Shown in pieces: positions 1 through 64,000 of a DNA stretch of 64,000 nt. The notes beneath the pieces were generated by a model. That model was not told the DNA's origin and ran no database searches. It saw only the letters and a list, made by a program, of their open reading frames with translations. Each line of letters opens with the position of its first letter. Within the stretch, counting starts at the first letter, position 1. A program made the translations under genes and the position numbers. Source of the stretch: Aliivibrio fischeri (GTDB lineage Bacteria > Pseudomonadota > Gammaproteobacteria > Enterobacterales > Vibrionaceae); assembly GCA_038993745.2 (NCBI GenBank), contig CP160629.1:1674001-1738000 (forward strand), in the 5' to 3' direction.

Positions 1-58
1 TTTGATGAGTATTTAACATTTTTTGCTCTCTTTAAGTTCAATAATACGAATTCGGTAA

Positions 59-805
59 TTAAATGCTGAAAACTGGGTATGGTTGCAGTTCAGGAATTAA
101 CTGATGCAACTGTTGTTCATCTTGTGCAATACCTTTTGCTGAATCACATAAGTTTTGTGCTTCGTCTTTCATTTCTGTGCTGTGTTGTTTCATTTTCTCT
201 TTGATCTTAACTTGCACATCAGCGAACTGTTGCTGTAATTCAGTAAAGTTCAACTCCCCTTCTTGCATCTTTAAAGACAGAGAGTTAAATACACTCGCAA
301 AAAGTTCTTTATCCATGCTTTGCATCATCACTTCAAAATCTTGTTTCCAAGTAGTATCCACTTCTTTGAAAAAGTCATGCTCTAATACCATGTCTTTTCC
401 TTGATAAAATTTTTGCTTGGCCGTGTGACCATATTCATCAATTTTGGTCTTAACGCCTTCAAATGATCCCTTTGCATCAAATGAGGTTTCAATTTCACTA
501 ACAAAATCATTAGCTGCGGCAATGCCTTTATCTGTAAAATCGACAATTTCAGGGATATAAGCCGACACTTGTTGCTGATAACGCTCTATCGCTTCTTTTT
601 GTTTTTGAGTTAGCTGTAACTCTTTACCGTTCACAAAAACTCGACCGTCTTGATCAATTCGTAACTTATCCTGTGACTTCTCAACTTTTACTTCGCCGTT
701 TTGCGTTAAAAGAACATCATTTTCGACATTCACTGGACACATACTTGCCCACGCATTACCAGATATAATTAACATGGCAGTAGCGATCATTTTTTTGGCT
801 GACAT
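59..805 (-). CDS. DUF2884 (YggN-like) periplasmic protein
   Basis: The 248-residue product begins with a signal peptide (about residues 1-20, with ISGNAWA before a likely cleavage site) and is otherwise soluble, so it is probably periplasmic. The body is rich in Gln, Lys, Glu and Asp with long predicted amphipathic helices. The order of an N-terminal Cys segment, a short beta-like part (RVFVNGKEL at about 54-62) and a helical C-terminal half with one late Cys matches the DUF2884/YggN family, whose function is unknown. The start is the ATG at 803-805, just before the signal peptide. It is divergent from purC, and the 176-bp gap holds the purC promoter. Family assignment is from recognition; no activity is implied. 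Confidence 0.75.
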   Translation of the reverse strand: MSAKKMIATAMLIISGNAWASMCPVNVENDVLLTQNGEVKVEKSQDKLRIDQDGRVFVNGKELQLTQKQKEAIERYQQQVSAYIPEIVDFTDKGIAAANDFVSEIETSFDAKGSFEGVKTKIDEYGHTAKQKFYQGKDMVLEHDFFKEVDTTWKQDFEVMMQSMDKELFASVFNSLSLKMQEGELNFTELQQQFADVQVKIKEKMKQHSTEMKDEAQNLCDSAKGIAQDEQQLHQLIPELQPYPVFSI

Positions 806-891
806 ACGTCTTTCTTCTCTTTATTTTAATTAGTTGCTCAGTTTAACTGATTGCACCTATTTAGCTCAACTTAGAAAATTAACAGAAAAAA

Positions 892-907
892 TAGCAATCG
901 TTTGCTT
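892..907 (+). promoter_or_regulatory. PurR operator upstream of purC
   Basis: The 16-bp site TAGCAATCGTTTGCTT has the central CG and flanking GCAA/TTGC half-sites of the PurR consensus (ACGCAAACGTTTGCGT). It lies just upstream of a possible purC promoter (TTGTGG at 911-916, TATGAT at 936-941, 19-bp spacer). Known PurR control of purC in enteric bacteria supports the reading. Assignment is from the motif and position only. Confidence 0.65.
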
Positions 908-981
908 TTCTTGTGGTAGTCCCAAATAGTTCTGGTATGATGCTCTCAGTTTTTAAACTTTCTTTATATAGGAATTCTACA

Positions 982-2085
982 ATGAGTCTTTCCGATCAAG
1001 TGCTTGCAGTTAATGACGATTTACCTATTCGTACTGATAAACCAGTGCATAGTGGTAAAGTACGTTCAGTGTATTGGTTAACTGAAGAAGACAGTCGCCG
1101 TCTTATTAAAGAAAAGGGATACAATGTTGCACCTGATGCTCCCCTAGCTATCATGGTGATCAGTGACCGTATTTCTGCATTCGACTGTATCTGGCACGGT
1201 GAAGGCGATTTAAAAGGTATTCCTGGTAAAGGGGCTGCACTAAATGCTATTTCTAACCACTGGTTCCAATTATTTAAAGATAATGGACTAGCAGATAGCC
1301 ATATCCTTGATATTCCACACCCATTTGTATGGATTGTTCAAAAAGCAAAACCAGTAATGATTGAAGCTATTTGCCGTCAATATATTACAGGCTCTATGTG
1401 GCGTGCATACACTCAAGGTGAACGCGAATTCTGTGGTATTACTCTACCTGAACGTCTTGAAAAAGATGAGCAATTGGCTGAACTACTTTTAACACCATCA
1501 ACAAAAGGCATTTTAAAAGGTATTGATGGGGTTCCTGAAGTGGATGATGTAAATATCACTCGCAAGAATATCGAGGACAACTACGATAAATTTAATTTCT
1601 CTTGTATTGAAGATATCGCTACTTACGAGAAATTATTGAAAGAAGGTTTTGCCGTTATTGCTAAAGCATTAAATAAAATAGACCAAATTTTTGTCGATAC
1701 TAAATTTGAATTTGGCTATGTAGAAGATGCGCAAGGTAATGAAAAACTGATTTATATGGATGAAGTTGGTACGCCTGATTCTTCTCGTATTTGGGATACT
1801 AAGGCATATCGTTCAGGTCATATTATCGAGAACTCGAAAGAAGGTTTCCGTCAGTTTCTATTAAATCACTTCCCTGAACCGGATATTTTATTAAATAAAA
1901 ACCGCATGGAAGAGCGCTTTGCTTTAGCTGAAGAAAATGCCCTTCCTTTGGAAGCGATGATGGACCTATCTAAAACCTATTTAGATATCGCAGCAAAAAT
2001 TACTGGTGCACCAATTACATTGAGTGATAATCCAAAAGCAGAAATCATCAAAGTATTAAAAGAAGAATATCAATTAGTCGATTAG
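982..2085 (+). CDS. purC: phosphoribosylaminoimidazole-succinocarboxamide synthase (SAICAR synthetase)
   Basis: PurC joins aspartate to CAIR with ATP to give SAICAR in de novo purine synthesis, in the cytoplasm. The 367-residue product has the N-terminal SGKVRSVY nucleotide-binding loop, the [12 protein letters not shown] segment, and the conserved [13 protein letters not shown] signature near residue 260. This is the longer PurC form common in Vibrio rather than the ~237-residue enteric form. The start chosen is the ATG at 982, preceded by AGGAATT; an in-frame ATG at 913 overlaps the promoter and would add 23 unlike residues. A PurR-type operator sits upstream. The stop codon lies inside an 8-bp tandem repeat, and a hairpin terminator follows. 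Confidence 0.96.
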
Positions 2086-2110
2086 TCGATTAGTCGATTA
2101 GTCGATTAGT
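2073..2110 (+). repeat. 8-bp tandem repeat across the purC stop codon
   Basis: The unit ATTAGTCG is repeated about 4.75 times without mismatch. The first copies encode the last purC codons and supply the TAG stop at 2083-2085; later copies are untranslated. Because the stop is in the second copy, loss or gain of downstream copies would not alter the protein. Confidence 0.95.
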
Positions 2111-2133
2111 ATTTATTTTACTGATGACCAAAT

Positions 2134-2165
2134 AAAAATGGCGACCGCATTGGCCGCCATTTTTT
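2134..2165 (+). terminator. intrinsic terminator after purC
   Basis: The stem AAAAATGGCG pairs with CGCCATTTTT around a short loop, with T runs on both strands. It sits between convergent purC and the outer-membrane barrel gene and probably serves both. Confidence 0.8.
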
Positions 2166-2200
2166 ATCTCTTCATATAATGAAAACGAAAGATTTCGTAA

Positions 2201-2674
2201 TTATAGGAAGTGAACCGTTAGGTTAAGAGATGCGAAATCGATGTTTTCGTCACCAACAGTGAAGTTGTTGTAGCCAGCACCTACTGTGAACATTGGGATG
2301 ATGTTGTATTCAACACCTAAACCGAAGAATGGGTCTACGCCATCATCTTTACGGAAACCTTTTGCTTCCCAGCTGTGCATACCTGCTTTGCCGTAAACGT
2401 GTAGAGGACCAAAATCGATGCTTGGTTTAACAGCAAAGTTTACAGAAGTTACGTCTGTTGTTTGGCTACCGTAATCGTAAGAACCTAGGTTCCAAGCACC
2501 CATTTCTAAACCAATGAAAGGTAACAGACCTGTACCAATGTGAGCACCGTATACCGTTGAGCTCTCGCTTCTGTAATCAGCAGAACCAACTTGTACACCG
2601 CCGTAAACTAGTGAATCTGCCGCTGCTGTTGCTGATACGCTTGCTAAAGCTAACGCTAAAAGTGTCTTTTTCAT
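2201..2674 (-). CDS. small outer-membrane beta-barrel protein
   Basis: The 157-residue product has a clear signal peptide (MKKTLLALALASVSATAAA, cleaved before DSLVYGG). The mature part alternates hydrophobic and polar residues with Gly/Tyr/Trp-rich strand segments and ends in a C-terminal Phe-Leu (NLTVHFL), as in 8-stranded outer-membrane barrels of the OmpA/OmpX/opacity type. The start is the ATG at 2672-2674, preceded by AGGATTTAAG; a longer in-frame start at 2707 would put a non-signal segment ahead of it. No ligand or function can be named. It is probably monocistronic; its terminator is shared with purC. Confidence 0.75.
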   Translation of the reverse strand: MKKTLLALALASVSATAAADSLVYGGVQVGSADYRSESSTVYGAHIGTGLLPFIGLEMGAWNLGSYDYGSQTTDVTSVNFAVKPSIDFGPLHVYGKAGMHSWEAKGFRKDDGVDPFFGLGVEYNIIPMFTVGAGYNNFTVGDENIDFASLNLTVHFL

Positions 2675-2783
2675 CTTAAATCCTATTTTTACAAAAGGGA
2701 GCGGCAACCTTTGACGCTCTTTTTAATATTATTGTTATTGAAGCAATTAACATGCCGAAATTAATTCTAGTGTAGGCGATACA

Positions 2784-5700
2784 TTAACAATCGGCAATGG
2801 CATTTTTGACTCGTTTATCAGAAACTGGATATGGCGTACCCAATTGTTGAGCAAAATAGCTAACTCTTAACTCTTCAATCATCCAACGGATCTCTTTTAC
2901 TTTGTCAGGGATTGGCTGTCCTTTCGGTATCTTATTCAGTAATTCTTTATAATCACTGGTGATCCCTTCAACTTTAAGCAAATGCATACGGTCACGATTT
3001 GGATCGATCGGCAATTTTTCCATTCGACGTTCAATCGCTTTCATGTAACGGTGGATATCTTGAAGACGCTTCCAACCACACTCCGTTGCAAATCCTTTAA
3101 AGATAAGATTTTCTATCTGAGCTTTAATATCCGAAAGCGCAAACGCCATGCTTAAATCAACACGCCCTTTTAACTTTTTCTGAATTTGGAAAGCGGTAGT
3201 TAAAATCGTTTCAACTTGTTTTGCAATCTCAACAACCGTATCCCCAAGCTCTGCTCGAATATGTTCTTTCATTTTTTCAAAGGCTTCAGGTTGCCAAACA
3301 AGACCACCCTGCTCATCAATTAACTTATCGATGCCACAAGCAATACAATCATCAATCAAGTCCATCACACGACCATACTGATTAAAGTACAAGCCTAATT
3401 TCGATTTATTAGGAAGATTGTCATGTAAATACTTAATTGGCGATGGCACATTAAGAAGAATTAAACGGCGTTGGCCTGCCTTCATTGCATTGTGCTGCTC
3501 TTCTTCTGTTTCAAACAGTTTAATTTCTACACTGTCTTTACCATCAACAATCGCTGGATAAGCTTTAACTTCAAATCCACCACGCTTTTGTTTATACAGC
3601 GTTGGTAACTCACCAAAGCTCCATGTTTTAAGGCCTTTTTGCTCAATATCATCATCAGCAACTTGTGATAATGTTTCTTGAACTTTATCTTTTAAGCCTT
3701 CTTTTAACTCATACAAATCACGACTTTCTTTTAGCTTGCGATTACGATGGTCAACAACACGGTATGTTACTTTTAAGTGATCTGGGATCTGTTCAAGTTT
3801 CCAATCTTCACGTAACACTTCAAACCCTGTCATTCGACGAAGTTCTTTCTCTAAACTGTCTAACAACGGCGCTTCAAATGGTACAGCACGAGATAAAAAT
3901 GCATCGGCATAATTAGGTGCTGGTACGAAATTCTTACGTACGGTTTTAGGTAACGACTTAATCAATGCCATAACTAATTCGTGACGTAAACCCGGAATTT
4001 GCCAATCAAAGCCATGAGGCTCAACTTGGTTTAAAATTGGTAGTGGTACATGTACCGTTACACCATCGCTGTCTTGTCCCGGCTCAAATTGGTAACTTAA
4101 TTTTAGTTTTAAGTTTCCTTGATGCCAGAAGTTTGGATAATCTAAATCCGTTACATGGCTTGCATCACCACGGAACAGCATTTCTTTTTCAAAGTTTAAT
4201 AACTCTGGCGTCTCTTTTTGCGCTTTCTTCCACCACGTATCAAAGTGACGACCAGAAACCACATCGACACCGACTCGTTGATCGTAGAATTCAGCTAGCT
4301 GATCATCATCAACAAGAATATCGCGACGACGAGACTTATGCTCAAGCTCTTCAACTTCTTGTAATAACTTACGGTTTTGCTTAAAGAACTGATGTTTAGT
4401 GTGCCAATCACCTTCAACTAATGCTGAGCGAATAAAAATTTCACGACACGCAGGCGCATCGATCGCACCGTAGTTAATTTGTCGTTTAGGTACGATTGGA
4501 ATACCGTAAATAGTGACTTTTTCATAAGCCATTACTGCCGCTGATTTCTTCGACCAATGTGGCTCGCTGTAGCTACGTTTAATCAAATGTCCTGCTAATG
4601 GTTCAATCCATTCAGGTTGAATTTTCGCAACAATTCGACCCCAAAGTTTTGAGGTTTCAACCAATTCAGCAACCATTACCCATTTTGGTTGTTTCTTGAA
4701 TAAACCAGACGCTGGAATATGTGGAATCGTGCATTACGTGCACCTTGGTATTCATTCTTTTCTTGATCTTTTTGACCAATATGAGAAAGCATACCTGCTA
4801 AAATTGCAGTATGAACACCTTGATAGCCTGCCGCTTCTTGGTTCACTTTGTAATTAAGCTCTTTCATTACTTGGCTTAATTGATAGTGAACATCTTGCCA
4901 TTCACGTACACGTAAATAGTTCAAAAAGTCTTTACGACATTGCTTTCTAAATTGATTACTTGAAAGCTCTTTCTGTTTTGCTTTTACATGTTCCCACACG
5001 TTCACAAACGTTAAGAAATCCGAATCTTCATGATTAAAGCGTTTATGTTTATCATCAGATTGCTGTTTCTTATCGCTTGGACGCTCACGTGGGTCTTGAA
5101 TTGATAGCGCCGCCGCAATGATCATCACTTCTTGTAATGCATTATATTTCGGGGCTTCAAGTACCATTCTAGCTAAACGTGGATCAATCGGAAGACGTGC
5201 TAATTCACGACCAACTTTAGTTAAGCTTTTCTTCGGGTCTTTCGCATTTGAATTAATCGCACCTAGCTCTTCAAGTAGCTTGATACCATCTTGAATATTG
5301 CGATTATCAGGGGCTTCTACAAATGGGAAGGCTTGAATATCACCTAACCCTAACGCTGTCATCTGTAAAATTACAGACGCTAGGTTAGTACGTAAGATCT
5401 CAGGGTCGGTAAACTCTGGACGAGAAATAAAATCTTCTTCAGAGTAAAGACGAATACAGATACCTTCAGATACACGACCACAACGACCTTTACGCTGATT
5501 TGCACTGGCTTGTGAAATCGCTTCGATTGGTAAACGTTGTACTTTGGTGCGATAGCTATAGCGACTAATACGTGCAGTACCTGGATCTATAACGTATTTG
5601 ATTCCCGGAACAGTAAGAGATGTTTCTGCTACGTTAGTGGCTAATACAATTCGACGACCAGCGTGTGGTTGGAAGACACGATTCTGCTCTTGTGCAGATA

Positions 5701-6679
5701 AACGTGCGTATAACGGTACAATTTCCGTATCACGTAGATTACGTTTTTCTAATGCTTCTGCGGTATCACGAATTTCTCGTTCACCCGTCATAAAGATCAG
5801 AATGTCACCCAGCCCTTCTTCACACAGTTCATCTACTGCATCAAAGATACCTTCTAATTGGTCACGATCGGTATCATCACCATCTTCAACAATTGGGCGA
5901 TAACGAGTTTCAACCGGATAAGTACGACCAGATACTTCAATCATTGGTGCATTATTGAAGTGTTTTGAGAAACGCTCAGGATCGATAGTTGCTGACGTGA
6001 TAATGACTTTTAAATCAGGACGCTTTGGTAATAACTCACGTAAATAACCCATAATAAAATCGATGTTTAAGCTGCGTTCGTGCGCTTCATCGATAATTAA
6101 TGTGTCGTATTGATTTAAGTAACGGTCATTCTGGATCTCAGCCAGTAAGATACCATCCGTCATTAATTTAACTTGTGTACGGTCAGAGACTTGATCATTA
6201 AAACGAACTTTATAACCAACATGGCTACCTAGTTCTGTCTCCATCTCTTCAGCAATACGATCTGCTACTGAACGAGCCGCTAAACGACGAGGTTGCGTAT
6301 GACCAATATTACCAAACTTACCGCGACCTAGTTCTAAACAGATTTTAGGTAACTGCGTGGTTTTACCTGAACCGGTTTCACCAGCAACGATAACCACTTG
6401 GTTATTTTTGATTGCTTCTGCAATTTCATCTTTTTTCTGGCTAACAGGTAGTTGTTCTGGGTAAGAAATCGTCGGACGATCAGTTTCACGATTATTCGCC
6501 GTTTGCATTGATTGTGCGATATCTAATGCAATTTCATCAAACACGGCGTGTCTTGATTCTTCTTTTTTGATTCGAGATGCGCCTTGAATGCGTTTACTTA
6601 GGCGAAAACGATCACGCATCATACATTCACTTAATGCTTTTCTAAGTGTTGATGCTGAATTTTGATTTGATTGACTCAA
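2784..6679 (-). CDS. hrpA: ATP-dependent RNA helicase HrpA (one frameshift)
   Basis: HrpA is a DEAH-box RNA helicase, in E. coli linked to mRNA processing and rescue of stalled ribosomes. The 5' part (4676-6679) has Walker A GETGSGKTTQ (about residues 100-109), DEAH in IDEAHERS (about 197), SATI and QRKGRCGR. The 3' part (2784-4676) carries the OB-fold and the HrpA-specific C-terminal domain. Joined, they give about 1298 residues, the usual HrpA length. The frame is lost near 4714-4717: adding one base restores the expected FPASGLFKKQPKW junction. The start appears to be TTG at 6677-6679 with AGGAAA just upstream. The break is probably a sequencing deletion; if real, the C-terminal half would be lost. 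Confidence 0.93.
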
Positions 6680-6860
6680 AATATTTCCTACTGAATCTTT
6701 TATTTATTCTAATAACTAAAGCAATTCTATCACATTCTTGTCTCTATCGAGCCTTAGTAGACAAAAATCTGTTTTACTTAAATGTAATAATTCTCGATTG
6801 CTCGAACTAATACCTATTTGCTAAACTGAATAGATTAATCCCAACCATTAAGACAGTCGT

Positions 6861-7187
6861 ATGGAATTTAACGGTAAGCAAATCGAGCGTGACGCTCAAG
6901 GGTATTTAAAAAACCACACAGATTGGTGTGAAGAGTTAGTTCCACTTCTAGCAAAAGAAGAGAATATTGAACTGACCGAAGCTCACTGGGAAGTAGTACG
7001 TTTCGTTCGTAACTTTTACGATGAATTTAAAACCTCTCCAGCAGTTCGCATGCTTGTAAAAGCAATGGAAAAAGAGCATGGCCCTGAAAAAGGTAACAGC
7101 AAATACCTATTTCAATTATTTAAGTTAGGACCTGCAAAACAAGCGACAAAATTAGCGGGTTTACCGAAACCGGCAAAATGCCTATAA
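6861..7187 (+). CDS. tusE: sulfurtransferase TusE (DsrC family)
   Basis: TusE takes sulfur from the TusBCD complex and passes it with MnmA to make the 2-thiouridine of tRNA wobble positions. The 108-residue protein has the family layout, with the internal [13 protein letters not shown] helix and FYDEF segment and, decisively, a penultimate catalytic Cys in the terminal KPAKCL. It is complete and of typical length. The ATG at 6861 lies downstream of the divergent hrpA start region. In E. coli tusE neighbours yccX and yccA; here the acylphosphatase gene (yccX counterpart) is still adjacent but convergent, while yccA is 53 kb away. Confidence 0.93.
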
Positions 7188-7210
7188 CATCGCTTCTTAT
7201 TGCTTAACTT

Positions 7211-7252
7211 TGGCAAGAATTAATACATTTTAAAATCGGTTAATTCTTGCCA
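7211..7252. repeat. inverted repeat between tusE and acyP
   Basis: Perfect 13-bp arms (TGGCAAGAATTAA and TTAATTCTTGCCA) enclose a 16-base loop. It covers the stop codon of the minus-strand acylphosphatase gene and lies 24 bp past tusE. No T tract follows on either side, so it may be an RNA-stabilising hairpin rather than a classic terminator. Confidence 0.7.
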
Positions 7253-7491
7253 TTGTGTCTCTTCTTTCTCTATTGAATCTACTCTCGCTAATTGCGGCCC
7301 AACCTGTAACCATTCAAGAAATTGATTAATTTTATCTTCATTACCACATACTAACACTTCGACAGAACCATCTTCTTGATTACGTGCATAGCCGGTTAAA
7401 CCAAGTTTTAACGCGTTATGAGCGGTATGAAAACGAAAACCTACACGCTGTACTTTTCCCTTACATTAAATAGATATGATTTTTGTGACAT
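7220..7491 (-). CDS. acyP: acylphosphatase (one frameshift; hidden gene)
   Basis: Acylphosphatase hydrolyses carboxyl-phosphate bonds in the cytosol. The reading frame starts at the ATG at 7489-7491 (MSQKSYLFNV), then loses one base: a T run at 7461-7462 (+ strand) needs three Ts. With the base restored, the product reads on as GKVQRVGFRFHTAHNALKLG, then LTGYARNQEDGSVEVLVCG, ending ELTDFKMY: the family signature with the catalytic Arg in VGFRF and Asn in YARN. The restored length is 90 residues, exactly usual for the family. It is convergent with tusE. Because of the frameshift it is missed by simple ORF calling. A true pseudogene cannot be excluded, but the same lesion type recurs across the window. 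Confidence 0.88.
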
Positions 7492-7577
7492 GCTTCACCT
7501 ATAAGTGTCGATTATAATAAGAATTTCTTAATCATGAGATATTATCCTTCGCTCCTCATCATATATACGGATTTATT

Positions 7578-8981
7578 ATGAAAGAAACGGCATTTCGTTG
7601 GATTGACAAATATCTTATTCACCTCAAGATCCAAGAAAAATTTTATTTACTCTTCTTACTTCCAACTTTGGCACTTTTTAGCCTGATGTTTATTATGAAC
7701 TCAGCCGCTGACAGTATGATGTCTGAAACCTTAGAACATGAAGTTCAATTTATTGCTTCTATGTTAGATCAACAAAATATATCTCGCCAAGATGCAATTA
7801 CCCTACTGTCTCAATCAGCAGAGTTTACTGTGGGTTCTGGTGAGCATACCGCTTATGTTGCTTCTGGAAACTACAGCATAAATGCAAATTCCGATGTAAC
7901 CCTATGGTCTACATTATCAAGCCTACAATTATCATTAATCATAGGCATTTTATTGGTAATGGCCATTGGTGTTTATTACATTATGACATTCATCGGTGGT
8001 GCAATGTTCACAATGAATAAAGCGTTAGAAACACTTGAGTCTGGTGATCTTACGCAACGTCTAAACTTCTTCCCAGTAAGAGATGAATTTAGCACCATTG
8101 CTATGACCATTGATAAATTGGCTGAGCGTGAGCAACAGCTAGTGTTAGCCATGCAGGAATCAGTGGCATTAATCCAACAAATGAGTTCAGAATTAAGCCA
8201 AAACAGTTATAAAAGCTCAGATGCTTCTGATAAACAATTAGCTCAACTTGATCTTTTATCTAGCGCAGCAGAAGAGATGGCGACATCTATCCAAGAAGTC
8301 GCAAGCTATACACATGAAGCGTCTTCTCAATCAACGGATGCGATGGAATCTGCACGCTTAGGACAATCTCAAGTTGATTCTGCCGTTAGCTCTATTCAAG
8401 CTTTAGCACAAGAAATTAATCAAGCGGCAAATGCGGTTCAAGAATTAGATTCAGATGCTGCAAAAATTGATGAAGTGGTGACTACAATCAACGCTATTTC
8501 TGAACAAACTAATTTATTAGCGCTTAATGCCGCAATTGAAGCTGCACGAGCTGGTGAGCAAGGTCGTGGATTTGCAGTGGTTGCCGACGAAGTTCGTACA
8601 TTAGCAAGCCGTACTCAGCAAGCAACGGTTGAGATTCAGACCATGATTGAAGCATTACAAAATAACAGTAAGTCATTATTAACATTAACGTCGAACACGG
8701 TGACTAATGCTGAAACTGGTCAAGAATTAATGCATAAAGTTCACAATGATATTTCAAACATTGCAGAGCGTAACGATACGATAGCTCAAAGTAATAATGA
8801 AATCGCAACCGCAGCAACTCAACAAGGAGAAGTTGCGGCAAGTATCGCTTCAACCGTTGAAGATGTTCGTACTCAGTCAAATCAAGTTCATCAGATGATC
8901 AAAGATTCTGAATCGAATATCGAACAATTGCGAATAAAAGGCCAAGATTTAGAGTTACTATTAAATGGCCTAAAAGCATAG
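7578..8981 (+). CDS. methyl-accepting chemotaxis protein
   Basis: The 467-residue protein is a transmembrane chemoreceptor signalling to CheA/CheW. TM1 is about residues 22-40 and TM2 about 117-137, with an unusually short periplasmic sensing segment of ~75 residues between them, too short for a full dCache or four-helix domain. A HAMP linker follows, then the signalling coiled coil with the conserved hairpin tip ([19 protein letters not shown], then [12 protein letters not shown]). No CheR-docking pentapeptide ends the protein. It is followed 298 bp later by a second receptor, with no chemotaxis core genes nearby. Ligand unknown. Confidence 0.93.
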
Positions 8982-9279
8982 TTAATAAATTTAAGCCATT
9001 TATATTTTTTATTTATAGATGGCTTTCATCCCTTCCATTTAAATATATGTGTCAACATTCGTTTGACGCTTATTTACAATAAGTAACATTTTTATCATTA
9101 GATATATTTCAAACCGATATTAAATGCGAAATACATCACACTTCCTATCTTTATTTTACTATAAATTCCGCTCTCAGGTGCTTTACAAAAATGCACTTAT
9201 TTATATAACAAAATAACACTATTTTTGAATATATATCAAATAATGATATTTATTTGCGTATACATTCAGGAGAGCAAAC

Positions 9280-11241
9280 ATGAACCACTCCTTTATATTT
9301 AAACTATCGCTAAATAAACCTTTACTAGCGTTATTGCTTGCACCAGTTTTCACTTCTCTTATTTTATTCGCTGTCGTTGCGTTTTTAATAGATAACCGTA
9401 ACAATGAAGTTGAAGATAATATTATTCAAACCGCAGAAAGAGCCGCTCTTGGTTCTGAAATTATGCAACTACGCCACAATTGGCAAGAAATCCGTGTAAA
9501 AAATAGAGATACAATGTCTGAAAATGGACAAGCTATGCAAGAGCAACAAAAAGAATTACAAAAGGCATTTGTATCCACAAACACTCATATCAAAGAGAAC
9601 ATTCTGTCATCAAAGGTCTTAAGTGATGCAGGTAAGGCCGATATAGCTAATTTACAAAAAACATTAATTGATTACGAAAAAAGTATTAATACTTCAGTAA
9701 AAATATTAACTGAGTTATATGATGCTCAAATCGCCACTCCTATTTTTTGGCAACCAATGGTTGAAGTACTTACTTTTATTGGTCCTATATATAATGGTTC
9801 TGCATCAGATTGGGAAAAAGAGCGCATTACTTTTACCACTAACGTAGAGCGTTTTTATGACAGTTTAAGTCGAATGGTTAATGGTAGAGATTTGAGCGAA
9901 CAAAAAACAGCAGAACAATATCTTACTTCAATTACTTCTTTTTTAAGTCAATATAATAAATACCCTGAGGTTAAATACTTTACTGATAATGTTTTTGGTT
10001 CATATTTATCTCTATACCAAGAAAGTATTAATACCTTAAAAGCAAACTCTGAACAGTCTAAACTACGTGTAAAGATGGTTGAAGATATTACTAATGTGAT
10101 TTCAACTGTAAATGCGCGTCAAGTTGAATTCACGCAAACACTAAATCAACGTTCTTTGAATGCAAGTAAAAATGTAGAAAACACTCAAATTTGGTCATGG
10201 TTTGGGGCAGCCGTACTTTCTACTTTTATCGCACTATTACTTGCTCGTAATATTAATAATGTCTTAGCTGCTATTTCAAAAACAATTGCAGCAATGGCTA
10301 AACAAAATTTAACGACATTAACTAATTTATCAGGCACAAACGAACTTGCAGTTCTTGCTACAAATTTAGATGCTTCAATTAAAAACATGGCCAATATGGT
10401 TGGCTCTGTCAGAGAACAGAGTAATGATGTTGCCTCCTCTTCGACCGAACTTGCGTGTGTAATGACACAAAGCTCAAGTAACGCAGAAGAACAAAGCGCA
10501 CAGATAGAACAAATTGCAGCTGCAGTGACTGAACTATCAGCCTCTTCAAACTTAGTGGCTGATTCTGCGAAAAATACAGAATTACAAGCAACAGAAGCAG
10601 CAACACTGTGTGAATTAGGTCAAGAGATTGCTGAGCAAAATAAAACACGTGCAGATGACTTAACCACTCAATTAAGTGAAACTGCATCTGTTGTTGAAAA
10701 CTTACGTACTCACTGTGTAAGTATTGAAGAAGTAGCAACAGTTATTAATAATATTTCTGAACAAACTAACTTACTTGCGTTGAATGCGGCGATTGAAGCT
10801 GCTCGTGCTGGTGAAATGGGACGCGGTTTTGCGGTTGTTGCCGACGAAGTTCGTAACCTTGCAGGGAAAACACAACAATCAACGGTTCACATTAAGAAGA
10901 TCATTTCTGAACTGCAATCTTACTCATTAGATGCGACAGAAAAAGTAGACGGCTGTTTAGACACGATTACCTTAACTCGTGAAACATCAATTCAGTCTTA
11001 CGATCACTTAGCGAATATCAATGCTGCAATTCAGTCTATTTACGGTAGCTCAACTGAAATGGCTTCGGCAGCACTACAACAATCAAATGCGGTTGAAGAA
11101 ATTACAGGAACAGTTATTGGTATTAAAGAAATCATTAATCAAAACGTAACTGGTATTGAAGAATCAAGTAAAGCGTCAAACTTCTTATCAGAGCTAGCAG
11201 AACAACAACGCTCACAACTTGAGCTGTTTAAAATTAAATAA
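9280..11241 (+). CDS. methyl-accepting chemotaxis protein with large periplasmic domain
   Basis: The 653-residue chemoreceptor has TM1 at about residues 18-37, a ~265-residue periplasmic helical domain rich in Gln and Asn, TM2 at about 302-322, HAMP, then a signalling domain with the conserved tip [19 protein letters not shown] followed by [17 protein letters not shown]. The periplasmic region is long enough for a helical-bundle (HBM-like) sensor, but this is inference. The ATG at 9280 follows AGGAGAG. The 298-bp upstream gap is very AT-rich; no flagellar sigma-28 box is convincing there. It ends without a CheR-binding pentapeptide. Ligand unknown. Confidence 0.92.
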   Translation: MNHSFIFKLSLNKPLLALLLAPVFTSLILFAVVAFLIDNRNNEVEDNIIQTAERAALGSEIMQLRHNWQEIRVKNRDTMSENGQAMQEQQKELQKAFVSTNTHIKENILSSKVLSDAGKADIANLQKTLIDYEKSINTSVKILTELYDAQIATPIFWQPMVEVLTFIGPIYNGSASDWEKERITFTTNVERFYDSLSRMVNGRDLSEQKTAEQYLTSITSFLSQYNKYPEVKYFTDNVFGSYLSLYQESINTLKANSEQSKLRVKMVEDITNVISTVNARQVEFTQTLNQRSLNASKNVENTQIWSWFGAAVLSTFIALLLARNINNVLAAISKTIAAMAKQNLTTLTNLSGTNELAVLATNLDASIKNMANMVGSVREQSNDVASSSTELACVMTQSSSNAEEQSAQIEQIAAAVTELSASSNLVADSAKNTELQATEAATLCELGQEIAEQNKTRADDLTTQLSETASVVENLRTHCVSIEEVATVINNISEQTNLLALNAAIEAARAGEMGRGFAVVADEVRNLAGKTQQSTVHIKKIISELQSYSLDATEKVDGCLDTITLTRETSIQSYDHLANINAAIQSIYGSSTEMASAALQQSNAVEEITGTVIGIKEIINQNVTGIEESSKASNFLSELAEQQRSQLELFKIK

Positions 11242-11404
11242 AATCACGACCCTAATCTAGCCATGGAAAGTTTAAAGCTTTCCATGGTTTATTTAATTTT
11301 CACCTCTATTCCCCTTTCCTCACTATATAAATCGTTTTATTCATTGCTTTTATGACACGCATCACAGAGAATATCGGCTCACTTTTTATCAACAGAGCAT
11401 CAAT

Positions 11405-12595
11405 ATGACTGTTTCAATTTATTTAGCAAAAGGACGTGATAAAGCATTGCGTCGTCGTCACCCTTGGATCTTCTCTCGCGGTATTGACCGTATCGATGGT
11501 AAAGCAGAGCTAGGTGAAACAGTTGAGATTTATGCAAACAACGGCGAATGGCTTGCTCGTGGTGCGTTTTCTCCACAGTCTCAGATCCGTGCTCGTGTTT
11601 GGACTTTTAATAAAAACGAAGCGATTGATAAAGATTTCTTTGTTCGTAAATTAAATCAAGCTCAAGCATTACGTGATGTATTAGCTGAGCGTGATGGTTT
11701 AACTGGTTATCGTTTAATTGCTGCTGAATCAGATGGCTTACCGGGCATCACGATTGACCGTTACCAAGATTACTTTGTGTGCCAATTACTAAGTGCTGGC
11801 GCAGAAGCAACAAAAGAGCTATTAGTTGAAGCATTAGTTGAATGCTACCCAGACTGTAATATTTACGAGCGCTCAGATGTGTCAGTTCGTAAAAAAGAAG
11901 GTCTAAAGCAACGTACTGGGGTTCTACATGGTGAAGAGCCACCAGAATCAGTGATTATTGAAGAAAATGGCGTGAAAATTAGCGTTGATATCGTAAATGG
12001 CCATAAAACAGGTTTCTATCTTGACCAGCGTGATAGCCGTGAACGCGCTTGTAAATACGTAAAAGATAAATCAGTTCTAAACTGTTTCTCTTATACTGGT
12101 GGTTTTGGTTTATACGCTCTAAAAGGCGGCGCAAAACACGTAATTAATGCTGATGTATCTCAACTTGCTTTAGACACCGCGAAATACAATGCTGAAATCA
12201 ACAAGTTTGATTTATCTAAAGCTGAATTCTTAAATGCAGACGTGTTTAAGTTATTGCGTGAATACCGTGATAACGGTATTAAATTTGATGTTGTTATTAT
12301 GGACCCACCTAAATTCGCTGAATCTAAAAATCAGCTGACAGGTGCATGCCGTGGCTATAAAGATATTAACATGTTAGCAATGCAAATCCTAAACCCAGGC
12401 GGTACGCTATTAACTTACTCTTGTTCTGGTTTAATGGATGCGGGTTTATTCCAAAAAATCGTTGCTGATGCTGCACTAGATGCTCATCGTACGGTTCAGT
12501 TTATTGAGCGCTTTGAACAAGCAGCGGATCACCCTCTTGATTCTGCTTACCCTGAGGGTTTCTACCTTAAAGGTTTTGCTTGTCGAGTTGTATAG
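11405..12595 (+). CDS. rlmI: 23S rRNA (cytosine-1962-C5)-methyltransferase RlmI
   Basis: RlmI methylates C1962 of 23S rRNA with S-adenosylmethionine. The 396-residue protein has the N-terminal PUA domain (from [16 protein letters not shown]), a central beta domain, and a C-terminal Rossmann methyltransferase with the SAM-binding segment [16 protein letters not shown] near residue 225, the catalytic-site motif MDPPKF near 298, and YSCSG (probable catalytic Cys) near 340. Length matches E. coli RlmI. It is monocistronic, with a strong bidirectional terminator shared with the convergent adhesin gene. Confidence 0.95.
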
Positions 12596-12642
12596 CACTC
12601 ACTTTAATTATTAAGCTATTGATAGCCAATTAAAAATCAATA

Positions 12643-12677
12643 AAAAAGGCGAGCAGGTATTACCTACTCGCCTTTTT
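12643..12677. terminator. bidirectional terminator between rlmI and the adhesin gene
   Basis: AAAAAGGCGAG pairs with CTCGCCTTTTT, extended by inner pairs across an AGGTATTACCT core, giving A/T tracts on both sides. It can terminate both convergent genes. Confidence 0.9.
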
Positions 12678-12695
12678 ATATTCACTTAAACGTTA

Positions 12696-15600
12696 TTAAT
12701 CCACTTTAAACATATTAAAATCATTATAAAGTGTACTTAGGATATCTTGGTCACTCATAGAGCCCAAATCACTGATACCTAGTGTCGTACTATCAACACC
12801 TTTTAGAGTGATATCTGTTTGATTTCCTAATTCATCAGTAACGGATAATACAGTTTGCGAGTTGCTATCATCAATATTCACATTAATGTGTTGCAACATA
12901 TCATCCATGGTTGAGCTAGCTTGAATTGAATCAGGTAATAACTCAGCTAAATCAAGAATATCCGCTTCATTATTCACTGCGACGCCTTCAACTGCAAAAT
13001 CTGCAATAGATGTTTGAGCTGGTGAAGCTGAACTACCAGCAATTTCATCTGCGAAATAAAAGATATCATTACCACCACCCCCCGTTAGGATGTCATTTTG
13101 ACCTGAAGCATATAGCGTATTATTCGCTTCATTACCAAAGGTTTCAGACACAACTAGATGTCCTGAATTTGTAAGTGACGTTAATTTCTCTTCATCAGTC
13201 ATTGATGCTGTTGATTCTCCAGTTAACTCATCTAGAGTAACACCATCGACAACAATGGTTTGAACCGTGCTCCCTGCTTCATTGATATAAATTTCAGTAC
13301 TGCCATCAACTTCTGAAATTTGTATTTGAGAAGCAAGCGTAGCCGAATCCCAAACAGTGGTGATATTAGCAATGTCAGTTAAATCAATTCTGTCGCTATT
13401 TACGTCAAAATCTTTAATGATATCGCGAGCTAAATCTCCGCCAATCGATGCATTTGTCCATGTGAATGTATCAGCCGTTCCCGCATCAGATAAATCTAGT
13501 GGATTACCAAACAGCAATTCATCATTGGTTGTTCCAGTTAAAATATCTGAGCCAGAAACGCCTTGAACCACATTAGGAGCAGCTACGGCAACAGTGATGA
13601 CCTGTTGAGTAATGCCACCTTTTCCATCTGATGCTTCAACAGTGAAAACATCTGTCGTATCAGTTGCTAATGCCAAGGTACTGTTTTCAGTAAGAACATA
13701 TGTCCATAACCCTGCTGCATTGATGCTTAACGTACCATAAACACCTGTAGCTGAAGATGATGAGGAGATTTGCCATCCTATCGGATCACTCTCTGCATCG
13801 GTTGCATTTAATTGACCAGAAACCGTCTCAACAACGCCCTCTTTGACATCAGCGGTAGTGGTTCCAGTAATAACTGGAGCATCATTCTCACCTGTAATAT
13901 CAATAGTAATGACTTGCTGTGTTACCTGTCCTGTCGCATCAGTAACATCAATAACTAAAGACTCTTGTGCCCCATCAGCACCAATTGCTTGTGCTAAGCT
14001 ATCAATTAAATCGTATTCCCATTTACCTGTTGCAGGATCAACAATGAATGTGCCATATAAAGGTGTTGATGTTGTTGAAACAGTATAGCCAATTAATGTA
14101 CCTTCTGGGTCCAGATATGTAATCGTTCCTTCTGCATGTAGCTCTCCATCTTCAACAACCGTTCCTGTCGTTTCCTGAGTTGCCCCTGCATCAATAATTG
14201 GCTGGTCATCATGCCCAGTCACGCTTACCGTAATATCTTGGGTTACTGTTCCACCATTACCATCTGAAACTTCAATTGTAAAAATTTCAGTTGCAACAAT
14301 ATCACCTAAAGCTTGAGCTTTATCGTTATCCAGAAGATAACTCCACTCACCATTAGCATCAACAGTTAGCTCGCCATATAATCCAGTAACATCTCCAGGT
14401 GTTGCTGCGGTATTTGGACCTGAAACAACAGTGTAAGTGAAACTGGTATCAGTTAAATCCACATCCGATACATCTAATTGACCACTGGCGGTAGCGGTAC
14501 CATCTTCTTCAACACTTCCAATAATGATACTTGATGCATCAACCGTAGGATTATCATTCTCACCTGTAATATTGATAGTAATTACTTGTTGTATTGTTCC
14601 GCCAGTTTGATCCGTTACTTCAATGGTATAGGTTTCTTGAGCACCAGTAACGCCAATTTCTTGGGCTAAACCATTCAATAGCTCATAAGTCCATACGCCA
14701 TTTGCATCAACTGTAAACGTACCATAAGGTGAAGAGGGAGAATTAATCACATTATAATTAATCGCATCCCCTTCTGGATCCACATAAGCAACTTGACCTG
14801 TTGCTGTTAGTGTTCCATCTTCAACTACCGTACCTTCGGTTACTTGTGGAATGGTCGTATCGATAATAGGGTCATCATCGGTACCTGTGATATTCACGAT
14901 AACGTCTTGTGTAATTACACCACCATTTCCATCATCAATTTGAATCGTAAACGTTTCTGTAATCGTTTCATCACCAATCTCTTGAGCTTTATCGTTATTT
15001 AATACGTAAGTCCACTTCCCGTTAGCATCCACGGTTACAGAACCATAAGCATCTGTAGGTGATGTAGTGACACTGAAATCAAACGTTGTATCATTTAAAT
15101 CTATATCTGTAATATCTAGCTGCCCTGACTGAGTCTGAGTCCCAATGCCATCTTCTTCTACATCAACAGAAAGAATACTGGTATCCACAACTTCAGGGTC
15201 ATCGTTAGTACCATTTACTGTAAAGGTAATGTCTTGTGTACTACTTAAACCATGTTCATCTGTCACTTTAACGGTATAGGTTAAATCCAGTGATTCACCA
15301 ACGCCTAGCTGCTGTATTTCTAACGCTGAGTTATCGATTACTAATTTATAATCACCGTTAGGATCAAAAGTTAAGGTTCCCAAGCTATCGCCACTTAGTA
15401 CTTCCCAAATATGGGTATCCGCTGTATCAGGATCACCATCATCCCAATTACCTGTTACCTCAAGATTACCATCAGCATTAAGATCGGTATCTTCTGTCAC
15501 CTCAGAAGGAACAGTCACAACAAGGTCTGGAGCATCATTTTCACCATTAATAGTAATCGTGATGGTCATCTCTGCCGTGTCACCTGCATCATCCGTTGCA

Positions 15601-18600
15601 ATAATAGTGATCGTATCGGTTAACGTTTCACCTTTTGATAAACTGTTAACCGCTGGATCATTTCCATCTACCGTATAAGTCCAACGGCCAGTATTGTTAT
15701 CTACGCTGACTGAACCATAATTCCCTTGTGCACCAGGGGAGACAACTACATTATCACCAACATCTACATCGGAAGTAACAAAGTTTCCTGACGCTGTACT
15801 GCCATCTGCTTCTTCTACAGAAGCTGTATCCATTCCTGATATCTTAGGTATATCATTAGTACCAGTAATATTGATCGTTACTTCTTGAGCTGTTTTCGCA
15901 CCATGTTCATCGACAGCAAACACTGTAAAAGTTTCTGATACTACTTCACCTTCACGTAAACCTTGAATATGTGCTGCATCGTTATCAAGTTCATATGTCC
16001 AAACACCGTTCTCATCGACCGTAAATACACCGTAAGTACCCGTCAATGTTTTGGCATCAAAAGTAACATCATCACCATTAGGATCGGTTACAACTAACGT
16101 ATTAGAATCCGTTATTTTTTCGTCTTCTTTTAACTCCATGACGATCTGATCATCTTGAGCTATTTCTGGAGGTAAATTTGAACCATCAATAGTTACAGTA
16201 ATTGTTTCGGTTGACGTTTCACCATGTGAATCTTTTACTGTCACTTGGAACGTATCAGATAACGTTTCTCCAACGCCAAGTAATTTAACTGCATCTAAAC
16301 TTGTGTCTAATGTATATGTCCATTTCCCATTAACTAACATTAAACGACCATAATCACCTTGATTGTCAGCAACTGACCAAGTGTGTGTATCACCGGTATC
16401 TACATCACCATCGTTTAAGTTTCCTGAAATACGTCCATCCGAATCTGTATTCGATATCGTCCCCGTCAATTGTCCTGATATTTCAGGTGCATCGTTAGTA
16501 CCTGTGACATCAACTTTGAAAATCATTTCAAGAGGATCACCATTTTCATCAACGACGGTTTTACCAAATTTATCAACAACAGTAACACTGAAGGTATCAG
16601 TAACTAATTCACCTTCATTCAGTTGTTGAACAGCTAATGAGTCATTATCAAGAACATAAGTCCAATTACCATTGTTATCTAACGTTAAATGGCCGTATGT
16701 TCCATCACCAGTAACTAAGTTCCATGTTAATTCTGGTGTTAAACCTGCCACATCATCCAAAACGCCGGTTTGTGTTAATGGGGAACCATCTTCTTTGAAT
16801 TCAATTTCTTCAACAACAGCAACAGCTGGAGCATCATCGGCCACACCAATAATATTGATATTAATCGTCGAATCTGAACTCACTGCACCTTTATCGTCTT
16901 CAACAACAACTCGTACGTATTCTTTTTCGATTTGATCTGGTGTGAGAGCCTGTACGATCTCACTATCGTTATCCAGCTTATACGTCCACTCACCAGTCGA
17001 TTGGTCTAAGGTCAATTCACCATAGATACCTTGAATAACGATGTTTTCTCCACTCGGGTCTAATGTACCGATCTTGTTTCCATCTGCATCGACCAGATAC
17101 CACGTATGAGTATCACACGAATCGGGATCCACAACTTCTAATTGCCCCGATACCTCAAGGATATCATCTTCAACTACCTCACCTAATTCTCCTGTAGGTG
17201 TATCGGCAACAATCACAGGAGCATCATTAGAACCCGTGATAGTGACGTTAACTAGAATCGTTTCTGTACCACAATCGGTTTGTACTGTAACAGCCCATCG
17301 CTCCGTTACTTCTTGGCCTTCACATAACGAATCTACATATGATTTATCATCATCAACATCGTAGACCCAGTTACCATCATTATCGACAGTAAGAGAACCA
17401 AATAACCCACCATCAATTGATGATGTTCCATCTACACTAATAATCTCACAACCACTAGGAAGTTCTATCGTGCCTGAACTGCCGCCACCAATAATATTTC
17501 CATCACCATCAACACCTTCTTCGATTGAATCGATGTCAATAACTTCATCATATGAGCCGCCACCGCCGCCATCAGGATCTGTGTTACCTTCAACAGTGAT
17601 AGTTACCTCAAACGGTTCTGAAATACCACCGTGCTTATCTGTTGCTGTGATTTGGAAAACTTCTGTACGTACATCACCAAAGTTAAGCGCATTAGTGTCC
17701 GGGTCGGTATTGTCTAACAAGTAAGTCCATTGACCATTTTCATCAATAGTGAAAATACCATAAACACCACTTCCGTTAATAACTTGCCAGCTAACGACTT
17801 CATCACCTAAATCAATATCATCAGCAACAACATTGCCTGTTACTTTTGTAAATTGACCATTAAATGTCTCACCTGGTGGTAAGAAGTCTTGTGCGTCTTC
17901 AATAACCGTTGCGGCATTATCACCAGAGACAACAGGTCGATCATTTGTACCCGTGATAGTGAAATCTATTTGTTCGTTAGTAAAACCACCATTAGAATCA
18001 TGAACAACCGCGGTGAAGGTCTCTGAGATCATTTCACCTTCATTTAACGATTGTATCGCAGCTGAATCTTTATTGATTTCATAACGCCATGAGCCATCAG
18101 CTTCTAAGTAAAATGTTCCATAGTTACCAACATAGGTTCTCACTTCAAATGTTGTCGTATCTCCCGCATCAACATCCGTTGCTATCAATTGACCTGTGAC
18201 AACATCAAGAGATACATCTTCAATATATTCCCCTGTAGTTCCGCCGGTAATTTCTGGAAGATCATTCGTACCTTCAATTGTAATAGTGATGTCTTTTTGT
18301 ACTGATTCACCTTGAGAGTCTGTTACGATAACAGTAAAGACTTCTGTCAAAGTATCCGATGGACCAAGAGCTTGAACCGCAGCTAAAGAGTTCATTAGGG
18401 AATAAGTCCAACGCCCATTTGCATTCATAGTTAAGGCACCGTATTGACCCACACCATCAACTAAATTCCATGCATGAATATCACCTACATCTGGGTCTCC
18501 ACTCTTCAACTGACCTTCTACAACGGTTGTCGTATCCTCAACTACCGTACCAGTTAACGCTCCTGACATTGTTGGCGCATCGTTTGTACCTTCAATGGTG

Positions 18601-21600
18601 ATCTCTATTTCTTTTTCTGAAACTTCACCAAATGAATCGGTCACTTTAACCGTTATAGTATCAACAAGCTCTGCGCCTTCTTTTAGTCCATTAACGGTGC
18701 TATTGCTGTTATCTAAGGTATATGTCCAGTGGCCATTTTGATCTAACGTAAATTGACCATATTGACCGGTAGAGCCGACAATTTCCCACGTTAATGTATC
18801 TTGAGTATCTAAATCACCTGAATTTAAATCGCCATCAATCACATTTACAGCAGCGTCTTCTTTTATCTCTCCCGTTGTATCACCAATAATGCCCGGAGCA
18901 CTGTTCGTACCAGCAATATCAATAACCACTTCAATTTGATTTGTTCCCCCATTTCCATCATCAACTTCAACAACAAATTTATCCTGAACAATTTGTCCTG
19001 AAGAAATTCCAATAGTTGCAGGGCGAGAGTTATCAAGCTGGTAAGTCCAAATACCCGTATTAGGGTCAACGACTAAACTACCATATACACCATCAGGCGT
19101 AACTACAGACCATGTATGCGTATCTAAATGATCTATATCGACTGCAGCTAACTCACCTGTTGCTGTGTCTTTCCCTGGGGTTCCCTCAATAGTACTACCT
19201 GTTGTAGCACCACTGATTGATGGTTGATCATTATCACCAACGATATCAATAACAATTTCTTTCGATGTTGATGCTCCGAAACTATCCGTTACTGTTACGG
19301 TAAAAACATCTTGAACTTCTTCACCTTCAGATAAACTTTGAACCGATGCTTTATCATTATCTAAGTTGTAAACCCAACGACCATCAGCAGTTAGTGTTAA
19401 TGTTCCGTATGAGCCAGTTTTAGAATCAAGCGTCCATGTATAAGTATCGCCAATATCTTTATCATCAGGCTCAAGTTTACCGTTAACCATAGTGATTGCT
19501 GAATCTTCTTCTACAATTCCTGTTAGATCACCAGACAACTCTGGAACATCATTGGTTCCTTTTACTTTGACGACAACTTCGATTGTATCGATAGCCCCAT
19601 ATTGGTCTTCAACTTGAATAATAAATTTTTCTTTTTCCGTTTGTCCTTCTAATAACCCTTGGGTTAATGGTGAGGAATTATCTATGGTATATGTCCACTT
19701 CCCATTCTCATCAAGAGATATTGAACCATATAGTCCTTGAGGATCAGTCAATAAAGTCCAAGTATGTGTATCAGTTAGATCGACATCACCATCAGTTAGT
19801 TGACCTGAAACTGATGCTTTATCATCTTCAATAATAGTTTGAGATGTTTTACCACCAATGATTGGAACATCATTAGTACCTAAAATCTCAACCGTAATAA
19901 CAATTGCATTTTGTCCACCATTTCCATCATCGACTGCAATAGTGAATGTTTCAAATTCTTGCTGGTTTTCAGCTAAAGCCTGGGTATCAGGGTTTGATGG
20001 ATCTAAGGCATAAACCCAATTACCATTCGCATCAATGGTCATCGTGCCATATTTTCCGACACCACCACCATCTACAAGCCAAGTATGTGTATCCGTAAAA
20101 TCAACATCTACAGCAGTTAACGCACCTGTTGCGGTAGGAATAATGTCTTCTACTGCAGTACCTGTAGTTCTACCCGTAATTTCAGGTCTATCATTAGTAC
20201 CAACAATGGTCACTTCGACAGTATGTTGCGCATAACCATTATTTCCATCACCTACAACAACAACAAAACTTTCAACTACTGTTTCATCTTTTGCCAATAA
20301 CTGTGCTTCATCATTTTTGAGAACAAAAGTCCATTCACCTGTAGCTGCATCAATGGAAAAGTGACCTAATTTCGATTCATTAGCACCAATAACAAACCAA
20401 TTATGTGTATCGGATAAATCTACATCTTCAACGCTCAGCGTGTCTGATATACTTTGAACTCCATCTTCAGTAACAGTACCTGTATCATTGCTATCAACAA
20501 TACTTGGTAAATCATTAGTACCTTCAAGAGAAATAACGATTTCTTTTTGCTCTGTTCCACCTTGACCATCATCAACAGTAACAACAAATCGGTCTTCCCC
20601 TGACTCTCCTTCTGCCAGTTGCTGTGTTACATCCAACGAATTATCAATGGTGTATGTCCATTTACCATTCGCATCAACAACAATCGAACCATATTTACCC
20701 GTCGCAGGTTCAACACTCCAAGTGTGAGTATCTGTTAAATCAACATCGTCGACAATCAATTGCCCTTCAGTTGTTTCAATAGAATCTTCTTTTACTGAAC
20801 CTAATGTTTGTCCTGATAATTCTGGTTTATCGTTAGTACCATTAATGGTAATTTCAACCGTTTCAGTAATGACACCACCAGCACCATCACTTAGCTCTAC
20901 GGTATAGTATTCTTTGATAGGGTCATCACCAGCACCAAGCGATTGAGCGGCATCATTGTCCAATGTGTATAGCCAAACACCTGTTGAAGCATCAAGAGTA
21001 AATTTACCGTAAGTCCCCGTATCTGAACCAACAATATTCCAGTTAAATGAACTAGTAGCATCTTCATCTGTTGCAGTTAACGTACCTGTTGTTGTTAGCG
21101 TGGTATCCTCAGTTACTTCTCCAACCGTATCTCCGCCAATAATAGGTACACCGTTCGTACCAACGACAGTAATAATGATTTCTATCGTATCAGTACCACC
21201 TTGACCATCATCAACAGTAACGGTGAATTTATCTTCAACACTTTCACCTTCTGTAAGTGCTTGTGTGGCTGGTAGCGAATTATCAATACTATAGGTCCAA
21301 AGCCCTGTTGCAGGGTCAATAACAATGGATCCATAAGTTCCTGCGTTATTATCGACACTCCAAGCATGAACATCGATTAAATCCACATCATCAACCGTCA
21401 GTTGCCCTTCAGCTTCAGATTGCGTTGCCGTGTCTTCCTTTACTAAGCCAGTTGACTGACCCGAAACAATCGGATCATCATTAGTACCGGTAATTTCTAT
21501 CGAAATAGTTTCGGTTGTAACACCGCCTTGCCCATCATCAACTTGAACTTGATATTCAACCGTATAACTTTCACCATTAGCTAATGCTTGCACTTGAGCT

Positions 21601-24600
21601 GCGGTATTATTTAAGGTGTATTCCCATTTACCAGAGCCATCAGGATTTGTGCTCACAGTAATAGAACCATACGGATCGTTATTTGAAGAGAGAAGCGTCC
21701 ACGTATGAGAATCTAAAGTATCTACATCATCAACAAACAGATCACCACTTGTTGTTAGCGTTGTTTCTTCTGTCACTGCGCCAGCGATAACTGAAGTATC
21801 TGTGATTTCTGGAAGGTCATTCGTACCGGTAACTTCGACAGTTACCGTGTGTGTCACTGTGCCGCCATTACCATCATCAACTACAATCTCAAAGGTTTCC
21901 GTCTTCACTTCACCATTTGAAATCGCTTGAGTATCTGTAAGTGTATTATCTAAAACGTAGGTCCATTTACCCGTTGAATCTACCGTTAATGAACCATAAA
22001 CACCGGCACCATCGGTTACTGACCACGTTGCGGTATCATTAACATCTGCATCAATTGCTTCTAACTGCCCACTGGCTTCTGCTACGGTATCTTCAACAAC
22101 GGCACCGGTATCGGTACCGCTGATAACTGGACCATCATTTGAGCCAGTAACGGTAATGGTCACTTCTTGAGAGTCAATGCCACCATGGTTATCTTCAACT
22201 TGAACTACATAGGTAATATCTAAGGTTTCACCCACCCCAAGAGCAATCACGCTCGCTGAATTGGTGTTTAGGTTAAATGTCCATTTGCCATTCGCATCAA
22301 CGCTGAAAGTACCTAAATCATCATTACTATTAGCTTCAACTGTCCATGTGTGAGTATCAAGTGCATCGACATCTTCAAGAATTAAATCACCTGTTGCACT
22401 TTCTGTTGTACGGTGCTCAACTGCACCAGAGGTCACAGATGTGTCCGTGATTTCTGGAAGGTCATTCGTACCGGTAACTTCAACAGTTACCGTGTGTGTC
22501 ACTGTGCCGCCATTACCATCATCAACTACAATCTCAAAGGTTTCCGTCTTCACTTCACCATTTGAAATCGCTTGAGTATCTGTAAGTGTATTATCTAAAA
22601 CGTAGGTCCATTTACCCGTTGAATCTACCGTTAATGAACCATAAACACCGGCACCATCGGTTACTGACCACGTTGCGGTATCATTAACATCTGCATCAGT
22701 TGCTTCTAACTGCCCACTGGCTTCTGCTACGGTATCTTCAACAACGGCACCGGTATCGGTACCGCTGATAACTGGACCATCATTTGAGCCAGTAACGGTA
22801 ATGGTCACTTCTTGAGAGTCAATGCCACCATGGTTATCTTCAACCTGAACTACATAGGTAATATCTAAGGTTTCACCCACCCCAAGAGCAATCACGCTCG
22901 CTGAATTGGTGTTTAGGTTAAATGTCCATTTGCCATTCGCATCAACGCTGAAAGTACCTAAATCATCATTACTATTAGCTTCAACTGTCCATGTATGAGT
23001 ATCAAGTGCATCGACATCTTCAAGAATTAAATCGCCTGTTGCACTTTCTGTTGTACGGTGCTCAACTGCACCTGTGGTCACAGATGTGTCCGTGATTTCT
23101 GGAAGATCATTCGTACCAGTAACTTCGACAGTTACCGTGTGTGTCACTGTGCCGCCATTACCATCATCAGCAACAACTTCAAAAGTCTCAGTTTGAACTT
23201 CTCCATTAGACAATGCTTGAGTCGCAAGCAAATTATTATCAACGCTATAAACCCACTTTCCTGATGCATCAATAGTTAATGAACCAAACATGCCTAGGCT
23301 TGGATCCGTTACAGACCATGTAATTGAATCACCTGCATCAGCATCAACTGCTATCAATTGACCTTCAGCTGAATCAATTAAGTCCTCAACAACCCGGCCA
23401 GAATTAGTACCACTGATCACAGGTTCATCATTAGTACCATTGATCGTGATAACAATTTCTTGTTGATCCGTTCCACCATTTCCATCATCAACTTCAATAG
23501 TAAATGTTTCAGTTACAACATCACCTTGACCAAGAGCTTGTGTTGCATCACGAGAATTATCTAACGTATATTCCCAGACCCCATTATTAATAGTAAGAAC
23601 ACCATAAACGCCACTCCCACCTTCTAAAATGGTCCAAGTATGCGTATCATTTGCATCAATATCTTCTACCGTTAAAACTTCACTTACTGTTGGATTAGGG
23701 TCACCTACATCTCCTTCAGTTAACTCTGCTGTAGATATACCTGAAATAATTGGATCATCATTAGTACCAACAATAATAACGGTAACTTCCTGAACCGAGC
23801 TTAATCCACTGCTAGAAGTTACAGTAACCTCAAAAACGTCGGTTTTTATTTGGCCATTAGATAAAGACTGAACAGATAAAGCGTCATTGTCTAAAATGTA
23901 CTCCCACTCACCTGTCACAGAGTTTATAGACAAAGTACCAAATTCACTGACTGTATTTCCAGTAATAGCCCACGTATAGACTTCATTATTAGATGCATTC
24001 GATACAATAAGCTGACCGCTAGCCTCAGTGTCAACATCTTCAACAGTAAAACCAGGAGTATGAGGGGCTACATCAGGATCGGTAGGTAAATTAGGGATAT
24101 CTTCAGAGTTTCTTTCTGAGATAAGCATATCAATAAACTTATCTTTATCATTCGAGAAAGCATTAGAAGTACTGAAGTCAGTCTCAGCTATTTTTGAGTA
24201 ATAGCGGTAGTCAATTGTGATAAAACCATTGTTTGCAGAAGTACCATTTTCACCAGCAGCTGTAGCCTCAAGAATTTCAGTAGGATCTTCTCCATCGAGA
24301 ATGGCATCTTGGATTGCTGCAATATCAACATCATCCGTTGGTTTATTAGGATCTAATTCAATATCACCTTCAACATTTTTTACTTGTAATGGATCTTCTG
24401 GTTTTGTTTCATCAAGGCAACTTATACAGTTTTTATCGATAGTTACTAACTTTCCGTTAATCTGAACAACAACCTTTGCATCATAGCCAGTAAATAAAAC
24501 GTCATCCGCACTAATAGACTGACCAACATTTATCTTTGTTGGTTCGCCAGATTTATTCAAAGTGTATGCATCACCTTCTATCGTTTTAACTTCTACTTTT

Positions 24601-24623
24601 GAAGGTATTAGTGTCTCTTTCAT
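12696..24623 (-). CDS. lapV: giant LapA-like VCBS-repeat biofilm adhesin with LapG cleavage site
   Basis: This 3975-residue surface adhesin is an uninterrupted frame. Residues 1-~130 match the LapA-type retention module, including the IAAIQDAILDGEDPTEILEATAAG stretch read in parts as DPTEILEATAAG; T-A-A-G at 121-124 is the di-alanine site cut by LapG proteases. About 32 VCBS/cadherin-like repeats of ~90-107 residues follow, most with GTND junctions and a W-T-Y beta motif. The C-terminus has one RTX-like Gly/Asp segment (ILTGGGGNDIFYF) and a type I secretion target domain. In V. fischeri, LapV is a chromosome I VCBS adhesin released by LapG under LapD/c-di-GMP control; orthology here is inferred from architecture and the absence of lapG nearby. 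No secretion genes (lapBCE) are present. AGGTGG precedes the ATG at 24623. Confidence 0.88.
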   Translation of the reverse strand: MKETLIPSKVEVKTIEGDAYTLNKSGEPTKINVGQSISADDVLFTGYDAKVVVQINGKLVTIDKNCISCLDETKPEDPLQVKNVEGDIELDPNKPTDDVDIAAIQDAILDGEDPTEILEATAAGENGTSANNGFITIDYRYYSKIAETDFSTSNAFSNDKDKFIDMLISERNSEDIPNLPTDPDVAPHTPGFTVEDVDTEASGQLIVSNASNNEVYTWAITGNTVSEFGTLSINSVTGEWEYILDNDALSVQSLSNGQIKTDVFEVTVTSSSGLSSVQEVTVIIVGTNDDPIISGISTAELTEGDVGDPNPTVSEVLTVEDIDANDTHTWTILEGGSGVYGVLTINNGVWEYTLDNSRDATQALGQGDVVTETFTIEVDDGNGGTDQQEIVITINGTNDEPVISGTNSGRVVEDLIDSAEGQLIAVDADAGDSITWSVTDPSLGMFGSLTIDASGKWVYSVDNNLLATQALSNGEVQTETFEVVADDGNGGTVTHTVTVEVTGTNDLPEITDTSVTTGAVEHRTTESATGDLILEDVDALDTHTWTVEANSNDDLGTFSVDANGKWTFNLNTNSASVIALGVGETLDITYVVQVEDNHGGIDSQEVTITVTGSNDGPVISGTDTGAVVEDTVAEASGQLEATDADVNDTATWSVTDGAGVYGSLTVDSTGKWTYVLDNTLTDTQAISNGEVKTETFEIVVDDGNGGTVTHTVTVEVTGTNDLPEITDTSVTSGAVEHRTTESATGDLILEDVDALDTHTWTVEANSNDDLGTFSVDANGKWTFNLNTNSASVIALGVGETLDITYVVQVEDNHGGIDSQEVTITVTGSNDGPVISGTDTGAVVEDTVAEASGQLEAIDADVNDTATWSVTDGAGVYGSLTVDSTGKWTYVLDNTLTDTQAISNGEVKTETFEIVVDDGNGGTVTHTVTVEVTGTNDLPEITDTSVIAGAVTEETTLTTSGDLFVDDVDTLDSHTWTLLSSNNDPYGSITVSTNPDGSGKWEYTLNNTAAQVQALANGESYTVEYQVQVDDGQGGVTTETISIEITGTNDDPIVSGQSTGLVKEDTATQSEAEGQLTVDDVDLIDVHAWSVDNNAGTYGSIVIDPATGLWTYSIDNSLPATQALTEGESVEDKFTVTVDDGQGGTDTIEIIITVVGTNGVPIIGGDTVGEVTEDTTLTTTGTLTATDEDATSSFNWNIVGSDTGTYGKFTLDASTGVWLYTLDNDAAQSLGAGDDPIKEYYTVELSDGAGGVITETVEITINGTNDKPELSGQTLGSVKEDSIETTEGQLIVDDVDLTDTHTWSVEPATGKYGSIVVDANGKWTYTIDNSLDVTQQLAEGESGEDRFVVTVDDGQGGTEQKEIVISLEGTNDLPSIVDSNDTGTVTEDGVQSISDTLSVEDVDLSDTHNWFVIGANESKLGHFSIDAATGEWTFVLKNDEAQLLAKDETVVESFVVVVGDGNNGYAQHTVEVTIVGTNDRPEITGRTTGTAVEDIIPTATGALTAVDVDFTDTHTWLVDGGGVGKYGTMTIDANGNWVYALDPSNPDTQALAENQQEFETFTIAVDDGNGGQNAIVITVEILGTNDVPIIGGKTSQTIIEDDKASVSGQLTDGDVDLTDTHTWTLLTDPQGLYGSISLDENGKWTYTIDNSSPLTQGLLEGQTEKEKFIIQVEDQYGAIDTIEVVVKVKGTNDVPELSGDLTGIVEEDSAITMVNGKLEPDDKDIGDTYTWTLDSKTGSYGTLTLTADGRWVYNLDNDKASVQSLSEGEEVQDVFTVTVTDSFGASTSKEIVIDIVGDNDQPSISGATTGSTIEGTPGKDTATGELAAVDIDHLDTHTWSVVTPDGVYGSLVVDPNTGIWTYQLDNSRPATIGISSGQIVQDKFVVEVDDGNGGTNQIEVVIDIAGTNSAPGIIGDTTGEIKEDAAVNVIDGDLNSGDLDTQDTLTWEIVGSTGQYGQFTLDQNGHWTYTLDNSNSTVNGLKEGAELVDTITVKVTDSFGEVSEKEIEITIEGTNDAPTMSGALTGTVVEDTTTVVEGQLKSGDPDVGDIHAWNLVDGVGQYGALTMNANGRWTYSLMNSLAAVQALGPSDTLTEVFTVIVTDSQGESVQKDITITIEGTNDLPEITGGTTGEYIEDVSLDVVTGQLIATDVDAGDTTTFEVRTYVGNYGTFYLEADGSWRYEINKDSAAIQSLNEGEMISETFTAVVHDSNGGFTNEQIDFTITGTNDRPVVSGDNAATVIEDAQDFLPPGETFNGQFTKVTGNVVADDIDLGDEVVSWQVINGSGVYGIFTIDENGQWTYLLDNTDPDTNALNFGDVRTEVFQITATDKHGGISEPFEVTITVEGNTDPDGGGGGSYDEVIDIDSIEEGVDGDGNIIGGGSSGTIELPSGCEIISVDGTSSIDGGLFGSLTVDNDGNWVYDVDDDKSYVDSLCEGQEVTERWAVTVQTDCGTETILVNVTITGSNDAPVIVADTPTGELGEVVEDDILEVSGQLEVVDPDSCDTHTWYLVDADGNKIGTLDPSGENIVIQGIYGELTLDQSTGEWTYKLDNDSEIVQALTPDQIEKEYVRVVVEDDKGAVSSDSTININIIGVADDAPAVAVVEEIEFKEDGSPLTQTGVLDDVAGLTPELTWNLVTGDGTYGHLTLDNNGNWTYVLDNDSLAVQQLNEGELVTDTFSVTVVDKFGKTVVDENGDPLEMIFKVDVTGTNDAPEISGQLTGTISNTDSDGRISGNLNDGDVDTGDTHTWSVADNQGDYGRLMLVNGKWTYTLDTSLDAVKLLGVGETLSDTFQVTVKDSHGETSTETITVTIDGSNLPPEIAQDDQIVMELKEDEKITDSNTLVVTDPNGDDVTFDAKTLTGTYGVFTVDENGVWTYELDNDAAHIQGLREGEVVSETFTVFAVDEHGAKTAQEVTINITGTNDIPKISGMDTASVEEADGSTASGNFVTSDVDVGDNVVVSPGAQGNYGSVSVDNNTGRWTYTVDGNDPAVNSLSKGETLTDTITIIATDDAGDTAEMTITITINGENDAPDLVVTVPSEVTEDTDLNADGNLEVTGNWDDGDPDTADTHIWEVLSGDSLGTLTFDPNGDYKLVIDNSALEIQQLGVGESLDLTYTVKVTDEHGLSSTQDITFTVNGTNDDPEVVDTSILSVDVEEDGIGTQTQSGQLDITDIDLNDTTFDFSVTTSPTDAYGSVTVDANGKWTYVLNNDKAQEIGDETITETFTIQIDDGNGGVITQDVIVNITGTDDDPIIDTTIPQVTEGTVVEDGTLTATGQVAYVDPEGDAINYNVINSPSSPYGTFTVDANGVWTYELLNGLAQEIGVTGAQETYTIEVTDQTGGTIQQVITINITGENDNPTVDASSIIIGSVEEDGTATASGQLDVSDVDLTDTSFTYTVVSGPNTAATPGDVTGLYGELTVDANGEWSYLLDNDKAQALGDIVATEIFTIEVSDGNGGTVTQDITVSVTGHDDQPIIDAGATQETTGTVVEDGELHAEGTITYLDPEGTLIGYTVSTTSTPLYGTFIVDPATGKWEYDLIDSLAQAIGADGAQESLVIDVTDATGQVTQQVITIDITGENDAPVITGTTTADVKEGVVETVSGQLNATDAESDPIGWQISSSSSATGVYGTLSINAAGLWTYVLTENSTLALATDTTDVFTVEASDGKGGITQQVITVAVAAPNVVQGVSGSDILTGTTNDELLFGNPLDLSDAGTADTFTWTNASIGGDLARDIIKDFDVNSDRIDLTDIANITTVWDSATLASQIQISEVDGSTEIYINEAGSTVQTIVVDGVTLDELTGESTASMTDEEKLTSLTNSGHLVVSETFGNEANNTLYASGQNDILTGGGGNDIFYFADEIAGSSASPAQTSIADFAVEGVAVNNEADILDLAELLPDSIQASSTMDDMLQHINVNIDDSNSQTVLSVTDELGNQTDITLKGVDSTTLGISDLGSMSDQDILSTLYNDFNMFKVD
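21811..23100. repeat. two nearly identical tandem 645-bp blocks inside the adhesin gene
   Basis: Blocks 21811-22455 and 22456-23100 line up at a fixed 645-bp offset with only scattered substitutions; each encodes 215 residues, i.e. two VCBS repeats of different subtypes. A third copy starts at 23101 and diverges after about 70 bp. The encoded proteins differ at only a few positions (for example SVTTGAV/SVTSGAV and EATDADV/EAIDADV). This marks a recent in-frame duplication. Confidence 0.92.
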
Positions 24624-24730
24624 GTAACCACCTAAAATCCATTTAACCGCATCAACAAATTAATTTTCACTTCAGTCTTTTAATCATAGGACAAAATGAT
24701 TATCACCCCAAACCTCGATAGTTAATTTGT

Positions 24731-24764
24731 TGTTATAAAATTATTAACTGATAGTTTTATAACA
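24731..24764. repeat. inverted repeat upstream of the adhesin gene
   Basis: Perfect 10-bp arms TGTTATAAAA and TTTTATAACA, spaced by 14 bp, lie in the 220-bp divergent gap between the adhesin gene and the DUF2750 gene. It may be a regulator binding site; no known consensus is recognised. Confidence 0.6.
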
Positions 24765-24843
24765 TAAAATCATATAAATTTAAGTATCAATATTCTCATA
24801 TTCCTTTATTATTCTTTATGTTTATCCTAAAAGAGACATTGTC

Positions 24844-25194
24844 ATGAGCAAATTAACGTCAGATACTCAAGCAAACTTAGAACTTTTCATTTCAGAGACA
24901 AAAGAAACACAATTAGTGTGGAGTCTTTATAATGAAGACGGTTGGATTTCAGTAGAGTCAACAGAATTTGAAAACTCTGAAGTAATGCCATTCTGGTCTA
25001 ATAAAGAAGATGCTGCTTTTCACAACGTTGAAGAATGGGCTGAGTTTGAAGTAACAGAAATCCCACTAGATATTTTTGTTGAAGATTGGTTAATCACTCT
25101 TTCTGAAGATGATGTTTTAGTTGGTACTAACTGGAACCAACAGCTAGAAGGTAAAGAAGTAGAAGCAAGTGATTTAGCTAAGCTTTACTTGTAA
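24844..25194 (+). CDS. DUF2750 domain protein
   Basis: The 116-residue cytoplasmic protein matches the DUF2750 family: an N-terminal helical part, then the conserved blocks EDGWISVES, VMPFWSNKEDA, IPLDIFVEDWL and VLVGTNWN. It is strongly acidic with no signal peptide. Family function is unknown. The ATG at 24844 follows AAAGAGACATTGTC. It is divergent from the adhesin gene and has its own terminator, so it is probably a single-gene unit. Confidence 0.85.
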   Translation: MSKLTSDTQANLELFISETKETQLVWSLYNEDGWISVESTEFENSEVMPFWSNKEDAAFHNVEEWAEFEVTEIPLDIFVEDWLITLSEDDVLVGTNWNQQLEGKEVEASDLAKLYL

Positions 25195-25222
25195 GATTTA
25201 TTTTGTCTTTATGATAAAAACG

Positions 25223-25250
25223 AAGGTGGTCAATTATGACCACCTTTTTT
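25223..25250 (+). terminator. terminator after the DUF2750 gene
   Basis: AAGGTGGTCA and TGACCACCTT form a 10-bp stem with a 4-base loop followed by TTTT. Confidence 0.88.
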
Positions 25251-25269
25251 GTTTTTAATGACTATTAAG

Positions 25270-26729
25270 TTACTGAGTCAATTGTGTTCTATTATTCTTT
25301 CTCTTCATTATCCAACCGACACCAACAGAAAGAACTAATATTACTATCAAAAATGGTATTAATTGCTCTAATTGTCCTCCCTTAGAAAAAGTTAAAATTA
25401 GCATTAATAACCAACCACTTACCATTGGTATCAAAGTTCGACGAACTATATCAAATGGAGACAAACCTGAAATACCGGCAACAGCAATGATAACACCTGC
25501 AATCGGAGATATTGTTCTACCAAAACCTGCAGATAATTGAATTGGTAAGATCATATCTACAGTATTCGCACCTATTTTATGAGCAATTTGGGCACCATTG
25601 GAGCAAAAGAGAAAAAGGCCGCATTCCCTGATCCCATTAATGCAGAAATAATGAAAGTTAATAGAGCCATAAACAAAATAATAACAGCAGCAGAAAGCCC
25701 AACGCTACTTGCCATATGTAACATTGAATCAATAGCTCCTATTGACTTTAATCCCATAGAAAAAGTCTGGCCTGCTATAATTAAAGTTACAACAGAAGCA
25801 AAAACTTTTCCCATATCATCAAATACTCCTTGTAGTTTTTCAAATACAGGTTTTACTTCTCTTTCTCGAATAAATTCAAATACAAGGCTAATAAAAATAC
25901 TCAAAATGATAGCAGTTGCCATACCCACATTAATTGTCTTCACGCCAAGGCTGCTAAATGTAAGCATAAAAAATAATGGTAACATTGGAAGTATTACATA
26001 ATAGAAGGGAACACTTTGTTCCGATTCAATATCTTCATAATTTATTAGCTCTAATGTCTGATTTTTTTCGTCATTACGGTCAAAAAAACGTTGTGTAATT
26101 GCATGCATAATTGCCACAACTATAATCAATACGCTAATAATTGGTAATTGTTCCCCAACAAAGTATTCCGTAATCTCTAGACTAGCGGTTTGAGCAGCTA
26201 AAATTGAGTTTCCTGAACCAGGACCAAACTCAATTGCGCAAGTACTCGCTAATACAGAAGCAACACCCGCTTTACTACAGCCCAGTCTAATCAATACAGG
26301 ATAAAGTGTTGCCATCAACAATAAACCAAGTCCCGTTGCACTTGAGATAAAGAGCGATAACATCTGACCAAGAATAAAGGCAAGTGCTAGCATCAAGTAA
26401 GGTGAATTTAGCTTCATTAATGGCTTAGCTGTTAACTTTACCATTACTTGACTTGCTCCTATAACTGACATTAATAAGGCAAACCCTCCTATAAGCATTA
26501 TTTTTAAACCTAAACCACCGGATTGTTTGCCAAAAACCATGCTTATATATTCAAAAACATCAAACCCTATCCAACCCGTCGATTTATCGACAAAAGTAGC
26601 ATTGTTAGTAAAGATTGATATGGTCATCATAACGATACCAACAAAGAAGAGTACGCCTTGGGGGTTATAGTTTTTTAAAATTAATCTTCCCGCAAGAATC
26701 AATCCACATAATGCAATAAATAAACTCAT
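25270..26729 (-). CDS. dcuC: DcuC-family C4-dicarboxylate transporter (one frameshift)
   Basis: The product is an inner-membrane protein of about 486 residues with ~11-12 hydrophobic segments, aligning along its length with E. coli DcuC (e.g. LNSPYLMLALAFI, SSATGLGLLLMATL, GSGNAAFFSFAPMVP, LSAGFGRTISPIAGV). DcuC exchanges C4-dicarboxylates such as succinate and fumarate. The frame is lost at the G run 25590-25592 (+ strand): adding one base joins APMVPQIAHKIGANTVDM. The chosen start is ATG at 26727-26729 behind AAGGG, not the upstream TTG at 26747. It begins 10 bp after the iadA stop and so is co-transcribed with it, suggesting uptake or exchange linked to aspartate release from isoaspartyl dipeptides. 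Substrate is inferred. Confidence 0.86.
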
Positions 26730-26739
26730 ATCTAATCCC

Positions 26740-27876
26740 TTATTCAAAGTTTCCAGTTACAAGTAATTCATTATCAAGCAGTACTGTTTTACCTTTTGCT
26801 ACTACCCCATAAAGTGTAAAGTCATCGTTAAATATGCATAAATCAGCATCTTGACCAAGCTGTAATCGACCTTTATTAATGCCCAGAGAATCTGCAACAT
26901 TTGATGTTAACATTGCAATAGCTATTTCGGGGCTAATACCTGATTCAATCAATTTAGGTAATAACAATAAGTTTCCATCAACATTTGCAGCAGTTAACGC
27001 AACCATATTTCCATCAATATCAAACTTTGGCAGACTACCATTCCCATCTGAACTTACTGTTATATATTTCGGATCTATACCAGATTCTATCGCTTGTTTA
27101 ATCGCAAGCTCAGGGGCAATAAATTGACTACCTCCAGATGTGATATCAATATAACCACCTCGGCGAGCAAATTGCATAGCTTCATTAAATAAAGATTCAG
27201 TTCGAGCAACATGGGTTGGTGAAAATGGCTAATGGGTATCCCCATATTTAATAACTCAAAAACAGAAGCAAAAGGATCAGATAGAGCCCCCATATGCATG
27301 TGCAACACCCCTCGTTTTTTAGCTAATAAGCTAGCAATACGTATATCGGAAACAATACGACTCAATTCTTGTAACGTTGGAAATGAGCACCTATGATCTG
27401 CTAGCGCTATCTTTACACCGAGAACTGAAGGTAAAAAAGAGATATCATCCCGAATGGATGTAGTTATCGTTTTTGTTGGCACCTCATACGACCCAGTATG
27501 CATATAAGCTGTAATCCCTTCTTCTGTAAGTGCTGCAGCTTTTGCATATAAATCGCGTGGTGAACGAGAAATACCATCTGTTCCCAATACCCAACGACAC
27601 TTGTTGTTCCTGCCTGAATTAACTTAGAAAATGTAACTTGTGGCGTTCGACTAGAAAAACCGCCCTCACCACCCCTCCAATCAGATGTACATGTTGATCT
27701 ATTAAACCTGGAGTGACTGTTTTCCCTTTACAATCAATAATCGAAATATCACCAATGCCTTGAACATTCAAATCAGATTCAATAGAAATTACCTTTCCAC
27801 AACCAATCAACACATCAACTTTTCCTAAGTGCTGAGGAGCGTATACATTTGCATTCTTTAATAAAATAAACATCAT
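26740..27876 (-). CDS. iadA: isoaspartyl dipeptidase (three frameshifts)
   Basis: IadA is a zinc amidohydrolase that cleaves isoAsp-X dipeptides from damaged proteins. Reading through three frame breaks gives about 379 residues that align with E. coli IadA (390): GLIDQHVHLIGGGGEGGFSS with the metal-binding HxH, GVLGTDGISRSP, SDHR-like LADHR, a HMGALSDPF segment, SPTHVAR and TVSSDGNGSLP with the catalytic Asp. Each break is cured by one base: C run 27672-27675, C run 27590-27592 and A run 27222-27225 (+ strand). The start is one of two adjacent ATGs (27876 or 27873), the second better spaced from GAGGG. It is first in an operon with dcuC; a LysR regulator is divergent. Three independent decays in one gene are less likely than consensus error. 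Confidence 0.88.
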
Positions 27877-28066
27877 TCCCTCTACTTCATATATTATTTA
27901 TACATTCCACCTCCCTTATATCCTGATATTTATCTCGATGAATATTTGAGAGCTAGAACTATCAAAACAATAATAACCATATAAAAAATGTGAGTATCTC
28001 GATTTCTATTGCTAATTTTGAATGATAGTATTCTTATAAATCATAATGATAAAGATGAGTTGTTAA

Positions 28067-28966
28067 GTGTTTGAATTTAAATGGTTAGAAGACTTTATGA
28101 GTCTAATTGAACTAGGGAATTTCTCTGCTGCTGCTAAATCAAGATACGTAACACAATCTGCATTTAGCCGTCGAATTCAAGCCTTGGAGCTTTGGGTTGG
28201 TGTTCCATTGTTTGATCGTAGTTCTTACCCTATAGGTTTAACCGAACACGGAAATAAATTTGTCCCTTATGCTGAAAACCTACTTAACCAAATCAAAGTA
28301 ACAAAAGAGGATTTTTCATTAGCTTCATTAAAAACAGACAATACGGTACGAATTGTCTGTTTACATTCCTTTGCGATTAATCTATTACCAAATCTTTTGG
28401 CGCAATTTAATAACCAACTAAGTCATCTCAACATATCTATTAATCCTTCTGTTCAAGGTATCGATAATCACTTTCAAACTCTATTAGATGATTCAAGTGA
28501 CCTTTTATTTGCTTATAATATGATCGGAATGAGACCATCTATTTCCTTAGAAAATAAATTAGAAAAACATATTTTATTTAAGGAAAAAATTATTCCTATT
28601 ATCTCTCCGGATTTATTAAAAAATCATAAAGATAATACTCCATGGCCATTACTCTCTTATTCAGAACATACATTTCTCTACAAAGTAGTAAATCAACTTA
28701 CAAAATCTATTTCAGTACCTTTCAGTCAAGTGTTTGAAACAACGTTAAGTGAATCTCTCATTGAAATGGCGATTAATGGTATCGGGGTTGCGTGGGTTCC
28801 AATGCATGCGGTTGAAAAAGAATTAATTAAGGGGACATTAGTGCCAGCCTTTACAGAATACTCTGATTGGACTATTCAGTTAGATGTTGTTTGCTATCAT
28901 TCGAAATCTAATAGTCGTCCTGCTGTACTGCAATTTTTAGAAGAAATACATAGCTTGAAAAAATAA
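28067..28966 (+). CDS. LysR-family transcriptional regulator
   Basis: The 299-residue protein has the N-terminal LysR winged helix-turn-helix (LEDFMSLIELGNFSAAA, then VTQSAFSRRIQALE) and a C-terminal ligand-binding domain. The start is GTG at 28067; no ATG lies close enough to keep the helix-turn-helix complete. It is divergent from iadA-dcuC across 190 bp, the usual arrangement for a LysR regulator and its target, so it probably controls use of isoaspartyl dipeptides or C4-dicarboxylates. The inducer is not known. A weak imperfect hairpin with TTTTTT follows at about 28970-28992. Confidence 0.9.
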   Translation: MFEFKWLEDFMSLIELGNFSAAAKSRYVTQSAFSRRIQALELWVGVPLFDRSSYPIGLTEHGNKFVPYAENLLNQIKVTKEDFSLASLKTDNTVRIVCLHSFAINLLPNLLAQFNNQLSHLNISINPSVQGIDNHFQTLLDDSSDLLFAYNMIGMRPSISLENKLEKHILFKEKIIPIISPDLLKNHKDNTPWPLLSYSEHTFLYKVVNQLTKSISVPFSQVFETTLSESLIEMAINGIGVAWVPMHAVEKELIKGTLVPAFTEYSDWTIQLDVVCYHSKSNSRPAVLQFLEEIHSLKK

Positions 28967-29138
28967 AGGCGACCATTATGATCACCTTTTTTACCTCATC
29001 TAGGTAGCGAATAGTTAAGTTCCGAATTGTTCCATCTTCTTCTCCAAACTCTTCTTCGGTATCAAACAATACTGGGAAATGTCTACCTTCAAGCACACCA
29101 CCATCTTTGGTTAAATGCCCCATTCGATAGCTGTTCAT
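28908..29138 (-). CDS. hypothetical small protein, doubtful
   Basis: The frame from ATG 29138 encodes an acidic, well-composed N-terminal part (MNSYRMGHLTKDGGVLEG, then FDTEEEFGEEDGTIR) of about 50 residues that looks like true protein. The remainder (VIIMVAFIF onward) is read from the lysR terminator and the 3' end of lysR antisense, so the real gene probably ends near 28985, or is a fragment. There is no good ribosome binding site: only GGA touches the ATG, and an in-frame stop lies seven codons upstream. No family is recognised. Confidence 0.35.
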   Translation of the reverse strand: MNSYRMGHLTKDGGVLEGRHFPVLFDTEEEFGEEDGTIRNLTIRYLDEVKKVIIMVAFIFSSYVFLLKIAVQQDDY

Positions 29139-29202
29139 TCCGATACGAATTGGCGTTTAAAGACAAATTACAAATTTATGATGCGTAACTCATTAACAAC
29201 AA

Positions 29203-29234
29203 AAAAGGCCATCAAACAAACTTGGTGGCCTTTA
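29203..29234 (-). terminator. terminator after tpm
   Basis: GGCCATCAA and TTGGTGGCC form a stem (one G-U pair) with an A/T tract at each end; on the minus strand it follows the tpm stop by about 27 bp. Confidence 0.82.
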
Positions 29235-29260
29235 TACAAAATCACTTCACATTTTATTGA

Positions 29261-29902
29261 TTAACTTTCAATTAACCACACTTCTTCAGCAAAACGAGAT
29301 AATCCTTTTTTAATTTTAGGGTGTTCTGCATCAGCTTCATCTCGTTGTAATCGTGTAATTTTCATTCCCGAGAACAACGCTTGCACCTCATTTTCAGGTA
29401 CAGAGAAAGGAGGTCCAGCCATTTCATTTTGGTCGTAATCTAGCGTTACTAATAATATACGCCCACCTTCTTTTAATCGACTACGTAACACTTGAACGTA
29501 TTCTTCACGCATCTCTTTTGGTAGAGCAACTAATGCGGCGCGATCATAAATTAAATCAGCGGCTTCAATAGGAGCAACAAAGTAATCACCTGAATAAATA
29601 GTGAACTCATCAAACTCATAAAGTTCTAGAGTGCTACTTAATTGTGTCACTGTCGGTGTATACAAACGTTCAGCAAAGAAAGCACGAACGGCTATTTGAC
29701 TCAGCTCTACCCCTGTTACTGAATTATGACGTTCAGCTAACCAATCAAGATCCATTGATTTACCACACAATGGAACAAAAACAGTTTCATTTCTTTTTGG
29801 CTCTAGAGCTGACCAATATTGAGTTAAAATTGGATTAGTATCAGGCAGGTGGAAACCAATGACATTACTTGCCCATTTTTTTTGCCAAAACTCATGTTCC
29901 AT
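29261..29902 (-). CDS. tpm: thiopurine S-methyltransferase
   Basis: The 213-residue SAM-dependent methyltransferase matches bacterial TPMT: N-terminal [15 protein letters not shown], the SAM-binding [16 protein letters not shown] loop near residue 45, [18 protein letters not shown] near 125 and the LVTLDYDQ strand near 155. In bacteria the enzyme is best known for methylating tellurite and selenium compounds as well as thiopurines; the physiological substrate is uncertain. Length is normal, with no frame break. The ATG at 29902 follows an AAAGGAAAGT stretch. It is divergent from tcyP. Confidence 0.94.
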
Positions 29903-30010
29903 TTACTTTCCTTTATTTAGCTTATTTTTATGCTGAAATGGTACCGCATCACATACTTTTGTTCTAGGTGTTAAACGATAACGACAATATCTATAACTTA
30001 ATACAAACCG

Positions 30011-30038
30011 GTTATTCCATTTAGTTATATGGAATAAC
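30011..30038. repeat. inverted repeat upstream of tcyP
   Basis: Perfect 10-bp arms GTTATTCCAT and ATGGAATAAC around an 8-base loop, followed by TTTTATC, lie about 109 bp before the tcyP start. It could be an operator or a 5'-leader hairpin; no known consensus is matched. Confidence 0.6.
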
Positions 30039-30146
30039 TTTTATCAATTACCCTCCTAACCAACGAATCGTTATTATCCTTACTAAATCAAAGTGCTTTG
30101 CGTCTTACCCCTTACAAATGGGCGCATTTATGAACAGGAATGCAGT

Positions 30147-31517
30147 ATGTCATTAGCCGTTATCATCAATTTAGCCGTATTTATCGGTCTTATCTTTTTT
30201 ATTAATACACAGCAACGTAAAGAATACACATTATCAAGACTGGTTCTGATCGGACTTGTTGCTGGTAGCTTATATGGCTTAGGACTTCACCTAGTATACG
30301 GTGGAGGCAGCGACGTAATTAGCACAACACTTGATTGGGTCAATATTGTAGGCAGTGGTTACGTTGGTCTACTTAAGATGGTAATCATGCCTCTAGTACT
30401 TGTATCTATGTTTGCTGCAGTGGTGAAACTTGATAAATCAGGCTCTTTAGGAAAAATCAGTGGTGTTACTATCAGCGTATTACTTGTTACCACCATGATA
30501 GCAGCTCTTATTGGTATCACTGTTACTCATACTTTCGGCTTAACAGCTGAGGGGCTAACTGAAGGTGCTCGTGAAACAGCCCGTGTTGCTGTACTTGAAT
30601 CTCGTATTGGTAGCGTAAGTGATTTAAGTATTCCTCAAATGCTAGTTAGCTTTATTCCAACCAATCCATTTGCTGATTTAACAGGAACTCGCTCAACATC
30701 TATCATTGCAGTTGTTATTTTTGCCATTCTATCTGGTATTGCTGCTCGTAAAGTAAGCCAAGAAAAGGAAGAGCTAGCTGCTCCTATTAATACTTTTGTT
30801 GACGTTGCACAATCAATCGTGATGCGATTAGTTAAAATGATTATGGCTCTAACTCCTTACGGTATTTTAGCGCTATTAACTAAAGTGGTTGCCACATCGA
30901 ATGCGGCCGACATTTTAAATCTACTTGGTTTCATCGTAGCTTCATATATCGCCATTTTATTAATGTTCGTTGTTCACGGTTTATTGGTATCACTGGTTGG
31001 TGTTAGCCCTATCGATTACTTTAAAAAGATTTGGCCTGTACTCACATTTGCATTCAGCTCTCGTAGCTCAGCAGCAACGATTCCACTAAATGTTGAAGCA
31101 CAAATTACAAAATTACGAGTGCCACCAGCAATTGCCAATTTATCAGCAACCTTTGGTGCGACAATTGGACAAAATGGCTGTGCTGGTATCTACCCTGCAA
31201 TGCTTGCTGTAATGGTTGCTCCAACAATGGGGATCCCAATTGATGGACACTTCATTTTATCTCTAGTTGCTATTATCACAGTAAGTTCATTTGGTATTGC
31301 TGGTGTTGGTGGCGGAGCAACATTCGCAGCGTTAATCGTATTACCTGCGATGGGCTTACCCGTAACTATCGCTGCACTGCTTATTTCTATCGAACCATTG
31401 ATTGATATGGCTCGTACTGCACTAAATGTAAGCGGAGCAATGACAGCCGGTACGATTACAAGTCGAGTATTAGGACAGAAAAGTACTGATGAACAGGTAG
31501 AAAGCGCACAAGCTTAA
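30147..31517 (+). CDS. tcyP: L-cystine:cation symporter TcyP (YdjN)
   Basis: This inner-membrane symporter of the dicarboxylate/amino-acid:cation (DAACS) family imports cystine. The 456-residue product aligns throughout with E. coli YdjN/Tcy[57 protein letters not shown] with the serine-rich hairpin, [10 protein letters not shown], and [19 protein letters not shown]. About eight membrane segments plus re-entrant loops are visible. The start is ATG at 30147 with AGGAA six bases upstream; a longer in-frame start at 30093 would add an unlike 18-residue leader. It is monocistronic with a strong terminator. Confidence 0.95.
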
Positions 31518-31534
31518 TAAAATATCTTGAAACT

Positions 31535-31564
31535 AAAAAGGAAGCCAGATTGGCTTCCTTTTTT
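31535..31564 (+). terminator. terminator after tcyP
   Basis: AAAAAGGAAGCCA and TGGCTTCCTTTTT form a 13-bp stem with a 3-base loop and a T tract. Confidence 0.93.
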
Positions 31565-31742
31565 ATTTGCGATTTTAATAACCAACTTTTTTATATTCAC
31601 TCTTAAGATAACACTAATTACATTAGGAAAACTAATCTGAAAATACAATTTTACTAGCTAGAAATTATTAAATTAATATCTATAATGCGCGCCATACAAA
31701 GACGAAATATCTCGTTTATTTATCAGATTAAAAGGTGGCGCT

Positions 31743-31823
31743 ATGGCTAAAAATATCATGACTAAAATCGCAAATGCTTATCAGCGTTCATTCACTGAAC
31801 TATACAAACGCGATAACAAGTAA
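31743..31823 (+). CDS. 26-residue basic microprotein
   Basis: A short frame (MAKNIMTKIANAY then QRSFTELYKRDNK) begins with ATG 31743 preceded by AAGGTGG at good spacing, ends with TAA at 31821-31823, and is enclosed by its own terminator at 31848-31875 and, upstream, a TATAAT -10 element at 31681-31686 (the -35 is weak). It is positively charged with an amphipathic-helix pattern and no strong membrane segment. The gene-sized unit of promoter, Shine-Dalgarno, 26 codons and terminator, isolated between tcyP and a convergent exonuclease gene, argues for a translated small gene; a small RNA carrying a fortuitous frame is the alternative. No family is recognised. Confidence 0.6.
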   Translation: MAKNIMTKIANAYQRSFTELYKRDNK

Positions 31824-31847
31824 TACGAGTTTAGTATCAACAGATAC

Positions 31848-31875
31848 AAAAAAGGAGCCCATTGGCTCCTTTTTT
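31848..31875. terminator. bidirectional terminator after the microprotein gene
   Basis: AAAAAAGGAGCC pairs with GGCTCCTTTTTT around a 4-base loop. It lies between the microprotein gene and the convergent exonuclease gene and can serve both. Confidence 0.93.
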
Positions 31876-31887
31876 ATTTTTAAGTTT

Positions 31888-32418
31888 TTACAATATTTTC
31901 AATGCTAACTGGGCTAGGTTATACGCATCAACATATCCTGAATGCTGACGGCCTTCCCATTCGATATTCAATTCTTCCATTGCCCTACGTTGCCCCATTC
32001 GTTCATTTTTCTTACGAGAACGAATTCGATAGATAGTGGCAAGATTCAAAAACTCATTAAACGGAACTTCAATTCCTTTTGCTTTACATTCCGCTTCAAG
32101 GATTTGCTCATCATGTCCCCACGCAGCATAAATTTTATTCGTTCCGCCAAAGTTTTTAACCATTGATTTCAATACATCAGCTAATGGGCGACCTTGCTTT
32201 TCAATTTTACGTGGAGATATACCAGTGAGATCGACACAAAATAGAGATATTTCATCTTTCTCTGGTTTTACATAATATTGCGCACGCTTAACCACTTCAC
32301 CTTTTGTAAGATCAATCTCAGCTAAACCAACCTCAATGATCTCCCCTGTTCTACCTTTGCCATTTTCATTCCAACAGCACATTTCTAAATCAAAACAGAC
32401 GATACGATTAAAGTTCAT
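31888..32418 (-). CDS. DEDDh 3'-5' exonuclease, ERI1/KapD type
   Basis: The 176-residue protein is a single exonuclease domain: ExoI motif VCFDLEMCCW with the first Asp-Glu pair near residues 10-12, ExoII Asp in YAAWGHDEQ near 103, and ExoIII HSGYVDA with His and Asp near 158-163, giving the DEDDh set. The size and the CCW after the first motif resemble the ERI1/KapD-like group, which trims RNA ends. The natural substrate is unknown. It is convergent with the microprotein gene, and its upstream neighbour is the diguanylate cyclase gene on the same strand, 90 bp away, so a shared transcript is possible. Confidence 0.85.
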   Translation of the reverse strand: MNFNRIVCFDLEMCCWNENGKGRTGEIIEVGLAEIDLTKGEVVKRAQYYVKPEKDEISLFCVDLTGISPRKIEKQGRPLADVLKSMVKNFGGTNKIYAAWGHDEQILEAECKAKGIEVPFNEFLNLATIYRIRSRKKNERMGQRRAMEELNIEWEGRQHSGYVDAYNLAQLALKIL

Positions 32419-32508
32419 GAAGATCCTTGGTACACAATAAAAGGCGAAGCGCTATTCTACCTAAACTCAGCGCTAAGCGCGACACTATGGGATTTGATTG
32501 CTGAAAAT

Positions 32509-34026
32509 TCAGCCTCGAATGGTAACTTGATTACGCCCCATCGTTTTACTTTGATATAACGCTTGGTCAGCAGCCTTCAACAACTCTTCAAGTGTTTCTC
32601 CTTGCCAAAGAACAGCACCAAGACTGATTGTTTGAGCAATTTCGAAATCATTAAACACCGTTGGGGATGTAGCGACGAGATCATGAATTTGCTCTGAAAT
32701 TAACGTTAATTCATCAATATTGTTGAGTTTCAACACAATAGAGAATTCATCTCCTCCAAGACGTGAAACGTGGACATTATTTCCTAATGTGTCAGACATT
32801 AGGTGCCCAATATGTCGCAAGACTTCATCTCCTTCGGGATGGCCATATGTATCATTGATTTGTTTAAACTTATCGATATCAAAACACAATAAAGCAAACG
32901 GCTTTTCAGCTTCTATGTAACGAGTAATAACATCTCGTATAGCACGTCTGTTTAATAATCCGGTAAGATCATCATGCATTGCCATGTAACGTAATTCTTT
33001 GGTTCTAATTTCGAGTAAATTTTCAATTCGTTGTTTATCTCGAGTAACAACTGAAGTGAGTGCCGCAATAAGCATTGAAATGGTTAAAATACCAAAAAAC
33101 AACCAAACTAACGTCAGCCTTTGATATTCAGTTAATTTATTATCGGATTTATATTCAATTTTCCAAAGGCGATTTTCGATTTTTACGCTAGTAGTGTAAT
33201 CCACTCCTTTGAAATTATTCCACGTACTGCTTTGATACATAATAGGGTCATCACCTGCATCAAATCCCGTATCAATAATGCGTACAACCAACTCTTCACC
33301 TAACGAGGTGGAATTAACTAAACGGTCAAAATAACTGGTAATTCTTACGACACCAACCATTACCCCTTTTAACGATGTTTTATCTGAAGTAAATACAGGA
33401 TGATAAACCAGCATGCCTGTTTTTTGTGCACTTTGATCAAGGCTATCTTGTAATAAACGAATTTTATCTGAAACACTCGGGCGACCCGTAGTTAAGAACT
33501 CTTCAACTACAAGGTTAAAACGCTCTCTTGATGAATAAAATCCAATTAAAGGCGTGTTCTTCTCATCTCTTGGATAAATATCGGTTGCGATATAAATAGG
33601 CTCATGATTTTTCATCACATAACCATAGGTTTTAGGTTGGTCTTTTGGAACCGTATATAATTTAGCTAAAGGATAGTTTTTATGTATTTGTTGAAAATGT
33701 TCATCAATGTCTTTTTCTTCAACTTTCTCCATCCATTGAAGTGAAATAAGACTATTAGAACGATGCAATAATGAATCCGCAAACAAAGGAAACTGAGACC
33801 AATCCTTTTTACTGCCAACTTGATAGAAGTTTGCTCCTGCACCTATAAAATCAATATCTTTCTCTATTAACATTGAAAGCAGTGCTGACTGTCTATCTGC
33901 TTCTTTATAGAAATTCTTTTGATTATTATCCAAATCGGATAGATAAACGAACCTCATACTTAATAGACCTAGAGATAGAGCTAACAAAAAACTGGTCATT
34001 ACATAAAAGTAATTACTCTTAAACAC
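32509..34026 (-). CDS. CHASE-domain diguanylate cyclase (GGDEF)
   Basis: This inner-membrane protein of about 505 residues makes c-di-GMP. TM1 lies near residues 10-28, a periplasmic CHASE sensor domain spans about 40-290, TM2 is about 305-328, and the GGDEF domain starts at MHDDLTGLLNRRA with RLGGDEF near 424. The active-site motif is intact, but the RxxD inhibitory I-site expected just before it is absent (GNNVHVSRLGGDEF), so product inhibition may be weak. The GTG at 34026 with GGAG seven bases upstream is the better start; a TTG at 34038 in frame would add four residues. No EAL domain. Ligand unknown. Confidence 0.88.
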   Translation of the reverse strand: MFKSNYFYVMTSFLLALSLGLLSMRFVYLSDLDNNQKNFYKEADRQSALLSMLIEKDIDFIGAGANFYQVGSKKDWSQFPLFADSLLHRSNSLISLQWMEKVEEKDIDEHFQQIHKNYPLAKLYTVPKDQPKTYGYVMKNHEPIYIATDIYPRDEKNTPLIGFYSSRERFNLVVEEFLTTGRPSVSDKIRLLQDSLDQSAQKTGMLVYHPVFTSDKTSLKGVMVGVVRITSYFDRLVNSTSLGEELVVRIIDTGFDAGDDPIMYQSSTWNNFKGVDYTTSVKIENRLWKIEYKSDNKLTEYQRLTLVWLFFGILTISMLIAALTSVVTRDKQRIENLLEIRTKELRYMAMHDDLTGLLNRRAIRDVITRYIEAEKPFALLCFDIDKFKQINDTYGHPEGDEVLRHIGHLMSDTLGNNVHVSRLGGDEFSIVLKLNNIDELTLISEQIHDLVATSPTVFNDFEIAQTISLGAVLWQGETLEELLKAADQALYQSKTMGRNQVTIRG

Positions 34027-34272
34027 TCTGCTCTCCAACGGTTGATAACCCTTTAATTCTAATAAAATTTTGAAATTTTCGAAACCAAAAGCCCATATTT
34101 AATTTTTATTACTCAGATTTGATTCATTCTGTTCAAAATTACATCACTCAGTATATATTCGTCGCTTTGATTGCCCTTCTTTTTATCTCTTATCCCTTGA
34201 ATATGCTACTATTAGCCACAATTTAGTTAGAAACGTTTGGTGCTAAGCACCCTAGAATATAGAGAATGAATT

Positions 34273-34905
34273 ATGAATTTTGACTTGAATGCTATTCCTT
34301 CTACCTTTGATTTAGGACACATTGTCCTGTTCGGTACATCTGCTCTATTTGCATTATTGTACATAACGAAGAAAGGTAAAGCGGTAGAGATCGAAAAAAC
34401 GGTTGAAGTCGAAAAAATCGTCGAAGTTGAGAAACCTGTAGAAAAAATCGTCGAAATCGAAAAAGTTGTTGAAGTTGAAAAGATCATTGAAAAAATCATC
34501 GAAGTTGAGCCAAAAGTAAAAGCATCAACGCCTGAGTCTGCTTTACAACTATTAGCTTTATTACAAAAAGAAGCTCGTTTTATCGACTTTATGCAAGAAG
34601 ATCTAAAAGGCTTCGCAGATGCAGAAGTTGGCGCTGCAGCTCGTGTTATTCATGAAGGCGGTCAGAAAGTATTATCTGACTACTTTACTCTTACTCCAGT
34701 TCGTACAGAGGAAGAAGAGTCTCGTTTATCTATTCCTGCTGGTTTTAACCCATCGGAAATTCGTCTAACGGGTAATGTAGTTGGTGAAGCACCATTTAAT
34801 GGCACATTAATTCACCGTGGTTGGAAAGTAGCAGAAGTGAAGCTACCAAAGCTAGCTGAAGGTTATGACGCAACAATCATTGCTCCAGCAGAGGTTGAAC
34901 TGTAA
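34273..34905 (+). CDS. DUF2760 membrane-anchored protein of the Hsp70 cluster
   Basis: The 210-residue protein has one hydrophobic segment (about 14-32, HIVLFGTSALFALLYI) and then a striking stretch (about 37-77) of repeated VEVEK/VEKIV units, predicted to be a long charged rod, encoded by a degenerate DNA repeat at about 34385-34515. The C-terminal part (ALQLLALLQKEARFIDFMQED, then GAAARVIHEGG and FNPSEIRLTGNV) is the DUF2760 domain. The domain accompanies Hsp70 genes of this type. The stop TAA shares a base with the ATG of the next gene, indicating translational coupling. Function unknown; a membrane tether or client adaptor for the Hsp70s is inference. Confidence 0.88.
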   Translation: MNFDLNAIPSTFDLGHIVLFGTSALFALLYITKKGKAVEIEKTVEVEKIVEVEKPVEKIVEIEKVVEVEKIIEKIIEVEPKVKASTPESALQLLALLQKEARFIDFMQEDLKGFADAEVGAAARVIHEGGQKVLSDYFTLTPVRTEEEESRLSIPAGFNPSEIRLTGNVVGEAPFNGTLIHRGWKVAEVKLPKLAEGYDATIIAPAEVEL

Positions 34906-36723
34906 TGGAACAAGCTAAATACAGCATTGGTATCGATTTAGGTACAACTCACTGTGTACTTTCATACGTTGATTTACATGATGAAGAGGCAAGCGTTCAA
35001 GTAATGCCTATTCCTCAACTTACCGCTCCAGGTCAAGTTGAAGAGAAATCGCAGCTGCCTTCTTTCATGTATCAAGCACATGAAGCTGAACTATTAGAAG
35101 GTGATACAAGCCTTCCTTGGACAACCAAGCCAAACGCAATTGTTGGTAGTATTGCCCGCAACCTTGGTAGTAAAACACCAATTCGTTTAATTGCGAGTGC
35201 GAAAAGTTGGTTATGTCACGGTGGCGTAAACCGTCGTGAAGCATTCTTACCACTAAACAGTCCTGAAGAAGTGATCAAAGCATCACCTCTTGAAGTAACA
35301 AAACGTTATTTAGAGCATTTACAAAACGCTTGGGATCATCAAAATCCAGAGCACCCTCTAAATGAACAAGACATTACAATTACGGTACCTGCATCATTTG
35401 ACCCTGCTGCTCGTGATTTAACAGCAGAAGCGGCAAATAATCTTGGTTTCCGTAACTTAACGCTTTTAGAAGAACCACAAGCAGCAGTATACAGCTGGAT
35501 CAAAAATAACGATGATTCATGGCGTGACCAAGTATCGGTTGGCGATGTGATTTTAGTTGTCGATATCGGTGGTGGTACAACGGATTTATCATTAGTTGCT
35601 GTTACTGAAGAAGAAGGTAATTTAAGCCTAAACCGTGTTGCGGTAGGTGACCATATTCTTCTTGGTGGTGACAACATGGATTTAGCTCTAGCTTATCGCT
35701 TAAAAATGAAGCTAGCGCAAGAAGGTAAGCAGTTACAACCTTGGCAAGTTCAAGTGATGACACACGCTTGTCGTGATGCAAAAGAAGCACTATTAAATGA
35801 CGCAGAATTACGTGCAGTGCCGATTGTGGTTCCTAGTCGTGGTTCTAAGTTGTTAGGTGGTACGCTACAAACTGAATTAACTCAAGAAGAAGTTCAACAA
35901 ACTTTAGTTGAAGGCTTCTTCCTGTTGTTCCTGTGACTGAGCACCCAGTTCAATCTGCACGTGGTGCATTAACTCAAATGGGTCTTCCTTATGCACAAGA
36001 TGCAGCGGTAACTCGTCACCTTGCTAGCTTCTTGACTCGTCAACAAGCAGCAACTGATGAAGTATTTGGTCAACAAAACGAATCTGATTTTATTAAACCA
36101 ACGGCCATTCTTTTAAACGGTGGTGTTCTAAAATCAAACCTACTTGCAGAGCGCCTACTTGGCATTATTAATCAATGGTTAATTGATGGCGAAGCGGAAG
36201 ATGCAAAACTGCTTGAAGGTCTTGACCTTGATTTAGCGGTTGCTGCGGGTGCTTCTTACTACGGCTCTGTACGTACAGGTAAAGGGTTCGTATCCGTGGT
36301 GGTATTGCATCAAGCTACTATGTTGGTATCGAAAGCTCTATGCCTGCAATTCCTGGAATGGAACCACCAATGGAAGCATTATGTGTTGCTCCATTTGGTA
36401 TGGAAGAAGGCTCGCATGCCGATGTACCTAGCCAACAATTTGGTTTAGTGATTGGTCAACCTGTGCAGTTTAAATTCTATGGTTCTACTACTCGTCGTGA
36501 TGACCAAGCAGGAACACATTTGGATTTCTGGATGCCTGAAGAGCTAGAAGAGCTACCTGCAATTCAAGTGACGTTACCTGTTACTGAAGGACGTACCGCA
36601 GGTGAAGTGGTTCCTGTTCGTTTAGCCTCTAAAGTCACTGAGCTTGGTACTCTATATCTTGAAGCGATTGCTGCAGATAGTGGTGAGAAATGGCACGTTG
36701 AGTTTGATGTTCGTGAAGCATAA
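34905..36723 (+). CDS. Hsp70-family (DnaK-like) protein, YegD-related (two frameshifts)
   Basis: Restored, this is a 606-residue Hsp70-family ATPase: phosphate-1 loop GIDLGTTHCVLSY (residue ~9), TVPASFDPAARDLT, EEPQAAVYSW, phosphate-2 VVDIGGGTTDLS (~225) and LNGGVLKS (~400), then a short beta-type C-terminal part. It lacks the usual DnaK substrate lid. The frame breaks at the CC at 35921-35922 (expected PVVPVTEHP) and the GGG at 36284-36286 (expected GKGVRIRGGIAS); one base each restores it. It is coupled to the DUF2760 gene upstream. A terminator at 36757-36793 separates it from the second Hsp70 gene. The role is presumably chaperone-like with unknown clients. Confidence 0.87.
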
Positions 36724-36756
36724 TTTGGATATTATTCTTCGCTAGTTACGTATCTT

Positions 36757-36793
36757 AAGAGTTCAGTCACCGTTATGGAGTCTGAACTCTTTT
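36757..36793 (+). terminator. terminator between the two Hsp70 genes
   Basis: AAGAGTTCAG and CTGAACTCTT form a 10-bp stem with a 15-base loop and TTTT, suggesting that the second Hsp70 gene has its own promoter or receives read-through. Confidence 0.75.
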
Positions 36794-36911
36794 ACTATAT
36801 ATCCTTTGTATTTTTGCTGTTGCCTTCTTATACCAATGTAACTAATTAGATGTTCATTATTAATATTGGTATTACTAACAGCTACAAGACTAACATTACG
36901 TCGGGGTTTTT

Positions 36912-39727
36912 ATGAGTTCTTCTAATCGCTATTTAATTGGTATCGATCTTGGTACTACTCACACCGTTGTTGCTTATACTGATATTTCTCTTGGTATTGA
37001 AACTAGCCCAATTGAAATCTTCAATATCGACCAATTAATTGGACCAGGTGAAGTGGCTCGTAAACCCCTACTTCCATCATTTCGTTATCATGCATCACAA
37101 AGTCAAATCACTGAAAATGATCTGACACTGCCTTGGAATGTAAAAGCAATTGAAGGTGAGATAAAGAACGCCATTATTGGTGAGTGGGCTCGTGAATTAG
37201 GGTCAAAAGTAGAAGGTCGCCAAGTCGTAAGTGCTAAGAGTTGGTTATCCCATACTAAAGTTGATCGCACCTCTGATATTCTTCCTTGGGCAGGCGCAGA
37301 TGATGTCGAAAAAGTGTCACCTATTGTTGCCAGTGCAAGCTATTTAAACCATGTACGTCAATCGTGGAATTACCACCACCCAGATGCCCCAATGGAGCTT
37401 CAGGAAGTGGTTGTTACCGTACCGGCATCTTTTGATGAAAGTGCACGCTCATTTACGATTGAGGCAGCAAAACTGGCAGGCCTTGATAAAATCATCCTAT
37501 TAGAAGAGCCACAAGCGGTGTGTTACGACTGGTATCATCACCATCAAGATACGGCAAAAGAAATCTTAAAAACCATCCCATTAATGGTGGTGTGCGATGT
37601 TGGCGGTGGTACAACCGATTTAAGCTTGATTCAAGCTCGCTTTAATAACGACGAATTGGCACTTGATCGTATTGGCGTGGGCGATCACTTAATGCTAGGT
37701 GGCGATAACATTGATTTAGCGCTAGCACATTTGGCTGAACAGCGCTTAGATAGCGGTAAAAAAATGACGGCAGCCGCGTTAACCAAGCTTATCCAACAAA
37801 CACGTAAAACAAAAGAGCGTTTGCTATCTGCTAATGCTCCCGAATCAGGCCACATTACCCTACTTGGATCTGGTTCTAAATTATTAGGTGGCAGTCGTAA
37901 AGTCGAGTTGACCAAAGAAGAAGTTCACCAAATCGCATTGGATGGATTCTTACCACTGACTGACTTTAATGACCGTCCAAATCAACGTCAAACTGCTGTT
38001 GTTGAATTTGGTTTACCTTATGCTTCTGATCCTGCTATCAGTAAACACTTAGCTCAGTTCTTAGATAATCATAAAGAAGTCTCTGCAAAAGCATTAGGTT
38101 GGGATGATGCTGAATTGGCTAATCACGAAGACCGTGCAATACCTGTAGGTTTGCTGCTTAATGGCGGTGTTTTTAATAGCCCATTATTGGCTGAACGTTC
38201 TCTTCAACTACTTAATAACTGGAACGGTGACAGTGTCACCCAACTATCAAACCCTCATCCAGATCTAGCGGTTGCTTATGGCGCAGTTGCTTATGGCAAA
38301 GCACGTCATGGTGCACAATTAAAGATAGGTGGAGGCTCAGCTCGTTCATTCTATTTACAGCTAGAAGAGAAAAACAAACAACCTCAAGGTCTGTGTTTAT
38401 TAGCTAAAGGCAGTGAGGAAGGTGAAGAGATCCGCATGACGAGTCGTCGTTTCTCGTTAACCTTGGGGAACCTGTTCGTTTTAATCTACTTTCTACAACA
38501 AAAGATCAACTTGCAACCTCAGGCATGATCACTGAATTAGCTGATTCTAGCTTTGTTAGCCTACCTCCTTATGTGGTAACACTAGAATCTAGTAAATCAA
38601 AAGATGAACTGCATGCAAACCAAAAAGATCGCGTTGAAGTAACCTTAGCTTGCCAATTTACAGAAGTCGGAACCATTAAAATTGAATGTGTTTCTGTTGA
38701 GGACGATTCACAGCGTTGGTTGGTTGAATTTGAAGTACGTAATCAAGCGTCTAATAAAAGCGCTAACCTTGCGGATCAAATTAGCCTTCCCCCTCGCCTA
38801 CCTAATGCTATAGCAAGCATTAAAGAGGCTTATGGCGGTAGCAAACAAAATCCAAATGCCATCAAAGCTTTTAATAAAAATATTGAAAAGCTAATTGGTA
38901 AGCGTGAATCGTGGGATCTTATTACGTCTCGTGAACTTGCAACAGCATTACTTGATAGTAAAAAACGTCGTCGTCGCTCTGACAAACACGAACAAAACTG
39001 GTTAAAAATGACGGGATTCGCTTTACGTCCCGGTTTTGGCTACCCTGCTGATGAATGGAAGATATCTCAGGCATGGGAAACCTATCAACAAGGTATTCAA
39101 TTTGAATCGAAACAATCTTGGAACGATTGGTGGACATTCTGGCGTCGGATCTCTGGTGGTTTAAATCAAGAGCAACAAGAAACCATTTTAGCTGATATGG
39201 CGAAATACCTGCATCCTGGCTCTTTACGCAACCCAAAAACATTAGAAGAAGCCAGTAACAAAAGTTATGAAGCTATGGTACGACTTGCCGCTGCACTCGA
39301 ACATTTGGATGTAGAAGATAAAATGTTGATTGCATCTTGGGTATTAGGCCATGCTAAAAATGGAAATCAACCGCAAGTACATTGGTGGGCATTAGGCCGA
39401 ATTTGTTCACGTTCACCATTCTATGGAAGTCAGCATAATTTAGTGCCGCCAAGCCAAATATCTCAATGGCTACCAACATTATTAGAGCAGGATTGGAAAG
39501 AACAGCCCATGGCTGGTTTTGCCGCAGTAATGATGGCTCGCTTAACCGGTGATAGAACCCTCGATGTTTCAGATGAATATCGAGAAAAAATCATCGAAAA
39601 ATTGAAAAAAAATCGCTGCCCACAAAGCTGGATTGAATTAGTATCAAGCCAACAAGCATTGACAGAAGCAGACTCTAAACGCTTATTTGGTGACGCATTA
39701 CCCGCAGGCTTACGTCTAATCAATTAG
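36912..39727 (+). CDS. Hsp70-family protein with C-terminal DUF3731 (one frameshift)
   Basis: Restored, this is a 938-residue protein. The first ~600 residues are an Hsp70 ATPase related to the preceding gene (GIDLGTTHTVVAYTD, VTVPASFDESARSF, VVCDVGGGTTDLSLI, LGSGSKLLGGSR, LLNGGVFNSPL). The last ~330 are a helical region (from RLPNAIASIKEAYGGS; RESWDLITSRELATALL; WKISQAWETYQQG) matching the DUF3731 extension. The frame is lost at GGGG 38465-38468, where a fifth G restores GEPVRFNLLSTT. The two Hsp70s are about equally far from DnaK, so the pair may be an ancient duplication with the second gaining the extension. Clients and co-chaperones are unknown. Confidence 0.86.
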
Positions 39728-39786
39728 ACAGATTCTCATTAATGCTTTAATTAGTTATATGAGAAATGAATATCTCTGATGAAAAA

Positions 39787-39813
39787 TTGCGCACCTCTGT
39801 CAAAGGTGTGCAA
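39787..39813. repeat. hairpin after the Hsp70-DUF3731 gene
   Basis: TTGCGCACCT pairs with AGGTGTGCAA (one G-U pair) around a short loop, but no T tract follows. It may be a Rho-independent-like stall site or 3' protective hairpin. Confidence 0.5.
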
Positions 39814-39887
39814 ACAACATCTTATTCGTCTTCTAATTGTATTTGATTCAAGTATACTGAAATCATCACATTTTAAAGGTAACTTTT

Positions 39888-40190
39888 ATGATTGAAAGCG
39901 CCACGTTGGCGATCATAGTGTTACTTTATTTTGTTGGTTGGTCTCGTTTCGGTACTCGAGAATTACGCAATGCAGCTAAGAGGATGAGTGATATCGCCTC
40001 TGTTCCACAAGAGCTGATTATTGAATGGATTATGTATAATAAACAGATATTGGATATCAATGAGTTTCAACGTTTTATCATCCATTTAAATAAAGCCGAC
40101 ACCGAAAACTTAAAGCATGAACTAGATAGCTTTTCTCATTATCTTGAAATTCACGCTCCCGAACACATAATTTCAATTAATCGGGTATGA
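39888..40190 (+). CDS. hypothetical 100-residue protein with N-terminal membrane segment
   Basis: ATG 39888 follows AAAGG at good spacing. Residues 4-18 (SATLAIIVLLYFVGW) form one membrane segment; the rest is soluble and helical (RELRNAAKRMSDIAS, FQRFIIHLNKADTENLKHEL), so the protein is probably anchored in the inner membrane with a cytoplasmic tail. No family is recognised. It has its own terminator at 40196-40227 and is convergent with the DUF2947 gene. Codon use resembles the neighbours. Confidence 0.7.
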   Translation: MIESATLAIIVLLYFVGWSRFGTRELRNAAKRMSDIASVPQELIIEWIMYNKQILDINEFQRFIIHLNKADTENLKHELDSFSHYLEIHAPEHIISINRV

Positions 40191-40195
40191 CATAT

Positions 40196-40227
40196 AAAAA
40201 AGCTCATTGCTTTCACAATGAGCTTTT
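40196..40227. terminator. terminator between the 100-residue protein gene and DUF2947 gene
   Basis: AAAAAAGCTCATTG and CAATGAGCTTTT form a stem of about 11 bp with a T/A tract on each side, usable by both convergent genes. Confidence 0.88.
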
Positions 40228-40253
40228 CTTTTAAATAAAATGGCGAATCTAGC

Positions 40254-40727
40254 CTAACTTCTTGTTCCTAATTTCACTTTGCCTTTAGAGTTAAACCATA
40301 AGACTTGTGATTTCTTCTTACCAATTAATAATGGTAAATCATCATAAAATAAGAAGTTCTTCCATGTTTTCTTAAACGTTCCCCATGAAGTTTCAATTAA
40401 GTTATATTTCTCATAACAAAAATAAACGGTTACTTCATCAGACCAATCGATAAATTCCAACACTTCTTCAGGTAATGATTCATTATCGCTGTCCCAACGA
40501 TGTTGCCAATCAATTTCATTTGTCCACGAACTTTTCTTCATTGGCCACTCTTTCGAGCCAAAATGATCCGCGGTTGGGCTATTGCTGCTGATAAAGTCAT
40601 TCCAAACTTGAGCTGATTTTGCTTGAGTGAATGGTTTTATTAATGGTAGCAAGGCATCATCAACCGGCATTGATTGATGAGTAAAAATCCACTTGCGATT
40701 GTATTCATCTAAAGGTAAATAGCTCAT
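40254..40727 (-). CDS. DUF2947 domain protein
   Basis: The 157-residue soluble protein is rich in Trp and aromatic residues (MSYLPLDEYNRKWIFTHQSM, HRWDSDNESLPEEV, VTVYFCYEKYNLIETSWGTF, LWFNSKGKVKLG) and matches DUF2947, a family of unknown function found in Vibrionaceae and relatives. No signal peptide or membrane segment. Frame intact and length usual. It is a single-gene unit sharing a terminator with the convergent upstream gene. No function can be inferred. Confidence 0.82.
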   Translation of the reverse strand: MSYLPLDEYNRKWIFTHQSMPVDDALLPLIKPFTQAKSAQVWNDFISSNSPTADHFGSKEWPMKKSSWTNEIDWQHRWDSDNESLPEEVLEFIDWSDEVTVYFCYEKYNLIETSWGTFKKTWKNFLFYDDLPLLIGKKKSQVLWFNSKGKVKLGTRS

Positions 40728-40943
40728 AAACTCTTTCTATAGTAAGGCATGTAGCTCTATTCTATCGTCTTTTTTTATTAAGCCCAAATAAGAATATCTA
40801 ACAATAGCTTGATTTTTATCATCCTCCCCCTCATAACTGTAGTATTGAATAGTCAAAATTATTCAAAACCATAAATATAACGAAAGATTACACATGCCTT
40901 CTTGCTTCCATTTATGTGTAATCGCCATTACAAGGATTATTAA

Positions 40944-42094
40944 ATGATTACGCATGTTGGCATTTTAGATCAAGACCCCGTACGTCTTATCACCCCCCTT
41001 TTAGACTTATCTGTTAAAGGGGAACACATGGTATTTATCGGCGATGAAACTCAAAAAGAGATGTTCCATCGACTGGAGTCAATTCTAAAATATAAAGGGA
41101 TCAGTTCTGATTTTTTGAAATCCCTAATATTGTTGATACCCACGCAATCAAGCAGTCATTACAAGCGCTTGCTGCTGAAATGAAACTTCACTTTAGTGAC
41201 ATCAAATTAAATGCGAGTTGTGGTCTTCGTCACCGTCTTCTTTCTGCCTATGAAGTGTTCCGTTCATATCATTGGCCAATCTTTGTTGTAGAGCCATACA
41301 GTGATAAATTATGCTGGTTATACCCAGATGGTCGCAAACAAAAACACGTTGCTGATAATATTCGCTTGAGTGATTATCTTGCTATTTTTGGGGCTCGTTG
41401 TGAGTTTTCAGAAACTGAATTACCAGAAAGTATCGATAAGCGCTTAAGAGAACTATGCCAACGCTGGGCAAGCAACGCATTAGAGTTAGGCCCGGGCTTA
41501 GCAACATTAAACTACTTAGCAACCACCTGTCGTAAAGAACAACGTTTAGATGTTGAAGTAACAGAAAAACAGCAGAGTTATAAAGAGCTTAATATGCTAC
41601 TAACTGACCTTGTAGAAACAGGGTTAGCGACCTATGAAAACGGCATACTCACTTTTGATTGCGAAGAAGCTCGTCGTTTAGCTAATGGTGAATGGCTTGA
41701 AATATTGGTTCACAACACGGTTGTCGATATTCAGCAATATTTACCAACACTGCAAGACCATTCATTAAATGTTCAAGTGCATCGTGAAATTGGTGAAAAA
41801 GACGTTCGTAATGAACTTGATGTGGTTAGTATCGTGAATAACAAACTGCATATCATTGAATGTAAAACCAAAGGCATGCGTGATGATGGTGATGATACAC
41901 TTTACAAATTAGAATCATTACGTGATTTACTTGGTGGACTGCAAGCTCGTGCAATGTTAGTAAGTTTCCGTCCTCTACGTAATAACGACATTATGCGCGC
42001 ACAGGATTTAGGCTTAGCTATTATCGGCCCTGATGAATTAGGCGATCTTAAAAAACACCTTCTTAACTGGTTCTTAGCGGCCGGTGGTCATTAA
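40944..42094 (+). CDS. DUF1887/VC1899-family CARF nuclease (one frameshift)
   Basis: Restored, the product is 383 residues, the family length. An N-terminal Rossmann-like CARF domain (MITHVGILDQDPVRLITPLL) is followed by a winged-helix part and a C-terminal PD-(D/E)xK nuclease core: NELDVVSI and HIIECKTKG supply the Asp, Glu and Lys. The group includes V. cholerae VC1899 and the cyclic-oligoadenylate-activated Card1/Can2 nucleases of type III CRISPR systems. The frame is lost in the T run 41111-41116; a seventh T gives SDFFEIPNIVDTHAIKQSL. No CRISPR array, cas gene or other cyclase is seen in the window, so the activating signal is unknown. Nuclease activity and ligand binding are family inference. 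Confidence 0.87.
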
Positions 42095-42123
42095 TATTTT
42101 CGATTAAGATCCTCTCTGATACT

Positions 42124-42150
42124 AAAAAGGCCCTGTTGTGGGCCTTTTTT
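42124..42150 (+). terminator. terminator after the CARF gene
   Basis: AAAAAGGCCC and GGGCCTTTTT form a 10-bp stem with a TGTTGT loop and T run. Confidence 0.92.
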
Positions 42151-42174
42151 ACTGTTTTTCAATTCATATAAAAA

Positions 42175-42202
42175 TGCCGCTGATTCACTATGAACCAGCG
42201 GC
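42175..42202 (-). terminator. terminator after udp
   Basis: TGCCGCTG and CAGCGGCA form an 8-bp GC-rich stem; on the minus strand a TTTTTAT tract follows, 30 bp past the udp stop. Confidence 0.85.
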
Positions 42203-42231
42203 ACTCTATATATTTCTTTGTACTCTTCCTA

Positions 42232-42990
42232 TTATAGAAGATTTCGAGCAGCTTCAATTACCACTTTAATTGAACGCGCTTCTGTTTCTTTTAGCGTTGC
42301 GTGATCTGGGATTTCTTTTTGAGTACGGTTAATAATTACACCCGCAACACAACCTGCACGTAAACCAGAGCTTGCACACATAGTTAATAACGTCGCTGAT
42401 TCCATTTCAAAGTTCAATACGCCCATGTCTTGCCATTCTTGCATAGAGCCTTGGAAACGCTTAACAACACGACCAGAGAACGTGTCGTAACGCTCTTGAC
42501 CCGGGTAGAAGGTATCACTTGATGCTGTTACACCTGTGTGTACATTTGCACCTTGGTCAACTACCGCTTTACGCATTGCTGTTGCAACGTCAAAGTCAGC
42601 AACTGCTGGGAATTCCATTGGAGCAAAATGAAGACTCGCACCATCTAAACGAACTGAACCTGTAGTAACAATCATATCACCTACATTCACATGAGGTTGA
42701 ATTGCACCAGTTGTACCTACACGTAGGAAAGTACGAACACCTAGTTGAGCAAGTTCTTCAACCGCAATCGATGTTGATGGACCACCAATACCTGTAGAAC
42801 ATACCACAATCTTCTTACCATCTAGCTCAGCTAGGTACACCGTGTATTCACGGTGGCTTGCTAAAAACTTAGGGTTTTCCATTTGTTCTGCGATTTTCTG
42901 AACGCGTGCTGGATCACCTGGGATGATCGCCATTTCTGCACCTTGAAGATCTTCTTTTGTTACGCCTAAATGGAATACTGCTGCTGTCAT
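42232..42990 (-). CDS. udp: uridine phosphorylase
   Basis: Udp splits uridine with phosphate to uracil and ribose-1-phosphate for salvage. The 252-residue protein matches E. coli Udp: [13 protein letters not shown], phosphate-binding PGDPARV (~25), [20 protein letters not shown] (~65-85), [10 protein letters not shown] with phosphate-contacting Arg, and [11 protein letters not shown] (~195) for ribose and base binding. Complete and of usual length. AAGGAG lies just before the ATG at 42990. In enteric bacteria udp is under CRP and CytR; no clear CRP site is visible upstream here. Single-gene unit with its own terminator. Confidence 0.96.
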
Positions 42991-43161
42991 GGTTAGCTCC
43001 TTGCGGTTTTGTAGGGCCGCGTTAATTAAATTAGTTATATTTGATTTGATGAAGTTACTTTACCCAATTAAATGACAGCTTTATGTGACAAACACCTCAA
43101 ATGGTACGCTTTCATATTACATTATTGCAAAGAAAATCGATTGGCATCACATAAAAATAGA

Positions 43162-43186
43162 AAAGCGCTCATAATACGAGCGCTTT
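43162..43186 (-). terminator. terminator after zntA
   Basis: AAAGCGCTC and GAGCGCTTT form a 9-bp stem; on the minus strand a TTTT/CTATTTTT tract follows. Confidence 0.87.
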
Positions 43187-43221
43187 AATTTGAGTTACTT
43201 CACTAATTTATTTCGTTCTTA

Positions 43222-45536
43222 TTACTCTTTTTCTTTAAAACGTAATAAGCGAAGTGCATTTAAGGTCACGAGAGCCGTTGCACCGCTATCAGCTAACACA
43301 GCAACCCATAAACCTGTAATACCAAATAAGCTAGTCACTAAGAAGACGGCTTTTAAACCAAGCGCTAATGTAATGTTTTGGTGAATATTACTTAGTGTTG
43401 CTTTTGATAGTGCCACCATTGGTGCAAGCTCTTCTAAACGGTTGTGCGTTAACGCAGCGTCTGCAGTTTCCAGTGCCACATCAGTTCCGCCCCCATCGCA
43501 ATACCGATTGAAGCCGTTTTCATAGCTGGAGCATCATTAATGCCATCACCTACCATTGCCGTTTTCGCATTAGCGGTTAATTGCTCAACATATTTCACTT
43601 TATCAGAAGGTAATAAACCCGCTTTGTAGTCAATATTTAACTCTGCTGCTATGGCTTTTGCTGCTCGCTCATTATCACCAGTAAGCATGATTGGTTTAAT
43701 TCCTAATTTAACCAACTTTTCTACAGCAATTTTAGCATCAGGACGAAGTTCATCACGCCATGCTAATAATCCAGAGATCTGCTCATTAATCAGCACCAAA
43801 ACAACCGTTTTACCTTGCTGCTCTAAGAAAGCGATTTGGCTTTCAATTTCAGGAATAACTTCGCCATCAAATTGTTGAGGTGCATATAATTCAATATGTT
43901 GATCGTTAACCGTTCCTTTAATACCTTTACCAACAACCGTCTCACGATTATCTGCTTCAATAACCGTTAACCCCTGCTCTTGCGCTCTAACTACAACAGC
44001 TCTTGCTAACGGATGAGATGATCCCATTTCTACCGCAGCTGATTGAAGTAAAATACTCTCTTCCGTTTCGGTTTCAGTTAATACTCGAATATCGGTTAAA
44101 ACAGGTTTTCCTTGCGTCAATGTGCCTGTTTTATCAAAAGCGATATTTTGGATATGACCTAACTCTTCTAAAGCAGCGCCACCTTTAATTAATGCGCCAC
44201 GCTTTGCAGCCGTTGCTAAACCAGAAGTAATCGCTGCTGGCGTAGAAATAACTAACGCACATGGGCAGGCAATCAATAGCATAGCTAAACCACGATAAAT
44301 CCATGTATCCCATGACTGACCAAACATTAATGGTGGAATAATGATAACTAGCAACGACAGCACCATCATTGCCGGTGTATACCAACGACTAAACTTATCA
44401 AGGAAACGCTCTAATGGTGCCTTACGTGACTCAGCTTCTTCAATTAGATGAAGAATACGGTCAATGGCATTTTCACCTTGAGCTGAAGTGATCTGAATTT
44501 CAATGACACGATCATTAACAATAGAACCAGCCATCAATGGATCGTTTGCTTTTTTATCAACAGGTACTGATTCACCCGTTAAAGCACTTTCATCAAACGA
44601 AGCAAACTCAGAAAGTAAAATTGCATCCGCGGCTAATCGGTCACCAGGACTCACCTGCACACGGTCACCCACATTTAATTCTGATGCGGGTACTTCTTCT
44701 TTGGTTCCGTCACTGTTAATTCGTAAAGCCGTATCTGGTACTAAATCCATTAATGCTTTAACACCACTTCTTGCTTTTGCTGACGCATAGCCTTCTAATT
44801 GTTCACCTAACATAAACAATAAGATGACCATTGCCGCTTCAACGGTTTCACCTAGATACACAGCGCCAATAGCAGCAACTGTCATTAAGGTTTCAATGGA
44901 AAATGGTGAACCATTTTTTGCTAAGCGAATAGCTTTACGGCCAATCGGAATCAAACCAAACAGCCCTGCAACGGTAAATGCAATAGTACCAAATTCTTTG
45001 TTTACTACATTAATGCCTGTAGCAACCACTAAAAAAGCAACCAATAGCAATAATAATGCGTTCTTTTTCCAAAATGGCTGAGCTGCATTTTCTGATGTAT
45101 TTTTAGCATTAATATCGGTTAGCGGAAAACCCGTTGTTCTAGCAACGCTTTCAACAACATCAAATACTAATTCATCATTTGTTCGTACAGTAAGTTTTTC
45201 TGTTGCAAAAACAACGTTCGCATCAACAACATCTGGAATGGCAAGAATTGCTTTTTTTAGTTTTGCCGCACAACTTGGGCAATCCATATCAGAAATAAGC
45301 CAACTACGAGATAACGTACCTTTCTCGGATGCTTGAGGAATGACAACTAAGGGGTCTGATTCTCCAGGATCTGAACCACAACATGAATCAGAACTCGTTG
45401 GTTTATCAACACTACTACAACAATCCACAACGGCACTTTCCGCTTTGATAGTTGATATTTTTGGCTTCGCACAGCATGAGCTTGATGGGTTATGCTTATG
45501 ATCATGACAGTGCGTCGATTTATGAGTAGTACACAT
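43222..45536 (-). CDS. zntA: P-type heavy-metal ATPase ZntA, Zn/Cd/Pb exporter (one frameshift)
   Basis: Restored, this is a 771-residue P1B-type ATPase exporting Zn(II), Cd(II) and Pb(II). The N-terminus is Cys/His-rich (HCHDHKH, several CC pairs) followed by an HMA domain with CPSC at 86-89. Then come paired membrane helices, the actuator loop TGES near 320, the transport motif CPC at 424-426, DKTGTLT with phosphorylated Asp 468, and GDGINDAPA. The frame is lost at the C run 43490-43494 (+ strand); a sixth C restores MGGGTDVALETADAALTHN and the last two membrane helices (including AVLADSGATALVTLNALRLL). A MerR-type promoter lies directly upstream (45585-45616), indicating ZntR-like metal induction. 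Confidence 0.93.
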
Positions 45537-45584
45537 GAGATATTCCTTTGTTAGATGTTAGGTTTGAATTCACTCTCACCATTA

Positions 45585-45616
45585 ACTATAAACCTTAGAG
45601 TTAACTCCAAGGTCAA
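45585..45616 (-). promoter_or_regulatory. MerR-family (ZntR-like) operator-promoter of zntA
   Basis: On the minus strand TTGACC (-35, 45611-45616) and TATAGT (-10, 45585-45590) are 20 bp apart, the over-long spacer of MerR-family promoters. Within the spacer lies a 22-bp near-perfect palindrome (45592-45613; halves ACCTTGGAGTT and AACTCTAAGGT, one mismatch). This closely resembles the E. coli ZntR site layout. No merR-type gene is in the window, so the regulator is elsewhere. Confidence 0.85.
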
Positions 45617-45637
45617 GAATATTTTTTATTTGAAACA

Positions 45638-45663
45638 AAAAAAGACACCGAAGTGTCTTTTTA
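45638..45663 (-). terminator. terminator after the CBS-domain gene
   Basis: AAAAGACAC and GTGTCTTTT form a 9-bp stem with a CGAA tetraloop and T tracts on both strands; it isolates zntA from the upstream CBS gene. Confidence 0.9.
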
Positions 45664-45682
45664 TAAGAAGAGATGATGAAAA

Positions 45683-46099
45683 TTAAACTGGGTGTTTAAA
45701 ACAGTGACCTATTGATTCACTTATAGCCTGAAGAACGTTGCGACGAGTAATAATCCCAACTAACTTGCCACCTTCAACCACAGGATAAATCTTTGGTTTG
45801 TTTTCTGTCATTGTCTGTGCCAAATCAACAATCGCATCATCAGGTGTAACGGTTAACACTTCTGTCTTCATTACATCTGCAACAACATGTGTATCTTGGC
45901 AGTGATAACTCACACCTAACAAAGACTTAATTAAATCTTGCTCAGAAATAAATCCAATAACCTCACGTTGCTCGTTAACAACTGGACCACCAATATGTTG
46001 TGAAGTAATAAATTGATCTAACGCCGCTGCTAATGACATATCCGCTGTCAAATATAGAGGTCGTACACTCATGTATTGTTTTACTTTTTTATTTTCCAT
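45683..46099 (-). CDS. CBS-domain pair protein
   Basis: The 138-residue protein is just two CBS motifs in tandem: the first about residues 8-62 (MSVRPLYLTADMSLAAALDQF, GGPVVNEQREVIGFISEQDL) and the second about 76-130 (MKTEVLTVTPDDAIVDLAQTM, IYPVVEGGKLVGIITRRNVL). Such Bateman modules usually bind adenosine nucleotides; stand-alone forms regulate partner enzymes or transporters. The partner is unknown. It is soluble with no other domain. An independent terminator follows, so it is a single-gene unit between zntA and the receiver-like gene. Confidence 0.88.
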   Translation of the reverse strand: MENKKVKQYMSVRPLYLTADMSLAAALDQFITSQHIGGPVVNEQREVIGFISEQDLIKSLLGVSYHCQDTHVVADVMKTEVLTVTPDDAIVDLAQTMTENKPKIYPVVEGGKLVGIITRRNVLQAISESIGHCFKHPV

Positions 46100-46227
46100 T
46101 ATAGCCCCCTAACGTGCTATCGCTTACTTCGATAACTTAAGTGTGGACTATTTTTGGAAAATTGCTAAATCGCTCTTTCCTATCTCTGTGATGGATAAAA
46201 CCTATTGAGCAAAAAAGAAGTAAAAAA

Positions 46228-47820
46228 TTATGCACTACCTAACAAAACGTCAATCAATATTTTCTTGTTTTGTTCAACAGAAGACATTACGTTTTCATAC
46301 CCAGCAGTGTTATTAGTGCGCTCCATTCTATGAATAATGGCTAGACACTGTTTAATATTCTCTGGGTTTTTCATTAAGTTCTTACCTTTTAGCGTTAAAG
46401 TAAGAAGCATATAGTTTAAATCTGATGAATACGGATACGTCTGTCCTATCTTGATCAACTGAAGTCTGTTTTCATCTGCTGATTTTTGAGCTCTAAGCCA
46501 TTGGTACACTTTATTTAGTTTTTGGAAATGCACCATCGACTGTTGTAGTAATTGTGGTGAATTCTTTTTGAGGTTCGCTTGATCAAACACTTTATACAAC
46601 GCAACACACAACTTCACTTCACCAGCCATAGCTAAAACGCCAAATGTAGCAACACGAAATTCATCTGAAGCCACTTTACGCTCAGATAAGAATCGATGAT
46701 AACAAGTTGCTGCAATTGCTTTTGCTTTATAACGCTTACCTTGTTTAAACAATTGTCGCGCTATAAAGATATTAATATAACCTTGCAATTCATCACGCTT
46801 ATCCATTGATACACGTTTTTTCAACGTTATAACTAATTGACCAAAAAAGCGTCGATACTTTTCTTTATTAAACTGATGATTCGATTTATATACCGTATCA
46901 GCAATATCCAAAATCATTTTGTTTAATGTTACTGGTGTAATACCAATATGATAAAAACGTTTCATTATCATATTATGAATAAGAGAGTGCTCATTATTCT
47001 CAATAATAAATGTTAAATACGAATAAAAAGCACTATCACTTTTTGGATTATTCTCAAACGCTTTTGATAACGACGCTTGCTGCTTACTTTTTTGTTTTGC
47101 TTCTTCATATATTTCAGCCAACATTAAATTAGCTTTAAATAAATACTTCTTAGAACGCAATAATAACTCAAGAACAGGTATTGCTTTTGGTTTTTCAACC
47201 ATTTGACAATACGCCATTAAGTTTTGTGGCATGATTTCGCTTTTATCATGTCGTTGATAAACCTTTTTGAACGTCATAAAGTCTTTTGCTTTATACAGCT
47301 CTTCCAACGTCATGTTTAACAGCATTCTATTTTTATATGTGCCAGTAAACGTTTGTGCTCGCTTGATAAAAGCAGCTTGTGACCCTTTTACTTCCGCAAT
47401 GAGTTTTTCGATCAATAATGTTAAATTAAATGATTTTTTAATTAATTCATCAATATATCCATAATTGATAGGACTATTAACAATAAAATCAGGAAATAAC
47501 TCTCTAGCATTTAAATCATCAACTTGAGAATCTTCATTTTCAATATCAACAATAAAAATAGGTCGCTTACCAAACTTAGCATTCGCTCGTGCGTTATCTA
47601 CAATTTCAGCAATTACTTCATGCGAAGAGTAATGATATTCAATAAAATAATAATCATAGACAGGTAGATCTGATGCTTTCATGCCAAGATTAAAATTATC
47701 CGCGCTTTTAAAACCCGCTTTTTGAAAAAATTGACGAATTTGAGTACTGCGTTCACGTTTTTCAGTAAACACTAAAACATTCATTTGCGGAATACGTCTA
47801 ATTAATTCGGCACTGCTCAT
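46228..47820 (-). CDS. degenerate receiver plus helical-repeat protein
   Basis: The 530-residue soluble protein starts with a receiver-like fold (MNVLVFTEKRERSTQIRQFF; hydrophobic strand YDYYFIEY; GKRPIFIVDI; FIVNSPINYGYIDELI), but the acidic pocket reads Glu instead of Asp-Asp after strand 1, and Glu (in YFIEYH) is found where the phosphorylated Asp should be. It is therefore probably a pseudo-receiver. From about residue 150 to the end it is a long array of TPR-like helices (e.g. LLLRSKKYLFKANLMLAEIY, QLFKQGKRYKAKAIAATCY). There is no DNA-binding or enzymatic output domain, suggesting a protein-protein signalling role. No partner gene adjoins it. Family and function are not certain. Confidence 0.7.
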   Translation of the reverse strand: MSSAELIRRIPQMNVLVFTEKRERSTQIRQFFQKAGFKSADNFNLGMKASDLPVYDYYFIEYHYSSHEVIAEIVDNARANAKFGKRPIFIVDIENEDSQVDDLNARELFPDFIVNSPINYGYIDELIKKSFNLTLLIEKLIAEVKGSQAAFIKRAQTFTGTYKNRMLLNMTLEELYKAKDFMTFKKVYQRHDKSEIMPQNLMAYCQMVEKPKAIPVLELLLRSKKYLFKANLMLAEIYEEAKQKSKQQASLSKAFENNPKSDSAFYSYLTFIIENNEHSLIHNMIMKRFYHIGITPVTLNKMILDIADTVYKSNHQFNKEKYRRFFGQLVITLKKRVSMDKRDELQGYINIFIARQLFKQGKRYKAKAIAATCYHRFLSERKVASDEFRVATFGVLAMAGEVKLCVALYKVFDQANLKKNSPQLLQQSMVHFQKLNKVYQWLRAQKSADENRLQLIKIGQTYPYSSDLNYMLLTLTLKGKNLMKNPENIKQCLAIIHRMERTNNTAGYENVMSSVEQNKKILIDVLLGSA

Positions 47821-47976
47821 TTATATTACAACTCTAATGAAAACAACAAACACAATATACCAACCTGTAAAAATCAAATTACAATAGTTTTAACAAACAC
47901 AACACAGTCCGTTTGCATTTAACTCGTTACAGGAATTTCGCGCTACTTTACCACAAAGTAGCGCAAAGTTAGATCA

Positions 47977-50900
47977 TTATATGTTAGTCAGTAGCGCTTG
48001 TAATGGATGCTTTAACTGCTGTCCTTCAAATCGCTTAACCTGACTACGGCATGAATAACCTGTAATCAAGCAACGTTCCTTATCCAAACTAGCTAGATTT
48101 CCTTTCCAACTTAATTCATAAATCGCTTTGGATGAGGCTAATTTTTCTGCCTCATGCCCATACGTTCCTGCCATGCCACAACAGCCAACTGGAACCGTAT
48201 TTAATTGTAAACCAAAATGACTAAAAATTGCCCCCACTCCTTCTCCGCGTTCGGCAATTTCGTTTTTTCCGTACAATGGGCAAATAATTGCCAAGCTCTA
48301 GTATCAAATACTGTCGCTTTATCAAATGAGGATAATCGAGGATATAGCCATTCATGAACGGTTAACACAGCAAAATCACCACGCTTATCAGCTAAAATCT
48401 CATTATACTCATCTCGGTAACAAAGAACTAAAGCAGGATCCACGCCAACCATTGGAATATTCAACATAGCGACTTGATTTAAAAATTCACCGCTTGTTTT
48501 TGCAGTAGAAGCAAACTGCTTTAAAAACCCTTTAATATGTTGCGCTTTTCCATTTGGTTTAAATGGAAGTAACATTGGTTTCAAGCCTAAACGTTGAATT
48601 AATTCAATAAAATCACTGACCACTTCAGCATCGTAATAGCTCGTAAATGGGTCTTGAACGATGAGTACATGCTTCTGACGCTCTTTCTCTGAAAGTTCTG
48701 ATAGCTGTTTCAAGTTAAACTCTGCAATATCATTTGTTCTACAACGCTCTTTCAATGTCGGTATAGACAGAAGAGGCATATCGACATAACCGAGTGTTTT
48801 CTTCGTAATACTTTTTGTTATTGATTGCTTTAAAACACCATTAATCAGTTTTGGCGCTTTAGCCATTAACGGCAACATAGTCTCAATATTTGCAACCATA
48901 TAATCTTTCATCGGACGTTGATAACGACTGTAATAGATATTTAAGAATCGTGACCTAAAACTTGGCACATCCACTTTTATTGGACATTGGCTCGCACACG
49001 CTTTACAAGCTAAGCACCCCATCATGGCTTCATGAACTTCGTGAGAATAATCGTATTCTCTTTCTTTATTAAACGTGTTTTTAAGGCGATCTATGATCTG
49101 TTTAATTGATGGGCGCTTGGTTAATAACTCTTTTTCCAACTCAATGGGATCGATACCCTGCTCTGAGAGTTGACGTAACCATTCTCGAACTAAACCTGCT
49201 CGTCCTTTTGGTGAATGACGTCGATCAGCCGTCACTTTCATTGATGGACACATTGGCGAACTGGTTTCATAGTTAAAACAGAGACCATTACCATTACATT
49301 CCATTGCTTGATTAAAACTGTCTCTTACTTCTACAGGTATTTGGCGATCATAAAATCCACGCTTAGTGCCACTTACTTTAACCAATTCATCATTACTGTC
49401 TAATGGTGTACAGATTTTTCCTGGGTTCATCTTATTGTATGGGTCAAACGCCGTTTTTACTCGACGCAATTCCGTGAATAGTTCTTCACCAAAGAACTCT
49501 GGACCATATTCAGATCGGAAACCCTTACCGTGCTCTCCCCACATTAAACCGCCATATTTAGAGACCAAAGCCACAACTTGATCTGAAATAGTATGCATCA
49601 ATGCTTCTTGTTCAGGATCACACATATCCAACGCTGGACGCACATGCAGAACCCCTGCATCTACATGACCAAACATGCCATAATTTAATTTGTGTGAGTC
49701 GAGCAATTCTCTAAACTCTTGGATAAAGTCCGCTAAATTTTCAGGTGGCACACAAGTATCTTCTGCGAAAGCGACTGGTTTTGCCGCTCCCTTTGTCGCC
49801 CCAAGCAGTCCTACCGCTTTTTTGCGCATCGTATATATTTTTCCGATACTTGCTACATCACTTGTTACTTGATAACCAATGATTCCTGCCGTTCCCGAAT
49901 GCTGCAATGCTTCTAATTTTTCAATTAAAGTATTAACTTGCTGCTGTACCTCATCAAGATTAGCTCCGGCAAATTCCACCATATTTAGACCAAGCATTTC
50001 TTTATCTGGAACATCGGTGATCAGATCACTCACCGTATGCCAAACAATATCCTGCTTTGCAAAATTAAGAACACGTGAATCAATGGTTTCTACAGAAAGC
50101 GCATTCGCATCTACCATAAATGGTGCATTTCTTAATGCCGCATCAAAGCTGTCATATTTAACATTAATTAACGTTCGAGCTTTAGGTATAGGGGTAATAT
50201 TCACCTTCGCTTCTGTTAAAAAAGCAAGCGAGCCCTCTGCTCCACATAAAACACGAGTAATATCGAATTCATCATTAGTGGTATCTAAGGCATTTTTTAA
50301 ATCATACCCAGTCAAGAATCGATTTAATGGCGGAAATTTATCTTCTATTTTCTGGCGATTATCTCGACACACTTTAGCCGTAACATCTAAAACCTTACGT
50401 ATTTTCTCCGGCTGTTTATCATCATCAAGTTCCGTATTTAAGCATTCTCCGTTTGCTAAAATAGCAGTAACTGCCAAAATATGATCAGATGTCTTGCCGT
50501 ATTTAAGCGAACCTTGACCTGATGCATCGGTATTGATCATTCCACCAATCGTTGCTCGGTTACTGGTTGATAAATCAGGAGAGAAGAAAAAGCCATGAGG
50601 TCGAAGTGCATCATTTAATTGATCTTTAATTAAACCGGTTTGAACTCTCACCCACCCTTCCTCAATATTAATCTCTAATACCTGATTCATATGACGAGAG
50701 AGATCAACAACAATTCCTTGCGTTAAAGATTGTCCATTTGTCCCCGTACCTCCACCACGTGGAGAAAACTGAATAGTTCGATACTCTTCTTTACTTGCCA
50801 AGGTCGTTAGACACTCGACATCTTTTGTTGTCTTTGGAAGTAAAACGGCTTGCGGCAATTGTTGGTAAACACTGTTATCTGTTGCAACAGCTAAACGACT

Positions 50901-51008
50901 CGAATATGTCGTTTCTATATCACCACTAAAATCAGTACGGCTTAATTGCTCTAAATAATCTACAACTTTTGGATCAATCGTAGATTGAAATTGTAACGCT
51001 GGTAACAT
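47977..51008 (-). CDS. ydiJ: YdiJ-type FAD/Fe-S oxidoreductase (one frameshift)
   Basis: Restored, this is a ~1010-residue enzyme as in E. coli YdiJ (1018). Residues ~45-220 are a PCMH FAD-binding domain (FSPRGGGTGTNGQSLTQGIVV), ~240-540 an FAD-linked oxidase C-terminal domain (FGHVDAGVLHVRP, GEHGKGFRSEYGPEFFG), then a ferredoxin-like part with CNGNGLC...CP and CLACKACASQCPIK, and a terminal CCG region (VPVGCCGMAGTYGHE). The family oxidises 2-hydroxy acids; D-2-hydroxyglutarate is a reported type of substrate. The frame is lost at the C run 48231-48235 (+ strand): a sixth C gives KEWGAIFSHFGLQL. Without repair the CCG domain is lost. Single-gene unit. Confidence 0.9.
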
Positions 51009-51189
51009 TGCTCCATGCTCCTTAACTCGCTGATCCCTCAGCTCTATAATGTTGTTCTATACACACTTTACAACATCTCGATTGGATAAAACATCCGGTA
51101 TATGCTATATCCGATAAATATTTGCCGCTTTAAAGGCACATATTTTGCTTTGATAATTATTATCTGTGACATTTTTAATAGAGAACGCT

Positions 51190-51878
51190 ATGAAACCAGC
51201 AATAAGAAAATCAAAAATAATTACGACGGACGATATCCTATTAACCTTATGTCGCTCAATGTCAGGAGTGTTAAGTAAAGCTACTCAAAGCTCTGTAACC
51301 TATTCTGCTATGGTACAAAAGATCACTAAAACAAGTTTAAAACCAGATTTTGGCTGTTTTGTTTTATTTGATGGTGGTTTTTCTGGTCTTGTTGTAACTA
51401 ACTTCACTAAAGACGCTGCATTAGAACTATATACAAAATACATGCGTAATATGGGCATGCCAGCTGAAGAATTAGCGATTTTACATACTTCTGATGAAGT
51501 GGGTGACGTGCTAGGTGAGCTAATGAACCAAATCGTAGGTGATTTCACAGGTCAGATCCGTAAAACACTACAAACGACGATTTCTCAAAACCAACCTAAG
51601 ATGCTGTCATTAAATAAACAAGTGATCTTATCGGTTGATACTAACCTAGATCGCCCACAAGCTCGTCGTGTCACCTTCACGACTGAAAATAATCACATTT
51701 TCTATCTTGAACTTGCTATGGATAAAACCGAATTTATTCAATTAGAAGAATTTGAACAAGAAGATGAATTCGATGCTGACGATCTATTAGACCAACATCG
51801 TTCCGCTAAGAAAGAAGAGAAAAAACAGAGCCTAATCAAGATTTCGATGACTCTTTATTTGATGAGTTAGGTATTTAA
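51190..51878 (+). CDS. DUF3334 protein (one frameshift near the end)
   Basis: The 229-residue restored product matches DUF3334, a Vibrio/Shewanella family resembling chemotaxis-associated CheX/FliN-like folds (segments LCRSMSGVLSKATQSSV, DFGCFVLFDGGFSGLVV, EVGDVLGELMNQIVGDFTG). The start is ATG 51190 (MKPAIRKSK), after AGAGAACGCT; an upstream in-frame ATG at 51166 is less likely. The A run 51820-51825 appears one short: with a seventh A the C-terminus reads KTEPNQDFDDSLFDELGI and stops at 51876-51878, an acidic tail in keeping with the preceding acidic region. As it stands the frame ends at 51870 with an unlike tail. Function unknown; GELMNQIVG recalls CheC/CheX active-site helices, which is only suggestive. 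Confidence 0.8.
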
Positions 51879-51912
51879 TACCAACCTACATAAACATTTC
51901 ATCCTTCCAAAT

Positions 51913-51949
51913 AAAAAAACAGCCAATAATTAATATTGGCTGTTTTTTT
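51913..51949. terminator. bidirectional terminator between DUF3334 gene and ansB
   Basis: AAAAAAACAGCCAATA and TATTGGCTGTTTTTTT form a 16-bp perfect stem with a 5-base loop, serving both convergent genes. Confidence 0.95.
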
Positions 51950-51974
51950 ATTTAAAATACGAAACTATATGCCT

Positions 51975-53036
51975 CTAGTAATACTGAAACATCTTTTGAA
52001 TTTCTTTGTAGTTTTCCGTCTCAGTTAACGACAACATCAATAAAATTCGAGCTTTTTGAGGGTTCAATGTACCTGACGCAACAAAACCGTATTTCGCATC
52101 ATCTATTTCAGCATCAAGCGTTGTTGAACCTGAACCAGTGCGAGCACTACGTACAACCACCACCCCTTCTTTGCTTGCTTTAGCTAACTCATCAAATACC
52201 GAGTGATAAATATTACCATTACCTACACCCGCACTCACGATACCATCATATTTTGCATCAACCATTGCTATTACAGGTAATGCTGATGCATTCGCATAGT
52301 TGTACACAATACCAACCTTAGGTAAGGTTTTTAACTTTGATACATCAAATTCAGCTTCAGTTGTATGCTTACGTTCAGGGCTACGTTGATATTGAACATC
52401 ACCATTGTGAATATAGCCTAGAGGCCCAAAATTTGGTGATTGAAACGTATTTACAGACGTTGTATTGGTTTTGGTTACATCACGAGCATCAAATACCGTA
52501 TCATTCATTGCAACCAGTACACCACGCCCTACAGAATCTTCGTCCGTTGCCGCAACAACCGCATTATATAAATTGACCGGGCCATCGGCACTCATTGCTG
52601 TTGATGGTCGCATTGCACCAACCAAAATTACAGGTTTATCACTTTTAACAGTAAGGTCTAGGAAATAAGCAGTTTCTTCCATCGTATCTGTGCCATGAGT
52701 AATCACAACACCATCAACATCATCTTGAGCTAATAACTCATTTACACGCTTTGATAATGTTAGCCATACCTCATCATTCATATCTTGAGAACCGATACTT
52801 ACGACTTGTTCACCACTAATATCCGCAATTTCTGTCATTTGAGGTACAGCATGAATCAAAGAATCGACTCCAACTTTACCAGATGTATAGCTAGAACCTG
52901 TTGCGGATTGACCTGCGCCAGCAATAGTACCGCCAGTCGCTAAGATTTTAATATTTGGTAAATCATCAGCAAGACTGATTGAGCTAAAGCAAAGACCAGA
53001 AAGCAACATACCTACTGCAATGGCATTCTTTATCAT
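51975..53036 (-). CDS. ansB: periplasmic L-asparaginase II
   Basis: AnsB hydrolyses asparagine to aspartate and ammonia in the periplasm. The 353-residue precursor has a signal peptide (residues 1-23, ending SISLA) and both catalytic threonine motifs: ILATGGTIAGAG (~31-42) and VITHGTDTMEETAYFL (~112-127), plus GAMRPSTAMSADGP with the substrate-contacting segment. Length and layout match E. coli AnsB, which is induced by low oxygen through FNR and CRP. A CRP-like site lies about 92 bp upstream of the start, and a weak FNR-like half-site (ATCAA, about 53182-53186) follows. It feeds aspartate to the C4-dicarboxylate route also suggested by iadA-dcuC. Confidence 0.95.
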   Translation of the reverse strand: MIKNAIAVGMLLSGLCFSSISLADDLPNIKILATGGTIAGAGQSATGSSYTSGKVGVDSLIHAVPQMTEIADISGEQVVSIGSQDMNDEVWLTLSKRVNELLAQDDVDGVVITHGTDTMEETAYFLDLTVKSDKPVILVGAMRPSTAMSADGPVNLYNAVVAATDEDSVGRGVLVAMNDTVFDARDVTKTNTTSVNTFQSPNFGPLGYIHNGDVQYQRSPERKHTTEAEFDVSKLKTLPKVGIVYNYANASALPVIAMVDAKYDGIVSAGVGNGNIYHSVFDELAKASKEGVVVVRSARTGSGSTTLDAEIDDAKYGFVASGTLNPQKARILLMLSLTETENYKEIQKMFQYY

Positions 53037-53374
53037 GTTAGTACTCCATTATAAAAACAATTAATTACGAGAAAATAAAATTACATATTTTGACTTAATT
53101 CATCATATTCGCTTTTAATTAATGTACCGTGATAACAATCACAACTATCATGTCCACACAGAGCAATATTAGATTTAATTTTTGTAAATCAACAATTTAC
53201 AAACACAATAAACCACAAACCACACATTCAGAAACATGGTAATTACATAGTGATCTGCATCATTAAAATACACATTAACGCCTGAACTTTCCTACTCATC
53301 ATTTCACTCTATTTCTTTCAAAACCTAGCAGAGAAAGGTAGAATATCGCCCCCGAAAAAAAGAAAGGTAAAGTC
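53037..53374. other. 338-bp divergent intergenic region ansB / DUF2786 gene
   Basis: The gap holds the ansB upstream region with a CRP-like site (53128-53143), a weak FNR-like half-site, an AT-rich run, and the short leader of the DUF2786 gene with AGAAAGG just before ATG 53375. I see no small gene or RNA structure here. Confidence 0.6.
53128..53143. promoter_or_regulatory. CRP-like site upstream of ansB
   Basis: CGTGATAACAATCACA matches the CRP core TGTGA-N6-TCACA at 9 of 10 fixed positions. It lies 92 bp before the ansB start codon, and ansB is a known CRP target in E. coli. Motif evidence only. Confidence 0.6.
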
Positions 53375-54064
53375 ATGTCATCAACAAAGCAAAAGGCCCT
53401 TAAAAAGATAGCTAAATGTCTTGAGCTCGGTAATTCAGCAAATGTGAATGAAGCCGCTCAAGCCATAAAAATGGCTCATCGCCTTATGCTTAAGTATGGC
53501 CTTGAAAAAGATGACATCGAATTTATCAAGATGGGTAAGACACAAAGTATCCATCTGCTTCCTGCTAATGTAGGCAGCAATATATTAAAAATCATCCGTG
53601 GTATTAATACCCGTTTTGGTGTCGAAGCCGTATTACTTAATCATAAAGGCTTAAAGAAAGTTGAATTCATCGGCTCGGCAGATCGTGCTATTTTTGCAGC
53701 TTTCGCATTTGACATCGTTTATCGTGAAATGAATGAACAAACGGGACAATTTAAAAACAGCTTTGCAGGAACGGGCACAGGACAGTTAGAAGTCACCAAA
53801 CGTGTAAATTCATTTTTAGCAGGCTGGATTGAGGGCGCATTAGAAAAATTACCTGTGATCGCCCCTGATGAAGACTCAGCAAACAAAATTAATGACTACA
53901 TTGATAAAGAATTCAAAAATATAGACCGCGAAACGTTTAAACAGCAATTAAAAGAGGCGATGGCTAATATTACTGCTGATTACGAAAAAGGTTTAAAGAA
54001 AGGTCGAACTATTTCAGTTAACCGCCCTGTCGCAGGTGCGCAAGCTCCAAAACTTCTGAAGTAA
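53375..54064 (+). CDS. DUF2786 domain protein
   Basis: The 229-residue soluble protein has the N-terminal DUF2786 helical pair (KALKKIAKCLELGNSANVNE, AAQAIKMAHRLMLKYGL) and a middle region (VEFIGSADRAIFAAFAFDIVYREM) with a basic C-terminal tail (KKGRTISVNRP). DUF2786 occurs in bacteria and phages; its role is unknown. The conserved RFGV/IGSADR segments suggest one compact domain. The ATG at 53375 follows GAAAGGTAAAGTC. Probably a single-gene unit; the 60-residue gene follows 113 bp later with its own ribosome binding site. Confidence 0.82.
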   Translation: MSSTKQKALKKIAKCLELGNSANVNEAAQAIKMAHRLMLKYGLEKDDIEFIKMGKTQSIHLLPANVGSNILKIIRGINTRFGVEAVLLNHKGLKKVEFIGSADRAIFAAFAFDIVYREMNEQTGQFKNSFAGTGTGQLEVTKRVNSFLAGWIEGALEKLPVIAPDEDSANKINDYIDKEFKNIDRETFKQQLKEAMANITADYEKGLKKGRTISVNRPVAGAQAPKLLK

Positions 54065-54177
54065 TACTTTGGTAGCAAATTTGTTAAAAAATTGATGGTA
54101 CTTTGATTTAAATCAAACGAATGCTCTAGATTGCACGATACCTTTAAGTTGTTAAGCAAATGTTGCAAGGAGCAATT

Positions 54178-54360
54178 ATGACATTACTAAGAAACCCAAA
54201 ATGCTATACGGATGTGTGTATTGATGGAAAGTGGTACCACTATGATCACTGTGGTACCCAAGTTTATATGCTAAAAGGCGGAGCTGAAGCGTTTTTTGAA
54301 TTAGATTCAGAGCCCGTAACTGAAAATGAATTAATTGAACAAATTAAGCAGTTTGGCTAA
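54178..54360 (+). CDS. hypothetical 60-residue Cys-containing protein
   Basis: The start is ATG 54178, eight bases after a strong AAGGAG; an upstream in-frame ATG at 54160 lacks one. The protein (starting MTLLRNPKCYTDVCIDGKWY, then HYDHCGTQVYMLKGG) has three Cys and two His in its first half (CxxxxC, HYDHC), which might bind metal, and an acidic C-terminus. No family is recognised. Its last 17 bases overlap the 3' end of the convergent GntR gene, so the two transcripts run into each other. The strong ribosome binding site makes it likely to be real. Confidence 0.6.
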   Translation: MTLLRNPKCYTDVCIDGKWYHYDHCGTQVYMLKGGAEAFFELDSEPVTENELIEQIKQFG

Positions 54361-55039
54361 TTTTCAGTTTCACCGCATCATGGCAACAACGAATTGTCTG
54401 TAATAGAAAAGGAGTCTGACTTTTGTTACAGGCAACTTGATTGATCGATAACAACATACTTCCAGAACTTAAATTCAATGCATCAGATTCAAGCTGAGAT
54501 GCAGGAATAATCCCTACCTCTATCTCATGTTTTTCCGAATCATATTCAAAGCTATTCAATAATTGAGTTAGTACGTCCGTTTGTTCGTCATGACTTAATA
54601 ATATCGTCATTTCCTCTGGAATATATCGGTACTGAACCGCTACCCTTCTTCCATCAATATGGATAAGAGAAACTTGTTGTTTGACGTAAGAAAATGGAGA
54701 CAACTTTAAAACGGTCAGCATTTCTTTTGTTGCTAACAATCGATGAGAAGAAAGCGCCTCAATTCGGCAATTTCTTTTCTGCTCCTTACACGTTTCCGCA
54801 ATATCAATACATTGCATAGGATTAAACATTAACTTAGCCGTTGATACAAACCAGCCTCTACGCTCTTCTTTGTATATTTTACCTGATAAGGCTAAATGAT
54901 TAAGAGCTTCACGTAGTGTAATGCGTGTTGTAGAAAATGTTTCAGCTAGCGTTCTTTCTGAAGGCAACTTTTGTCCAGCCTCAAACATGCCAGTATCAAT
55001 TTGCTCTTCTATTGCATCTTTAATCGTTAAATACTGCAT
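54344..55039 (-). CDS. GntR/HutC-family regulator (UTRA domain)
   Basis: The 231-residue protein has an N-terminal GntR winged helix (LTIKDAIEEQIDTGMFEAGQ, KLPSERTLAETFSTTRITLREAL, KEERRGWFV) and a C-terminal UTRA effector domain (VKQQVSLIHIDGRRVAVQYRYIP). The HTH is complete; the effector is not evident. It begins 8 bp after the siroheme synthase-like gene and is almost certainly co-transcribed with it, an unusual pairing. The downstream end overlaps the convergent 60-residue gene by 17 bp. A HutC-type regulator often controls a nutrient pathway; here the aap transporter is divergent from the operon and is a candidate target, which is inference. Confidence 0.88.
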   Translation of the reverse strand: MQYLTIKDAIEEQIDTGMFEAGQKLPSERTLAETFSTTRITLREALNHLALSGKIYKEERRGWFVSTAKLMFNPMQCIDIAETCKEQKRNCRIEALSSHRLLATKEMLTVLKLSPFSYVKQQVSLIHIDGRRVAVQYRYIPEEMTILLSHDEQTDVLTQLLNSFEYDSEKHEIEVGIIPASQLESDALNLSSGSMLLSINQVACNKSQTPFLLQTIRCCHDAVKLKISQTA

Positions 55040-55047
55040 TAATAAAC

Positions 55048-55989
55048 CTATAATGTAGGAACATATACATCATTTGCTAAATAATGCTGAATATTTGAAT
55101 CACTGAATAATTGGCCTTTTTTCACTAAAATGGTCACTCGGATGTTTTCAGCGTTTGCTTTATCCAAATAATCCGCCATCTCTTTTTCAGAGCGAATATA
55201 AATACGCTCCGCATCACGACGGCAAAGCTCAATGAATTCAGCAGGACAACTTTCAAAAGCAATAACCCATTCTGCTTGCTGCATTAATCGCAGTGCTTTT
55301 AGAGTCAGCATTTCAGTATCCGAATTATACTCAATCCAATTCCGTTCAGACTTAATTTGAACATCAACCGTTAATGCTTGTTGAAATAATGCTTCTAATT
55401 CATTTCGAGTATTTATCTTCTCGATTTCGGGCAATCGCAAAAAGGTTTCCCAAAATTTTCTTCTCTCATCAACAGTTTTAAAATGCTGTTTAATAAGATT
55501 TCGCTTATCAGCACCAAAGTCCGCTAACATGGCAACTTTTGTTGATAACTGAGTTTCAAGCTGTTCTCTAATAATTCGGATTAATACCGGAGATGCTCCA
55601 CCACTTGAAATAGCGACCTGAACACGACCTCGATTGACCATTGATGGCGTTATAAAATCACAATATTCCGTATCATCAACAACATTTACTGGAACGCCAA
55701 CGTCATGTGCATCAGCATGTACTTGGTGATTTAAATCTGAATTGTCTGTTGTTGCCCATACTTGTACGTAATCATTACTTAATAAGTTTTTATGATAAAA
55801 ACCCTTTATATATTCAAGCTTCCCTTCTTCTACGTATTTCATTAAATAAGCTTTAATTGATGGTGCGACAACGGTAATACTTGCCTCAGCTTGCAGCAAC
55901 ATATCTATCTTACGACAGGCTACTTCACCACCACCAACAACCAATACTGGTCGCTTTTTAATATCCATAAACATGGGAAAATATCTCAT
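55048..55989 (-). CDS. siroheme synthase-like precorrin-2 dehydrogenase/ferrochelatase (CysG N-terminal) with vestigial methyltransferase
   Basis: Residues 1-~205 form the CysG-B/Met8 module: NAD-binding VLVVGGGEVACRKIDMLL (~15-33), VWATTDNSDLN, DDTEYCDFITPS and the ISSGGASPVLIRIIREQLE signature, so it makes siroheme from precorrin-2. The remaining ~105 residues resemble only the first part of the SUMT methyltransferase of CysG (MLTLKALRLMQQAEWVIAFE, LCRRDAERIYI, IRVTILVKKGQ), but without the GAGPGD SAM loop and cut before its catalytic half. CysG has ~457 residues; this one has 313. Siroheme needs precorrin-2 from a separate uroporphyrinogen methyltransferase. It is followed by a GntR regulator gene 8 bp later. 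Confidence 0.87.
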   Translation of the reverse strand: MRYFPMFMDIKKRPVLVVGGGEVACRKIDMLLQAEASITVVAPSIKAYLMKYVEEGKLEYIKGFYHKNLLSNDYVQVWATTDNSDLNHQVHADAHDVGVPVNVVDDTEYCDFITPSMVNRGRVQVAISSGGASPVLIRIIREQLETQLSTKVAMLADFGADKRNLIKQHFKTVDERRKFWETFLRLPEIEKINTRNELEALFQQALTVDVQIKSERNWIEYNSDTEMLTLKALRLMQQAEWVIAFESCPAEFIELCRRDAERIYIRSEKEMADYLDKANAENIRVTILVKKGQLFSDSNIQHYLANDVYVPTL

Positions 55990-56378
55990 TACAATCCGCT
56001 TCCTTAATATCTCTTTGAATATACAGCTTTAATATACCTTGATTTTAAAAAATAAGGTATGCATTCAGTAAACCATGATTGTTTAGTTAACACATTCAAA
56101 ATTTATAACAATTAACAACTTTACAACAAATACACTCATTAGACCTGATCACTATGACCACATAAAATCAAAAAAGCAGTGTTTATCACCAGTAAATATG
56201 AAAATAAACCGATAGTTCAACTGGTTTTTACATTATCCTGAATTTCACAAATTGTTAACCTTTAGTTATCTTTAAATACAGTTGCTTAAAAATAAAGCAA
56301 TCATTCTATCTAACGGCTAACTCAACGCAATAGATTGAGATAAGCCAGCTAAATTACGCACAACAAGGAAGAACACAG
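55990..56378. other. 389-bp divergent intergenic region cysG-like gene / aapJ
   Basis: The gap is AT-rich and holds the promoters for the siroheme-regulator operon and the aap operon. An interrupted palindrome CCAGT/ACTGG (about 56190-56223) is present. I see no sigma-54 box, small gene or riboswitch. GGAAG precedes ATG 56379. Confidence 0.5.
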
Positions 56379-57407
56379 ATGAAATTTAAAACAACTACAC
56401 TGTTTGCTGCTATTGCTACTTCTGCGGCACTTTTATCAGCTCCAGCACTCGCTGCAAGTGGAACATTAGAAAAAGTTCAAAAAAATGGATATTTACAATG
56501 TGGTGTGAGTACTGGTTTACCTGGTTTTTCAAACCCTAACTCAAAAGGTGAATGGGAAGGTATCGACGTTGAATTCTGTCAAGCCGTCGCAGCTGCCGTA
56601 CTAGGTGATAAATCTAAAGTAAAATACGTACCTTTAACAGCCAAAGAGCGATTTACAGCTCTACAGTCAGGTGAGATTGATGTGCTTTCTCGTAACACTA
56701 CATGGACTTTACACCGAGACACTTCTTTAGGCCTAAATTTTGTCGGTGTAAATTACTATGATGGTCAAGGCTTCATGGTTAAGAAAGAGCTTGGATTAAC
56801 GAGTGCAAAAGAACTTGATGGTGCATCGGTTTGTGTTCAATCAGGTACAACTACCGAGTTAAACCTTGCTGACTACTTCCGTAATAATAATATGGAATAC
56901 AAACCAGTGGTTTTTGATACTGCAGCACAAACATCTAAAGGTTTTGATGCCGGCCGTTGTGATGTTCTTACCACCGACCAATCTGGTTTGTATGCTCTAC
57001 GCCTTAATTTAAAAAACCCTAAAACCGCTCAAGTTTTACCAGAAATAATATCAAAAGAACCCTTAGGTCCGGTAGTTCGCCAAGGGGATGATCAATGGTT
57101 CAACATTAATAAATGGGTTTTAAATACCATGATCAATGCTGAGGAATACGGTATCAGTTCTAAAAATGCTGACCAAATGCTGAAATCGAAAGATCCAAAC
57201 ATTAAACGTATTCTTGGTGTTGATGGGCCAAAAGGCAAAGGATTGGGAATTCGTGATGATTGGGGCTACCAAGTGGTGAAACAAGTCGGTAACTATGGCG
57301 AAAGTTTTGAACGTACCGTAGGTGAAGGTTCTCCATTACAAATCTCTCGTGGCGTCAATGCACTTTGGAATGCTGGTGGCTTTATGTATGCAGCACCCAT
57401 TCGTTAA
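56379..57407 (+). CDS. aapJ: general L-amino acid ABC transporter, periplasmic binding protein
   Basis: The 342-residue protein has a signal peptide (1-26, ending APALA) and a type II periplasmic binding fold: SGTLEKVQKNGYLQCGVSTG, PLTAKERFTALQSGEIDVLSRNTTWTLHRD read in parts, SVCVQSGTTTELNLADYF, and GRCDVLTTDQSGLYALR. Size and motifs match AapJ of the broad-specificity amino-acid transporter first described in rhizobia. It is the first of four genes; a hairpin (57449-57470) after it may favour more of this subunit. Expected substrates are acidic, amide and other L-amino acids. Confidence 0.93.
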   Translation: MKFKTTTLFAAIATSAALLSAPALAASGTLEKVQKNGYLQCGVSTGLPGFSNPNSKGEWEGIDVEFCQAVAAAVLGDKSKVKYVPLTAKERFTALQSGEIDVLSRNTTWTLHRDTSLGLNFVGVNYYDGQGFMVKKELGLTSAKELDGASVCVQSGTTTELNLADYFRNNNMEYKPVVFDTAAQTSKGFDAGRCDVLTTDQSGLYALRLNLKNPKTAQVLPEIISKEPLGPVVRQGDDQWFNINKWVLNTMINAEEYGISSKNADQMLKSKDPNIKRILGVDGPKGKGLGIRDDWGYQVVKQVGNYGESFERTVGEGSPLQISRGVNALWNAGGFMYAAPIR

Positions 57408-57448
57408 TCAACTCATAGTCTAATTATAAATATAAAAACACAATTTAT

Positions 57449-57470
57449 GGGGTGAATCTTCACCCCTTTT
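57449..57470 (+). terminator. intercistronic hairpin aapJ-aapQ
   Basis: GGGGTGAA and TTCACCCC form an 8-bp stem with a 2-base loop, followed by TTTT. In the 90-bp gap it may partly terminate or protect the aapJ mRNA and so raise binding-protein levels over the membrane subunits. Confidence 0.7.
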
Positions 57471-57497
57471 AATAAATGGATTTAAGGTTGTAGTTGT

Positions 57498-58664
57498 ATG
57501 TCATCTAAAAATAAAAACATCTTATATAATCCAACATTTCGTGCGATTTTATTTCAAGTGATAGCCGTTGCTGCACTTGTCTTTTTTTTCTACACCATAG
57601 TTAACAATGCATTATCCAATTTAGAATCTCGTGGTATCGCAACTGGCCTTGGCTTTTTAGATCAAGAAGCCGGCTTTGGTATCGGCCTTTCTTTAGTGGA
57701 GTACGATGAAACATACAGTTATGGTCGCACGTTTGTTGTCGGATTATTAAACACCGCTCTTGTGTCTGTCCTTGGTATCTTATTTGCTACCGTTTTGGGC
57801 TTTACTATTGGTATCGCACGACTCTCAAGTAACTGGCTAGTTAGTCGATGTGCCGCAGTTTATATTGAGACTTTCCGAAATATCCCTCTTTTATTACAAA
57901 TTTTCTTTTGGTATTTCGCCGTCTTACAAGCACTTCCCTCTCCTAGACAAAGTTTAAGTTTAGGTGAAAGTGTTTTTTTAAATGTTCGTGGATTATTTTT
58001 TCCAAGTCCTATTTTTGAAGAAGGTTCGAACTTAATTGGTATCGCTTTTATTACCGCGATTGTATTTATTTTATTTTTATCTAAATGGGCAAAAAACAAA
58101 CAGCGCATTACAGGGCAGCAAACACCCGTATTACGTTACTCTCTTCTTGCTCTGTTTGGTTTACCCACTTTAGCCTATTTTATTTCTGGAATGCCAATAT
58201 CTATTGAATATCCAGAATTAAAAGGATTCAACTTTCGTGGTGGTATTAGCATCATTCCTGAATTAGCTGCATTGGTCGTTGCTCTTAGTGTATATACCGC
58301 CTCTTTTATTGCTGAGATAGTTCGTTCGGGTATCAATGCCGTGAGCCATGGTCAAACAGAAGCAGCGATGGCACTTGGTTTACCAAGAAAACGAACCCTT
58401 AAATTGGTCGTTATTCCGCAAGCGATGCGAATCATCATTCCCCCTCTCACTAGCCAATATTTAAATTTAACTAAAAACTCATCCTTAGCAATGGCAATTG
58501 GTTACCCTGACTTAGTTTCGGTGTTTGCAGGAACAACACTAAACCAAACAGGTCAAGCTATTGAGATCATCACAATGACCATGGCGGTGTACCTAACACT
58601 AAGCCTATTAACCTCATTTTTGATGAACATTTACAACAGCAAAGTTGCATTGGTTGAGAGGTAA
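57498..58664 (+). CDS. aapQ: general L-amino acid ABC transporter permease AapQ
   Basis: This 388-residue inner-membrane permease has about eight hydrophobic segments, with the amino-acid ABC EAA loop in QTEAAMALGLPRKRTLKLVVIPQAMRIIIPP (~ residues 290-320, read in parts) that contacts the ATPase AapP. The N-terminal TM begins at ~15 and the FGIGLSLVEYDETYSYGRTF segment is typical of AapQ. The ATG at 57498 has only a weak AAGG nearby. It is followed by aapM after 2 bp, so the two are translationally linked. Frame intact and length usual. Confidence 0.93.
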   Translation: MSSKNKNILYNPTFRAILFQVIAVAALVFFFYTIVNNALSNLESRGIATGLGFLDQEAGFGIGLSLVEYDETYSYGRTFVVGLLNTALVSVLGILFATVLGFTIGIARLSSNWLVSRCAAVYIETFRNIPLLLQIFFWYFAVLQALPSPRQSLSLGESVFLNVRGLFFPSPIFEEGSNLIGIAFITAIVFILFLSKWAKNKQRITGQQTPVLRYSLLALFGLPTLAYFISGMPISIEYPELKGFNFRGGISIIPELAALVVALSVYTASFIAEIVRSGINAVSHGQTEAAMALGLPRKRTLKLVVIPQAMRIIIPPLTSQYLNLTKNSSLAMAIGYPDLVSVFAGTTLNQTGQAIEIITMTMAVYLTLSLLTSFLMNIYNSKVALVER

Positions 58665-58666
58665 TT

Positions 58667-59764
58667 ATGAATACACATCAATTTCAGCCAGATTTACCAC
58701 CACCAGCTAATACCGTTGGTGCAGTAACTTGGCTTAAAAAACATTTGTTTAATGGCCCAATTAACTCCATTCTAACTCTTATTATCGCTTACCTTGCAAT
58801 CATCGGGTTATGGAATGTGATTTCTTGGGGCTTAATTAACGCTGATTGGATTGGCACAACCCGTGATGCCTGTTCTAGTGAAGGCGCTTGTTGGGTGATG
58901 ATAAGCGTTCGCTGGGACCAATTCATGTATGGTTTTTATCCTAGTGATGAATTGTGGCGTCCACAGCTATTTTATGGGTTATTAGCGATTTTCGTTGCAC
59001 TACTAGCTTATGAACACACACCAAAGAAATTTGCGATTTGGTTAGTTTTTGTAAATATTTTTCCTATCTTCGCAGCCTTTCTTCTTTATGGCGGTGTTTT
59101 TAGCTTACCGGTTGTAGACACTCACTTATGGGGCGGATTACTAATAACTCTCGTAATTGCCATTGTAGGTATTGTCGTTTCTCTTCCTATTGGTGTTGCA
59201 CTGGCACTTGGTCGACGTTCAGAAATGCCTATCATTCGAAGTATGTGTACGGTGTATATCGAAATCTGGCGTGGTGTACCACTCATTACCGTGCTTTTCA
59301 TGGCTTCCGTTATGCTTCCGTTGTTTTTATCAGAGGGAATGGAGCTAGATAAACTCTTTAGAGCATTAATTGGTGTTGTTCTATTTAGTGCCGCTTACAT
59401 GGCAGAAGTTGTCAGAGGGGGCTTACAAGCGATTCCTAAAGGTCAATACGAGGCTGCAGACGCACTTGGTTTAGGGTACTGGAAAAAGATGCGCTTAATC
59501 ATTTTGCCGCAAGCATTGAAAATTACGATCCCTTCTATTGTTAATACCTTTATCGGTTTATTCAAAGACACCAGTCTGGTTCTTATTATCGGGATGTTTG
59601 ATGTGCTAGGTATTGGTCAAGCCGCAAATACCGACCCTGAATGGCTTGGGTTTTCAACAGAAAGTTATGTCTTCGTCGCTTTGGTTTTCTGGGTGTTCTG
59701 TTTCTCTATGTCAAGATACTCCATCTACTTAGAAAATAAACTTCATACAGGTCATAAGCGATAA
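58667..59764 (+). CDS. aapM: general L-amino acid ABC transporter permease AapM
   Basis: The 365-residue partner permease of AapQ has about eight membrane helices, with the EAA loop in GQYEAADALGLGYWKKMRL then ILPQALKITIPS near residues 265-295, and GLFKDTSLVLIIGMFD after it. The start is 2 bp after the aapQ stop, following GAGAGG. Together with AapQ it makes the membrane channel energised by AapP and fed by AapJ. Frame intact and length usual. Confidence 0.93.
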   Translation: MNTHQFQPDLPPPANTVGAVTWLKKHLFNGPINSILTLIIAYLAIIGLWNVISWGLINADWIGTTRDACSSEGACWVMISVRWDQFMYGFYPSDELWRPQLFYGLLAIFVALLAYEHTPKKFAIWLVFVNIFPIFAAFLLYGGVFSLPVVDTHLWGGLLITLVIAIVGIVVSLPIGVALALGRRSEMPIIRSMCTVYIEIWRGVPLITVLFMASVMLPLFLSEGMELDKLFRALIGVVLFSAAYMAEVVRGGLQAIPKGQYEAADALGLGYWKKMRLIILPQALKITIPSIVNTFIGLFKDTSLVLIIGMFDVLGIGQAANTDPEWLGFSTESYVFVALVFWVFCFSMSRYSIYLENKLHTGHKR

Positions 59765-59791
59765 TTAACAGAATTCAAGGAAGTAGCAATT

Positions 59792-60541
59792 ATGGAAAAT
59801 CAACAAGATTATATGATTCAACTAGAAGACATGAACAAATGGTATGGTCAATTTCATGTTTTAAAAAACATTAACTTAAAGGTTAAAAAAGGCGAAAAGA
59901 TCGTTATTTGTGGGCCTTCTGGTTCTGGAAAATCAACAATGATCCGCTGTATTAACCGATTAGAAGAGCACCAAAGAGGACACATCTTTGTTTCTGGTAC
60001 AGAATTAACAGAAGATCTAAAAAACATCGAAGCGGTAAGAAAAGAAGTTGGAATGTGTTTTCAGCACTTTAATCTCTTCCCTCATCTAACAGTGCTAGAA
60101 AACTGTACTCTCGCTCCTATTTGGGTGAAGAAAATGCCTAAAGCTGAGGCTGAAGCTCTAGCAATGCAATATCTTGAACGTGTAAAGATCCCAGATCAAG
60201 CAGATAAATATCCCGGGCAACTCTCTGGTGGACAACAACAGCGTGTTGCTATCGCCCGATCATTATGTATGAATCCACAAGTGATGCTATTTGATGAACC
60301 AACTTCAGCACTTGACCCTGAAATGGTTCGAGAAGTATTAGATGTAATGGTTGAACTGGCAAGTGAAGGCATGACAATGCTGTGTGTTACACACGAGATG
60401 GGCTTTGCTAAAGAAGTGGCAGATAGAGTGATATTTATGGATGCTGGTGAGATCATAGAAGAAAACAACCCTGTCGATTTCTTTGAGAACCCACAATCGG
60501 ATCGAACTCAATTGTTCTTAAGTCAGATCTTGCATCATTAA
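59792..60541 (+). CDS. aapP: general L-amino acid ABC transporter ATPase AapP
   Basis: The 249-residue ATPase has Walker [10 protein letters not shown] at 41-49, Q-loop [10 protein letters not shown] near 88, signature LSGGQQQR at 144-151, Walker [14 protein letters not shown] with Asp 168 and Glu 169, and the His switch in CVTHEMG near 202. It is a single-domain polar amino-acid transporter ATPase, typical of AapP. AAGGAAG precedes ATG 59792. It is the last gene of the operon; a terminator follows at 60567-60596. Confidence 0.95.
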
Positions 60542-60566
60542 CTTTTAAATACTAAATCCTCAAGTT

Positions 60567-60596
60567 AAAGCAGTGATCGTTTAATTACTGCTTTTT
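60567..60596 (+). terminator. terminator of the aap operon
   Basis: AAAGCAGT and ACTGCTTT form an 8-bp stem around a 12-base loop, followed by TTTT. Confidence 0.8.
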
Positions 60597-60759
60597 GTTA
60601 CAGATGCTTACAAACTACATCTGCTAAGTTAATGTACTGATGTAAAATGGTTTCCAGCTCAATTAATTCAAACCGAAAGTCAATTCTATCTTGATTTTTG
60701 GAACTATAAGCGCCATAACTGTCTATATAATTATGTCAGTACATTCCAAGGGGAATACG

Positions 60760-61422
60760 ATGAATAATCAAATGTTCAGCCAAACTCATACGCAAGAGTC
60801 GGCTCTACAAACTAACAAAGTATTACGTAATACTTATTTCTTATTATCAATGACACTACTTTGGTCTGCGGTAGTTGCTGGTGTTTCAATGGCAATGAAC
60901 CTACCTCGTCCAGGTATCATCATCATGCTTGTTGGCTTCTACGGCCTACTTTTCTTGACGGAAAAGAACCGTAACAACAACATGGGTCTTGTATTTACGT
61001 TCCTATTTACAGGCTTCTTAGGCTACACCATTGGTCCAATCCTTAACATGTACATTGGTGCCGGTATGGGTGATGTGATCTTAACTGCACTTGGCGGTAC
61101 TGCGCTTTCTTTCATGGCAGCATCTGCTTATGCACTAACAACTAAGCGTGACCTATCGTTCCTTAACGGTGTATTACTAGCTGGTTTTGTTGTTCTATTA
61201 ATTGGTATGGTAGCGAACATCTTCCTACAAATGCCGTTATTACACCTAGCAATGAGTGGTATGTTTATTCTGTTCTCAACAGGTGCAATCTTGCTAACAA
61301 CACAATCAATCATTCGTGGCGGTGAGACAAACTACATCTCAGCAACGATTACGCTGTATGTTTCTATCTACAATATCTTCATCAGCCTACTAAGCATTCT
61401 TGGTATCATGCGTGATGATTAA
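60760..61422 (+). CDS. yccA: Bax inhibitor-1/YccA-family membrane protein
   Basis: The 220-residue protein has seven membrane segments and matches E. coli YccA along its length: KVLRNTYFLLSMTLLWSA, GFLGYTIGPILNMYIGAGMG, GGTALSFMAASAYALTTKRD, GMVANIFLQMPLLHLAMS and RGGETNYISATITLYVSIYN. YccA is an inner-membrane protein that is a slow substrate and modulator of the FtsH protease. The start is ATG 60760 (MNNQMFSQ) after AAGGGGAATACG; an in-frame ATG at 60691 would add 23 residues of leader. In E. coli it neighbours tusE; here it is about 53 kb away. Confidence 0.93.
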   Translation: MNNQMFSQTHTQESALQTNKVLRNTYFLLSMTLLWSAVVAGVSMAMNLPRPGIIIMLVGFYGLLFLTEKNRNNNMGLVFTFLFTGFLGYTIGPILNMYIGAGMGDVILTALGGTALSFMAASAYALTTKRDLSFLNGVLLAGFVVLLIGMVANIFLQMPLLHLAMSGMFILFSTGAILLTTQSIIRGGETNYISATITLYVSIYNIFISLLSILGIMRDD

Positions 61423-61440
61423 TCGATAATATCGAATAAA

Positions 61441-61470
61441 AAAAATGCCAGTCAATCGACTGGCATTTTT
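61441..61470. terminator. terminator between yccA and the Sel1-repeat gene
   Basis: AAAAATGCCAGTC and GACTGGCATTTTT form a 13-bp perfect stem with an AATC loop and A/T tracts on both sides. Confidence 0.95.
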
Positions 61471-61514
61471 GTATCTATGGTTTCTATTATTGTACCAATC
61501 ACAGTGACTAGGTA

Positions 61515-62540
61515 TTAATTCACATACATAGCACATTCATCATCAATATCTTCTGGTGGAAAATAGTTTTCTCTCACGTAGAATTTATTTAATAACTTAA
61601 TCACTGAATGTTTCTTTACTGGTTTTTCTTCCATCAAACCATGTAGCTTTCTCGCTACATTTTGAATGCTTAACAAGTTCTCTAAAGGCAATATTGCTTC
61701 TAGCTCATTCTTTAAATCATGCGCATCTTCGTTATGGTTCGCTACCGCTAAATAAGCCCAAATATAAGCTACTGCATTATGAGATGAAGATACCTTTTGA
61801 TTATATTGAGCAGCTCTGTATTGTGATTCAGGCGCTTTAAGTTCACCACCACGTTCTGCCCAATAGATAGCCTTATAAACGTTTTTCTGCGTCCCTATTC
61901 CATGGTAATAACAAGAGCTTACTGTTGTCATTGCTTTAGGATCATCTTGATAAGCCGCTTTTAGCATCCAATAAAATCCTTCAGGATGTCCATCTTGTTG
62001 CTTTTGATACCATTGCGCTAAAAACAATTGAGATTCTAAATGGTTCTGTAATGCCAATTTAGTAATGGTTTTCGTTCCTAACTCTATGTCTTTTTCACAA
62101 CCAGTACCTGTGAGATACAATTTACCTAGAGTTAAAGAAGCACTGATATCACCTTGGCTATCACCAAGTCTAGCCGCCCAGTAATCCGACTTTTCTGTTG
62201 CTTCAGGATCGTCGTAATTATCATCATATAAACGCACTAGAGCGTAAAAGGCTTGTTGGCTATTTTGTTCAGCCGCTTTTAAGTACCATTTAATCGCACC
62301 ATTTTGGTCAACCAATTCAAGATCAGCCCCTAAAGCTAATTGGGCTGTTATATTTCCATTTTTTGCTCGTTGAATTTTGTCCTTTTTATCCGCTTCATCA
62401 TCAAACGGAACCACTGGAGACTTATGACTACTTTGTTGATTTTGTCGAATCGTTAACTTTTTTTTCTTTTCTGTAGTTTGAAAGTGTAGAACCATCAAAA
62501 TAAGGCACACAACACTACAAAAAAATAAGAACCAATACAT
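61515..62540 (-). CDS. membrane-anchored Sel1-repeat protein
   Basis: The 341-residue protein has an N-terminal signal-anchor helix (MYWFLFFCSVVCLILMVL), then a basic stretch, then Sel1-like repeats from about residue 65 to 270 (GAIKWYLKAAEQNSQQAFY, ASLTLGKLYLTGTGCEKDI, PEGFYWMLKAAYQDDPKAM, YHGIGTQKNVYKAIYWAE), which build alpha-alpha superhelices that bind proteins. The acidic C-terminus (EDIDDECAMYV) is unlike the repeats. Whether the repeats face the periplasm or the cytosol is unclear. No partner gene adjoins it. Function unknown. Confidence 0.85.
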   Translation of the reverse strand: MYWFLFFCSVVCLILMVLHFQTTEKKKKLTIRQNQQSSHKSPVVPFDDEADKKDKIQRAKNGNITAQLALGADLELVDQNGAIKWYLKAAEQNSQQAFYALVRLYDDNYDDPEATEKSDYWAARLGDSQGDISASLTLGKLYLTGTGCEKDIELGTKTITKLALQNHLESQLFLAQWYQKQQDGHPEGFYWMLKAAYQDDPKAMTTVSSCYYHGIGTQKNVYKAIYWAERGGELKAPESQYRAAQYNQKVSSSHNAVAYIWAYLAVANHNEDAHDLKNELEAILPLENLLSIQNVARKLHGLMEEKPVKKHSVIKLLNKFYVRENYFPPEDIDDECAMYVN

Positions 62541-62778
62541 ATCTATATCATCGAAAAGGAATACGTTTTTTTGAGGCCTTATTCTAATGATTTTTATTCA
62601 GAATGAGAACGAATACATGATAGCAAAACAGTAATTAGGGCTATTTTTTATAAAAAAATGCGACAAAAATAAATAAAAAAAACATATTCAGTTTTTATTC
62701 AATATTCCTAGCTTTGTGACTGGTTTTTTTCAATAAGTTAGCTAAGGTATAATTAAAATTATTATTTATTTGGTTAGT

Positions 62779-64000
62779 ATGAAAAAACTCTATCGTTACG
62801 TTTTATTTACTTTTTTGTTGATATTCTCTCAGCTCAGTTTTGCCAATTGGGATCTCACTGACAATCAACCAATAGAGATTAGCGCTCAAGCGAAAAATAT
62901 TGAGGCGGATATTCGTGCACTTCCTGAACAGCATTTCTTTTCAAATAACGATTATGCTCAAGTAAAACGATTACTTTCTACTACTATTTTACAGCAAAAA
63001 GAGCATGCAACCGCTCTTAAAGAGGCATTAGCCACTTACAGAGAAGACAGTAGCAACCAAAACTGGATTGCAGTAGAAACAGTTCATCAATCACTGACTT
63101 CACTAAACCTAAGTAAAGAGCAACTGCTTAAGCTAACGAATAGTACAACACGAGAACAATTAACTGGTTTTGGTCCTTATGGTGTTACCCAATTTTATTC
63201 TGAGTTATCCATTACCAAACTCAATATCGAATATTATCTACATTACCAAATTCGTAGTTTTAAAAACCTACTAAAAGACTTAACCATTTCACCAGTTCCA
63301 ATTATTAGTGTTATTTTTAAAGTGCTTTGTGTATTCTTTATTTTTAGTTGGTGGATGAAAAACAGCACTCGACTTATCAACGACTTTAAAACATCAAAAT
63401 TAGAAAACGGCTCTAAACCGAATTTCTTTATTAGAAGTATTTGGTATTTAACCCGTGCTCATAAAGCAATAGCGTGGTTATTATTAATCACGGTCACATT
63501 ACGAATCGTATCCACATTACCAAGCCTACAACACTTAATATTCTTAGAAATCTTCACTTGGTGGATTTTAGGTGGTTCTATTGCTGTTAGCTTTATTCTT
63601 GAATTTATTTATCGCAATAGTAAACATAACAAAAAAGAAATTATCGCTCTTCGTTTATCGACGGTTCGCCATTATGTTTGGGGGATAATTGTTGCAGGCG
63701 TAATTTTACAAATATCCTCTCGTACATTAGGACAAGGTACTATCTATGCGTGGATAAACTCTCTAATGTATTTATTTTTTGTGCTCCTTACTATTCATAC
63801 ATTAAGAAAGTGGAAACCAACGGTTTTTGAAAGAATCGAACGTGTTGACCCTCTACCTCTATCTATTCAATGGGCGAAAAGAAATCAAAAGACTTTCCTT
63901 ATTTCAATCGCTGCTACCGCTTGTGGCGCCGCTTGGTTATCTTGGCGAGCACTTCAACACTCGATTATTGCACTGTTATCGCAATACGCTGCATTTAGTC
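62779..64000 (+). CDS. polytopic membrane protein with signal peptide, 5' part (cut by window end)
   Basis: An open frame from ATG 62779 (MKKLYRYVLFTFLLIFSQLS) runs to the window end without a stop (407 codons). It has a signal peptide (cleaved about after SFA), then ~150 mostly polar helical residues (QQKEHATALKEALATYR), and at least five hydrophobic segments from about residue 175 on (ISVIFKVLCVFFIFSWWM; FLEIFTWWILGGSIAVSFI; YVWGIIVAGVILQIS; LMYLFFVLLTIHTL). The layout, a periplasmic helical domain ahead of several membrane segments, recalls large MscK/MscS-like proteins, but no MscS pore motif is reached, so no family is assigned. Confidence 0.75.
   Translation, partial: MKKLYRYVLFTFLLIFSQLSFANWDLTDNQPIEISAQAKNIEADIRALPEQHFFSNNDYAQVKRLLSTTILQQKEHATALKEALATYREDSSNQNWIAVETVHQSLTSLNLSKEQLLKLTNSTTREQLTGFGPYGVTQFYSELSITKLNIEYYLHYQIRSFKNLLKDLTISPVPIISVIFKVLCVFFIFSWWMKNSTRLINDFKTSKLENGSKPNFFIRSIWYLTRAHKAIAWLLLITVTLRIVSTLPSLQHLIFLEIFTWWILGGSIAVSFILEFIYRNSKHNKKEIIALRLSTVRHYVWGIIVAGVILQISSRTLGQGTIYAWINSLMYLFFVLLTIHTLRKWKPTVFERIERVDPLPLSIQWAKRNQKTFLISIAATACGAAWLSWRALQHSIIALLSQYAAFS

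What the first reader, a model, noticed from the sequence alone, without database searches (positions are those of the whole stretch)
4714..51825. Thirteen single-base losses in homopolymers break ten genes: likely consensus error, not decay
Seen in the sequence: hrpA (4714-4717), acyP (7461), dcuC (25590), iadA (27222, 27590, 27672), the first Hsp70 (35921, 36284), the second Hsp70 (38465), the CARF gene (41111), zntA (43490), ydiJ (48231) and the DUF3334 gene (51820) each regain the full family reading by adding one base to a short run. All are minus-one and none is an insertion; only hrpA leaves the choice of base ambiguous. Housekeeping genes are hit, and restored lengths match the families (acylphosphatase 90 residues, YdiJ about 1010, CARF protein 383). 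This pattern is typical of uncorrected long-read consensus. Any automatic annotation of this window would mis-call ten genes as fragments or pseudogenes.
Basis: partly seen in the sequence, partly recalled or inferred. Interest (0 to 1): 0.7.

Follow-up and report, generated by a model that had tools for sequence, protein, structure and literature searches.

The report
Consensus errors breaking Aliivibrio genes
Ten ordinary genes in this stretch of an Aliivibrio fischeri-like genome look broken, most likely only because the deposited sequence has dropped single letters, a sequencing-assembly fault also found in the other parts of the genome that were sampled, and not because the genes are decaying.

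Summary
All 13 frame breaks are present in the deposited sequence. Each is one base shorter than the same site in two relatives whose genes are open, and none is an insertion. The 'homopolymer' label fits 8 of 13; at the other five (25590, 27672, 36284, 38465, 43490) a lone A or T between two identical G/C bases is missing, so its neighbours now form one run.

The consensus-error reading is well supported. In 444 kb sampled from this 4.35 Mb genome, compared with Aliivibrio fischeri emors.2.1 and DSM 507, 285,321 coding bases aligned in both relatives; there G000 alone carries 35 single-base deletions and 0 insertions (one insertion at the outermost base of a frame, falls outside its margin). 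They split 32 of 326 compared genes, including ftsI, found once, and one of two EF-G genes. Loss frequency climbs with run length and is higher for G/C runs; broken genes are about as constrained as intact ones. G000's substitution branch is about as long as its relatives' (arithmetic). Extrapolated, some 470 such errors are expected genome-wide. Raw reads were not available, so the platform and the true bases are untested. Ordinary artefact.

The parts
2784..6679 (-). hrpA (ATP-dependent RNA helicase), split at about 4714 into two open pieces
   Evidence: residues 1-655 and 656-1298 in different frames, 99.8 and 99.4% identical to the DSM 507 protein
7220..7491 (-). acylphosphatase (90 aa in relatives), break at about 7461
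25270..26747 (-). dcuC, break at about 25590 (a lone base, not a run)
   Evidence: G002; G010; DSM 507 lacks the block
26740..27876 (-). iadA (beta-aspartyl peptidase), three breaks at about 27222, 27590, 27672; the last is a lone base
   Evidence: three minus-one differences against both G002 and G010
34905..36723 (+). first Hsp70-like gene (606 aa in relatives), breaks at about 35921 and 36286 (the latter a lone base)
   Evidence: three pieces in three frames, 99-100% identical
36912..39727 (+). second Hsp70-like/DUF3731 gene (938 aa in relatives), break at about 38468 (lone base)
40944..42094 (+). Card1-like endonuclease gene (383 aa in relatives), break at about 41111
43222..45536 (-). zntA-type metal ATPase (771 aa in relatives), break at about 43492 (lone base)
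47977..51008 (-). ydiJ (1010 aa in relatives), break at about 48231
51166..51875 (+). DUF3334 gene (237 aa in relatives), break at about 51828

Best explanation
The 13 breaks are residual single-base deletions in the consensus of an incompletely polished assembly, most plausibly long-read only, of an Aliivibrio fischeri-like strain. Base-calling and consensus building under-count runs, more so the longer the run and more for G/C runs, and sometimes drop a lone A or T between two G/C bases. The cell's genes are very probably intact. Shown here: sign, spread over the sample, run-length dependence, near-normal constraint, a hit in single-copy ftsI, an ordinary substitution branch. Inferred: the long-read platform and the true bases, because no reads were held.
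For: 35 coding deletions against 0 coding insertions private to G000 in 285,321 jointly covered coding bases, on both contigs. Coding deletions per 10,000 runs: 1.1, 0.3, 2.1, 0, 16, 68, 165, 0 for A/T runs of 1 to 8 (the last class holds 37 runs); 0.2, 3.1, 20, 56, 204 for G/C runs of 1 to 5, and 2 of 6 for G/C runs of 6. ftsI lies in two pieces in different frames, 100 and 99% identical to the DSM 507 protein, and the other matches in the genome are at 31% identity or less. EF-G is split near residue 35, its larger piece 100% identical (a second EF-G at 54% identity exists). Non-synonymous over synonymous codon differences against G002 are 312/1719 = 0.182 in 32 broken genes and 1762/11519 = 0.153 in 294 intact ones; the one premature stop in a broken gene is at its last sense codon. 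Identities are 95.14% (G000-G002), 95.16% (G000-G006) and 95.26% (G002-G006), so branch lengths are near equal. DSM 507 was assembled from Illumina plus Nanopore reads (PMC9753721, whole text). A like error profile, mostly false deletions tied to runs of 2 to 8 with a small incidence at non-repeated bases, is described for a Nanopore assembly (PMC12007338, abstract and one section read).
Against: No reads were seen. Five of 13 window losses and 11 of 35 sampled coding losses are lone bases, not run losses. In the Nanopore study read, A/T runs carry most deletions, whereas here G/C runs are worse per run, so the platform is not settled. The relatives are about 5% diverged, not the same strain, and their own private coding rows are not zero (9 and 12). 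A few single sites could be true mutations. The ratio 0.182 is slightly above 0.153; no significance test was run.
Confidence: 0.96

Rival explanations
1. Real gene decay: this strain is losing many genes by frameshift, as host-restricted lineages do.
For: The breaks are present in the deposited sequence; the broken genes' N/S ratio is slightly higher, 0.182 against 0.153.
Against: No coding insertions in 35 events, the only premature stop in the broken genes is at a last sense codon and intact genes hold 8, and ftsI, found once, is hit the same way.
Confidence: 0.02
2. A mismatch-repair hypermutator strain truly gained frameshifts at runs.
For: Deletion frequency rises with run length.
Against: Mutators are expected to gain insertions and many substitutions too (recalled); here coding insertions are 0 of 35 and the substitution branch is about as long as those of the relatives. 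11 of 35 losses are lone bases. mutS and mutL were not examined.
Confidence: 0.01
3. Programmed ribosomal frameshifting at some sites.
For: Two window sites are runs of 6 or 7 bases in the relatives.
Against: The relatives read the same genes in one open frame, so no shift site is conserved.
Confidence: 0.01

Closest known systems
Gene-fragmenting indel errors of long-read assemblies (Kastor paper, PMC12007338; abstract and section 6 read)
   Same: Mostly false deletions, tied to runs from two bases up, with a small incidence at non-repeated bases; genes split into fragments.
   Different: There A/T runs carry most deletions; here G/C runs are worse per run. The platform of this genome is unknown.
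Pseudogene formation in host-restricted bacteria (recalled)
   Same: Genes split by frameshift.
   Different: Real decay is expected to bring insertions, stops by substitution and relaxed constraint as well; these were not seen in the broken genes apart from one stop at a last sense codon.

Membership tests
Consensus error of an under-polished assembly | One-sided sign of single-base indels in coding sequence | tested here: met
   35 deletions, 0 insertions private to G000
Consensus error of an under-polished assembly | Frequency rises with homopolymer length | tested here: met
   table; 11 of 35 are lone bases, so it is not the only mode
Consensus error of an under-polished assembly | Spread over the genome regardless of gene function, essential genes included | tested here: met
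   both contigs sampled, 444 of 4,346 kb; essentiality of ftsI is recalled
Consensus error of an under-polished assembly | Accurate reads of the same strain disagree with the consensus | not testable with these tools
   no reads held
Real pseudogene decay | Relaxed constraint and other disabling changes in the broken genes | tested here: not met
   N/S 0.182 broken against 0.153 intact, no significance test; one stop, at a last sense codon
Mismatch-repair hypermutator | Raised substitution rate and indels of both signs | tested here: not met
   mutS and mutL not examined
Programmed frameshifting | Shift site conserved in relatives | tested here: not met
   relatives read the genes in one frame

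The most novel reading that the evidence does not exclude
The lone A/T losses may mark an unrecognised DNA modification in this strain that misleads base-calling: 9 of 9 such coding losses in the joint sample, and 11 of 11 with the dcuC and iadA sites, have G or C on both sides, where 27,261 of 83,001 lone A/T bases do. The pattern was noticed after the fact, and no methyltransferase or motif search was run.
Probability: 0.1. Interest if true: 0.3.

Novelty: not a real feature. Interest (0 to 1): 0.12.

Why it matters
Anyone using this genome should not read its split genes as biology: about one compared gene in ten is split in the sample (32 of 326), and an extrapolated 470 or so errors would inflate pseudogene counts and hide core genes. 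Claims about gene loss in this strain need corrected sequence first.

Tried and rejected
Real decay, hypermutation and programmed frameshifting were considered and rejected as above. A literature search found the DSM 507 announcement (whole text read), which matched G006 and not this genome; a search for Vibrio fischeri PacBio papers (listing only) gave nothing usable, so the strain and platform of this genome stay unknown. The first greedy alignment lost the dcuC-iadA block, so chunked alignment replaced it. One search's filter for opposite-sign pairs left pairs within 10 bases labelled uncompensated, which overstates the relatives' counts: by eye six of G002's nine coding rows are such pairs, and five of the nine G006 rows printed lie in the repetitive 3975-aa gene. 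In 'coding' means inside a frame of at least 80 codons in both unaffected genomes, 12 bases or more from its ends; the rest counts as non-coding. One search printed only tblastn matches above 80% identity, which dropped iadA and the dcuC tail; one search repeated it without that limit. The chunked comparison with G010 did not cover dcuC, so that site was aligned directly. Genes broken in the two 100-kb blocks and in the flanks were not named; the 10 scanned are those of the five scattered stretches. mutS/mutL, CRISPR arrays and methyltransferases were not searched.

Full report
Identity. The window is G000:C1:1674001-1738000 of a 4,345,505-base genome in two contigs, listed as 99.99% complete. 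Two near relatives served as yardsticks: G002, whose 1,418,672-base contig has the length of one of Aliivibrio fischeri emors.2.1, and G006, whose 2,970,859-base contig has the length of chromosome 1 of the type strain DSM 507. These names rest on the lengths. Over the aligned sample the three are nearly equidistant: 95.14, 95.16 and 95.26% identity. The strain of the window itself was not identified.

Observation. Each of the 13 sites is one base short in G000 against two relatives: nine against G002 and G006, three in iadA against G002 and G010, and the dcuC site against G002 and G010. tblastn with the relatives' proteins puts the pieces of the genes in different frames of the window, with iadA back in its first frame after three losses. 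Eight losses are from runs of 2 to 7; five are lone A or T bases between two identical G/C bases. Of the 64,000 window bases, 63,990 aligned to at least one of the two relatives and 59,582 to both. I found no further clear coding break in the window; one 1-base difference near the dcuC stop at 25282 is undecided.

Genome-wide test. I sampled 444 kb (window, 80 kb of flanks, five 20-kb stretches on both contigs, two 100-kb blocks on the first), of which 321,671 bases aligned in both relatives, 285,321 of them inside frames of at least 80 codons in both. Single-base changes private to G000: 35 coding deletions, 0 coding insertions, 33 non-coding deletions, 25 non-coding insertions. Private to G002: 6 coding deletions, 3 coding insertions, 21 and 18 non-coding. 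Private to G006: 4 coding deletions, 8 coding insertions, 16 and 16 non-coding (all, rows marked compensated included). The outer 12 bases of each frame count as non-coding there; without that margin one G000 insertion sits at the outermost base of a frame. By eye, six of G002's nine coding rows are opposite-sign pairs within 10 bases, and five of the nine uncompensated G006 rows lie in the repetitive 3975-aa gene. G000's coding excess is thus made of deletions only. At 35 per 285,321 coding bases the whole genome would hold about 470 (extrapolation).

Signature. Counted by run length in G002, coding deletions per 10,000 runs are 1.1, 0.3, 2.1, 0, 16, 68, 165, 0 for A/T runs of 1 to 8, and 0.2, 3.1, 20, 56, 204 for G/C runs of 1 to 5, with 2 of 6 G/C six-base runs hit. 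The denominator is all jointly covered runs, coding or not. Of the 35, 11 are lone bases: nine A/T, all between G/C bases, and two G/C.

Biology. Of the ten broken genes from the five scattered stretches that I scanned, NCBIfam names EF-G, pta, zapE (two breaks) and malF above their cut-offs, and FtsI just below its cut-off, 706 of 737 bits. ftsI was found once: other matches are at 31% identity or less. Its essentiality in gammaproteobacteria is recalled. The two ftsI pieces are 100 and 99% identical to the DSM 507 protein. EF-G is split near residue 35, and a second EF-G gene at 54% identity exists. Non-synonymous over synonymous codon differences are 0.182 in 32 broken and 0.153 in 294 intact genes; the one premature stop in the broken genes is at a last sense codon, and intact genes hold 8. 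Branch lengths computed are about 2.5, 2.4 and 2.4% for G000, G002 and G006, so no mutator effect shows.

Conclusion. The platform is inferred. The closest published description read is PMC12007338 (abstract and section 6). Interest is low: the value is a warning about this assembly.

Noticed in passing
25260-28986: The dcuC-iadA block gives long matches in 3 of 14 genus genomes examined, own included (G000, G002, G010); G006 has only a 66-base match. It looks like a patchy accessory block.
   Followed up: partly
about 43155 and 59750: G002 carries about 16.7 kb extra at the first place and G006 (DSM 507) about 21.7 kb extra at the second; contents not examined.
   Followed up: no
12696-24623: An open 3975-aa frame whose parts align in several registers to the relatives, as an internally repeated gene would.
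   Followed up: no
40944-42094: The gene called CARF matches the Card1-like endonuclease domain (PF09002) in its second half; no separate CARF family was hit at the limit used. A nearby CRISPR array was not searched for.
   Followed up: partly
G000:C1:1647954-1649395 (outside the window): Weak matches to a penicillin-binding protein fall in two open frames of 296 and 380 aa, possibly another split gene.
   Followed up: no
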